Origin: Chamaelirium japonicum
Lineage: Eukaryota; Streptophyta; Magnoliopsida; Liliales; Melanthiaceae
Direction of reading: 5' to 3'
Assembly (NCBI GenBank): GCA_947650365.1
Contig: OX393549.1
Location: forward strand, 30,595,209 to 30,659,208
DNA length: 64,000 bases
The notes beneath the pieces were generated by a model. The model had not been told where the DNA came from. It saw nothing but the letters and a program-made list of their open reading frames with translations, and searched no databases. The position numbers were made by a program, and so were the translations under genes. Below, one piece after another: positions 1 through 64,000 of this stretch; position 1 is the first letter of the stretch; the number at the start of each line of letters is the position of its first letter.

Positions 1-312
1 TAGAATAGATCGTACGAATGAATTAGAATGGATCGTACGAATAAATTAGAACGGATCGTGGGAATGAATTAGAATGGATAGTACGAATGAAATAGAATGG
101 ATCCACCGAATGAGTTAGAATGGATCATACGAATGAATTAGAATGGATTGTACGAATGAACTAGAATGGATTGTGCGAATGAATTAGAATGGATCGTATG
201 AATGAATAAGAATGGATCATATGAATGAATTAGAATGGATCATGCGAATGAATTAGCATGAATCGTACGAATGTATTAGAATGGATCGTACGAATGAATT
301 AGAATGAATCGT
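1..312 (+). repeat. Plus block 1
   Basis: About 13 units. It contains the variants ATCGTGGGAATG (55-65) and ATCCACCGAATGAGTTAG (100-118), which recur in the same order at 34620-34700 and 62215-62290. It ends at a J12 junction with CGTACG at 310-315. Confidence 0.93.
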
Positions 313-783
313 ACGATCCATTCTAATTCAATCATCCGATCCATTCTAATTCATTCGCATGAATGTATCCATTCTAATTAATTCGTACAATCCATTCTAT
401 TTCATTCGTACGATCCATTCTTACTCATTCGTATGATCCATTCTAATTCATTCGTATGATCCATTCTAATTCATTCGTACGATCCATTCTAATTCATTCG
501 TACGATCCATTCTAATTCATTCGCACGATCCATTCTAATTCATTCATACGATCCATTCTAATTCATTCCTACAATCCATTCTAATTCATTCGCCCGATCC
601 ATTCTAATTCATTCATACGATCCATTCTATTCGAATGGATCATGCGATCCATTCGAATTCATTCGCACGATCCATTCTAATTCATTCATACGATCCATTC
701 TAATTCATTCATGCAATGCATTCTAATTCTTTCACACGATCCGTTCTAATTCATTCATACGATCCATTCTAATTCATTCGTAC
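313..783 (-). repeat. Minus block 2, abutting the gag fragment
   Basis: It includes the 24-bp palindrome at 632-655 and one CATTCGCATGAATGTATCC 28-mer near 350. The last satellite bases before the insert are ATTCATTCGTAC, ending at 783. Confidence 0.93.
632..655. repeat. 24-bp palindrome with 4-base loop
   Basis: The arms CGAATGGATC and GATCCATTCG are perfect and flank ATGC. Copies occur at 5494-5517, 8014-8037 (arm changed), 10687-10710, 20550-20573, 35236-35259 and 61643-61666 (one arm base changed). In all of them the array keeps the same orientation on both sides, so the palindrome is an inserted or inverted half-unit rather than a block switch. Confidence 0.9.
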
Positions 784-1088
784 AACTCCTTCCTAGCGGC
801 CTCTCTGGCAGTGACGGCCTCGTCCCGCTCCGCCACGGCCTTTTTGAGGTCGTCGGAGGACTTGAGCTGGGATGCCTCCAGCTCGGCCATGCCCGACACC
901 AGGTTCGGGACCCTCTGCCAAAGCTCCTCCACCTCTTTCAGAGCCACGGCGTGCGAAGCCCGCTGGAGCTCGTGGATGTGCTCGTCCACCTTGCGCTCAG
1001 ACCCCCAAATGGAATCATCGAACAAGGCGGCCAACGCCTTCCCGGCCCCAGCGACCTCCGCGGCCAGCGCCTGGCTCTGTTTCTCCGC
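777..1088 (-). other. Downstream exon-like coiled-coil part (104 codons)
   Basis: It is continuously open from the acceptor at 1088. Residues run AEKQSQALAAEVAGAGKAL, then a segment with FDDSIWGSERKVDEHIHEL, then VEELWQRVPNLVSGMAELEA and DLKKAVAERDEAVTAREAAR. Regular hydrophobic spacing with abundant Ala, Glu and Lys suggests a parallel coiled coil. There is no natural end: KEL is followed by TAC GAA TGA, where the Tyr and Glu codons and the stop are made by the adjacent minus-orientation satellite. Satellite identity resumes at 783 going left. Confidence 0.5.
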
Positions 1089-1160
1089 CTGCATAAGGAA
1101 GATGAAAAAGTTAGCGAGAATTAACATTTTTGGCGTAAGGGCAGAGAGGGCAAGAGGTAC
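1089..1160 (-). other. Probable 72-bp phase-0 spliceosomal intron
   Basis: On the minus strand the sequence reads GAG then GTACCTC at 1163-1154 (donor) and ends TTCATCTTCCTTATGCAG at 1089 (pyrimidine-rich acceptor), followed by GCGGAG. The segment is AT-rich between GC-rich flanks, as plant introns are. Its length is exactly 24 codons and it has no stop in frame, so it also reads through as VPLALSALTPKML...FFIFLMQ, a hydrophobic stretch out of keeping with the charged coiled coil around it. Removing it joins ISERLAE to AEKQSQA and gives a continuous helical sequence. Its presence shows the captured DNA was not a spliced cDNA of this transcript. Confidence 0.6.
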
Positions 1161-1451
1161 CTCGGCCAGGCGTTCGCTTATGGAAGCGAAGGGGGCTCGG
1201 ACGAAGACGTTGCGGCCCAGCAGCTGCCGCACGTAGTAGGGCGCCCTCCCCTCCTCCGCAGAGGAGCCAGCGCTGGGACCCCCGGAGCGTCGGTAGGAGG
1301 TGGCATGCCGGGAGAAGGAGTGGGGGCTGGCGCCTCTCCTGGGCGAGCTCCGGCTGCTGGCGGGCTCGGAGGGTTCGCCCTAGCCCCTTTGGCCTCCGAC
1401 TCCGAGCTGAAGGACTCAGAGTCGGAGCCAATGTCCACGAAGCTAGGGGAC
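1161..1451 (-). other. Upstream exon-like part of the fragment, with internal frameshift
   Basis: Two minus-strand frames are open here. The frame carrying SDSESFSSESEAKG is open from 1451 to 1181 and stops at 1178-1180. The frame that continues into RQLLGRNVFVRAPF is open from 1379 downward, with a TAG at 1380-1382. The two overlap at 1181-1379, so a single one- or two-base indel in that stretch would explain the break. In the downstream frame the overlap reads as a basic Ser/Arg/Gly-rich stretch (SFSRHATSYRRSGG); in the upstream frame it reads as Pro-rich. The 1451 edge is placed at an AG that could be a splice acceptor. Confidence 0.45.
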
Positions 1452-1456
1452 CTGTA

Positions 1457-2124
1457 GAATTAGAATGGAATATACGAATGAATTAGAATGGATCGTACGA
1501 ATGAATTAGAATGAATTAGAATGGATCGTACGAATGAATTAGAATAGATCACAGGAATGAATTAGAATGGATCGTGCAAATGAATTAGAATGGATACATT
1601 CTTGCGAATGAATTAGAATGGATCGTGTGAATGAATTAGAATGGATCGTACGAATGAATTCGAATGGATATATTTGAACGAATAAATTAGAATGGATCAT
1701 ACGAATGAATTAGAATGGATCGTACGAATGAATTAGAATGGATAGTGCGAATGAATTCGAATCGATCGTATGAATGAATTAGAATGGATCGTACGAATGA
1801 ATTAGAATGGATCATACGAATGAGTAAGAATGGATCGTACGAATGAATTAGAATGGATCGTACGAATGAATTAGAATGGATCGTACGAATAAATTAGAAT
1901 GGATATATTCGTCCGAATGAATTAGAATGGATCATACGAATGAGTAAGAATGGATCGTACGAATGAAGTAGAATAGATTGTACGAATGAATTAGAATGGA
2001 TCCTACGAATGAATTAGAATGGATCGTGTGAAAGAATTAGAATGGATTGTATGAATGAATTAGAATGGATCGTATGAATGAATTAGAATGGATCGTGCGA
2101 ATGAATTCGAATGGATCGTACGAA
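1457..2124 (+). repeat. Plus block 3, right flank of the gag fragment
   Basis: It starts mid-unit with GAATTAGAATGGAATATACG. It carries GGATATATTTGAACG near 1666 and aligns with 29998-30270 at an offset of 28503. It ends at J3 in GAATTC (2122-2127). Confidence 0.93.
1498..1770 (+). repeat. Segmental duplicate of 29998-30270
   Basis: The offset is 28503 at both ATCGTGCAAA (1571) and GGATATATTTGAA (1666). Confidence 0.82.
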
Positions 2125-2674
2125 TTCATTCTAATTCATTCATACAATCCATTCTAATTCTTTCACACGATCCATTCTAATTCATTCGTACGTTCCATTC
2201 TAATTCATTAGCACGATCCATGCTAATTCATTCGTTCGATCAATTCTAATTCATTAGCACGATCCATTCTAATTCATTCGTACGATCCATTCTAATTCAT
2301 TCGCACGATCCATTCTAATTCATTCATAGGATCCATTCTAATTCATTCATACGATCTATTCTAATTCTTTCGCACGAATATATCCATTCTAATTCATTCG
2401 CACGAATGTATCCATTCTAATTCATTCGTACGATCCATTCTAATTCATTCGTATGATCCATTCTAATTCATTCGTATGATCCATTCTAATTCATTCATAC
2501 GATCTATTCTAATTCATTCATACAATCCATTCTAATTCTTTCACACGATCCATTCTAATTCATTCGTACGATCCATTCTAATTCATTCACACAATCCTTT
2601 CTATTTCATTCATACGATCCATTCTTACTCATTCGTATGATCCATTCTAATTCATTCGCACGAATGTATCCATA
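2125..2674 (-). repeat. Minus block 4
   Basis: It opens with ATTCATACAATCC and TTCTTTCACACGATCC, the usual variants after a J3 switch. It holds GTTCGATCAATTC near 2233 and several 28-mers near 2370-2410, and ends at J7. Confidence 0.92.
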
Positions 2675-2843
2675 ATGGATCATACGAATGAGTAAGAATG
2701 GATCGTACGAATGAAATAGAATGGATTGTGCGAATGAATTAGAATGGACCGTACGAATGAATTAGACGTACGAATGAATTAGAATGGATACATTCATGCG
2801 AATAAATTAGAATAGATCATACGAATGAGTAAGAATGGATCGT
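2675..2843 (+). repeat. Plus block 5 (short)
   Basis: Seven units beginning GGATCATACGAATGAGTAAG. One unit near 2764 is truncated (GAATTAGACGTACG). It ends at the unique junction GGATCGTCATTCTAATTTATTC. Confidence 0.9.
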
Positions 2844-4953
2844 CATTCTAATTTATTCGTATGATCCATTCTAATTCATTTGTATCCATTCTATTTCATT
2901 CGCACGATCCATTCTAATTCATTCGCGCAATCTATTCCAATTCATTCGTACGATCCATTCTAATTCATTCGTACGATCCATTCTAATTCATTCATACAAT
3001 CCATTCTAATTTATTCGCACGAATGTATCCATTCTAATTCATTCATACGATCCATTCTAATTCATTCGCACAATCTATTCTAATTCATTCATACGATCCA
3101 TTCTAATTCATTCGCACGAATGTATCCATTCTAATTCATTCATACGATCCATTCTACTTCATTCGTACAATCCATTCTAATTCACTCATACGATCCATTC
3201 TAATTCATTCATACGATCCATTCTAATTCATTTGCACGAATATATCTATTCTAATTCATTCGTACGATCCATTCTAATTCCTTCGTACGATCCATTCTAA
3301 TTCCTTCGTACGATCCATTCTATTTCCTTCGTACGATCCATTCTATTTCATTCGTATGATCCATTCTAATTCCTTCGTACGATCCATTCTAATTCCTTCG
3401 TATCCATTCTAATTCACTCATACGATCCATTCTAATTCATTCGTACGATCCATTCTAATTCATTCATACAATCCATTCTAATTCATTCGCACGAATGTAT
3501 CCATTCTAATCCATTCGTACGATCCATTCTAATCCATTCGTACGATCCATTCTAATTCATTCGCATGAATGTAACCATTCTAATTCATTCATTTGATCCA
3601 TTCTAATTCATTCGTACGATCCATTCTAATTCATTTGTCCGATCCATTCTAATTCATTCGCACGAATGTATCCATTCTAATTTATTCGTACGATCCATTC
3701 TAATTCATTCGTACGATCCATTCTAATTCATTCGTAAGATCCATTCGAATTCATTCGTACGATCCATTCTAATTCATTCATACGATCCATTCTAATTCAT
3801 TCGCACGAATGTATCCATTCTAGTTCATTCGTACGATCCATTCTAGTTCATTCGTACGATCCATTCTAATTCATTCGTACGATCCATTCTAATTCATTCG
3901 TATTATCCATTCTAATTAATTCGTATGATCCATTCTAATTCATTCGTATGATCCATTCTAATTCATTCATACAATCCATTCTAATTCATTCGCACGAATG
4001 TATCCATTCTAATTAATTCGTACGATCCATTCTAATTCATTCGTATGATCCATTCTTATTCATTCGCACGATCCAGTCTAATGGATTCGCACGATCCATT
4101 CTAATTCATTCGCACGAATGTATCCATTCTAATTCATTCGTACGATCCATTCTAATTCATTAATATGATCCATTCTATTTCATTCGTACGATCCATTCTA
4201 ATTCAAATGCACAAAGGTATCGATTCTAATCCATTCGTAGGATCTATTCTAATCCATTCGTACGATCCATTCTAATTCATTCGTACGATCCATTCTAATT
4301 CATTCGCTCGAATGTATCCATTCTAATCCATTCGTAGGATCTATTCTAATTCATTCGTCCGATCCATTCTAATTCATTCGTCCGATCCATTCTAATTCAT
4401 TCGCACGAATGTATCCATTCTAATTCATTCGTACGATCCATTCTAATTCATTCGTAAGATCCATTCTAATTCATTCGTACGATCCATTCTAATTCATTCG
4501 CACGATCCATTCTAATTCATTTGCACGAATGTATCCATTCTAGTTCATTCGTACGATCCATTCTAATTCATTCGTACGATCCATTCAAATTCATTCGCAC
4601 GATCCATTCTAATTCATTCCTACGATCAATTCTAATTCATTCGCACGAATGTATCCATTCTAATTCATTCATACGATCCATTCTAATTCATTCGTACGAT
4701 CCATTCTAATTCACTCATACGATCCATTCTAATACATTCATACGATCCATTCTAATTCATTTGCACGAATATATCCATTCTAATTCACTCGTACGATCCA
4801 TTCTAATTCCTTCATACGATCTATTCTAATTCATTCGTACGATCCATTCTAATTCATTCGTACGATCCATTCTAATTCCTTCGTATGATCCATTCTAATT
4901 CATTCGTACGATCCATTCTAAGTCATTCGTACAATCTATTCTAATTCATTCGT
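2844..4953 (-). repeat. Minus block 6
   Basis: 2.1 kb with many 28-mers (CGCACGAATGTATCC) and a run of TTCCTTCGTACG units near 3270-3410. The stretch 3790-4190 recurs at 62515-62915, and 3960 onward recurs from 9130. It ends at J1 with CGTACG 4951-4956. Confidence 0.93.
3790..4190 (-). repeat. Segmental duplicate of 62515-62915
   Basis: The offset is 58725 at 3802 and 4071. A partial third copy lies near 33250-33540 (CTAGTCTAATGG at 33475). Confidence 0.87.
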
Positions 4954-5805
4954 ACGAATGGATACATTCGTGTGAATGAATTAGAATGGATCGTACGAAT
5001 GAGTAAGAATGGCTCGTATGAATGAACTAGAATGGATTGCACGAATGAATTAGAATGGATCGTACGAATGAATTAGAATGGATCGTGTGAAAGAATTAGA
5101 ATGGATTGTATGATTGAATTAGAATAGATCGTACGAAGGAATTAGAATGGATCGTACGAAGGAATTAGAATGGATCGTACGAATGAATTACAATGGATCG
5201 TACGAATGAATTAGAATAGATCGTACGAATGAATTAGAATGGATCGTACGAAGGAATTAGAATGGATCGTACGAATGAATTAGAATTGATATATTCGTGC
5301 AAATGAATTAGAATGGATCGTATGAATGTATTAGAATGGATCGTATGAGTGAATTAGAATGGATCGTACGAATGAATTAGAATGGATTGTATGAATGAAT
5401 TAGAATGGATCGTGCGAAAGAATTAGAATGCATTGTATGAATGAATTAGAATGGATCGTATGAATGAATTAGAATGGATCATGCGAATGAATTCGAATGG
5501 ATCGCATGATCCATTCGAATAGAATGGATCGTATGAATGAATTAGAATGGATCGGGCGAATGAATTAGAATGGATTGTAGGAATGAATTAGAATGGATCG
5601 TATGAATGAATTAGAATGGATCGTATGAATGAATTAGAATGGATCGTGCGAATGAATTAGAATGGATAGTACGAATGAATTAGAATGGATCGTACGAATG
5701 AATTAGAATGGATCATACGAATGAATTAGAATGGATCATACGAATGAGTAAGAATGGATCGTACGAATGAAATAGAATGGATTGTACGAATGAATTAGAA
5801 TGGAT
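3960..5805. repeat. Segmental duplicate of 9130-10997
   Basis: The offset is 5170 at 4071 and 4205, and 5193 (one unit more) at 5494 and 5551. It spans the J1 switch, so junction and flanks were copied together. Confidence 0.9.
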
Positions 5806-5808
5806 TGT
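4954..5808 (+). repeat. Plus block 7
   Basis: It begins GGATACATTCGTGTGAATG and contains GAAGGAATTAG units near 5135-5265 and the 24-bp palindrome at 5494-5517. It ends at a junction seen once, ATTGTACGATCCATTC. Confidence 0.93.
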
Positions 5809-6350
5809 ACGATCCATTCTAATTCATTCGTACGATCCATTCTAATTCATTCACACGATCCATTCTAATTCATTTGTACGATCCATTCTAATTCATTCGC
5901 ACGAATGTATCCATTCTAATTCATTCGTACATATGATCCATTCTAATTCATTCGCACGAATGTATCCATTCTAATTCATTTGTATAATCCATTCTATTTC
6001 ATTCGTACGATCCATTCTTACTCATTCGTATGATCCATTCTAATTCATTCGCACGAATGTATCCATTCTAATTCATTCGTACGATCCATTCTAATTCATT
6101 CGCACGATCCATTCTAATTCATTCGTAAGATCCATTCTAATTCATTCAAACGATCCATTCTAATTCATTCGTACGATCCATTCTAATTCACTCGCACGAA
6201 TGTATCCATTCTAGTTCATTCATACGATCCATTCTAATTCATTCGTACGATCCATTCTAATTCATTCGCACGATCCATTCTAATTCATTCGTACGATCAA
6301 TTCTAATTCATTCGCAGGAATGTATCCATTCTAATTCATTCGTACGATCC
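5809..6350 (-). repeat. Minus block 8
   Basis: It contains the truncated unit GTACATATGATCC at 5927-5939, which recurs at 18394-18406. It ends at J5 (GATCCTGAATTAG). Confidence 0.92.
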
Positions 6351-6999
6351 TGAATTAGAATGGATCGTACGAATGAATTAGAATGGATCGTACGAATGAA
6401 CTAGAATGGATACATTCGTGCGAATGAATTAGAATGGATCGTATGAATGAATTAGAATGGATCGTACGAATGAATTAGACTGGATCATACGAATGAATTA
6501 GAATGGATCATACGAATGAGTAAGAATGGATCGTACGAATGAAACAGAATAGATTGTACGAATGAATTAGAATGGATCGTACGAATGAATTAGATTGGAT
6601 CAAGTGAAAGAATTAGAATGGATTGTATGAATGAATTAGAATGGATCATATGAATGAATTAGAATGGATCGTGCGAATGAATTCGAATGGATCGTACGAA
6701 TGAATTAGAATGGATCATACGAATGAATTAGAATGGATACATTCGTGCGAATGAATTAGAATGGATACATTCGTGCGAAAGAATTAGAATAGATCGTATG
6801 AATGAATTAGAATGGATCCTATGAATGAATTAGAATGGATCGTGCGAATGAATTAGAATGGATCGTGCTAATAAATTAGAATTGACGAACGAATGAATTA
6901 GCATGGATCGTGCTAATGAATTAGAATGGAACGTACGAATGAATTAGAATGGATCGTGTGAAAGAATTAGAATGGATTGTATGAATGAATTAGAATGAA
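6351..6999 (+). repeat. Plus block 9
   Basis: It holds ATCAAGTGAAAGAATTAG near 6600 and the rare variant TTGACGAACGAATGAATTAG near 6883, both present at 19020 and 19325 in the duplicate. It ends at J4 (GAATTC 6997-7002). Confidence 0.92.
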
Positions 7000-7650
7000 T
7001 TCGTACGATCCATTCGAATTCATTCGCACGATCCATTATAATTCATTCATACGATCCATTCTAATTCATTTATACAATCTATTCTAATTCTTTCACACGA
7101 TCCATTCTAATTCATTCGTAGGAACCATTCTAATTTATTCGTACAATCTATTGTATTTCATTCGTACGATCCATTCTTACTCATTCGTATGATCCATTCT
7201 AATTCATTCGGACGAATGTGTCCATTCTAATTTATTCGTACGATCCATTCTAATTCATTCATACGATCCATTCTAATTCATTCGTACGATCCATTCTTAC
7301 TCATTCGTATGATCTATTCTAATTCATTCATACGATCCATTCTAATTCATTCGTACGATCCATTCTAATTCATTCGCACAATCTATTCTAATTCATTCGT
7401 TCGTCAATTCTAATTCATTAGCACGATCCATTCTAATTCATTCGTACGATCCATTCTAATTCATTCGCACGATCCATTCTAATTCATTCATAGGATCCAT
7501 TCTAATACATTCATACGATCTATTCTAATTCTTTCGCACGAATGTATCCATTCTAATTCATTCGCACGAATGTATCCATTCTAATTCATTCGTACGATCC
7601 ATTCTAATTCATTCGTATGATCCATTCGAATTCATTCGCACGATCCATTC
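7000..7650 (-). repeat. Minus block 10
   Basis: It contains GTAGGAACCATTC near 7118, GGACGAATG near 7210 and the shortened unit CGTTCGTCAATTC near 7397. It ends at J13, a CGCACGATCC...GTGCG inverted step. Confidence 0.92.
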
Positions 7651-8356
7651 GTGCGAATGAATTAGAATGGATTGTATGAATGAATTAGAATGGATATATT
7701 CGTGCGAATGAATTAGAATGGATCATACGAATGAGTAAGAATGGATCGTACGAATGAAATAGAATGGATTGTACGAATGAATTAGAATGGATCATACAAA
7801 TGAATTAGAATGGATCGTACGAATGAATTAGAATGGATCATACGAATGAGTAAGAATGGATCATACAAATGAAATAGAATGGATTGTACGAATGAATTAG
7901 AATGGATCGTACGAATGAATTAGAATGGATCGTGTGAAAGAATTAGAATGCATTGTATGAATGAATTAGAATGGATCGTATGAATGAATTAGAATGGATC
8001 GTGCGAATGAATTCGAATGGATCACATGATCCATACGAATAGAATGGATCGTATGAATGAATTAGAATGGATCGGGCGAATGAATTAGAATGGATTGTAG
8101 GAATGAATTAGAATGGATCGTATGAATGAATTAAAATGGATCGTATGAATGAATTAGAATGGATCGTGCGAATGAATTAGAATGGATCGTACGAATGAAT
8201 TAGAATGGATCGTACGAATGAATTAGAATGGATCATACGAATGAGTATGAATGGATCGTACGAATGAAATAGAATGGATTGTACGAATGAATTAGAATGG
8301 ATACATTCATGCGAATGAATTAGAATTGATCGGACGATTGAATTAGAATGGATCGT
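7651..8356 (+). repeat. Plus block 11
   Basis: It contains a partly decayed copy of the 24-bp palindrome (8014-8037), the ATCGGGCG variant at 8071 and GGACGATTG near 8332. It ends at J9. Confidence 0.92.
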
Positions 8357-10146
8357 ACGATTCATTCTAATTCATTCGTACGATCCATTCTAATACATTC
8401 GTACGATTCATGCTAATTCATTCGCACGATCCATTCTAATTGATTCGTATGAATGTATCCATTATAATTCATTCGTACGATCCATTCTAATTCATTAATA
8501 TGATCCATTCTAATTCATTCGTACGATCGATTCTAATTCATTCGCACTATCTATTCTAATTCATTCGTACGATCCATTCTAATTCATTCGTATGATCCAT
8601 TCTAATTTATTCATTCAAATATATCCATTCTAATTCATTCGTACGATCCATTCTAATTCATTCGCACGATCCATTCTAATTCATTCGCACGAATGTATCC
8701 ATTCTAATTCATTTGCACGATCCATTCTAATTCATTCCTATGATCTATTCTAATTCATTCGTACGATCTATTCTAATTTATTCGCTCGAATGTATCCATT
8801 CTAAGTCATTGGTACGATCCATTCTAATTCGTTCATCTGATCCATTCTAATTCATTCGTACGATCCATTCTAATTCGTTCGTACAATCCATTCTAATTCA
8901 TTCGTATGATCCATTCTAATTCATTCCTACGATCTATTCTAATTCATTCGCTCGAATATATCCATTCTAATTCATTCGTTCGATCCATTCTAATTCATTC
9001 GCACGATCCATTCTAATTCATTCGTATGATCCATTCTAATCCATTCGTACGATCCATTCTAATTCATTCGTACGATCCATTCTAATTCATTCGTATGATC
9101 CATTCTAATTCATTCGTACGATCCATTCTAATTCATTCATACAATCCATTCTAATTCATTCGCACGAATGTATCCATTCTAATTAATTCATACGATCCAT
9201 TCTAATTCATTCGTATGATCCATTCTTATTCATTTGCACGATCCAGTCTAATGGATTCGCACGATCCATTCTAATTCATTCGCACGAATGTATCCATTCT
9301 AATTCATTCGTACGATCCATTCTAATTCATTAATATGATCCATTCTAATTCATTCGTGCGATCCATTCTAATTTAAATGCACAAAGATATCGATTCTAAT
9401 CCATTCGTAGGATTTATTCTAATCCATTCGTACGATCCATTCTAATTCATTCGTACGATCCATTCTAATTCATTCGCTCGAATGTATCCATTCTAATCCA
9501 TTCGTAGGATCTATTCTAATTCATTCGTCCGATCCATTCTAATTCATTCGTCCGATCCATTCTAATTCATTCGCACGAATGTATCCATTCTAATTCATTC
9601 GTACGATCCATTCTAATTCATTCGTACGATCCATTCTAATTCATTCGTAAGATCCATTCTAATTCATTTGTACGATCCATTCTAATTCATTCGCACGATC
9701 TATTCTAATTCATTCGCACGAATGTATCCATTCTAGTTCATTCGTACGATCCATTCTAATTCATTCGTACGATCCATTCTAATTCATTCGCACGATCCAT
9801 TCTAATTCATTCGTACGATCAATTCTAATGCATTCGCACGAATGTATCCATTCTAATTCATTCATACGATCCATTCTAATTCATTCGTACGATCCATTCT
9901 AATTCACTCATACGATCCATTCTAATACATTCATACGATCCATTCTAATTTATTTGCACGAATATATCCATTCTAATTCACTCGTACGATCCATTCTAAT
10001 TCCTTCATACGATCTATTCTAATTCATTCGTACGATCCAATCTAATTCATTCGTACGATCCATTCTAATTCCTTCGTATGATCCATTCTGATTCATTCGT
10101 ACGATCCATTCTAAGTCATTCGTACAATCTATTCTAATTCATTCGT
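8357..10146 (-). repeat. Minus block 12
   Basis: The left part (8357-9480) matches 20893-22012, and the part from 9130 matches 3960 onward. It carries the TTAATATGATCC and GCACAAAGATATCG markers near 9330-9390. It ends at J1. Confidence 0.93.
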
Positions 10147-11052
10147 ACGAATAGATACATTCGTGTGAATGAATTAGAATGGATCGTACGAATGAGTAAG
10201 AATGGCTCGTACGAATGAACTAGAATGGATTGCACGAATGAATTAGAATGGATCGTACGAATGAATTAGAATGGATCGTGTGAAAGAATTAGAATGGATT
10301 GTATGAATGAATTAGAATAGATCGTACGAAGGAATTAGAATGGATCGTACGAAGGAATTAGAATGGATCGTACGAATGAATTAGAATGGATCGTACGATT
10401 CAATTAGAATAGATCGTACGAATGAATTAGAATAGATCGTACGAAGGAATTAGAATGGATCGTACGAATGAATTAGAATGGATATATTCATGCAAATGAA
10501 TTAGAATGGATCGTATGAATGTATTAGAATGGATCGTATGAGTGAATTAGAATGGATCGTACGAATGAATTAGAATGGATCATATGAATGAATTAGAATG
10601 GATCGTGCGAAAGAATTAGAATGCATTGTATGAATGAATTAGAATGGATAGTATGAATGAATTAGAATGGATCATACGAATGAATTCGAATGGATCGCAT
10701 GATCCATTCGAATAGAATGGATCGTATGAATGAATTAGAATGGATCGGGCGAATGAATTAGAATGGATTGTAGGAATGAATTAGAATGGATCGTATGAAT
10801 GAATTAGAATGGATCGTATGAATGAATTAGAATGGATCGTGCGAATGAATTAGAATGGATAGTACGAATGAATTAGAATGGATCGTACGAATGAATTAGA
10901 ATGGATCATACGAATGAATTAGAATGGATCATACGAATGAGTAAGAATGGATCGTACGAATGAAATAGAATGGATTGTACGAATGAATTAGAATGGATAC
11001 ATTCATGCGAATGAATTAGAATGGATCGGACGATTGAATTAGAATGGATCGT
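10147..11052 (+). repeat. Plus block 13
   Basis: It repeats plus block 7 nearly unit for unit up to 10997, including the palindrome at 10687-10710. It then joins the plus block 11 ending (ATTCATGCG, GGACGATTG) and closes at J9. Confidence 0.92.
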
Positions 11053-11706
11053 ACGATTCATTCTTATTCATTCGTACGATCCATTCTAATACATTCGTAC
11101 GATTCATGCTAATTCATTCGCACGATCCATTCTAATTCATTCGTACGATCCATTCTTATTCATTCATACGATCCATTCTAATTCATTCGCACAATCCATT
11201 CTAATTCATTCGTACAATCCATTCTAATTCATTCGTACGATCCATTCTAATTCATTCCCACGATCCATTCTAATTTATTCATACGATCCATTCTAATTCA
11301 TTCGTACGATCTATTCTAATTCATTCGCACGAATGTAACCATTCTAATTCATTCATACGATTCATTCTAATTCATTCGTATGAGCTATTCTAATTCATTC
11401 GTACGATACATTCTAATTCATTCGTACGATCCATTGTAATTCATTCATACAATCCATTTAGATTCATTCGCACAAATGTATCCATTCAAATTCATTCGTA
11501 CGATCCAGTCTAATTCATTCGTACGATCCATTCTAATTCCTTCGTACGATCCATTCTAATTCATTCGTACGATCTATTCTAATTCATTCGTACAATCAAT
11601 TCTAATTCATTCGTACGATCCATTCTAATTCCTTCGTACGATCCATTCTAATTCATTCGTATGATCCATTCTAATTCATTCGTACAATCTATTCTAATTC
11701 ATTCGT
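11053..11706 (-). repeat. Minus block 14
   Basis: Variants include CATTCCCACGATCC near 11256, TATGAGCTATTC near 11390 and CATTTAGATTCATTCGC near 11455; all three recur near 25275-25480. It ends at J1. Confidence 0.92.
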
Positions 11707-12700
11707 ACGAATGGATACATTCGTGTGAATGAATTAGAATGGATCATACGAATGAGTAAGTATGGATCGTACGAATGAAATAGAATGGATTGCACAAATG
11801 AATTAGAATGGATCGTACGAATGAATTAGAATGGATCGTGTGAAAGAATTAGAATGGATTGTATGAATGAATTAGAATGGATCGTACGAATGAATTAGAA
11901 TGGATCGTACGAAGGAATTAGAATGGATCGTACGAATGAATTAGAATGGATCGTACAAATGAATTAGAATAGATCGTACGAATGAATTAGAATGGATCGT
12001 ACGAATGAATTAGAATGGATCGTACGAAGGAATTAGAATGGATCGTACGAATGAATTAGAATGGATATATTCGTGCAAATGAATTAGAATGGATCGTATG
12101 AATGTATTAGAATGGATCGTATGAGTGAATTAGAATGGATCGTACGAATGAATTAGAATGGATCGTATGAATGATTTAGAATGGATACATTCGTGTGAAT
12201 GAATTAGAATGGATCGTATGAATGAATTAGAATAGATTTTGTGAATGAATTAGAACTGATCGTACGAATGAATTAGAATGGATACATTCGTGCGAATGAA
12301 TTAGAATGGATTGTATGAATGAATTAGAATGGATCGTACGAATGAACTAGAATGGATACATTCGTGCGAATGAATTAGAGTGGATCGTAAGAATGAATTA
12401 GAATGGATCGTACGAATGAATTAGAATGGATCGTACGAATGAATTAGAATGGATCATACGAATAAATTAGAATGGATACATTCATCCGAATGAATTAGAA
12501 TGGATCATACGAATAAGTAAGAATGGATCGTACGAATGAAATAGAATAAATTGTACGAATGAATTAGAATGGATCCTACGAATGAATTAGAATGGATCGT
12601 GTGAAAGAATTAGAATGGATTGTATGAATGAATTAGAATGGATCGTATGAATGAATTAGAATGGATCGTGCGAATGAATTCGAATGGATCGTGCGAATTA
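11707..12700 (+). repeat. Plus block 15
   Basis: It contains AGATTTTGTGAATG at 12235 followed by AACTGATCG, a marker pair found ten times in the window. It ends at a decayed J3, GTGCGAATTATTTCTAATTC. Confidence 0.92.
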
Positions 12701-14778
12701 TTTCTAATTCATTCATACAATCCATTCTAATTCTTTCACACGATCCATTCTAATTCATTCGTACGTTCCATTCTAATTCATTAGCACGATCCATGCTAAT
12801 TCATTCGTTCGATCAATTCTAATTCATTAGCACGATCCATTCTAATTCATTCGTACGATCCATTCTAATTCATTCGCACGATCCATTCTAATTCATTCAT
12901 AGGATCCATTCTAATTCATTCATACAATCCATTCTAATTCATTCGCACGAATGTATCCATTCTAATTCATTCGTACGATCAGTTCTAATTCATTCACAAA
13001 ATCTATTCTAATTCATTCATACGATCCATTCTAATTCATTCACACGAATGTATCCATTCTAATTCATTCGTACGATCCATTCTAATTCATTCGTACGATC
13101 CATTCTAATTCACTCATACGATCCATTCTAATACATTCATACGATCCATTCTAATTCATTTGCACGAATATATCCATTCTAATTCATTCGTACGATCCAT
13201 TCTAATTCCTTCGTACGATCCATTCTAATTCATTCGTACGATCTATTCTATTTCATTCGTACGATCCATTCTTACTCATTCGTACGATCCATTCTAATTC
13301 ATTTATTCGATCCATTCTAATTCATTCGCACGAATATATCCATTCTAATTCATTCGTTCGATCAATTCTAATTCATTAGCACGATCCATTCTAATTCATT
13401 CGTACGATCCATTCTAATTCATTCGCACGATCCATTCTAATTCATTCATAGGATCCATTCTAATTCATTCATACGATCTATTCTAATTCTTTCGCACGAA
13501 TGTATCCATTCTAATTCATTTGCACGAATGTATCCATTCTAATTCATTCGTACGATCCATTCTAATTCATTCGTACGATCCATTCTAATTCATTCATACG
13601 ATCTATTCTAATTCATTCATACAATCCATTCTAATTCTTTCACACGATCCATTCTAATTCATTCGTTCGATCAATTCTAATTCATTAGCACGATCCATTC
13701 TAATTCATTCGTACGATGCATTCTAATTCATTTGTACGATTCAATTCTAATTCATTCGTACGATCCATTCTAATTCATTCGTATGATCCATTCTAATTAA
13801 TTCGTATGATCCATTCTAATTCATTCGTACGATCCATTTTAATTCATTCATACAATCCATTCTAATTCATTCGCACGATCCATTCTAATTCATTCGTAGG
13901 ATCCAGTCTAATTCATTCGTACAATCTATTCTATTTCATTCGTACAATCCATTCTTACTTTTTCGTATGATCCATTCTATTTTATTCGGACGATTGTATC
14001 CATTCTAATTTATTCATACGATCCATTCTAATTCATTCGTACGATCCATTCTAATTCATTCGTACGATCCATTCTAATTCATTCGTCCGATCCATTCTAA
14101 TTCATTCGCACGAATGTATCCATTCTAATACATTCGTACGATCCATTCTAATTCATTCGTCCGATCCATTCTAATTCATTCGCACGAATGTATCCATTCT
14201 AATTCATTCGTACGATCCATTCTAATTCATTCGTACGATCCATTCTAATTCATTCGTAAGATCCATTCTAATTCATTCGTACGATCCATTCTAATTCATT
14301 CGTACGATCCATTCTAATTCATTCGCACGAATGTATCCATTCTAGTTCATTCGTACGATCCATTCTAATTCATTCGTACGATCCATTCTAATTCATTCGC
14401 ACGATCCATTCTAATTCATTCGTACGATCAATTCTAATTCATTCGCACGAATGTATCCATTCTAATTCATTCATACGATCCATTCTTATTCATTCGTACG
14501 ATCCATTCTAATTCACTCATACGATCCATTCTAATACATTTATACGATCCATTCTAATTCATTTGCACAAATATATCCATTCTAATTCATTCGTACGATC
14601 CATTCTAATTCCTTCATACGATCCATTCTAATTCATTCGTACGATCTATTCTAATTCATTCGTACGATCCATTCTAATTCATTCGTACGATCCATTCTAA
14701 TTCCTTCGTACGATCCATTCTAATTCATTCGTACGATCCATTCTAATTCATTCGTACAATCTATTCTAATTCATTCGT
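12701..14778 (-). repeat. Minus block 16
   Basis: It holds a well-ordered 28-mer series: CGCACGAATG starts at 14107, 14181, 14324 and 14444. The gaps of 74, 143 and 120 equal 28 plus 2, 5 and 4 units of 23. It ends at J1. Confidence 0.94.
14107..14471 (-). repeat. Type series of the 28-bp monomer variant
   Basis: Plus sense reads GAATGGATACATTCGTGC before the next GAATG; minus sense reads CGCACGAATGTATCCATTC. It is the ordinary unit with ATCGTAC replaced by ATACATTCGTGC, five bases longer. CATTCG and CGAATG form a 6-bp inverted repeat around TG, so each copy carries its own small palindrome. Between 28-mers there are always whole numbers of 23-bp units in the stretch I measured (14107, 14181, 14324, 14444). 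The variant occurs throughout the window in both orientations and usually every 3-6 units. Confidence 0.9.
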
Positions 14779-17020
14779 ACGAATGGATACATTCGTGTGA
14801 ATGAATTAGAATGGATCGTACGAATGAGTAAGAATGGATCGTACGAATGAAATAGAATGGATTGCACGAATGAATTAGAATGGATCGTACGAATGAATTA
14901 GAATGGATCGTGTGAAAGAATTAGAATGGATTGTATGAATGAATTAAAATGGATCGTACGAAGGAATTAGAATGGATCGTACGAAGGAATTAGAATGGAT
15001 CGTACGAATGAATTAGAATGGATCGTACGAATGAATTAGAATAGATCGTACGAATGAATTAGAATGGATCGTACGAAGGAATTAGAATGGATATATTCAT
15101 GCAAATGAATTAGAATGGATCGTATGAATGTATTAGAATGGATCGTATGAGTGAATTAGAATGGATCGTACGAATGAATTAGAATGGATCGTATGAATGA
15201 ATTAGAATGGATACATTCGTGTGAATGAATTAGAATGGATCGTATGAATGAATTAGAATAGATTTTGTGAATGAATTAGAATTGATCGTACGAATGAATT
15301 AGAATGGATACATTCGTGCGAATGAATTAGAATGGATTGTATGAATGAATTAGAATGGATCGTACGAATGAACTAGAATGGATACATTCGTGCGAATGAA
15401 TTAGAATGGATCGTACGAATGAATTAGAATGGATCTTACGAATGAATTAGAATGGATCGTATGAATTAATTAGAATGGATACATTCGTGCGAATGAATTA
15501 GAATGGATCGTACGAATGAATTATAATGGATCTTACGAATGAATTAGAATGGATCGTACGAATGAATTAGAATGGATCGTACGAATGAATTAGAATGGAT
15601 ATATTCGTGCGAATGAATTAGAATGGATCGGACGAATGAATTAGAATGGATCGTACGAATGAATTAGAATGGATCAAATGAAGGAATTAGAATCGTTACA
15701 TTCATGCGAATGTTTTAGAATGGATCGTACGAATGGATTAGAATGGATCGTACGAATGGATTAGAATGGATACATTCGAGCGAATGAATTAGAATGGATC
15801 GTACGAATGAATTAGAATGGATCGTATGAATGGATTAGAATGGATCCTACGAATGGATTAGAATGGATACCTTTGCGCATATGAATTAGAATGGATCGTA
15901 CGAATGAATTAGAATGGATCATATTAATGAATTAGAATGGATCGTACGAATGAATTAGAATGGATACATTTGTGCGAATGAATTAGAATGGATCGTGCGA
16001 ATCAATTAGATTGGATCATGCGAATGAATAAGAATAGATCATACGAATGAATTAGAATGGATCGTACGAATTAATTAGAATGGATACATTCGTGCGAATG
16101 AATTAGAATGGATTGTATGAATGAATTAGAATGGATCGTACGAATGAATTAGAATGGATCATACGAATTAATTAGAATGGATCATACGAATGAATTAGAA
16201 TAGATCATACGAATGAATTAGAATGGATCGTATGAATGAATTAGAATAGATACATTCGTGCGAATGAATTAGAATGGATTGTGCGAATGAATAAGAACAG
16301 ATCGTGCGAATGAATTAGAATGGATCGTACGAATGAATTAGAATGGATCGTGCGAATGAATTAGAATGGATCGTACGAATGAATTTGAATGGATACATTT
16401 GTGCGAATGAATTAGAATGGATCGTACGAATGAATTAGAATGGATCGTATGAATGAATTAGAATGGATCGTACGAATGAATTAGAATGGATCGTGCGAAT
16501 GAATTAGAATGGATCGTACGAATGAATTAGAATGGATCGAACGAATGAACTAGAATGGATACATTCGTGCGAATGAATTAGAATAGATCGTACGAATGAA
16601 TTAGAATGGATTGTACGAATGAATTAGAATGGATCTTACGAATGAATTAGAATGGATCGTACGAATGAATTAGAATGGATCGTACGAATGAATTAGAATG
16701 GATACATTCGTGCGAATGAATTAGAATGGATCGGACGAATGAATTAGAATGGATCGTACGAATGAATTAGAATGGATCGTACGAATGAATTAGAATGGAT
16801 ACATTCGTCCGAATGAATTAGAATGGATCATACGAATGAGTAAGAATGGATCGTACGAATAAAATAGAATAGATTGTACGAATGAATTTGAATGGATCCA
16901 ACGAATGAATTAGAATGGATCGTGTGAAAGAATTAGAATGGATTGTATGAATGACTTAGAATGGATCGTATGAATGAATTAGAATGGATCGTGCGAATGA
17001 ATTCGAATGGATCGTACGAA
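14779..17020 (+). repeat. Plus block 17
   Basis: 2.2 kb. It carries the plus-sense order of the GGATACCTTTGCGCATATG module near 15770-15960 and the AGATTTTG marker at 15260. It ends at J3 with GAATTC at 17018-17023. Confidence 0.94.
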
Positions 17021-18817
17021 TTCATTCTAATTCATTCATACAATCCATTCTAATTCTTTCACACGATCCATTCTAATTCATTCGTATGTTCCATTCTAAT
17101 TCATTAGCACGATCCATGCTAATCATTCGTTCGATCAATTCTAATTCATTAGCACGATCCATTCTAATTCATTCGTAAGATCCATTCTAATTCATTCGCA
17201 CGATCTATTCTAATTCATTCATAGGATCCATTCTAATTTATTCATACGATCTATTCTAATTCTTTCGCACGAATGTATCCATTCTAATTCATTCGCACGA
17301 ATAAATCCATTCTAATTCATTCGTACGATCCATTATAATTCATTCGTACGATCCATTCTAATTCATTCGTACGATCCATTCTAATTCATTCATACGATCT
17401 ATTCTAATTCATTCATACAATCCATTCTAATTCTTTCAAACGATCCATTCTAATTCATTCGTACGATCCATTCTAATTCATTCGCACAATACATTCTATT
17501 TCATTCGTACGATCCATTCTTACTCATTGGTACGATCCATTCTAATTCATTCGCACGAATGTATCCATTCTAACTCATTCGTACGAATCCATTCTAATTC
17601 ATTCGTACAATCCATACTATTTCATTCGTACGATCCATTCTTACTCATTCGTATGATCCATTCTAATTCATTCGCACGAATGTATCCATTCTAAATCATT
17701 CGTACGATCCATTCTAATTCATTCGTACGATCCATTCTATATGATTCATAAAATCCATTCTATTTCATTAGTACGATCAATTCTAATTCATTAGCACAAT
17801 CCATTCTAATTCATTCGTACGATCCATTCAAATTCGTTCGCACGATCCATTCTAATTCATTCGTACAATCCATTCTATTTCATTCGTACGATCCATTCTT
17901 ACTCATACGTATGATCCATTCTAATTCATTCACACGAATGTATCCATTCTAATCCATTCGTACGATCCATTCTAATCGATTCGTACGATCCATTCTAATT
18001 CATTCGCATGAATGTAACCATTCTAATTCATTCATTTGATCCATTCTAATTCATTCGTACGATCCATTCTAATTCATTCGTCCGATCCATTCTAATTCAT
18101 TCGCACGAATGTATCCATTCTAAACCATTCATACGATCCATTCTAATTTATTCGTACGATCCATTCTAATTCATTCATAAGATCCATTCTAATTCATTCG
18201 AACGATCCATTCTAATTCATTCGTACGATCCATTCTAATTCATTCGCAAGAATGTATCCATTCTAGTTCATTCGTACAATCCATTCTAATTCATTCGTAC
18301 GATCCATTCTATTTCATTCGCACGATCCATTCTAATTCATTTGTACGATCCATTCTAATTCATTCGCACGAATGTATCCATTCTAATTCATTCGTACATA
18401 TGATCCATTCTAATTCATTCGCACGAATGTATCCATTCTAATTCATTTGTATAATCCATTCTATTTCATTCGTACGATCCATTCTTACTCATTCGTATGA
18501 TCCATTCTAATTCATTCGCACGAATGTATCCATTCTAATTCATTCGTACGATACATTCTAATTCATTCGCACGATCCATTCTAATTCATTCGTAAGATCC
18601 ATTCTAATTCATTCATACGATCCATTCTAATTCATTCGTACGATCCATTCTAATTCATTCGCACGAATGTATCCATTCTAGTTCATTCATACGATCCATT
18701 CTAATTCATTCGTACGATCCATTCTAATTCATTCGCACGATCCATTCTAATTCATTCGTACGATCAATTCTAATTCATTCGCACGAATGTATCCATTCTA
18801 ATTCATTCGTACGATCC
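17021..18817 (-). repeat. Minus block 18
   Basis: A shortened unit CATGCTAATCATTCG lies near 17114. The GAATGTAACC / CATTTGATCC marker pair is near 18010-18040. The part from about 18317 duplicates the segment from 5850. It ends at J5. Confidence 0.92.
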
Positions 18818-19443
18818 TGAATTAGAATGGATCGTACGAATGAATTAGAATGGATCGTACGAATGAACTAGAATGGATACATTCGTGCGAATGAATTAGA
18901 ACGGATCATACGAATGAAATAGAATGGATCATACGAATGAGTAAGAATGGATCGTACGAATGAAACAGAATGGATTGTACGAATGAATTAGAATGGATCG
19001 TACGAATGAATTAGAATGGATCAAGTGAAAGAATTAGAATGGATTGTATGAATGAATTAGAATGGATCATATGAATGAATTAGAATGGATCGTGCGAATG
19101 AATTCGAAAGGATCGTACGAATGAATTAGAATGGATCATACGAATGAATTAGAATGGATACATTCGTGCGAATGAATTAGAATGGATACATTCGTGCGAA
19201 AGAATTAGAATAGATCATATGAATGAATTAGAATGGATCCTATGAATGAATTAGAATGGATCGTGCGAATGAATTAGAATGGATCGTACGAATGAATTAG
19301 AATCGATCGTGCTAATGAATTAGAATTGACGAACGAATGAATTAGCATGGATCGTGCTAATGAATTAGAATGGAACGTACGAATGAGTTAGAATGGATCG
19401 TGTGAAAGAATTAGAATGGATTGTATGAATGAATTAGAATGAA
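18818..19443 (+). repeat. Plus block 19
   Basis: Duplicate of plus block 9, sharing ATCAAGTGAAAG and GACGAACGAATG. It ends at J4 (GAATTC 19441-19446). Confidence 0.92.
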
Positions 19444-20187
19444 TTCGTACGATCCATTCGAATTCATTCGCACGATCCATTCTAATTCATTCATACGATC
19501 CATTCTAATTCATTCACACGATCCATTCTAATTCATTCGTAGGAACCATTCTAATTCATTCGTACAATCTATTATATTTCATTCGTACGATCCATTCTTA
19601 CTCATTCGTATGATCCATTCTAATTCTTTCACACGATCCATTCTAATTCATTCGTAGGAACCATTCTAATTCATTCGTACAATCTATTGTATTTCATTCG
19701 TACGATCCATTCTTACTCATTCGTATGATCCATTCTAATTCATTCGGACGAATGTATCCATTCTAATTTATTCGTACGATCCATTCTAATTCATTCGTAC
19801 GATCCATTCTAATTCATTCGTACGATCCATTCTTACTCATTCGTATGATCTATTCTAATTCATTCGTACGATCCATTCTAATTCATTCGTACGATCCATT
19901 CTAATTCATTCGCACAATCTATTCTAATTTATTCGTTCGTCAATTCTAATTCATTAGCACGATCCATTCTAATTCATTCGTACGATCCATTCTAATTCAT
20001 TCGCACGATCCATTTTAATTCAATCATAGGATCCATTCTAATTCATTCATACGATCTATTCTAATTCTTTTGCACGAATGTATCCATTCTAATTCATTCG
20101 CACGAATGTATCCATTCTAATTCATTCGTACGATCCATTCTAATTCATTCGTACGATCCATTCGAATTCATTCGCACGATCCATTCA
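19444..20187 (-). repeat. Minus block 20
   Basis: Duplicate of minus block 10 with extra units: the GTAGGAACC to TTACTCATTCG run occurs twice in tandem (19540-19620 and 19640-19735). It ends at J13. Confidence 0.92.
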
Positions 20188-20892
20188 TGCGAATGAATTA
20201 GAATGGATTGTATGAATGAATTAGAATGGATATATTCGTGCGAATGAATTAGAATGGATCATACGAATGAGTAAAAATGGATCGTACGAATGAAATAGAA
20301 TGGATTGTACGAATGAATTAGAATGGATCGTACAAAAGAATTGGAATGGATCGTACGAATGAATTAGAATGGATCATACGAATGAGTAAGAATGGATCAT
20401 ACAAATGAAATAGAATGGATTGTACGAATGAATTAGAATGGATCGTACGAATGAATTAGAATGGATCGTGTGAAAGAATTAGAATGCATTGTATGAATGA
20501 ATTAGAATGGATCGTATGAATGAATTAGAATGGATCGTGCGAATGAATTCGAATGGATCGCATGATCCATTCGAATAGAATGGATCATATGAATGAATTA
20601 GAATGGATCGGGCGAATGAATTAGAATGGATTGTAGGAATGAATTAGAATGGATCGTATGAATGAATTAGAATGGATCGTATGAATGAATTAGAATGGAT
20701 CGTGCGAATGAATTAGAATGGATCGTACGAATGAATTAGAATGGATCGTACGAATGAATTAGAATGGATCATACGAATGAGTAAGAATGGATCGTACGAA
20801 TGAAATAGAATGGATTGTACGAATGAATTAGAATGGATACATTCATGCGAATGAATTAGAATGGATCGGACGATTGAATTAGAATGGATCGT
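20188..20892 (+). repeat. Plus block 21
   Basis: Duplicate of plus block 11 at an offset of 12536, with the palindrome intact here at 20550-20573. It ends at J9. Confidence 0.92.
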
Positions 20893-22482
20893 ACGATTCA
20901 TTCTAATTCATTCTTACGATCCATTCTAATACATTCGTACGATTCATGCTAATTCATTCGCACGATCCATTCTAATTCATTCGTATGAATGTATCTATTC
21001 TAATTCATTCGTACGATCCATTCTAATTCATTAATATGATCCATTCTAATTCATTCGTACGATCGATTCTAATTCATTCGCACTATCTATTCTAATTCAT
21101 TCGTACAATCTATTCTAATTCATTCGTATGATCCATTCTAATTTATTCGTTCAAATATATCCATTCTAATTCATTCGTACGATCCATTCTAATTCATTCG
21201 CACGATCCATTTTAATTCATTCGCACGAATGTATCCATTCTAATTCATTTGCACGATCCATTCTAATTCATTCCTATGATCTATTCTAATTCATTCGTAC
21301 GATCCATTCTAATTTATTCGCTCGAATGTATCCATTCTAAGTCATTGGTACGATCCATTCTAATTCGTTCATCTGATCCATTCTAATTCGTTCGTACGAT
21401 CCATTCTAATTCGTTCGTACAATCCATTCTAATTCATTCGTATGATCCATTCTAATTCATTCCTACGATCTATTCTAATTCATTCGCTCGAATATATCCA
21501 TTCTAATTCATTCGTTCGATCCATTCTAATTCATTCGCACGATCCATTCTAATTCATTCGTATGATCCATTCTAATCCATTCGTAAGATCCATTCTAATT
21601 CATTCGTACGATCCATTGTAATTCATTCGTATGATCCATTCTAATTCATTCGTACGATCCATTCTAATTCATTCATACAATCCATTCTAATTCATTCGCA
21701 CGAATGTATCCATTCTAATTAATTCGTACGATCCATTCTAATTCATTCGTATGATCTATTCTTATTCATTCGCACAATCCAGTCTAATTGATTCACACGA
21801 TCCATTCTAATTCATTCGCACGAATGTATCCATTCTAATTCATTCGTACGATCCATTCTAATTCATTAATATAATCCATTCTAATTCATTCGTACTATCC
21901 ATTCTAATTCATATGCACAAAGGTATCCATTCTAATCCATTTGTAGGATCCATTCTAATCCATTCGTATGATCCATTCTAATTCATTCGTACGATCCATT
22001 CTAATTCATTCGCTCGAATGTATCCATTCTAATCCATTCGTACGATCCATTCTAATCCATCCGTACGATCCATTCTAATTCATTCGCATGAATGTAACCA
22101 TTCTAATTCATTCATCTGATCCATTCAAATTCAATCGTACGATCCATTCTAATTCATTCATCCGATCCATTCTAATTCATTCGCACGAATGTATCCATTC
22201 TAATTCATTCGTACGATCCATTCTAATTCATTCGTACGATCCATTCTAATTCATTCGTAAGATCCATTCTAATTCATTCATACGATCCATTCTAATTCAT
22301 TCATACGATCCATTCTAATTCATTCGCACAAATGTATCCATTCTAGTTTATTCGTACGATCCATTCTAATTCATTCGTACGATCCATTCTAATTCATTCG
22401 CACGATCCATTCTAATTCATTCGTACGATCAATTCTAATTCATTCGCACGAATATATCCATTCTAATTCATTCGTACGATCC
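20893..22482 (-). repeat. Minus block 22
   Basis: Duplicate of minus block 12 to about 22012. It contains CATATGCACAAAGGTATCC near 21910 and ends at J5. Confidence 0.92.
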
Positions 22483-22649
22483 TGAATTAGAATGGATCGT
22501 ACGAATGAATTAGAATGGATACCTTTGTGCATATGAATTAGAATGGATCGTACGAATGAATTAGAATGGATCATATTAATGAATTAGAATGGATCGTACG
22601 AATGAATTAGAATGGATACATTCGTGCGAATGAATTAGAATGGATCGTG
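22483..22649 (+). repeat. Plus block 23 (short)
   Basis: Seven units including GGATACCTTTGTGCATATG. It is flanked by J5 and J8 (GTGCAC 22647-22652). Confidence 0.91.
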
Positions 22650-23627
22650 CACGAATGTATCCATTCTAATTCATTCGTACGATCCATTCTAATTCATTAA
22701 TATGATCCATTGTAAATCATTCGTACGATCAATTCTAATTCATATGCACAAAGGTATCCATTCTAATCCATTCGTAGGATCCATTCTAATCCATTCGTAC
22801 GATCCATTCTAATTCGTTCGTACGATCCATTCTAATTCATTCGCTCGAATGTATCCAGTCTAATCCATTCGTACGATCCATTCTAATCTATTTGTACGAT
22901 CCATTCTAAATCATTCACATGAATGTAACCATTCTAATTCATTCATTTGATCCATTCTAATTCATTCGTACGATCCATTCTAATTCATTCGTCCGATCCA
23001 TTCTAATTCATTCGCACGAATGTATCCATTCTAATTCATTCGTACGATCCATTCTAATTCATTCGTACGATCCATTCTAATTCATTCGTACAATCCATTC
23101 TAATTCATTCACACGAATGTATCCATTCTAATTAATTCGTGTGATCCATTCTAATTCATTCGTATGATCTATTCTTATTCATTCGCACGATCCAGTCTAA
23201 TTGATTCGCACGATCCATTCTAATTAATTCATAGGATCCATTCTAATTCATTCATACAATCCATTCTAATTCTTTCACACGATCCATTCTAATTCATTCG
23301 TACGATCCATTCTAATTCATTCATACAATCCATTCTAATTCATTCGTACGATCTATTCTAATTCACTCATACGATCCATTCTAATACATTCATACAATCC
23401 ATTCTAATTCATTTGCACAAATATATCCATTCTAATTCATTCGTACGATCCATTCTAATTCCTTCGTACGATCCATTCTAATTCATTCGTACGATCTATT
23501 CTAATTCATTCGTACGATCCATTCTAATTCATTCGTACGATCCATTCTAATTCCTTCGTACGATCCATTCTAATTCATTCGTAGATCCATTCTAATTCAT
23601 TCGTACAATCTATTCTAATTCATTCGT
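22650..23627 (-). repeat. Minus block 24
   Basis: It opens with the ordered GCACAAAGGTATCC module (22653-23010). A truncated unit CGTAGATCC lies near 23580. It ends at J1. Confidence 0.92.
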
Positions 23628-23920
23628 ACGAATGGATACATTTGTGTGAATGAATTAGAATGGATCGTACGAATGAGTAAGAATGGATCGTACGAATGAA
23701 ATAGAATGGATTGCACGAATGAATTAGAATGGATCGTACGAATGAATTAGAATGGATTGTATGAAAGAATTAGAATGGATTGTATGAATGAATTAGAATG
23801 GATCGTACGAATGAATTAGAATGGATCGTACGAAGGAATTAGAATGGATCGTACGAATGAATTAGAATGGATCGTGCTAATGAATTAGAATTGATCGAAC
23901 GAATGAATTAGCATGGATCG
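23628..23920 (+). repeat. Plus block 25
   Basis: Twelve units; the last reads TTGATCGAACGAATGAATTAGCATGG. It ends at J10. Confidence 0.91.
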
Positions 23921-24225
23921 TGCATTCGTACGATCCATTCTAATTCATTCGTAAGATCCATTCTAATTCATTCGCACGAATGTATCCATTCTAGTTCATT
24001 CGTACGACCCATTCTAATTCATTCGTACGATCCATTCTAATTCATTCATACGATCTATTCTAATTCATTCATACAATCCATTCTAATTCTTTCACACGAT
24101 CCATTCTAATTCATTCGTACGATCCATTCTAATTCATTCGCACAATCAATTCTATTTCATTCGTACGATCCATTCTTACTCATTCATATGATCCATTCTA
24201 ATTCATTCGCATGAAAGTATCCATA
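23921..24225 (-). repeat. Minus block 26
   Basis: Twelve units, with GATCCATTCTTACTCATTC near 24168. It ends at J7 (CCATAATGG 24221-24229). Confidence 0.91.
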
Positions 24226-24585
24226 ATGGATCATACGAATGAGTAAGAATGGATCGTACGAATGAAATAGAATGGATTGTGCGAATGAATTGGAATGGAC
24301 CGTACGAATGAATTAGAATGGATACATTCGTGCGAATGAATTAGAATGGATCGGACGAATGAATTAGAATGGATCGTACGAATGAATTAGAATGGATCGT
24401 ACGAATAAATTAGAATGGATACATTCGTCCGAATGAATTAGAATGGATCATATGAATGAGTAAGAATGGATCGTACGAATGAATTAGAATAGATTGTACG
24501 AATGAATTAGAATGGATCCTACGAATGAATTAGAATAGATCGTGTGAAAGAATTAGAATGGATTGTATGAATGAATTAGAATGAA
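24226..24585 (+). repeat. Plus block 27
   Basis: It starts GGATCATACGAATGAGTAAG and holds three 28-mer or 28-mer-like units. It ends at J4 with GAATTC 24583-24588. Confidence 0.91.
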
Positions 24586-25628
24586 TTCGTACGATCCATT
24601 CGAATTCATTCCCACGATTATTTCTAATTCATTCATACGATCCATTCTAATTCATTCATACAATCCATTCTAATTCTTTCACACGATCCATTCTAATTCA
24701 TTCGTAGGATCCATTCTAATTCATTCGTACAATCTATTATATTTCATTCGTACGATCCATTCTTACTTATTAGTATGATCCATTCTAATTCATTCGGACG
24801 AATGTATCCATTCTAATTTATTCGTACGATCCATTCTAATTCATTCGTACGATCCATTCTAATTCATTCGTCCGATCCATTCTAATTCATTCGTCCGATC
24901 CATTCTAATTCATTCGCACGAATGTATCCATTCTAATTCATTCGTACGATCCATTCTAATTCATTCGTACGATCCATTCTAATTCATTCGTAAGATCCAT
25001 TCTAATTCATTCGTACGATCCATTCTAATTCATTCGTCCGATCCATTCTAATTCATTCGCACGAATGTATCCATTCTAATTCATTCGTACGATCCATTCT
25101 AATTCATTCGTACGATCCATTCTAATTCATTCGTAAGATCCATTCTAATTCATTCGTACGATCCATTCTAATTCATTCGTACGATCCATTCTAATTCATT
25201 CGCACGAATGTATCCATTCTAGTTTATTCGTATGATCCATTCTAATTCATTCGTACGATCCATTCTAATTCATTCCCACGATCCATTCTAATTTATTCGT
25301 ATGATCCATTCTAATTCATTCGTACGATCTATTCTAATTCATTCGCACGAATGTAACCATTCTAATTCATTCATACGATTCATTCTAATTCATTCGTATG
25401 AGCTATTCTAATTCATTCGTACGATCCATTCTAATTCATTCGTACGATCCATTGTAATTCATTCATACAATCCATTTAGATTCATTCGCACAAATATATC
25501 CATTCAAATTCATTCGTACGATCCAGTCTAATTCATTCGTACGATCCATTCTAATTCATTCGCACGAATATATCCATTCTAATTCTTTCGTACGATGCAT
25601 TCTAATTCATTCGTACGATTATCCATTC
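24586..25628 (-). repeat. Minus block 28
   Basis: It contains two tandem copies of a module of CGTCCG, CGCACGAATGTATCC, CGTACG, CGTACG and CGTAAG units (24870-25140). It ends at a once-only switch near GATTATCCATTCGTGCG. Confidence 0.91.
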
Positions 25629-25654
25629 GTGCGAATGAATTAGAATGGATCGTG
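25629..25654 (+). repeat. Single-unit plus island 29
   Basis: One plus-sense unit, GTGCGAATGAATTAG then AATGGATCGTGC, lies between two minus blocks. It is the smallest inverted block in the window. The right edge is J8. Confidence 0.88.
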
Positions 25655-26427
25655 CACGAATGTATCCATTCTAATTCATTCGTACGATCCATTCTAATTC
25701 ATTAATATGATCCATTCTAATTCATTCGTACGATCCATTCTAATTCATATGCACAAAGGTATCCATTCTAATCCATTCGTAGGATCCATTCTAATCCATT
25801 CGTATGATCCATTCTAATTCATTCGTATGATCCATTCTAATTTATTCGCTCGAACGTATCCATTCTAATCCATTCGTACGATCCATTCTAATCCATTCGT
25901 ACGATCCATTCTAATTCATTCGCATGAATGTAACCATTCTAATTCATTCATTTGATCCATTCTAATTCATTCGTACGATCCATTCTAATTCATTCGTCCG
26001 ATCCATTCTAATTCATTCGCACGAATGTATCCATTCTAATTCATTCGTACGATCCATTCTAATTCATTAATATGATCCATTCTAATTCATTCGTACGATC
26101 CATTCTAATTCATTCGTACGATCCATTCTAATTCATTCGTAAGATCCATTCTAATTCATTCATACGATCTATTCTAATTCATTCGTACGATCCATTCTAA
26201 TTCATTCGCACGAATGTATCCAGTCTAGTTCATTCGTACGATCCATTCTAATTCATTCGTACGATCCATTCTAATTCATTCGCACGAATGTATCCATTCT
26301 AATTAATTCGTACGATCCATTCTAATTCATTAATATGATCCATTCTAATTCAATCGTACGATCCATTCTAATTCATATGCACAAAGGTATCCATTCTAAT
26401 TCATTCGTACGATCCATTCTAATTCAA
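25655..26427 (-). repeat. Minus block 30
   Basis: The GCACAAAGGTATCC module occurs near 25750 and again near 26380. It ends at a once-only switch, AATTCAAGATCGTACG. Confidence 0.91.
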
Positions 26428-26964
26428 GATCGTACGAATGAATTAGAATGGATACATTCGTGCGAATGAATTAGAATTGATCGTACGAATGAATTAGAAT
26501 GGATCGTGCGAATGAATTAGAATGGATCGTACGAATGAACTAGAATGGATACATTCGTGCGAATGAATTAATATGGATCGTACGAATGAATTAGAATGGA
26601 TCGTACGAATGAATTAGAATGGATCGTACGAATGAATTAGAATGGATACATTCGTGCGAATGAATTAGAATGGATCCGACGAATGAATTAGAATGGATCG
26701 TACGAATGAATTAGAATGGATCGTACGAATGAATTATAATGGATACTTTCGTCCGAATGAATTAGAATGGATCATACGAATGAGTAAGAATGGATCGTAC
26801 GAATGAAATAGAATAGATTGTACGAATGAATTAGAATGGATCCTACGAATGAATTATAATGGATCGTGTGAAAGAATTAGAATGGATTGTATGAATGAAT
26901 TAGAATGGATCGTATGAATGAATTAGTATGGATCATGCGAATGAATCCGAATGGATCGTACGAA
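26428..26964 (+). repeat. Plus block 31
   Basis: It carries the CATACGAATGAGTAAG, GAAATAG, GAAAGAATTAG series that commonly precedes J3, with which it ends (GAATTC 26962-26967). Confidence 0.91.
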
Positions 26965-27348
26965 TTCATTCTAATTCATTCATACAATCCATTCTAATTC
27001 TTTCACACGATCTATTCTAATTCATTCGTAGGATTCATTCTAATTCATTCGTACAATCTATTCTATTTCATTCGTACGATCCATTCTTACTCATTCGTAT
27101 GATCCATTCTAATTCATTCGGAGAAATGTATCCATTCTAATTTATTCATACGATCCATTCTAATTAATTCGTACGATCCATTCTAATTCATTCGTATGAT
27201 CCATTCTAATTCATTCGTCCGATCCATTCTAATTCATTCGCACGAATGTATCCAATCTAATTCATTCGTACGGTCCATTCTAATTCATTCGCACAATCCA
27301 TTCTATTTTATTCGTACGATCCATTCTTACTCATTCGTATGATCCATT
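26965..27348 (-). repeat. Minus block 32
   Basis: Sixteen units. It ends at J6, where ATCCATTATGGAT (27342-27354) is a 13-bp palindrome. Confidence 0.91.
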
Positions 27349-28063
27349 ATGGATACATTCGTGCGAATGAATTAGAATGGATCATACGAATGAGTAAGAA
27401 TGGATCGTACGAATGAAATAGAATGGATTGTGCGAATGAATTAGAATGGATCGTACGAATGAATTAGAATGGATCGTGTGAAAGAATTAGAATGGATGGT
27501 ATGAATGAATTAGAATAGATCGTATGAATGAATTAGAATGGATCGTACGAATGAATTAGAATGGATCGTACGAATGAACTAGAATGGATACTTTTGTGCA
27601 AATGAATTAGAATGGATCGTAGGAATGAATTAGAATGGATCGTACGAATGAATTAGAATGGATCGTACGAATAAATTAGAATGGATCGTGTGAAAGAATT
27701 AGAATGGATGGTATGAATGAATTAGAATAGATCGTATGAATGAATTAGAATGGATCGTACGAATGAATTAGAATGGATCGTACGAATGAACTAGAATGGA
27801 TACTTTTGTGCAAATGAATTAGAATGGATCGTACGAATGAATTAGAATGGATCGTACGAATGAATTAGAATGGATCGTACGAATAAATTAGAATGGATAC
27901 ATTCGTCCGAATGAATTAGAATGGATCATACGAATGAGTAAGAATGGATCGTACGAATGAAATAGAATAGATTGTACGAATGAATTAGAATGGATCCTAC
28001 TAATGAATTAGAATAGATCGTGTGAAAGAATTAGAATGGATTGTATGAATGAATTAGAATGAA
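27349..28063 (+). repeat. Plus block 33
   Basis: It contains an internal tandem duplication of about 190 bp: the GTGTGAAAG, GGATGGTATG to GGATACTTTTGTGCAAATG run occurs at about 27475-27600 and 27687-27813. It ends at J4. Confidence 0.91.
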
Positions 28064-29207
28064 TTCGTACGATCCATTCGAATTCATTCGCACGATCTAT
28101 TCTAATTCATTCATACGATCCATTCTAATTCATTCATACAATCCATTCTAATTCTTTTATACGATCCATTCTAATTCATTTGTAGGATCCATTCTAATTC
28201 ATTCGTACAATCTATTCTATTTCATTCGTACGATCCATTCTTACTCATTCGTATGATCCATTCTAATTCATTCGGACGAATGTATCAATTCTAATTTATT
28301 CGTACAATCCATTCTAATTCATTCGTACGATTCATTCTAATTCATTCGTACGATCCATTCTAATTCATTCGTCCGATCCATTCTAATTTATTCGCACGAA
28401 TGTATCTATTCTAATTCATTCGTACGATCCATTCGCACAATCTATTCTAATTCATTCATACGATCCATTCTAATTCATTCGCACGAATGTATCCATTCTA
28501 ATTCATTCATACGATCCATTCTACTTCATTCGTACTATCCATACTAATTCACTTATACGATCTATTCTAATTCATTCATACGATGCATTCTAATTCATTT
28601 GCATGAATATATCCATTCTAATTCATTCGTACGATCCATTCTAATTCCTTCGTACGATCCATTCTAATTCCTTTGTACGATCCATTCTAATTCCTTCGTA
28701 CGATCCATTCTATTTCATTCGTATGATCCATTCTAATTCCTTCGTACGATCCACTCTAATTCCTTCGTATCCATTCTAATTCACTCATACGATCCATTCT
28801 AATTCATTCGTACAATCCATTCTAATTCATTCGCACGAATGTATCCATTCTAGTTCATTTGTACGATCCATTCTAATTCATTCGTACGATCCATTCTAAT
28901 TCATTCGCACGATCCATTCTAATTCATTCGTACGATCCATTCTAATTCATTCATACGATCCATTCTAATTCATTCGTACGATCCATTCTAATTCATTCGC
29001 ACAAATGTATCCATTCTAATTCCTTCGTACGATCCATTCTAATTCATTCATACAATCCATTCTAATTCTTTCACACGATCCATTCTAATTCATTCGTACG
29101 ATCCATTCTAATTCATTCGTGCAATCCATTCTATTTCATTCGTACGATCCATTCTTACTCATTCGTACGATCCATTATAATTCATTCACACGAATGTATC
29201 CATTCGT
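28064..29207 (-). repeat. Minus block 34
   Basis: It holds a TTCCTTCGTACG run near 28640-28770 like the one near 3270-3410. It ends at J2 with CGTACG 29205-29210. Confidence 0.92.
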
Positions 29208-31168
29208 ACGAATGAATTAGAATAGATTGTACGAATGAATTAGAATGGATCGTACGAATGAATTAGAATGGATCGTACGAAGGAATTAGAATGGATCGTA
29301 CGAATGAATTAGAATGGATCGTACGAATGAATTAGAATAGATCGTACGAATGAATTAGAATGGATCGTACGAAGGAATTAGAAAGGATCGTACGAATGAA
29401 TTAGAATGGATATATTCGTGCAAATGAATTAGAATGGATCGTATGAATGTATTAGAATGGATCGTATGAGTGAATTAGAATGGATCGTACGAATGAATTA
29501 GAATGGATTGTATGAATGAATTAGAATGGATCGTACGAATGAATTAGAATGGATCGTATGAATGAATTAGAATTGATCGTACGAATGAATTAGAATGGAT
29601 CGTGCGAATGGATTAGAATGGATCGTACGAATGAATTAGAATGGATCGTACGAATGACCTAGAATGGATACATTCGTGCGAATGAATTAGAATGGATCAT
29701 ACGAATGAATTAGAATGGATCGTACGAATGAATTAGAATGGATCGTACGAATGGATTAGAATGGATCAGACGAATGAATTAGAATGGATCGTGCGAATGA
29801 ATTAGAATGGATCGAACGAATGAATTAGAATGGATATATTCAAGCGAATGAGTTAGAATAGATCGTAGGAATGAATTAGAGTGGATCATACGAATGAATT
29901 AGAATGGATCGTACGAACGAATTAGAATGGATCGTGCGAACGAATTAGAATGGATCATATGAACGAATTAGAATGGATCGTACTAATGAATTAGAATAGA
30001 TACATTCGAGCGAATGAATTAGAATGGATCGTACGAATGAATTAGAATAGATCATAGGAATGAATTAGAATGGATCGTGCAAATGAATTAGAATGGATAC
30101 ATTCGTGCGAATGAATTAGAATGGATCGTGCGAATGAATTAGAATGGATCGTATGAATGACTTAGAATGGATATATTTGAAGGAATAAATTAGAATAGAT
30201 CATACGAATGAATTAGAATGGATCGTACGAATGAATTAGAATGGATAGTGCGAATGAATTAGAATGGATCGTACGAATGAATTAGAATGGATACATTCGT
30301 GCGAATGAATTAGAATGGATCATACGAATGAGTAAGAATGGATCGTACGAATGAAATAAAATGGATTATACAAATGAATTAGAATGGATACATTCGTGCG
30401 AATGAATTAGAATGGATCGTATGTACGAATGAATTAGAATGGATACATTCGTGCGAATGAATTAGAATGGATCGTACGAATGAATTAGAATGGATCGTGC
30501 GAATGAATTAGAATAGATCGTACGAATGAATTAGAATGGATTGTACGAATGAACTAGAATGGATACATTCGTGCGAATGAATTAGAATGGATCGTACGAA
30601 TAAATTAGAATAGATCGTACGAATGAATTATAATGGATCTTACGAATGAATTAGAATGGATCGTACGAATAAATTAGAATGGATCGTATGAATGGTTTAG
30701 AATGGATACATTCGTGCGAATGAATTAGAATGGATTGGACGAATGAATTAGAATGGATCGTACGAATGAATTGGAATGGATATATTCGTGCAAATGAATT
30801 AGAATGGATCATATGAATGTATTAGAATGGATCATATGAGTGAATTAGAATGGATCGTACGAATGAATTAGAATGGATTGTATGAATGAATTAGAATGGA
30901 TCGTACGAATGAATTAGAATGGATCATACGAATTTATTAGAATGGATCATACGAATGAATTAGAATGGATCGTACGAATGAATTAGAATGGATCGTACGA
31001 ATGAATTAGAATGGATACATTCGTGCGAATGAATTAGAATGGATTGTGCGAATGAATTAGAATGGATCGTATGAATGAATTAGAATGGATCATATTAATG
31101 AATTAGAATGGATCGTACGAATGAATTAGAATGGATACATTCATGCGAATGAATTAGAATGGATCGTG
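29208..31168 (+). repeat. Plus block 35
   Basis: It starts with GAATAGATTGTACG and GAAGGAATTAG units. It contains GGATATATTTGAAGG at 30169, shared with plus block 3, and GGATTATACAAATG near 30361, shared with the 54-61 kb super-repeats. It ends at J8. Confidence 0.93.
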
Positions 31169-34100
31169 CACGAATGTATCCATTCTAATTCATTCGTACG
31201 ATCCATTCTAATTCATTAATATGATCCATTCTAATTCATTCGTACGATCCATTCTAATTCCTATGCACAAAGGTATCCATTCTAATCCATTCGTAGGATC
31301 CATTCTAATCCATTCGTATGATCCATTCTAATTCATTCGTACGATCCATTCTAATTCATTCGCTCGAATGTATCCTTTCTAATCCATTCGTACGATCCAT
31401 TCTAATCCATTCGTACGATCCATTCTAATTCGTTCGCATGAATGTAACCATTCTAATTCATTCATTTGATCCATTCTAATTCATTCGTACGATCCATTCT
31501 AATTCATTCGTCCGATCCATTCTAATTCATTTGCACGAATGTATCCATTCTAATTCATTCGTACGATCCATTCTAATTCATTCGTACGATCCATTCTAAT
31601 TCATTCGTAAGATCCATTCTAATTCATTCGTACGATCCATTCTAATTCATTCGTACGATCCGTTCTAATTCATTCGCACGAATGTATCCATTCTAGTTCA
31701 TTTGTACGATCCATTCTAATTCATTCGTACGATCCATTCTAATTCATTCGCACGATCCATTCTAATTCATTCGTACGATCAATTCTAATTCATTCGCACG
31801 AATGTATCCATTCTAATTCATTCATACGATCTATTCTAATTCATTCGTAAGATCCATTCTAATTCATTCGTACGATCCATTCTAATTCATTCGTCCGATC
31901 CGTTCTAATTTATTAGCACGAATGTATCCATTCTAGTTCATTCATACGATCCATTCTATTTCATTCGTACGATCGATTCTTACTCATTCGTATGATCCAT
32001 TCTAATTCATTCGGACGAATGTATCCATTCTAATTTATTCGTACGATCTATTCTAATTCATTCGTACGATCCATTCTAATTCATTCGTACGATGCATTCT
32101 AATTTATTCGTCCGATCCGTTCTAATTCATTCGCACGAATGTATCCATTCTAATTCATTCGTACGATCCATTCTAATTCATTCGTACGATCCATTCTAAT
32201 TCATTCGTAAGATCCATTCTAATTCATTCATACGATCCATTCTAATTCATTCGTACGATCCATTCTAATTCATTCGCACGAATGTATCCATTCTAGTTCA
32301 TTCATACGATCCATTCTAATTCATTCGTACGATCTATTCTAATTCATACGCACGATCCATTCTAATTCATTCGTACGATCAATTCTAATTCATTCGCACG
32401 AATGTATCCATTCTAATTCATTCGTACGATCCATTCTAATTCATTCATACGATCCATTCTAATTCATTCATACAATCCATTCTAATTCTTTCACACGATC
32501 CATTCTAATTCATTCGTAGGATCCATTCTAATTCATTCGTACAATCTATTCTATTTCATTCGTATGATCCATTCTTACTCATTCGTATGATCCATTCCAA
32601 TTCATTCGCACGAATGTATCCATTCTAATTCATTCGCATGAATCCATTCTAATTCATTCGTACAATCCATTCTATTTCATTCGTATGATCCATTCTTACT
32701 CATTCGTACGATCCATTATAATTCATTCGTAAGATCCATTCTAATTCATTCGTACGATCCATTCTAATTCATTCGCATGATCCATTCTAATTCATTCATA
32801 CAATCCATTCTAATTCATTCCGTACGATCAATTCTAATTCATTCGCTCGAATGTATCCATTCTAATCCATTCGTACGATCCATTCTAATTCATTCGCATG
32901 AATGTAACCATTCTAATTCATTCATTTGATCCATTCTAATTTATTCGTACGATCCATTCTAATTCATTAGCATGATCCATGCTAATTCATTCGTTCGATC
33001 AATTCTAATTCATTAGCACGATCCATTCTAATTCATTCGTACGATCCATTCTAATTCATTCGCACGATCCATTCTAATTCATTCATAGGATCCATTCTAA
33101 TTCATTCATACGATCTATTCTAATTCTTTCGCACGAATGTATTCATTCTAATTCATTCGCACGAATATATACATTCTAATTCATTCGTACGAATCCATTC
33201 TAATTCATTCGTACAATCTATTCTATTTCATTCGTACGATCCATTCTAGTTCATTCGTACGATCCATTCTAATTCATTCGTACGATCCATTCTAATTCAT
33301 TCGTATGATCCATTCTAATTAATTCGTATGATCCATTCTAATTCATTCGTACGATCCATTCTAATTCATTCATACAATCCATTCTAATTCATTCGCACGA
33401 ATGTATCCATTCTAATTAATTCGTACGATCCATTCTAATTCATTCGTATGATCCATTCTTATTCATTCACACGATCTAGTCTAATGGATTCGCACGATTC
33501 ATTCTAATTCATTCGCACGAATGTATCCATTATAATTCATTCATACGATCCATTCTAATTCATTCGTACGATCCATTCTAATTCATTCGCACAAAAGTAT
33601 CCATTCTAATTCATTCGTACGATCAATTCTAATTCATTCACAAAATCTATTCTAATTCATTCATACTATCCATTCTAATTCATTCGCACGATCCATTCTA
33701 ATTCATTCGTACGATCCATTCTAATTCTTTCACACGATCCATTCTAATTCATTCGTATGATCCATTCTAATTCATTCGCACGATCCATTCTAATTCATTC
33801 GTACGATCCATTCTAATTCATTCATACGATCCATTCTAATTCATTCGTACGATCCATTCTAATTCATTCGCACAAATGTATCCAATCTAATTTATTCATA
33901 CGATCCATTCTTACTCATTCGTATGATCCATTCTATTTCATTCGTACGATCCATTCTAATTCATTCGTACGATCCATTCTAATTCCTTCGTACGATCCAT
34001 TCTAATTCATTCGTACGATCCATTCTAATTCATTCATACAATCCATTCTAATTCTTTCACACGATGCATTCTAATTCATTCGTACGATCCATTCTAATTC

Positions 34101-34193
34101 ATTCGTGCAATCCATTCTATTTCATTCGTACGATCCATTCTTACTCATTCGTACGATCCATTCTAATTCATTCACACGAATGTATCCATTCGT
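31169..34193 (-). repeat. Minus block 36
   Basis: At 3.0 kb this is one of the longest single-orientation minus blocks. It opens with a clean copy of the GCACAAAGGTATCC module (31172-31560). Irregular joints include CATTCCGTACG near 32817. It ends at J2. Confidence 0.93.
31172..31560 (-). repeat. Higher-order module with GCACAAAGGTATCC marker (type copy)
   Basis: Ordered variants in minus sense: CACGAATGTATCC, GTACG, TTAATATG, GTACG, TATGCACAAAGGTATCC, CCATTCGTAGG, CCATTCGTATG, GTACG, GCTCGAATGTATCC, two CCATTCGTACG units, GCATGAATGTAACC, CATTTGATCC, GTACG, CGTCCG. The same order is found near 4130-4330 (shortened), 9290-9490, 21830-22140, 22653-23010, 25660-26020, 37510-37860 and 50940-51240 (deleted). 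Reversed on the plus strand it occurs near 15670-15960, 42250-42540, 52015-52270 and 55020-55290. Confidence 0.88.
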
Positions 34194-34893
34194 ACGAATG
34201 AATTAGAATAGATTGTACGAATGAATTAGAATGGATCGTACGAATGAATTAGAATGGATCGTACGAAGGAATTAGAATGGATCGTACGAATGAATTAGAA
34301 TGGATCGTACGAATGAATTAGAATAGATCGTACGAATGAATTAGAATGGATCGTACGAAGGAATTAGAATGGATCGTACGAATGAATTAGACTGGATCGT
34401 ACGAATGATTTTGAATGGATACATTTGTGCGAATGAATCTAAATGGATTGTATGAATGAATTACAATGGATCGTACGAATGAATTAGAATGGATCGTACG
34501 AATGAATTAGAATAGCTCATACGAATGAATTAGAATGAATCGTATGAATGAATTAGAAGGGTTACATTCGTGCGAATGAATTAGAATAGATCGTACGAAT
34601 GAATTAGAATGGATCGTACGAATAAATTATAATGGATCGTGGGAATGAATTAGAATGGATCGTACGAATGAATTAGAATGGATCCACGGAATGAGTTAGA
34701 ATGGATCATACGAATGAATTAGAATGGATTGTACGAATGAATTAGAATGGATTGTGCGAATGAATTAGAATGGATCGTATGAATGAATAAGAATGGATCG
34801 TACGAATGAATTAGAATGGATCGTGCGAATGAATTAGCATGAATCGTACGAATGTATTAGAATGGATCATACGAATGAATTAGAATGAATCGT
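34194..34893 (+). repeat. Plus block 37
   Basis: The end region 34390-34893 matches 61980-62483 without a length change, and 34582-34893 also matches 1-312. Markers are GAATGAATCTAAATGG at 34431 and ATCCACGGAATG near 34682. It ends at J12. Confidence 0.93.
34390..34893. repeat. Segmental duplicate of 61980-62483
   Basis: A constant offset of 27590 at 34431 and 34871, with no net length change over about 500 bases. Both end at J12, after which the flanks differ. Confidence 0.9.
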
Positions 34894-35650
34894 ACGATCC
34901 ATTCTAATTCAATCGTCCGATCCATTCTAATTCATTCGCATGAATGTATCTATTCTAATTCATTCGTACAATCCATTCTATTTCATTCGTACGATCCATT
35001 CTTACTCATTCGTATGATCCATTCTAATTTATTCGTATGATCCATTCTAATTCATTCGTACGATCCATTCTAATTCATTCGTACGATCCATTCTAATTCA
35101 TTCGCACGATCCATTCTAATTCATTCATACGGTCCATTCTAATTCATTCATACGATCCATTCTAATTCATTCCTACAATCCATTCTAATTCATTCGCCCG
35201 ATCCATTCTAATTCATTCATACGATCCATTCTATTCGAATGGATCATGCGATCCATTCGAATTCATTCGCACGATCCATTCTAATTCATTCATACGATCC
35301 ATTCTAATTCATTCATACAATGCATTCTAATTCTTTCACACGATCCATTCTAATTCATTCGTACGATCCATTCTAATTCATTCGTACAATCCATTCTATT
35401 TCATTTGTACGATCCATTCTTACTCATTCGTATGATCCATTCTAATTCATTCGTACGATCCATTCTAATTCATTTGTACGATCCATTCTAATTCATTCGT
35501 ACAATCCATTCTATTTCATTCGTACGATCGATTCTTACTCATTCGTATGATCCATTCTAATTCATTCGCATGAATGTATCCATTCTAACTCATTCATACA
35601 ATCCATTCTAATTCATTCCGTACGATCCATTCTAATTCATTCGTACGATC
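34894..35650 (-). repeat. Minus block 38, insert-free paralogue of minus block 2
   Basis: It aligns with 313-783, including the palindrome at 35236-35259, and continues through GTACAATCC at 35385 where copy 1 instead enters the gag fragment. It ends at a once-only switch near CGTACGATCATACG. Confidence 0.92.
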
Positions 35651-36076
35651 ATACGAATGAATTAGAATGGATCGTACGAATGAATTAGAATAGATTGTGC
35701 GAATAAATTAGAATGGATCGTACGAATGAATTAGAATGGATCGTCCGAATGAATTCGAATGGATCATACAAATGAGAAAGAATGGATCGTACGAATGAAT
35801 TAGAATGGATCGTACGAATGAATTAGAATGGATCGTACGTATAAATTAGAATGGATACATTCGTCCGAATGAATTAGAATGGATCATACGAATGAGTAAG
35901 AATGGATCGTACGAATGAAATAGAATAGATTGTGCGAATGAATTAGAATGGATCCTACGAATGAATTAGAATGGATCGTGTGAAAGAATTAGAATGGATT
36001 GTATGAATGAATTAGAATGAATCGTATGAATGAATTAGAATGGATCGTGCGAATGAATTCGAATGGATCGTACGAA
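35651..36076 (+). repeat. Plus block 39
   Basis: Eighteen units with a GAGAAAG variant near 35774. It ends at J3 (GAATTC 36074-36079). Confidence 0.91.
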
Positions 36077-39000
36077 TTCATTCTAATTCATTCATACAAT
36101 CCATTCTAATTCTTTCACACGATCCATTCTAATTCATTTGTACGTTCCATTCTAATTCATTAGCACGATCCATGCTAATTCATTCGTTCGATCAATTCTA
36201 ATTCATTAGCACGATCCATTCTAATTCATTCATACGATCCATTCTAATTCATTCGCACGATCCATTCTAATTCATTTATAGGATCCATTCTAATTCATTC
36301 ATACGATCTATTCTAATTCTTTCACACGAATGTATCCATTCTAATTCGTTTGCACGAATGTATTCATTCTAATTCATTCGTACGATCCATTCTAATTCAT
36401 TCGCACGATCCATTCTAATTCATTCGTACGATCAATTCTAATTCATTCGCACGAATGTATCCATTCTAATTCATTCGTACGATCCATTCTAATTCATTCA
36501 TAGGATCCATTCTAATTCATTCATACAATCCATTCTAATTCATTCGCACGAATGTATCCATTCTAATTCATTCGTACGATCGGTTCTAATTCATTCACAA
36601 AATCTATTCTAATTCATTCATACGATCTATTCTAATTCATTCACACGAATGTATCCATTCTAATTCATTCATACGATCCATTCTAATTCATTCGTACGAT
36701 CCATTCTAATTCATTCATACAATCCATTCTAATTCTTTCACACGATCCATTCTAATTCATTCGTAGGATCCATTCTAATTCATTCGCACAATCCATTCTA
36801 ATTCATTCGTACAATCCATTCTAATTCATTCGTATGATCCATTCTAACTCATTCGGTGGATCCATTCTAATTCATTCGTACGATCCATTCTAATTCATTC
36901 CCACGATCCATTCTAATTTATTCGTACGATCCATTCTAATTCATTCGTACGATCTATTCTAATTCACTCGCACGAATGTAACCATTCTAATTCATTCATA
37001 CGATTCATTCTAATTCATTCGTATGAGCTATGCTAATTCATTCGTACGATCCATTCTAATTCATTCGTACGATCCATTGTAATTCATTCGTCAGATCCAT
37101 TCTAATTTATTCGCACGATCCATTCTAATTCATTCGTCCGATCCATTCTAATTCTAATTCATTCTAATTTCATTCATAGGATCCATTCTTATTCATTCGT
37201 ATAATCTATTCTAATTCATTCGCACGAATGTATCCATTCTAATTCATTCGTACGATCCATTCTAATTCATTCATACAATCCATTCTAATTCATTCGTATG
37301 ATCCATTCTAATTAATTCGTATGATCCATTCTAATTCATTCGTACGATCCATTCTAATTCATTCATACAATCCATTCTAATTCATTCGCACGAATGTATC
37401 CATTCTAATTCATTCGTACGATCCATTCTAATTCATTCGTATGATCTATTCTTATTCATTCGCACGATCCAGTCTAATTGATTCGCACGATCCATTCTAA
37501 TTCATTCGCACGAATGTATCCATTCTAATTCATTCGTACGATCCATTCTAATTCATTAATATGATCCATTCTAATTCATTCGTACGATCCATTCTAATTC
37601 ATATGCACAAAGGTATCCATTCTAATCCATTCGTAGGATCCATTCTAATCCATTCGTACGATCCATTCTAATTCATTCGTACGATCCATTCTAATTCATT
37701 CGCTCGAATGTATCCATTCTAATCCATTCGTACGATCCATTCTAATCCATTCGTGCGATCCATTCTAATTCATTCGCATGAATGTAACCATTCTAATTCA
37801 TTCATTTGATCCATTCGAATTCATTCGTATGATCCATTCTAATTCATTCGTCCGATCCATTCTAATTCATTCGCACGAATGGATACATTCTAGTTCATTC
37901 GTACGATCCATTCTAATTCATTCATACGATCCATTCTAATTCATTCGTACGATCCATTCTAATTCATCCATACAATCCATTCGAATTCATTCGCACGATC
38001 CATTCTAATTCACTCATACGATCCATTCTAATACATTCATACGATCCATTCTAATTCATTTGCACGAATATATCCATTCTAATTCATTCGTACGATCAAT
38101 TCTAATTCCTTCGTACGATCCATTCTAATTCATTCGTACGATCCATTCTAATTTATTCATACGATCCATTCTAATTCATTCGTACGATCCATTCTAATTC
38201 ATTCGCACAAATGTATCGATTCTAATTCATTCGTACGATCCATTCTAATTCATTCGTACGATCCAGTCTAATTCATTCGTATGATCCATTCTAATTCATT
38301 CGTACGATCCATTCTAATTCATTCATACAATCCATTCTAGTTCATTCGCGAATGTATCCATTCTAATTCATTCGTACGATCCATTCTAATTCATTCGTAC
38401 GATCCATTCTAATTCATTCGTACGATCCATTCTAATTCATTCATATGATCTATTCTTATTCATTCATACAATCCATTCTAATTCTTTCACACGATCCATT
38501 CTAATTCATTCGTACGATCCATTCTAATTCATTCGTACGATCGATTCTAATTCATTCATACAATCCATTCTAATTCATTCGCACGAATATACCCATTCTA
38601 ATCCATTGGTATGATCCATTCTAATCCATTCGTACGATCCATTCTAATTCATTCGCATGAATGTAACTATTCTAATTCATTCATTTGATCCATTCTAATT
38701 CATTCGTATGATCCATTCTAATTCATTCGTCCGATCCATTCTAATTCATTCGCACGAATGTATCCATTCTAATTCATTCGTACGATCCATTCTAATCCAT
38801 TCTAATTCTTTCACACGATCCATTCTAATTCATTCGTAGGATCCATTCTAATTCATTCGTACAATTTATTCTATTTCATTCGTACGATCCATTCTTACTC
38901 ATTCATATGATCCATTCTAATTCATTCGGACTAGTGTATCCATTCTAATTTATTCGTACGATCCATTCTAATTCATTCGTAAGATCCATTCTAATTCATT

Positions 39001-39330
39001 CGTACGATCCATTCTAATTCATTCGTACGATCCATTCTAATTCATTCGCACGAATGTATCCATTCTAGTTCATTCGTACGATCCATTCTAATTCATTCGT
39101 ACGATCCATTCTAATTCATTCGCACGATCCATTCTAATTCATTCGTACGATCCATTCTAATTCATTCATACGATCCATTCTAATTCATTCGTACGATCTA
39201 TTGTAATTCATTCGTACGATCCATTCTAATTCATTCGTACGATCCATTCTAATTCCTTCGTACGATCCATTCTAATTCCTTCGTATGATCCATTCTAATT
39301 CATTCGTACAATCTATTCTAATTCATTCGT
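36077..39330 (-). repeat. Minus block 40
   Basis: At 3.25 kb it is the longest minus block. It contains a scrambled stretch of partial units (CATTCTAATTCTAATTC, 37140-37172), a 10-bp microinversion (37879-37888) and a shortened 28-mer CATTCGCGAATG near 38344. It ends at J1. Confidence 0.92.
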
Positions 39331-40141
39331 ACGAATGGATACATTCGTGTGAATGAATTAGAATGGATCGTACGAATGAGTAAGAATGGATCGTACGAAT
39401 GAAATAGAATGGATTGCACGAATGAATTAGAATGGATCGTACGAATGAATTAGAATGGATCGTGTGAAAGAATTAGAATGGATTGTACGAATGAATTAGA
39501 ATGGATCGTACGAAGGAATTCGAATGGATCGTACGAATGAATTAGAATGGATCGTACGAATGAATTAGAATAGATCGTACGAATGAATTAGAATGGATCG
39601 TACGAATGAATTAGAATGGATCGTGTGAAAGAATTAGAATGGATCGTACGAATGAATTAGAATGGATCGTGCGAATGAATTAGAATGGATCGTACGAATG
39701 AATTAGAATGGATCAAATGAATGAATTAGAATGGTTACATTCATGCGAATAAATTAGAATGGATCGTACGAATGGATTAGAATGGATCGTACGAATGGAT
39801 TAGAATGGATACATTCGAGCGAATGATTTAGAATGGATCGTACGAATGAAATTAGAATGGATCGTACGAATGAATTAGAATAGATCGTACAAATGAATTA
39901 GAATGGATCGTACGAATGAATTAGAATAGATCGTACGAATGAATTAGAATAGATCGTACGAATGAATTAGAATGGATCGTACGAATGAATTAGAATGGAT
40001 CGTGTGAAAGAATTAGAATGGATCGTACGAATGAATTAGAATGGATCGTGCGAATGAATTAGAATGGATCGTACGAATGAATTAGAATGGATCGTGCTAA
40101 TGAATTAGAATTGATCGAACGAATGATTTAGCATGGATCGT
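39331..40141 (+). repeat. Plus block 41
   Basis: It begins GGATACATTCGTGTG. The ATCAAATGAATG / GGTTACATTCATGCG pair is near 39715-39745. A one-base-longer unit (GAATGAAATTAGAATGG) is near 39844. It ends at J10. Confidence 0.91.
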
Positions 40142-40611
40142 GCATTCGTACGATCCATTCTAATTCATTCGTAAGATCCATTCTAATTCATTCGTACGAT
40201 CCATTCTAATTCTTTCGTACGATCCATTCTAATTCATTCGGACTATCCATTCTAATTCATTCGCACGAATGTATCCATTCTAGTTCATTCGTACGATCCA
40301 TTATAATTCATTCGTACGATCCATTCTAATTCATTCGCACGATCAATTCTAATTCATTCGTACGATCCATTCTTACTCATTCGTATGATCCATTCTAATT
40401 CATTCGGACGAATGTATCCATTCTAATTTATTCGTACGATCCATTCTAATTCAATCGTACGATCCATTCTAATTCATTCGTCCGATCCATTCTAATTCAT
40501 TCGCACGAATGTATCCATTCTAATTCATTCGTACGGTCCATTCTAATTCATTCGCACAATCCATTCTATTTCATTCGTACGATCCATTCTTACTCATTCG
40601 TATGATCCATT
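40142..40611 (-). repeat. Minus block 42
   Basis: It ends at J6 with the 13-bp palindrome at 40605-40617. Its right half matches 63020-63300. Confidence 0.91.
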
Positions 40612-40975
40612 ATGGATACATTCGTGCGAATGAATTAGAATGGATCATACGAATGAGTAAGAATGGATCGTACGAATGAAATAGAATGGATTGTGCGAAT
40701 GAATTAGAATGGATCGTACGAATGAATTAGAATGGATCGTGTGAAAGAATTAGAATGGATTGTATGAATGAATTAGAATAGATCGTATGAATGAATTAAA
40801 ATGGATCGTACGAATGAATTAGAATGGATCGTACGAATGAACTTTAATGGATACATTTGTGCGAATGAATTAGAATGGATCGAACGAATGAATTAGAATG
40901 GATCGTACGAATGAATTAGAATGGATCTTACGAATGAATTAGAATGGATCGTACGAATGCACGATCCATGCTAAT
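40330..40975. repeat. Segmental duplicate of 63019-63664
   Basis: The offset is 22689 at the J6 palindrome and at the J11 switch. A third related J6 neighbourhood lies at 27348 (offset 13263 from 40611). Confidence 0.88.
40612..40959 (+). repeat. Plus block 43
   Basis: It is duplicated at 63301-63649 at an offset of 22689, sharing both flanking junctions J6 and J11. Confidence 0.92.
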
Positions 40976-41392
40976 TCATTCGTTCGATCAATTCTAATTC
41001 ATTAGCACGATCCATTCTAATTCATTCGTACGATCCATTCTAATTCATTCGCACGATCAATTCTAATTCATTCGTACGATCCATTCTAATTCTTTCACAC
41101 GATCCATTCTAATTCATTCGTACGATCCATTCTAATTCATTCGTACGATCCATTCTAATTCATTCGTACGATCCATTCTAATTCATTCGTACGATCCATT
41201 CTAATTCCTTCGTACGATCCATTCTAATTCATTCATACAATCCATTCTAATTCTTTCACACGATCCATTCTAATTCATTCGTACGATCCATTCTAATTCA
41301 TTCGTGCAATCCATTCTATTTCATTCATACGATCCATTCTTACTCATTCGTACGATCCATTCTAATTCATTCACACGAATGTATCCATTCGT
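40960..41392 (-). repeat. Minus block 44
   Basis: It starts CACGATCCATGCTAATTC and GTTCGATCAATTC. It ends at J2. Confidence 0.91.
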
Positions 41393-42552
41393 ACGAATGA
41401 ATTAGAATAGATTGTACGAATGAATTAGAATGGATCGTACGAATGAATTAGAATGGATCGTACGAAGGAATTAGAATGGATCGTACGAATGAATTAGAAT
41501 GGATCGTACGAATGAATTAGAATAGATCGTACGAATGAAATAGAATGGATCGCACAAAGGAATTAGAATGGATTGTACGAATGAATTAGAATGGATATAT
41601 TCGTGCAAATGAATTAGAATGGATCGTATGAATGTATTAGAATGGATCGTATGAGTGAATTAGAATGGATCGTACGAATGAGAATGGATTGTATGAATGA
41701 ATTAGAATGGATCGTACGAATGAATTAGAATGGATCGTATGAAAGAATTAGAATGGATCGTACGAATGAATTAGAATGGATCGTGCGAATGAATTAGAAT
41801 GGATCGTACGAATGAATTAGAATGGATCGTACGAATAAATTACAATGGATACATTCGTCCGAATGAATTAGAATGGATCATACGAATGAGTAAGAATGGA
41901 TCGTACGAATGAAATAGAATAGATTGTACGAATGAATTAGAATGGATCCTACGAATGAATTAGAATGGATCGTGTGAAAGAATTAGAATGGATTGTATGA
42001 ATGAATTAGAATGGATCGTATGAAAGAATCAGAATGGATCGTACGAATGAATTAGAATGGATCGTACGAATGAGTTAGAATGGATCGTACGAATGAATTA
42101 GAATGGATCTTACGAATGAATTAGAATGGATCGTACGAATGAATTAGAATGGATCGTACGAATGAATTAGAATGGATACATTCGTGCGAATGAATTAGAA
42201 TGGATCGGACGAATGAATTAGAATGGATCGTACTATTGAATTAGAATGGATCGAATGAATGTATTAGAATGGTTACATTCATGCGAATGAAATAGAATGG
42301 ATCGTACGAATGGATTAGAATGGATCGTACGAATGGATTAGAATGGATACATTCGAGCGAATGAATTAGAATGGATCGTACGAATGAATTAGAATGGATC
42401 GTACGAATGGATTAGAATGGATCCTACGAATGGATTAGAATGAATACCTTTGTGCATATGAATTAGAATGGATCGTACGAATGAATTAGAATGGATCATA
42501 TTAATGAATTAGAATGGATCGTACGAATGAATTAGAATGGATACATTCGTGC
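41393..42552 (+). repeat. Plus block 45
   Basis: A short unit GAATGAGAATGG near 41680 lacks about 7 bases. The plus-sense GGATACCTTTG module is near 42250-42540. It ends at the J8 variant CGTGCACGATCC. Confidence 0.91.
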
Positions 42553-44009
42553 ACGATCCATTCTAATTCATTCGCACGAATGTATCCATTCTAATTCATT
42601 CGTACGATCCATTCTAATTCATTAATATGATCCATTCTATTTCATTCGTACGATCCATTCTTATTAATTCGTATGATCAATTCTAATTCATTCGCACGAA
42701 TGTATCCATTCTAAATCATTCGTACGATCCATTCTAATTCATTCGTACGATCCATTCTAAATCATTCATACAATCCATTCTATTTCATTCGTACGATCAA
42801 TTCTAATTCATTAGCACGATCCATTCTAATTCATTCATACGATCCGTTCTAATTCATTCATACGATCCATTCTAATTCATTCGTCCGATCCATTCTAATT
42901 CATTCGCACGAATGTATCCATTCTAATTCATTCGTACGATCCATTCTAATTCATTCGTACGATCCATTCTAATTCATTCGTAAGATCCATTCTAATTCAT
43001 TCGTACGATCCATTCTAATTCATTCGTATGATCCATTCTAATTCATTCAAATGAATGTATCCATTCTAGTTCATTCGTACGATCCATTCTAATTCATTCG
43101 TACGATCCATTCTAATTCATTCGCACGATCCATTCTAATTCATTCGTACGATCCATTCTAATTCATTCATACGATCCATTCTAATTCATTCGTACGATCC
43201 ATTAGAATTCATTCGCACAAATGTATCCATTCTAATTCATTCGTACGATCCATTCTAATTCATTCGTACGATACATTCTAATTCATTCGTACGATCCATT
43301 CTAATTCATTCGCACGATCTGTTCTTATTCATTCATATGATCTATTCTAATTCATTCATACAATCCATTCTAATTCTTTCTCACAATCCATTCTAATTCA
43401 TTCGTACGATCCATTCTAATTCATTCGCACAATCCATTCTATTTCATTCGTACGATCCATTCTTACTCATTGGTACGATCCATTCTAATTCATTCGCACG
43501 AATGTATCCATTCTAATTCATTCGTACGAATCCATTCTATTTCATTCGTACAATCTATTCTATTTCATTCGTATGATCCATTCTTACTCATTCGTATGAT
43601 CCATTCTAATTCATTCGGACGAATGTATCCATTCTAATTCATTCGGACGAATGTATCCATTCTAATTTATTCGTACGATCTATTCTAATTCATTCGTGCG
43701 ATCCTTACAAATTCATTCGTACGATCCATTCTAATTCATTCGTCCGATCCATTCTAATTCATTCGCACGAATGTATCCATTCTAATTCATTCGTACAATC
43801 CATTCTAATTCATTCGTAAGATCCATTCTAATTCATTCGTACGATCCATTCTAATTCATTCGTACGATCCATTCTAATTCATTCGCACGAATGTATCCAT
43901 TCTAGTTCATTCGTACGATCCATTCTAATTCATTCGTACGATCCATTCTAATTCATTCGCACGATCCATTCTAATTCATTCGCACGATCCATTCTAATTC
44001 ATTCGTACG
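42553..44009 (-). repeat. Minus block 46
   Basis: It includes a tandem repeat of the GGACGAATGTATCC 28-mer near 43618 and 43645 and the divergent unit ATCCTTACAAATTC near 43702. It ends at a once-only switch CATTCGTACGTTAGAATGG. Confidence 0.91.
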
Positions 44010-46144
44010 TTAGAATGGATCGTACGAATGAATTAGAATGGATCGTGTGAAAGAATTAGAATGGATCGTACGAATGAATTAGAATGGATCGTGCGAATGA
44101 ATTAGAATAGATCGTACGAATGAATTAGAATGGATCATACGAAGGAATTAGAATGGATCGTACGAATGAATTAGAATGGATAAATTCGTGCAAATGAATT
44201 AGAATGGATCGTATGAATGTATTAGAATGGATCGTATGAGTAAATTAGAATGGATCGTACGAATGAATTAGAATGGATTGTATGAATGAATTAGAATGGA
44301 TCGTACGAATGAATTAGAATGGATCATACGAATTAACTAGAATGGATCATACGAATGAATTAGAATGGATCGTACGAATGAATTAGAATGGATCGTACGA
44401 ATGAATTAGAATGGATACATTCGTGCGAATGAATTAGAATGGATTGTGCGAATGAATTAGAATGGATCGTACGAATGAATTAGAATGGATTGTACGAATG
44501 AATTTGAATGGATATATTCGTGCAAATGAATTAGAATGGATCGTATGAATGTATTAGAATGGATCGTATGAGTGAATTAGAATGGATCGTACGAATGAAT
44601 TAGAATGGATTGTATGAATGAATTAGAATTGATCGTACGAATGAATTAGAATGGATCATATAAATTAATTAGAATGGATCATACAAATGAATTAGAATGG
44701 ATCGTACGAATGAATTAGAATGGATCGTACGAATGAATTAGAATGGATACATTCGTGCGAATGAATTAGAATGGATTGTGCGAATGAATAAGAACAGATC
44801 GTGCGAATGAATTAGAATGGACCGTACGAATGAATTAAAATGGATCATGCGAATGAATTAGAATTGATCGTACGAATGAATTAGAATGGATGCATTTGTG
44901 CGAATGAATTAGAATGGATCGTACGAATGAATTAGAATGGATCGTATGAATGAAGTAGAATGGATCGTACGAATGAATTAGAATGGATCTTGCGAATGAA
45001 TTAGAATGGATCGTACGAATGAATTAGAATGGATCGTGTGAAAGAATTAGAATGGATCGTACGAATGAATTAGAATGGATCGTGCGAATGAATTAGAATG
45101 GATCGTACGAATGAATTAGAATGGATACATTTGTGCGAATGAATTAGAATGGATCGTATGAATGAATTAGAATGGATCGTACGAATGAATTAGAATGGAT
45201 CGTGCGAATGAATTAGAATGGATCGTACGAATGAATTAGAATGGATCGTAAGAATGAACTAGAATGGATACATTCGTGCGAATGAATTAGAATGGATCGT
45301 ACGAATGAATTAGAATGGATCGTACGAATGAATTAGAATGGATCGTGCGAATGAATTAGAATGGATCGTACGAATGAATTAGAATGGATCGTACGAATGA
45401 ACTAGAATGGATACATTCGTGCGAATGAATTAGAATGGATCGTACGAATGAATTAGAATGGATCGTACGAATGAATTAGAATGGATCTTACGAATGAATT
45501 AGAATGGATCGTACGAATAAATTAGAATGGATCGTACGAATGAATTAGAATGGATACATTCGTGCGAATGAATTAGAATGGATCGGACGAATGAATTAGA
45601 ATGGATTATACGAATGAATTAGAATGGATCGTATGAATGAATTAGAATGGATCGTACGAATAAATTAGAATGGATATATTCGTCCGAATGAATTAGAATG
45701 GATCATACGAATGAGTAAGAATGGATCGTACGAATGAAATAAAATATATTGTACGAATGAATTAGAATGGATCCTACGAATGAATTAGAATGGATCGTGT
45801 GAAAGAATTAGAATGGATTGTATGAATGAATTAGAATGGATCGTATGAAAGAGTTAGAATGGATCGTACGAATGAATTAGAATGGATCGTACGAATAAAT
45901 TAGAATGGATACATTCATCCGAATGAATTAGAATGGATCATACGAATGAGTAAGAATTGATCGTACGAATGAAATAGAATAGATTGTACGAATGAATTAG
46001 AATGGATCATACGAATGAGTAAGAATGGATCGTACGAATGAAATAGAATAGATTGTACGAATGAATTAGAATGGATCCTACGAATGAATTAGAATAGATC
46101 GTGTGAAAGAATTAGAATGGATTATATGAATGAATTAGAATAAA
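44010..46144 (+). repeat. Plus block 47
   Basis: 2.1 kb. A segment near 44160-44460 is repeated near 44500-44780 (ATATTCGTGCAAATG to GGATTGTGCG). It ends at a decayed J4 (AATAAATTCGTATG). Confidence 0.92.
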
Positions 46145-47459
46145 TTCGTATGATCCATTCGAATTCATTCGCACGATCCATTCTAATTCATTCATACGAT
46201 CCATTCTAATTCATTCATACAATCCATTCTAATTCTTTCACACGATCCATTCTAATTCATTCGTAGGATCCATTCTAATTCATTCGTACAATCTATTCTA
46301 TTTCATTCGTACGATCCATTCTTACTCATTCGTATGATCCATTCTAATTCATTCGGACGAATGTATCCATTCTAATTTATTCGTACGATCCATTCTAATT
46401 CATTCGTACGATCCATTCTAATTCATTCGTCCGATCCATTCTAATTCATTCGTCCGATCCATTCTAATTCATTCGCACGAATGTATCCATTATAATTCAT
46501 TCGTACGATCCATTCTAATTCATTCGTACAATCCATTCTAATTCATTCGTACGATCCATTCTAATTCATTCGCACGAATGTATCCATTCTAGTTCATTTG
46601 TACGATCCATTCTAATTCATTCGTACGATCCATTCTAATTCATTCGCACGATCCATTCTAATTCATTCGTACGATCCATTCTAATTCATTCGCACAAATG
46701 TATCCATTCTAATTCATTCGTACGATCCATTCTAATTCATTCGCACGATCCATTCTAATTCATTCGTACGATCCATTCTAATTCATTCGCACGATCTGTT
46801 TTTATTCATTCACACAATCCATTCTAATTCATTCGCACGAATGTATCCATTCTAACTCATTCGTACGATCCATTCTAATTCATTCGTCCGATCCATTCTA
46901 ATTCATTCGCACGAATGTATCCATTCTAATTCATTCGTAAGAACCATTCTAATTCATTCGTACGATCCATTCTAATGCATTCGTACGATCCATTCTAATT
47001 CATTCGCACGAATGTATCCATTCTAGTTCATTCGTACGATCCATTCTAATTCATTCGTACGATCCAATCTAATTCATTCGCACGATCCATTCTAATTCAT
47101 TCGTACGATCAATTCTAATTCATTCGCACGAATGTATCCATTCTAATTCATTCATACGATCCATTCTAATTCATTCGTATGATCCATTCTAATTCACTCA
47201 TACGATCCATTCTAATACATTCATACGATCCATTCTAATTCATTTGCACGAATATATCCATTCTAATTCATTCGTACGATCCATTCTAATTCCTTCGTAC
47301 GATCCATTCTAATTCATTCGTACGATCTATTCTAATTCATTCGTACGATCCATTCTAATTCATTCGTACGATCCATTCTAATTCCTTCGTACGATCCATT
47401 CTAATTCATTCGTACGATCCATTCTAATTCATTCGTACAATCTATTCTAATTCATTCGT
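46145..47459 (-). repeat. Minus block 48
   Basis: 28-mers recur throughout. A decayed unit, ATCTGTTTTTATTC, lies near 46795. It ends at J1. Confidence 0.92.
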
Positions 47460-48751
47460 ACGAATGGATACATTCGTGTGAATGAATTAGAATGGATCGT
47501 ACGAATGAGTAAAAATGGATCGTACGAATGAAATAGAATGGATTGCACGAATGAATTAGAATTGATCGTACAAATGAATTAGAATGGATCGTGTGAAAAA
47601 ATTAGAATGGATTGTATGAATGAATTAGAATGGATCGTACGAATGAATTAGAATGGATCGTACGAAGGAATTAGAATGGATCGTACGAATGAATTAGAAT
47701 GGATCGTACGAATGAATTAGAATGGATCGTACGAAGGAATTAGAATGGATTGTACGAATGAATTAGAATGGATATATTCGTGCAAATGAATTAGAATGGA
47801 TCGTATGAATGTATTAGAATGGATCGTATGAGTGAATTAGAATGGATCGTACGAATGAATTAGAATGGATCGTATAAATGAATTAGAATGGATACATTCG
47901 TGTGAATGAGTTAGAATGGATCGTATGAATGAATTAGAATAGATTTTGTGAATGAATTAGAACTGATCGTATGAATGAATTAGAATGGATACATTCGTGC
48001 GAATGAATTAGAATGGATTGTATGAATGAATTAGAATGGATCGTACGAATGAATTAGAATGGATCGAATGAGTGAATTAGAATGGATACGAAGGAATTAG
48101 AATGGATCGTATGAATGAATTAGAATGGATCGTACGAAGGAATTAGAATGGATCGTACGAATGAATTAGAATGGATCGTACGAATGAATTAGAATGGATC
48201 GTACGAAGGAATTAGAATGGATCGTACGAATGAATTAGAATGGATCGTACGAATGAACTAGAATGGATACATTCGTGCGAATGAATTAGAATGGATCGTA
48301 CGAATGAATTAGAATGGATCGTACGAATGAATTAGAATGGATCTTACGAATGAATTAGAATGGATCGTACGAATGAATTAGAATGGATCGTACGAATGAA
48401 TTAGAATGGATACATTCGTGCGAATGAATTAGAATGGATCGGACGAATGAATTAGAATGGATCGGACGAATGAATTAGAATGGATCGTACGAATGAATTA
48501 GAATGGATCGTACGAATAAATTAGAATGGATACATTCGTCCGAATGAATTAGAATGGATCATACGAATGAGTAAGAATGGATCGTACGAATGTATTAGAA
48601 TAGATTGTACGAATGAATTAGAATGGATCCTACGAATGAATTAGAATGGATCGTGTGAAAGAATTAGAATGGATTGTATGAATGAATTAGAATGGATCGT
48701 ATGAATGAATTAGAATGAATCGTGCGAATGAATTCGAATGGATCGTACGAA
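47460..48751 (+). repeat. Plus block 49
   Basis: The AGATTTTG marker is at 47941. GGATACGAAGG, a unit shortened by five bases, is near 48086. It ends at J3. Confidence 0.92.
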
Positions 48752-49089
48752 TTCATTCTAATTCATTCATACAATCCATTCTAATTCTTTCACACGATCT
48801 ATTCTAATTCATTCGTAGGATCCATTCTAATTCATTCGTACAATCCATTCTTACTCATTCGTATGATCCATTCTAATTCATTCGGACCAATGTATCCATT
48901 CTAATTTATTCGTACGATCCATTCTAATTCATTCGTAAGATCCATTCTAATTCATTCGTACGATCCATTCTAATTCATTCGTACGATCCATTCTAATTCA
49001 TTCGTACAATCCATTCTAATTCATTCGTACGATCCATTCTTACTCATTCGTATGATCCATTCTAATTCATTCGCACGAATGTATCCATA
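48752..49089 (-). repeat. Minus block 50
   Basis: Fourteen units between J3 and J7, the same pairing of junctions as minus block 4. Confidence 0.91.
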
Positions 49090-49527
49090 ATGGATCATAC
49101 GAATGAGTAAGAATAGACGGTACGAATGAAATAGAATGGATTGTGCGAATGAATTAGAATGGACCGTACGAATGAATTAGAATGGATACATTCGTGCGAA
49201 TGAATTAGAATGGATCAGATGAATGAATTAGAATGGATCGTACGAATGAATTAGAATGTATCGTACGTATGAATTAGAATGGATCGTACGAATAAATTAG
49301 AATGGATACATTCGTCCGAATGAATTAGAATGGATCATACGAATGAGTAAGAATGGATCGTACGAATGAAATAGAATAGATTGTACGAATGAATTAGAAT
49401 GGATCCTACGAATGAATTAGAATGGATCGTGTGAGTGAATTAGAATGGATTGTATGAATGAATTAGAATGGATCGTATGAATGAATTAGAATGGATCGTG
49501 CAAATGAATTCGAATGGATCAAACGAA
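49090..49527 (+). repeat. Plus block 51
   Basis: It begins GGATCATACGAATGAGTAAG. The variant AGACGGTACG is near 49115. It ends at J3 (GAATTC 49525-49530). Confidence 0.91.
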
Positions 49528-50049
49528 TTCATTCTAATTCATTCATACAATCCATTCTAATTCTTTCACACGATCCATTCTAATTCATTCGTACGTTCCA
49601 TTCTAATTCATTAGTACGATCCATGCTAATTCATTCGTTCAATCAATTCTAATTCATTAGCACGATCCATTCTAATTCATTCGTACGATCCATTCTAATT
49701 CATTCATACAATCCATTCTAATACTTTCACACGATCCATTCTAATTCTTTCGTAGGATCCATTCTAATTCATTCGTACAATCTATTCTATTTCATTCGTA
49801 CGATCCATTCTTACTCATTCGTATGATCCATTCTAATTCATTCGGACGAATGTATCCATTCTAATTTATTTGTACGATCCATTCTAATTCATTCGTACGA
49901 TCCATTCTAATTCATTCGTCCGATCCATTCTAATTCATTCGCACGAATGTATCTATTCTAATTCATTCGTACGGTCCATTCTAATTCATTCGCACAATCC
50001 ATTCTATTTCATTCGCACGATCCATTCTTACTCATTCGTATGATCCATT
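49528..50049 (-). repeat. Minus block 52
   Basis: It holds the GTACGTTCC / ATGCTAATTC / GTTCAATCAATTC series near 49590-49650. It ends at J6 (palindrome 50043-50055). Confidence 0.91.
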
Positions 50050-50936
50050 ATGGATACATTCGTGCGAATGAATTAGAATGGATCATACGAATGAGTAAGA
50101 ATGGATCGTACGAATGAAATAGAATGGATTGTGCGAATGAATTAGAATGGATCGTACGAATGAATTAGAATGGATCGTGTGAAAGAATTAGAATGGATTG
50201 TATGAATGAATTAGAATAGATCGTATGAATGAATTAGAATGGATCGTACGAATGAATTAGAATGGATCGGACGAATGAATTAGAATGGATCGTACGAATG
50301 AAGAATGGATCTTACGAATGAATTAGAATGGATCGTACGAATGAATTAGAATGGATCGTACGAATAAATTAGAATGGATACCCGAATGAATTAGAATGGA
50401 TCATACGAATGAGTAAGAATGGATCGTGCGAATGAATTAGAATGGATCGTACGAATGAATTAGAATGGATACATTTGTGCGAATGAATTAGAATGGATCG
50501 TACGAATGAATTAGAATGGATCGTATGAATGAATTAGAATGGATCGTACGAATGAATTAGAATGGATCATGCGAATGAATTAGAATGGATCCTATGAATG
50601 AATTAGAATAGATCGTGTGAATGAATTAGAATGGATGCATTCGTCCGAATGAATTAGAATGGATCATACGAATGAATTAGAATGAATACATTCGTGCGAA
50701 TGAATTAGAATGGATCGTACGAATGAATTTGAATGGATATATTCGTGCAAATGAATTAGAATGGATCGTATGAATGTATTAGAATGGATCGTATGAGTGA
50801 ATTAGAATGGATCGTACGAATGAATTAGAATGGATCGTACGAATGAATTAGAATGGATCATATTAATGAATTAGAATGGATCGTACGAATGAATTAGAAT
50901 GGATACATTCGTGCGAATGAATTAGAATGGATCGTG
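50050..50936 (+). repeat. Plus block 53
   Basis: Two shortened units are visible: GAATGAAGAATGG near 50298 and GGATACCCGAATG near 50376, the latter a deletion inside a 28-mer. It ends at J8. Confidence 0.91.
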
Positions 50937-51522
50937 CACGAATGTATCCATTCTAATTCATTCGTACGATCCATTCTGCACAAAGGTATCCATTCTAATC
51001 CATTCGTAGGATCCATTCTAATCTATTCGTACGATCCATTCTAATTCATTCGTACGATCCATTCTAATTCATTCGCTCGAATGTATCCATTCTAATCCAT
51101 TCGTACGATCCATTCTAATCCATTCGTACGATCCATTCTAATTCATTCGCATGAATGTAACCATTCTAATTCATTCATTTGATCCATTCTAATTCATTCG
51201 TACGATCCATTCTAATTCATTCGTCCGATCCATTCTAATTCATTCGCACGAATGTATCCATTCTAATTCATTCGTACGATCCATTCTAATTCATTCGTAA
51301 GATCCATTCTAATTCATTCGTACGAACTATTCTAATTCATTCGTACGATCCATTCTAATTCATTCGCACGAATGTATCCATTCTAGTTCATTCGTACGAT
51401 CCATTCCAATTCATTCGTATGATCCATTCTAATTCATTCGCACGAAGAATTCTAATTCATTCGTACGATCAATTCTAATTCTTTCGCACGAATGTATCCA
51501 TTCTAAATCATTCGTACGATCC
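50937..51522 (-). repeat. Minus block 54
   Basis: It is a deleted version of the GCACAAAGGTATCC module: CATTCT joins directly to GCACAAAGG near 50977, lacking the TTAATATG unit and its neighbour. It ends at J5. Confidence 0.91.
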
Positions 51523-53864
51523 TGAATTAGAATGGATCGTACGAATGAATTAGAATGGATACCTTTGTGCATATGAATTAGAATGGATCGTACGAATGAA
51601 TTAGAATGGATCATATTAATGAATTAGAATGGATCGTACAAATGAATTAGAATGGATACATTCGTGCGAATGAATTAGAATGGATCGTACGAATGAATTA
51701 GAACGGATCGTACGAATGAACTAGAATGGATACATTCGTGCGAATGAATTAGAATGGATCGTACGAATGAATTAGAATGGATCGTACGAATGAATTAGAA
51801 TGGATCTTACGAATGAATTAGAATGGATCGTACGAATGAATTAGAATGGATCATACGAATGAATTAGAATGGATCGTACGAATGAATTAGAATGGATCAT
51901 ATTAATGAATTAGAATGGATCGTACGAATGAATTGGAATGGATACATTCGTGCGAATAAATTAGAATGGATCGGACGAATGAATTAGAATGGATCGTACG
52001 AATGAATTAGAATGGATCAAATAAATGAATTAGAATGGTTACATTCATGCGAATGAATTAGAATGGATCGTACGAATGGATTAGAATGGATCGTACGAAT
52101 GGATTAGAATCGATACATTCGAGCGAATAAAATAGAATGGATCGTACGAATGAATTAGAATGGATCGTACGAATGGATTAGAATGGATCCTACGAATGGA
52201 TTAGAATGGATACCTTTCTGCATATGAATTAGAATGGATCGTACGAATGAATTAGATTGGATACATTCGTGCGAATGAATTAGAATGGATCGTGCGAATC
52301 AATTAGACTGGATCGTGCGAATGAATAAGAATAGATCATACGAATGAATTAGAATGGATACAGTCGTGCGAATGAATTAGAATGGATTGTATGAATGAAT
52401 TAGAATGGATCGTACGAATGAATTAGAATGGATCATACGAATGAATTAGAATGGATCGTACGAATGAATTAGAATGGATCGTACGAATGAATTAGAATGG
52501 ATACATTCGTGTGAATGAATTAGAATGGATCGTATGAATGATTTAGAATAGATTTTGTGAATGAATTAGAACTGATCGTACGAATGAATTAGAATGGATA
52601 CATTCGTGCGAATGAATTAGAATGGATTGTATGAATGAATTAGAATGGATCGTCGAATGAATTAGAATGGATCGTATGAGTGAATTAGAATGGATACGAA
52701 GGAATTAGAATGGATCGTACGAATGAATTAGAATGGATCGTACGAAGGAATTAGAATGGATCGTACGAATGAATTAGAATGGATCGTACGAATGAACTAG
52801 AATGGATCATACGAATGAATTAGAATGGATCTTACGAATGAATTAGAATGGATCGTACGAATAAATTAGAATGGATCGTACGAATGAATTAGAATGGATC
52901 GTGCGAATGAATTAGAATGGATCATATTAATGAATTAGAATGGATCGTACGAATGAATTAGAATGGATACATTCGTGCGAATGAATTAGAATGGATCGTG
53001 CAAATCAATTAGACTTGATCGTGCGAATGAATAGGAATAGATCATACGAATGAATTAGAATGGATCGTACGAATTAATTAGAATGGATACATTCGTGCGA
53101 ATGAATTAGAATGGATTGTATGAATGAATTAGAATGGATCGTACGAATGAATTAGAATGGATCATACGAATTAATTAGAATGGATCATACGAATGAATTA
53201 GAATGGATGGTACGAATGAATTAGAATGGATCGTACGAATGAATTAGAATGGATACATTCGTGTGAATGAATTAGAATGGATCGTATGAATGAATTAGAA
53301 TAGATTTTGTGAATGAATTAGAACTGATCGTACGAATGAATTAGAATGGATACATTCGTGCGAATGAATTACAATGGATTGTATGAATGAATTAGAATGG
53401 ATCGTTCGAATTAATTAGAATGGATCGTGTTAGTGAATTAGAATGGATACGAAGGAATTAGAATGGATCGTACGAATGAATTAGAATGGATCGTACGAAG
53501 GAATTAGAATGGATCGTACGAATGAATTAGAATAGATCGTACGAATGAATTAGAATGGATCGTACGAAGGAATTAGAATGGATCGTACGAATGAATTAGA
53601 ATGGATCGTACGAATGAACTAGAATGGATACATTCGTGCGAATGAATTAGAATGGATTGTACGAATGAATTAGAATGGATCGTACGAATGAATTAGAATG
53701 GATCGTACGAATGAATTAGAATGGATCTTACGAATGAATTAGAATGGATCGTACGAATGAATTAGAATGGATCGTATGAATGAATTAGAGTGGATCGTAC
53801 GAATGAGTGAGAATGGATCATACGAATGAATTAGAATGGATCGTACGAATGAAATAGAATGGAT
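51523..53864 (+). repeat. Plus block 55
   Basis: Start of the long plus-dominated region. The plus-sense GGATACCTTT module is near 51550 and 52210, and the AGATTTTG marker is at 52550 and 53302. A unit with a two-base deletion (ATCGTCGAATG) is near 52650. Confidence 0.93.
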
Positions 53865-56800
53865 TCGCACGAATATATCCATTCTAATTCATTCGTACGA
53901 TCCATTCTAATTCACTAGCACGATCGTACGAATTAATTAGAATGGATCGTGCGAATGAATTAGAATAGATCGTGCGAATGAATTAGAATGGATATATTCG
54001 TGCAAATGAATTAGAATGGATCGTACGAATGAATTAGAATGGATCGTTTTAGTGAATTAGAATGGATACGAAGGAATTAGAATGGATCGTATGAAGGAAT
54101 TAGAATGGATCATACGAATGAAATAGAATGGATCGTACGAAGGAATTAGAATGGATCGTACGAATGAAATAGAATGGATTATGCGAATGAATTAGAATGG
54201 ATCGTACGAATGAATTAGAATGGATACATTCGTGCGAATGAATTAGAATGGATCATACGAATGAGTAAGAATGGATCGTACGAATGAAATAGAATGGATT
54301 ATACAAATGAATTAGAATGGATACATTCGTGCGAATGAATTAGAATGGATCGTATGTACGAATGAATTAGAATAGATACATTCGTCCGAATGAATTAGAA
54401 TGGATCATACGAATGAATTAGAATGGATCGTGCGAATGAATTAGAAGGGATCGTACGAATGAATTAGAATGGATCGTACGAATGAACTAGAATGGATACA
54501 TTCGTGCATGGATCGTACGAATGAATTAGAATGGATCGTACGAATGAATTAGAATGGATACATTCGTGCGAATGAATTAGAATGGATACATTCGTGTGAA
54601 AGAATTAGAATGGATTGTATGAATGAATTAGAATGGATCGTACAAATGAATTAGAATGGATACATTCGTGCGAATGAATTAGAATGGATCGTACGAATGA
54701 ATTAGAATGGATCGTACGAATGAACTTGAATGGATACATTCGTGCGAATGAATTAGAATGGATCGTACGAATGAATTAGAATGGATCGTACGAATGAATT
54801 AGAATGGATCTTACAAATGAATTAGAATGGATCGTACGAATGAATTAGAATGGATCATACGAATGAATTAGAATGGATCGTATGAATGAATTAGAATGGA
54901 TCATATTAATGAATTAGAATGGATCGTACGAATGAATTAGAATGGATACATTCGTGCGAATAAATTAGAATGGATCGGACGAATGAATTAGAATGGATCG
55001 TACGAATGAATTAGAATGGATCAAATAAATGAATTAGAATGGTTACATTCATGCGAATGAATTAGAATGGATCGTACGAATGGATTAGAATGGATACATT
55101 CGAGCGAATGAAATAGAATGGATCGTACGAATGAATTAGAATGGATCGTACGAATGGATTAGAATGGATCCTACGAATGGATTAGAATGGATACCGTTGT
55201 GCATGTGAATTAGAATGGATCGTACGAATGAATTAGAATGGATCATATTAATGAATTAGAATGGATCGTACGAATGAATTAAAATGGATACATTCGTGCG
55301 AATGAATTAGAATGGATCGTGCGAATCAATTAGACTGGATCGTTCGAATGAATAAGAATAGATCATACGAATGAATTAGAATGGATCGTACGAATTAATT
55401 AGAATGGATTGTATGAATGAATTAGAATGGATCGTACGAATGAATTAGAATGGATCATACGAATTAATTAGAATGGATCATACGAATGAATTAGAATGGA
55501 TTGTACGAATGAATTAGAATGGATCGTACGAATGAATTAGAATGGATACATTCGTGTGAATGAATTAGAATGGATCGTATGAATGAATTAGAATAGATTT
55601 TGTGAATGAATTAGAACTGATCATACGAATGAATTAGAATGGATACATTCGTGCGAATGAATTAGAATGGATTGTATGAATGAATTAGAATGGATCGTTC
55701 GAATGAATTAGAATGGATCGTATGAGTGAATTAGAATGGATACGATGGAATTAGAATGGATCGTACGAATGAATTAGAATGGATCGTACGAAGGAAACAG
55801 AATGGATTGTACGAATGAATTAGAATGGATCGTACGAATGAATTAGAATGGATCGTACGAATGAATTAGAATGGATCTTATGAATGAATTAGAATGGATC
55901 GTACGAATAAATTAGAATGGATCGTACGAATGAATTAGAATGGATCGTGCGAATGAATTAGAATGGATCATGTTAATGAATTAGAATGGATCGTACGAAT
56001 GAATTAGAATGGATACATTCGTGCGAATGAATTAGAATGGATCGTGTGAATCAATTAGACTGGATCGTGCGAATGAATAAGAATAGATCATACGAATGAA
56101 TTAGAATGGATCGTACGAATGAATTAGAATGGATCTTACGAATGAATTAGAATGGATCGTACGAATAAATTAGAATGGATCGTACGAATGAATTAGAATG
56201 GATCGTGCGAATGAATTAGAATGGATCGTGCGAATCAATTAGACTGGATCGTCCGAATGAATAAGAATAGATCATACGAATGAATTAGAATGGATCGTAC
56301 GAATTAATTAGAATGGATACATTCGTGCGAATGAATTAGAATGGATTGTATGAATGAATTAGAATGGATCGTACGAATGAATTAGAATGGATCATACGAA
56401 TTAATTAGAATGGATCATACGAATGAATTAGAATGGATCGTACGAATGAATTAGAATGGATCGTACGAATGAATTAGAATGGATACATTCGTGTGAATGA
56501 ATTAGAATGGATCGTATGAATGAATTAGAATAGATTTTGTGAATGAATTAGAACTGATCGTACGAATGAATTAGAATGGATACATTCGTGCGAATGAATT
56601 AGAATGGATTGTATGAATGAATTAGAATGGATCGTTCGAATGAATTAGAATAGATCGTATGAGTGAATTAGAATGGATACGAAGGAATTAGAATGGATCG
56701 TACGAATGAATTAGAATGGATCGTATGAAGGAATTAGAATGGATCGTGCGAATGAATTAGAATGGATCGTACGAATGAATTAGAATGGATCGTACGAATG

Positions 56801-57723
56801 AATTAGAATGGATCGTACGAATAAATTAGAATGGATCGTACGAATGAATTAGAATGGATCGTGCGAATGAATTAGAATGGATCGTGCGAATCAATTAGAC
56901 TGGATCGTGCGAATGAATAAGAATAGATCATACGAATGAATTAGAATGGATCGTACGAATTAATTAGAATGGATATATTCGTGCGAATGAATTAGAATGG
57001 ATTGTATGAATGAATTAGAATGGATCGTACGAATGAATTAGAATGGATCATACGAATTAATTAGAATGGATCATACGAATGAATTAGAATGGATCGTATG
57101 AATGAATTAGAATGGATACATTCGTGTGAATGAATTAGAATGGATCATATGAATGAATTAGAATAGATTTTGTGAATGAATTAGAACTGATCGTACGAAT
57201 GAATTAGAATGGATACATTCGTGCGAATGAATTAGAATGGATTGTATGAATGAATTAGAATGGATCGTTCGAATGAATTAGAATGGATCGTATGAGTGAA
57301 TTAGAATGGATACGATGGAATTAGAATGGATCGTACGAATGAATTAGAATGGATCGTATGAAGGAATTAGAATGGATCGTACGAATGAATTAGAATGGAT
57401 CGTACGAATGAATTAGAATAGATCGTACGAATGAATTAGAATGGATCGTCTGAAGGAATTAGAATGGATCATACGAATGAATTAGAATGGATCGTATGAA
57501 TGAACTAGAATGGATACATTCGTGCGAATGAATTAGAATGGATCGTACGAATGAATTAGAATGGATATTACGAATGAATTAGAATGGATCGTACGAATGA
57601 ATTAGAATGGATCGTACGAATGAATTAGAATGGATCGTATGAATGAATTAGAATGGATCGTACGAATGAGTGAGAATGGATCGTACGAATGAATTAGAAT
57701 GGATCGTACGAATGAAATAGAAT
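53861..57723 (+). repeat. 3.9-kb super-repeat, copy 1
   Basis: It starts at GGATTCGCACGAATATATCC, the entry of the inverted island. The next copy starts 3863 bases later. Shared marker order is island, ATATTCGTGCAAATG, GGATTATACAAATG, ATGTACG, GTGCATGG, GGTTACATTCATGCG, AATCAATTAGACTGG, AGATTTTG, GGATACGAAGG or GATGG. Confidence 0.88.
53865..53928 (-). repeat. Minus island 56 (first J14 island)
   Basis: Just under three minus-sense units, CGCACGAATATATCC through AATTCACTAGCACG, embedded in plus sequence and closed by ATCGTACGAATTAATTAG. Confidence 0.92.
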
Positions 57724-57727
57724 GGAT
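53929..57727 (+). repeat. Plus block 57 (super-repeat copy 1 body)
   Basis: At 3.8 kb this is the longest single-orientation run. Internal markers are CGTTTTAGTG near 54046, GGATTATACAAATG near 54296, GTGCATGGATCG near 54504, and AGATTTTG at 55595, 56532 and 57165. Confidence 0.93.
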
Positions 57728-60700
57728 TCGCACGAATGTATCCATTCTAATTCATTCGTACGATCCATTCTAATTCACTTGCACGATCGTACGAATTAAT
57801 TAGAATGGATCGTGCGAATGAAATAGAATGGATATATTCGTGCAAATGAATTAGAATGGATCGTACGAATGAATTAGAATGGATCGTACGAATGAATTAG
57901 AATGGATCGTATGAATGAAATAGAATGGATCGTACGAATGAAATAGAATGGATTGTGCGAATGAATTAGAATGGATCGTACGAATGAATTAGAATGGATA
58001 CATTCGTGCGAATAAATTAGAATGGATCATACGAATGAGTTAGAATGGATCGTACGAATGAAATAGAATGGATTATACAAATGAATTAGAATGGATACAT
58101 TCCTGCGAATGAATTAGAATGGATCGTATGTACGAATGAATTAGAATGGATACATTCGTGCGAATGAATTAGAATGGATCGTACGAATGAATTAGAATGG
58201 ATCGTGCGAATGAATTAGAATGGATCGTACGAATGAATTAGAATGGATCGTACGAATGAACTAGAATGGATACATTCGTGCATGGATCGTACGAATGAAT
58301 TAGAATGGATCGTACGAATGAATTAGAATGGATACATTCATGCGAATGAATTAGAATGGATACATTTGTGCGAAAGAATTAGAACGGATTGTATGAATGA
58401 ATTAGAATAGATCGTACAAATGAATTAGAATGGATACATTCGTGCGAATGAATTAGAATGGATCGTACGAATGAATTAGAATGGATCGTAAGAATGAACT
58501 AGAATGGATACATTCGTGCGAATGAATTAGAATGGATCGTACGAATGAATTAGAATGGATCGTACGAATGAATTAGAATGGATCTTACGAATGAATTAGA
58601 ATGGATCGTACGTATGAATTAAAATGGATCATACGAATGAATTAGAATGGATCGTACGAATGAATTAGAATGGATCATATTAATGAATTAGAATGGATCG
58701 TACGAATGAATTAGAATGGATACATTCGTGCGAATAAATTAGAATGGATCGGACGAATGTATTAGAATGGATCGTACGAATGAATTAGAATAGATCAAAT
58801 AAATGAATTAGAATGGTTACATTCATGCGAATGAATTAGATGGATCGTACGAATGGATTAGAATGGTTCGTACGAATGGATTAGAATGGATACATTCGAG
58901 CGGATGAAATAGAATGGATCGTACGAATGAATTAGAATGGATACATTCGTGCGAATGAATTAGAATAGATCGTGCGAATCAATTAAACTGGATCGTCCGA
59001 ATGAATAAGAATAGATCATACGAATGAATTAGAATGGATCGTACGAATTAATTAGAATGGATACATTCGTGCGAATGAATTAGAATGGATTGTAGGAATG
59101 AATTAGAATGGATCGTACGAATGAATTAGAATGGATCATACGAATTAATTAGAATGGATCATACGAATGAATTAGAATGGATCGTTCGAATGAATTAGAA
59201 TGGATCGTACGAATGAATTAGAATGGATACATTCGTGTGAATGAATTAGAATGGATCGTATGAATGAATTAGAATAGATTTTGTGAATGAATTAGAATTG
59301 ATCGTACGAATGAATTAGAATGGATACATTCGTGCGAATGAATTAGAATGGATTGTATGAATTAATTAGAATGGATCATTCGAATGAATTAGAATGGATC
59401 GTATGAGTGAATTAGAATGGATACGAAGGAATTAGAATGGATCGTACGAATGAATTAGAATGGATCGTACGAATGAATTAGAATGGATCGTACAAATGAA
59501 TTAGAATGGATCGTACGAATGAATTAGAATGGATCTTACGAATGAATTAGAATGGATCGTACGAATAAATTAGAATGGATCGTACGAAGAATTAGAATGG
59601 ATCGTGCGAATGAATTAGAATGGATCATATTAATGAATTAGAATGGATCGTACGAATGAATTAGAATGGATACATTCGTGCGAATGAATTAGAATGGATC
59701 GTGCGAATCAATTAGACTGGATCGTGCGAATGAATAAGAATAGATCATACGAATGAATTAGAATGGATCGTACGAATGAATTAGAATGGATCTTACGAAT
59801 GAATTAGAATGGATCGTACGAATAAATTAGAATGGATCGTACGAATGAATTAGAATGGATCGTGCGAATGAATTAGAATGGATCGTGCGAATCAATTAGA
59901 CTGGATCGTGCGAATGAATAAGAATAGATCATACGAATGAATTAGAATGGATCGTACGAATTAATTAGAATGGATAAATTCGTGCGAATGAATTAGAATG
60001 GATTGTATGAATGAATTAGAATGGATCGTACGAATGAATTAGAATAGATCATACGAATTAATTAGAATGGATCATAGGAATGAATTAGAATGGATCGTAC
60101 GAATGAATTAGAATGGATACATTCGTGTGAATGAATTAGAATGGATCGTATGAATGAATTAGAATAGATTTTGTGAATGAATTAGAACTGATCGTATGAA
60201 TGAATTAGAATGGATACATTCGTGCGAATGAATTAGAATGGATTGTATGAATGAACTAGAATGGATCGTTCGAATGAATTAGAATGGATCGTATGAGTGA
60301 ATTAGAATGGATACAAAGGAATTAGAATGGATCGTACGAATGAATTAGAATGGATCGTACGAAGGAATTAGAATGGATCGTACGAATGAATTAGAATGGA
60401 TCGTACGAATGAATTAGAATAGATCGTACGAATGAATTAGAATGGATCGTACGAAGGAATTAGAATGGATCGTACGAATGAATTAGAATGGATCGTACGA
60501 ATGAACTAGAATGGATACATTCGTGCGAATGAATTAGAATGGATCGTACGAATGAATTAGAATGGATCGTACGAATGAATTAGAATGGATCTTACGAATG
60601 AATCAGAATGGATCGTACGAATGAATTAGAATGGATCGTACGAATGAATTAGAATGGATCGTATGAATGAATTAAAATGGATCGTACGAATGAGTGAGAA

Positions 60701-60747
60701 TGGATCGTACGAATGAATTAGAATGGATCGTACGAATGAAATAGAAT
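57724..60747 (+). repeat. 3.0-kb super-repeat, copy 2
   Basis: Length 3024. Relative to copy 1 it is about 840 bases shorter and has two rather than three AGATTTTG submodules, so it differs by loss of one submodule of the 600-950-bp class plus smaller changes. Confidence 0.87.
57728..57790 (-). repeat. Minus island 58 (second J14 island)
   Basis: Same island with AATTCACTTGCACG in place of CACTAGCACG and with GTATCC in place of ATATCC. Confidence 0.92.
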
Positions 60748-60751
60748 GGAT
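57791..60751 (+). repeat. Plus block 59 (super-repeat copy 2 body)
   Basis: It carries GGATTATACAAATG near 58069, GTGCATGGATCG near 58280, and AGATTTTG at 59276 and 60166. It lacks the CGTTTTAGTG unit found in the other two copies. A 22-bp unit, GAATTAGATGG, is near 58836. Confidence 0.93.
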
Positions 60752-61480
60752 TCGCACGAATGTATCCATTCTAATTCATTCGTACGATCCATTCTAATTC
60801 ACTAGCACGATCGTACGAATTAATTAGAATGGATCGTGCGAATGAATTAGAATAGATCGTGCGAATGAATTAGAATGGATATATTCGTGCAAATGAATTA
60901 GAATGGATCGTACGAATGAATTAGAATGGATCGTTTTAGTGAATTAGAATGGATACGAAGGAATTAGAATGGATCGTACGAAGGAATTAGAATGGATCAT
61001 ACGAATGAAATAGAATCGATCGTACGAAGGAATTAGAATGGATCGTACGAATGAGTAAGAATGGATCGTACGAATGAAATAGAATGGATTGTGCGAATGA
61101 ATTAGAATGGATACATTCGTGCGAATGAATTAGAATGGATCATACGAATGAGTAAGAATGGATCGTACGAATGAAATAGAATGGATTATACAAATGAATT
61201 AGAATGGATACATTCGTGCGAATGAATTAGATTGGATCGTATGTACGAATGAATTAGAATGGATACATTCGTGCGAATGAATTAGAATGGATCGTACGAA
61301 TGAATTAGAATGGATCGTGCGAATGAATTAGAATGGATCGTACGAATGAATTAGAATGGATACATTCGTGCATGGATCGTACGATTGAATTAGAATGGAT
61401 CGTACGAATGAATTAGAATGGATCGTACGAATGAATTAGAATGGATACATTCGTGGGAATGAATTAGAATGGATACATTC
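60748..61480 (+). repeat. Super-repeat, copy 3 (partial)
   Basis: It follows copies 1 and 2 through the GTGCATGGATCG unit near 61370 and is then replaced by modules found elsewhere (5494 region, 34390 region). Confidence 0.82.
60752..60814 (-). repeat. Minus island 60 (third J14 island)
   Basis: Same island with CACTAGCACG as in the first copy. Confidence 0.92.
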
Positions 61481-62483
61481 ATGCGAAAGAATTAGAATGG
61501 ATTGTATGAATGAATTAGAATGGATCGTATGAATGAATTAGAATGGATCGTGCGAATGAATTCGAATGGATCGTACGAATGAACTAGAATGGATACATTT
61601 GTGCGAATGAATTAGAACTAGAATGGATCGTGCGAATGAATTCGAATGGATCGCATGATCCATTGGAATAGAATGGATCGTATGAATGAATTAGAATGGA
61701 TCGGGCGAATGAATTAGAATGGATTGTAGGAATGAATTAGAATGGATCGTATGAATGAATTAGAATGGATCGTACGAATGAATTAGAATGGATATTACGA
61801 ATGAATTAGAATGGATACATTCGTGTGAATGAATTAGAATGGATCGTACGAATGAATTAGAATGGATCGTACAAATGAATTAGAATGGATCGTACGAATG
61901 AATTAGAATGCATCGTACGAAAGAATTAGAATGGATATATTCGTGGGAATGAATTAGAATGGATCGTACGAATGAATTAGACTGGATCGTACGAATGAAT
62001 TTGAATGGATACATTTGTGCGAATGAATCTAAATGGATTGTATGAATGAATTACAATGGATCGTTCGAATGAATTAGAATGGATCGTATGAATGAATTAG
62101 AATAACTCATACGAATGAATTAGAATGAATCGTATGAATGAATTAGAATGGTTACATTCGTGCGAATGAATTAGAATAAATCGTAAGAATGAATTAGAAT
62201 GGATCAAACGAATAAATTAGAATGGATCGTGGGAATGAATTAGAATGGATCGTACGAATAAATTAGAATGGATCAACCGAATGAGTTAGAATGGATCATA
62301 CGAATGAATTAGAATGGATTGTTTGAATGAATTAGAATGGATTGTGCGAATGAATTAGAATGGATCGTATGAATGAATAAGAATGGATCGTACGAATGAA
62401 TTAGAATGGATCGTGCGAATAAATTAGCATGAATCGTACGAATGTATTAGAATGGATCGTACGAATGAATTAGAATGAATCGT
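60815..62483 (+). repeat. Plus block 61 (super-repeat copy 3, partial, then other modules)
   Basis: It follows copy 1 (CGTTTTAGTG near 60930, GGATTATACAAATG near 61186, GTGCATGGATCG near 61370) to about 61480. It then carries a decayed palindrome (61643-61666) and the 61980-62483 segment shared with plus block 37. It ends at J12. Confidence 0.93.
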
Positions 62484-63300
62484 ACGATCCATGCTAATTC
62501 ATTCGTACGATCCATTCTAATTCATTCGCACGAATGTATCCATTCTAGTTCATTCGTACGATCCATTCTAGTTCATTCGTACGATCCATTCTAATTCATT
62601 CGTACGATCCATTCTAATTCATTCGTATGATCCATTCTAATTAATTCGTATGATCCATTCTAATTCATTCGTACGATCCATTCTAATTCATTCATACAAT
62701 CCATTCTAATTCATTCGCACGAATGTATCCATTCTAATTAATTCGTACGATCCATTCTAATTCATTCGTATGATCCATTCTTATTCATTCGCACGATCCA
62801 GTCTAATGGATTCGCACGATCCATTCTAATTCATTCGCACGAATGTATCCATTCTAATTCATTCGTACGATCCATTCTAACTCATTAATATGATCCATTC
62901 TAATTCATTCGCACGATCCATTCTAGTTCATTCATACGATCCATTCTAATTCATTCGTACGATCCATTCTAATTCATTCGCACGATCCATTCTAATTCAT
63001 TCGTACAATCTATTCTATTTCATTCGTACGATCCATTCTTACTCATTCGTTTGATCCATTATAATTAATTCGGACGAATGTATCCATTCTAATTTATTCG
63101 TACGATCCATTCTAATTCATTCGTACGATCCATTCTAATTCATTCGTACGATCCATTCTAATTCATTCGTCCGGTCCATTCTAATTCATTCGCACGAATG
63201 TATCCATTCTAATTCATTCGTACGGTCCATTCTAATTCATTCGCACAATCCATTCTATTTCATTCGTACGATCCATTCCTACTCATTCGTATGATCCATT
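62484..63300 (-). repeat. Minus block 62
   Basis: The left part duplicates 3790-4190 at an offset of 58725. The right part duplicates 40330-40611. It ends at a one-base-changed J6 (ATCCATTACGGAT). Confidence 0.92.
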
Positions 63301-63649
63301 ACGGATACATTCGTGCGAATGAATTAGAATGGATCATACGAATGAGTAAGAATGGATCGCACGAATTAAATAGAATGGATTGTGCGAATGAATTAGAATG
63401 GATCGTACGAATGAATTAGAATGGATCGTGTGAAAGAATTAGAATGGATTGTATGAATGAATTAGAATAGATCGTATGAATGAATTAGAATGGATCGTAC
63501 GAATGAATTAGAATGGATCGTACGAATGAACTAGAATGGATACATTCATGCGAATGAATTAGAATGGATCGTACGAATGAATTAGAATGGATCGTACGAA
63601 TGAATTAGAATGTATCTTACGAATGAATTAGAATGGATCGTACGAATGC
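63301..63649 (+). repeat. Plus block 63
   Basis: Duplicate of plus block 43. It ends at J11. Confidence 0.92.
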
Positions 63650-64000
63650 ACGATCCATGCTAAGTCATTCGTTCGATCAATTCTAATTCATTCGCACGAT
63701 CCATTCTAATTCATTCGTACGATCCATTCTAATTCATTCGCACGATCCATTCTAATTCATTCATACGATCCATTCTTATTCTTTCACACGATCCATTCTA
63801 ATTCATTCGTACGATCCATTCTAATTCATTCGTACGATCTATTCTAGTTCATTCGTACGATCCATTCTAATTTCATTCGAACGATCCATTCTAATTCATT
63901 CGCTCGAATGTATCCATTCTAATCCATTCGTACGATCCGTTCTAATTCATTCGCATGAATGTAACCATTCTAATTCATTCATTTGATCCATTCTAATTCA
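63650..64000 (-). repeat. Minus block 64 (runs off the window)
   Basis: It begins CACGATCCATGCTAAGTC. The GCTCGAATGTATCC and GAATGTAACC markers are near 63901 and 63955. Confidence 0.92.

Follow-up and report, generated by a model that had tools for sequence, protein, structure and literature searches.

Recurrent strand-switch junctions as probable passengers of block duplication in a 23-bp satellite array of Chamaelirium japonicum

The strand switches of a 23-bp satellite array in Chamaelirium japonicum nearly all go back to about a dozen founding events, copies of which have been multiplied and turned together with blocks of the array. The usual picture of a satellite is a head-to-tail array moulded by unequal crossing over. 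Here, the strand switches act as heritable tags, and reveal blocks that have been copied across many kilobases and turned. The window, that is, the whole stretch of DNA analysed, comprises 64,000 nucleotides of contig OX393549.1 (positions 30,595,209 to 30,659,208).

The array and its junction types

A two-strand HMM divided the 64-kb window into 75 segments, which are 74 satellite blocks and one insert. The satellite consists of a 23-bp unit, GAATGAATTAGAATGGATCGTAC, and a 28-bp variant; it occupies positions 1-785, in both orientations, and positions 1457-64000, in alternating orientation. The intervening insert (786-1456) is GC-rich non-satellite DNA of 671 bp, placed exactly at a -/+ strand switch, and represents a minus-strand coding fragment that includes an intron-like GT...AG stretch. 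Its translated pieces gave no Pfam family above the cut-off (best E 0.14), and the insert itself had no match among the plasmids searched. The presence of 671 bp of foreign DNA inside one switch suggests end joining, for that switch alone. No Rfam families and no tRNA were found in the window, the exact 42-base satellite pattern had no match in viral or genome contig collections, and a 24-base stretch of the unit was not found in a literature text search.

The HMM places 72 strand switches without intervening DNA, 37 from plus to minus and 35 from minus to plus. A first-pass annotation had counted 63; this number is recovered when the 10 ends of five 18-bp reversed pieces are left out and the switch across the insert is added. 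Junctions were typed by the identity of their flanks (70 bp on either side, cut 0.80) in pairs of the same polarity, with both strands compared. A plus-to-minus switch remains plus-to-minus on the opposite strand, so that a junction and its reverse copy form one type. The identities are bimodal, with 7 of 1259 histogram pairs between 0.70 and 0.80. This cut gives 16 types, of which 12 recur and cover 68 of the 72 switches, while a cut of 0.85 gives 20 types, 13 of them recurring (65 of 72 switches). With the 18-bp pieces set aside, 58 of 62 switches belong to recurring types (58 of 63 if the insert switch is counted as a singleton), against the 56 of 63 reported previously. The earlier catalogue of 14 recurring types was correct as to recurrence and too high in number: once both strands are compared and both ends of each short reversed piece are counted once, there are 10 recurring loci.

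Positions below are those of the last base before the switch, and r denotes reverse orientation. Among the plus-to-minus junctions, type A has 12 copies within 2126-49530 (2126, 6997r, 12701, 17022, 19441r, 24583r, 26966, 28061r, 36078, 46142r, 48753, 49529), type C seven within 312-62484 (312, 5808, 8356r, 11052r, 20892r, 34893, 62483), type H five within 22657-50945 (22657, 25662, 31176, 42543r, 50944) and type I four within 23922-63649 (23922, 40142, 40959r, 63648r). The minus-to-plus junctions comprise type B, with 10 copies within 4955-47462 (4955, 10148, 11708, 14780, 23629, 29205r, 34191r, 39332, 41390r, 47461), type D with seven within 2673-63313 (2673, 24224, 27348r, 40611r, 49088, 50049r, 63312r), type G with five within 6350-51523 (6350, 18817, 22482, 26426r, 51522) and type L with two within 7650-20187 (7650, 20186). 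Types E and F are the two ends of the 18-bp reversed piece, present five times within 628-35250 (629-646, 5503-5520, 10696-10713, 20559-20576, 35233-35250). Types J and K bound a reversed piece of 46-57 bp, present three times within 53864-60808 (53865-53921, 57739-57784, 60763-60808) and in one orientation throughout. It lies in a nearly all-plus stretch (51523-62483), where blocks containing one such piece recur directly at intervals of about 3-4 kb. Four switches between 2843 and 44010 are singletons (M at 2843, N at 25628, O at 35646 and P at 44009).

Several types carry traces of their own history. The type C switch is the centre of a palindrome of the unit, TCGTACGA; the copy at 5808, with the phase of the other C copies but different flanks, probably arose separately. 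The C copy at 62483 and the G copies have one flank in common and another that differs immediately beside the junction; in type G, the common flank is found in all five copies and the other has two forms. Such divergence from the junction outward is as exchange between homologous monomers would give. Type D has the same few variant monomers on both arms, like a fold-back with a spacer, and type H also has variant monomers common to both arms. Switch N, a younger one, cuts short one arm of the H copy at 25662.

Duplication and turning of array blocks

The variants beside a junction recur with it, as previously proposed. In a pre-set test on flanks of 100 bp on either side, the mean identity within a type was 0.89 to 0.99 (lowest in type H, at 0.89), and the lowest single pairs were 0.855 in C, 0.888 in G and 0.75 in H. 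By comparison, 2000 pseudo-junctions built from random flanks of equal phase had a mean identity of 0.824 (99% 0.915, maximum 0.945). The further suggestion that copies of a type share their neighbours holds for the adjacent monomers and only partly for the neighbouring junctions. For the 56 switches outside the short reversed pieces, the conservation of junction order alone has a P of 0.067, while 13 pairs keep both order and spacing within 25%, where 4.0 would be expected (P=0.0006).

The duplicated blocks were identified by monomer-level Smith-Waterman alignment (score cut 25), with three shuffles of the monomers, all searched in both directions, as a control; this was used instead of a BLAST self-comparison, whose listed matches were dominated by off-register satellite pairs of about 83-84% identity. 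The search yields 138 direct and 130 inverted duplications, all local, with scores of 25 or more, whereas the shuffles reach at most 15.0. These duplications take in 84% of the array, along with 94% of the switches. The largest direct pair by score, 5853-9503 and 18320-22039, spans 155 monomers with a mean edit distance of 0.51 per monomer. Its copies carry the switches GALC and GALFEC, respectively, and the 18-bp piece (FE) absent from the former represents a polymorphic loss. Another long direct pair is 3923-5787 and 9093-10980. Among the inverted pairs listed, the longest (22554-24476 and 40360-42647, about 2 kb) contains the four switches HBID; a further one (10609-11956 and 33944-35337) contains FECB. 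The recurrence of blocks with several switches, flanking variants included, bears out the view that few founding switches were amplified by segmental duplication. Among the 220 alignments that comprise at least 12 monomers, copy divergence ranges from under 0.9% to over 3.5%, which indicates that amplification was not a single burst.

The first-pass annotation had set such amplification against continued flipping, and this contrast is not supported. Both orientations are found at 8 of the 10 recurring loci, the HBID and FECB blocks occur inverted, and orientation on the A, B, D and C trees is clustered no more than after shuffling. At least 4, 3, 2 and 2 orientation changes are needed on these trees (shuffled means about 4.1, 2.7, 2.5 and 2.6), of which the well-supported branches alone force only 2, 1, 1 and 1. 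The occurrence of junctions in both orientations, unclustered on the trees, indicates that blocks went on turning after the junctions arose. Since the satellite on the two sides of each switch is homologous and inverted, a later homologous flip leaves no new junction sequence, and thus a small number of junction types is uninformative about the rate of flipping. Turning in place was considered and set aside: none of the 130 inverted alignments is a clean in-place flip, with an inverted block and direct flanks on both sides, and in 7 only one side has a direct flank.

The 220 alignments are 112 direct and 108 inverted. This ratio of about 1:1 is inflated by non-independent pairs, and counts from disjoint sets or closest copies point to inversion being rarer than direct copying. 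The youngest-first disjoint set has 20 direct and 12 inverted pairs, and mutual closest junction copies are in the same orientation in 11 cases and in opposite orientation in 4. Altogether, the counts of same and opposite orientation are 12:11, 20:12, 12:6 and 11:4, three of the four favouring the same orientation. Strict orientation-blindness was rejected on account of this lean. A weaker form can be put forward tentatively, and is rather doubtful: segment copying might be nearly orientation-blind, with blocks of 0.2-4 kb copied in either direction, typically 8-27 kb away, at rates of the same order, because monomers of either strand would serve as homology.

Junctions behave as passengers of block duplication. 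The ends of duplications are not enriched at switches, as 5.2% of 1072 ends lie within 30 bp of a switch against 6.4% under a shift null, and windows of 60 and 120 bp show no enrichment either. Near odd-length monomers (30 bp), ends are less frequent than by chance (2.9% against 5.8%), as exchange in register predicts, although this shortage may be partly a scoring effect. Duplication depth is raised at switches when junction monomers are scored normally (5.14 against 4.06 ± 0.41, P=0.006), and this had suggested that junctions are hotspots. When they are scored neutrally, the excess fades (4.28, compared with 3.79 ± 0.38 under the shift null, P=0.11); the hotspot reading was thus abandoned and the raised depth is taken as a scoring effect, with room for a mild preference. 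The sameness of the junctions requires no junction function, and identical switch sites need not mean function.

Founding events and alternative explanations

The array most likely owes its structure to the copying and exchange of blocks in both orientations, with about 16 rare founder switches, most of which were later multiplied and turned as passengers. Under this explanation, the 23-bp satellite array would grow and reshuffle as blocks of about 0.2-4 kb are copied or exchanged between homologous monomers, in register and in the same or opposite orientation, presumably by homologous recombination or break-induced copying. The rare founding events might be out-of-register end joining or template switching, that is, a strand switch during replication; once made, most junctions would be carried along by the block traffic. 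The explanation builds on direct observations, namely the recurrence of junctions with their flanking variants and in both orientations, the copies of blocks with several junctions, and the unenriched block ends.

At the founder junctions, an initial excess of microhomology (5.6 against 2.4 bp) depended on the HMM placement of junctions and was discarded; in the corrected count, the mean of the type medians is 2.6 bp against 2.9 (P=0.67), with no excess when all types are taken together. The arms of type D are 0.963 identical over 100 bp, compared with 0.857 for random arms (99% 0.965); the stretch that they share is short, at about 3-4 monomers. Identity is intermediate in P (0.955) and I (0.894), leaving D as the clear exception; in all other types it is at or below the random level, although the arms of H share monomers. 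Past the first monomers, arm identity is mostly 0.83-0.88 over up to 700 bp, a few short arms being higher, and arm similarity reveals no macro-dyad symmetry over kilobases in this array. No pair of a plus-to-minus and a minus-to-plus type fits the phases of reciprocal breakpoints, which is weak evidence against simple balanced inversions as founders, because about 2.7 matches are expected by chance and partners may have been lost or lie outside the window.

Independent inversions might produce similar junctions without common descent if breakpoints kept falling at preferred phases of the unit, such as its palindrome. Type C would suit this, with an overlap of 12 bp at the palindrome centre (probability about 0.003 by chance, uncorrected for the 16 types) and the copy at 5808 having the common phase with different flanks. 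Yet the flanks of one type share private variants far above the equal-phase level, as in 7 of 7 D copies, overlaps across all types are not above chance, and blocks with several switches recur with matching spacing. The shared variant haplotypes largely refute this possibility, which is highly improbable. Selection on functional junctions, such as hairpins or protein-binding sites, as suggested for Tribolium madens, would explain why some sequences recur almost unchanged (flank identity within types B, E, F and L averages 0.98 or more) and why the raw duplication depth is somewhat raised at switches. It is very unlikely to be the cause here, considering that junction-free parts of the array are also duplicated, that the raised depth is not significant under neutral scoring, that there are many unrelated types, mostly with arm symmetry no better than random, and that the 18-bp piece has been lost polymorphically.

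The array could also be one long higher-order repeat with inverted parts, amplified head to tail, whose period is hidden by later decay. The two long direct copy pairs and the stretch at 51.5-62.5 kb are in its favour. Against these, copy spacing is scattered (quartiles 7.8, 16.3 and 26.6 kb), junction order is kept only in part, and about half of the duplication pairs are inverted; a head-to-tail multi-monomer unit of constant period was not found in the array, the only local direct repeat being at 51.5-62.5 kb. This arrangement thus seems improbable. Finally, satellites with short units are hard to assemble and the order of blocks is taken here from the assembly, so that fold-back reads or mis-joined repeats might have created the switches. 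Fold-back reads, however, give near-identical arms, while most switches other than D have arms at the random level. Duplicated contigs are unlikely, given the divergence of 0.5-5% between copies and the absence of exact repeats as long as 350 bp in direct or 300 bp in inverted orientation, and random mis-joins would hardly yield recurrence with variants on both sides. An artefact is accordingly given very little probability, and block copying with junctions as passengers remains the preferred explanation.

Relation to other inverted repeats

Recurrent conserved inversion sites have already been published for the satellites TmSat1 and TmSat2 of Tribolium madens (PMC13081366), and the present array is a variant of that phenomenon. 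As described there, units of 225 and 704 bp have three main, read-verified inversion types (INV_1a, INV_1b and INV_2), with junction identities of 98.9%, 98.2% and 98.2% over 2044, 3486 and 6428 sites. The arrays mostly consist of two balanced subarrays each, with dyad symmetry over tens of kilobases, and the sameness of the junctions was read as possible function. Both systems have many orientation changes at few, near-identical junction types, with 72 switches in 64 kb here. In contrast to Tribolium, the unit here is 23 bp with about a dozen types in 64 kb, long arm symmetry is mostly absent, and most recurring junctions have copies in both orientations.

Other likenesses are partial. The heterochromatic HSat2,3 arrays of humans also have short, CATTC-rich units, but in the passage describing them (PMC4022460) junctions are neither classified nor tested for clonality, as they are here. 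Palindromes and amplicons of ape Y chromosomes (PMC11168930) likewise involve inverted duplicated blocks that exchange by homology; those palindromes are by definition inverted repeats longer than 8 kb and at least 98% identical, whereas no inverted pair listed here is longer than about 2 kb, and the blocks consist of satellite. The arms of D and H, with their common variant monomers, resemble fold-back inversions (PMC7467729, PMC3907307) and may stem from a fold-back or a switch to an inverted copy; unlike in those, the D arms are short and most other types lack such symmetry.

If copying is nearly orientation-blind, a few accidental switches would spread and randomise the orientation of a satellite without further non-homologous breaks, and the conserved inversion sites of other satellites could be a neutral signature of the same process. 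For near-identical inversion sites, common descent suffices as long as the junctions show no greater conservation than the blocks around them. The choice between the neutral and the functional reading can thus be checked in any long-read assembly.

A single satellite and its strand switches

Except for 671 bp (786-1456), the whole window is one satellite. Cutting with a two-strand profile HMM resolves it into 74 satellite blocks plus the insert, and 2173 of its 2750 monomers are the 23-bp unit GAATGAATTAGAATGGATCGTAC, while 365 are a 28-bp variant with the end GGATACATTCGTGC. The 28-bp monomers occur throughout the array and, mostly with GGATACATTCGTGC, their five added bases form with the next unit a near-palindrome, CATTCGTGCGAATG; the variant may itself be left over from a very small strand switch. 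The array contains 605 distinct monomer sequences, and thus variants enough for tracing descent. Searches by sequence gave no match to the satellite in print, or in the collections searched, which contain no plants or animals.

The array has 72 direct strand switches, 37 from plus to minus and 35 from minus to plus. Ten of these are the ends of an 18-bp reversed piece, present in five copies and both orientations (629-646, 5503-5520, 10696-10713, 20559-20576 and 35233-35250) and resembling the product of a double template switch. The other 62, together with the switch across the insert, reproduce the 63 counted in the first-pass annotation.

Same-polarity junctions were compared over flanks of ±70 bp in both orientations. 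Pair identities are bimodal (7 of 1259 histogram pairs lie between 0.70 and 0.80), and a cut at 0.80 gives 16 junction types, A to P, with 68 of the 72 switches in recurring ones (A 12, B 10, C 7, D 7, E 5, F 5, G 5, H 5, I 4, J 3, K 3, L 2, and four singletons). Raising the cut to 0.85 yields 20 types, of which 13 recur and take in 65 of the 72 switches. The 18-bp piece has E and F as its ends, and a 46-57-bp piece has J and K, so the recurring loci number ten. In gapped alignments of ±100 bp, same-type means are 0.89-0.99, against 0.824 (99% point 0.915) for 2000 pseudo-junctions built from random same-phase flanks. This confirms the recurrence of junction types noted earlier; the earlier number of types was too high, since a junction keeps its type when copied in reverse. 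Type H, with the mean of 0.89, includes a copy with a one-arm deletion (50944) and one that switch N cuts short (25662). The C copy at 5808 seems to have arisen separately, and between C at 62483 and the G copies one flank is common and the other exchanged. By hand arithmetic, phase sums are equal across unrelated types (6 for B, L and N; 11 for K, O and M), which could be chance or favoured registers.

Duplication and reversal of blocks

Monomer-level Smith-Waterman comparison, with variants weighted by rarity and a score cut of 25 or more, gave 268 local alignments, 138 of them direct and 130 inverted; the maximum in three shuffles, searched in both senses, was 15.0. At least one switch is contained in 148 of the 268 and two or more in 20, each end of a short reversed piece being counted separately. 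The clearest block pairs are 5853-9503 with 18320-22039 (junction order GALC versus GALFEC), 3923-5787 with 9093-10980 (BFE) and, inverted, 10609-11956 with 33944-35337 (FECB) and 22554-24476 with 40360-42647 (HBID). In the first pair, the 18-bp piece is missing between L and C in 5853-9503 and present in its copy. Junction order is kept in part only, with P=0.067 when order is taken by itself and P=0.0006 when spacing is considered as well. Homologous blocks have switch O at 35646 and L at 20186; O may be L changed by deletion.

A small number of founding inversions, later amplified rather than continuously flipped, had been proposed from the first reading. The few founders and the clonal amplification are supported; the absence of continued flipping is not, since both orientations are seen at eight of the ten recurring loci (A 7:5, B 7:3, C 4:3 including the ambiguously oriented copy at 5808, D 3:4, E/F 2:3, G 4:1, H 4:1, I 2:2), J/K (3:0) and L (2:0) having one. 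Maximum-likelihood trees require at least 4 orientation changes for A, 3 for B and 2 each for D and C, about as many as shuffled labels on the same trees (4.1, 2.7, 2.5 and 2.6, respectively). Support is low on many branches, and the strongly supported ones force only 2 in A and 1 each in B, D and C. In each divergence bin, direct alignments are about as numerous as inverted ones (3:3, 13:11, 22:22, 39:29, 24:27, 11:16; 220 alignments of 12 or more monomers, pairs within a family being non-independent). A greedy disjoint set by score gives 12:11, a youngest-first set 20:12 (12:6 when limited to fewer than 0.5 edits per monomer); of the mutual closest junction copies, 11 pairs share orientation and 4 are opposite. 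Block inversion is therefore common, yet rarer than direct copying. Exchange between the homologous inverted arms flanking each switch would reverse a junction without creating a new one, so one need not choose between amplification and flipping. None of the 130 inverted alignments has the direct flanks on both sides that mark a clean in-place flip, and seven have one on a single side.

Duplications cover 84% of the array and 94% of the switches. Under normal scoring, duplication depth is 5.14 at switches against 4.06 ± 0.41 for shifted ones (P=0.006). Junction monomers are rare and thereby lift alignment scores. Scoring these monomers neutrally leaves 124 direct and 122 inverted alignments, with a depth of 4.28 against 3.79 ± 0.38 (P=0.11). 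Duplication ends are not enriched at switches within 30 bp (5.2% of 1072; null 6.4%), nor within 60 or 120 bp; near odd-length monomers they are below chance, alignments possibly being drawn past rare monomers. Most simply, the junctions can be read as passengers carried along by block traffic in register.

The stretch 51523-62483 is nearly all plus, with blocks repeated directly at intervals of 3-4 kb, each carrying the same 46-57-bp reversed piece. Alignments of at least 12 monomers within it are 12 direct and 0 inverted; although part of one array, this region follows a regime of its own, higher-order-like in character.

Origin of the founding switches

Duplicated contigs or fold-back reads are an unlikely source of the switches, since exact repeats stay below 350 bp in direct and 300 bp in inverted orientation, copies diverge by roughly 0.5-5%, and the two arms are unlike at most switches. 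Junction overlap over all types shows no excess (2.6 versus 2.9 bp by chance, P=0.67). Type C alone has a long overlap: its 12 bp, located at the palindrome TCGTACGA, would arise by chance with a probability of 0.003, uncorrected for the 16 types. Type D has identical variant monomers in both arms (identity 0.963 over 100 bp; random 0.857, 99% point 0.965), and H monomers likewise have variants common to both. Arm identities of P (0.955) and I (0.894) are intermediate, and the remaining types lie at the random level or below. D and H may have arisen by fold-back or by switching to a copy in inverse orientation, and the other types may be end joins or template switches. Three unswitched stretches (15514-15947, 21846-22279 and 37536-37923) match one H arm as far as the junction and are possible forms predating the H switch.

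The insert at 786-1456, the sole non-satellite DNA, lies exactly at a minus/plus switch with satellite directly adjoining on both sides. It holds a shortened GC-rich coding piece on the minus strand, which may resemble retroelement proteins, and a short GT...AG intron-like stretch; these traits may hint at a plant host, perhaps a grass. It looks like DNA captured at a break, and the 671 bp of foreign DNA favours end joining for this switch.

The founding events add up to about 16 if C at 5808 is counted separately, E/F and J/K are each taken as one, and the switch at the insert is included. Their founding is spread over time, given that within-type identity ranges between about 0.99, in E, F and L, and about 0.93, in C and G, with H lowered by indels; N lies inside an H copy, a D copy is found 170 bp from M, and O occupies the place that L has in a homologous block.

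Relation to other satellites

For human HSat2,3, reads matching both strands are reported to have been put aside as possible inversion breakpoints (PMC4022460). In Tribolium madens, satellite orientation is reported to change at few inversion types, 98-99% identical over thousands of sites; the inversions were checked on raw reads, and the authors see a possible function (PMC13081366). Compared with the Tribolium case, the array studied here differs in unit size and number of types, is mostly without long dyad symmetry, and has a demonstrated mixture of junction orientations. The two are the same kind of phenomenon.
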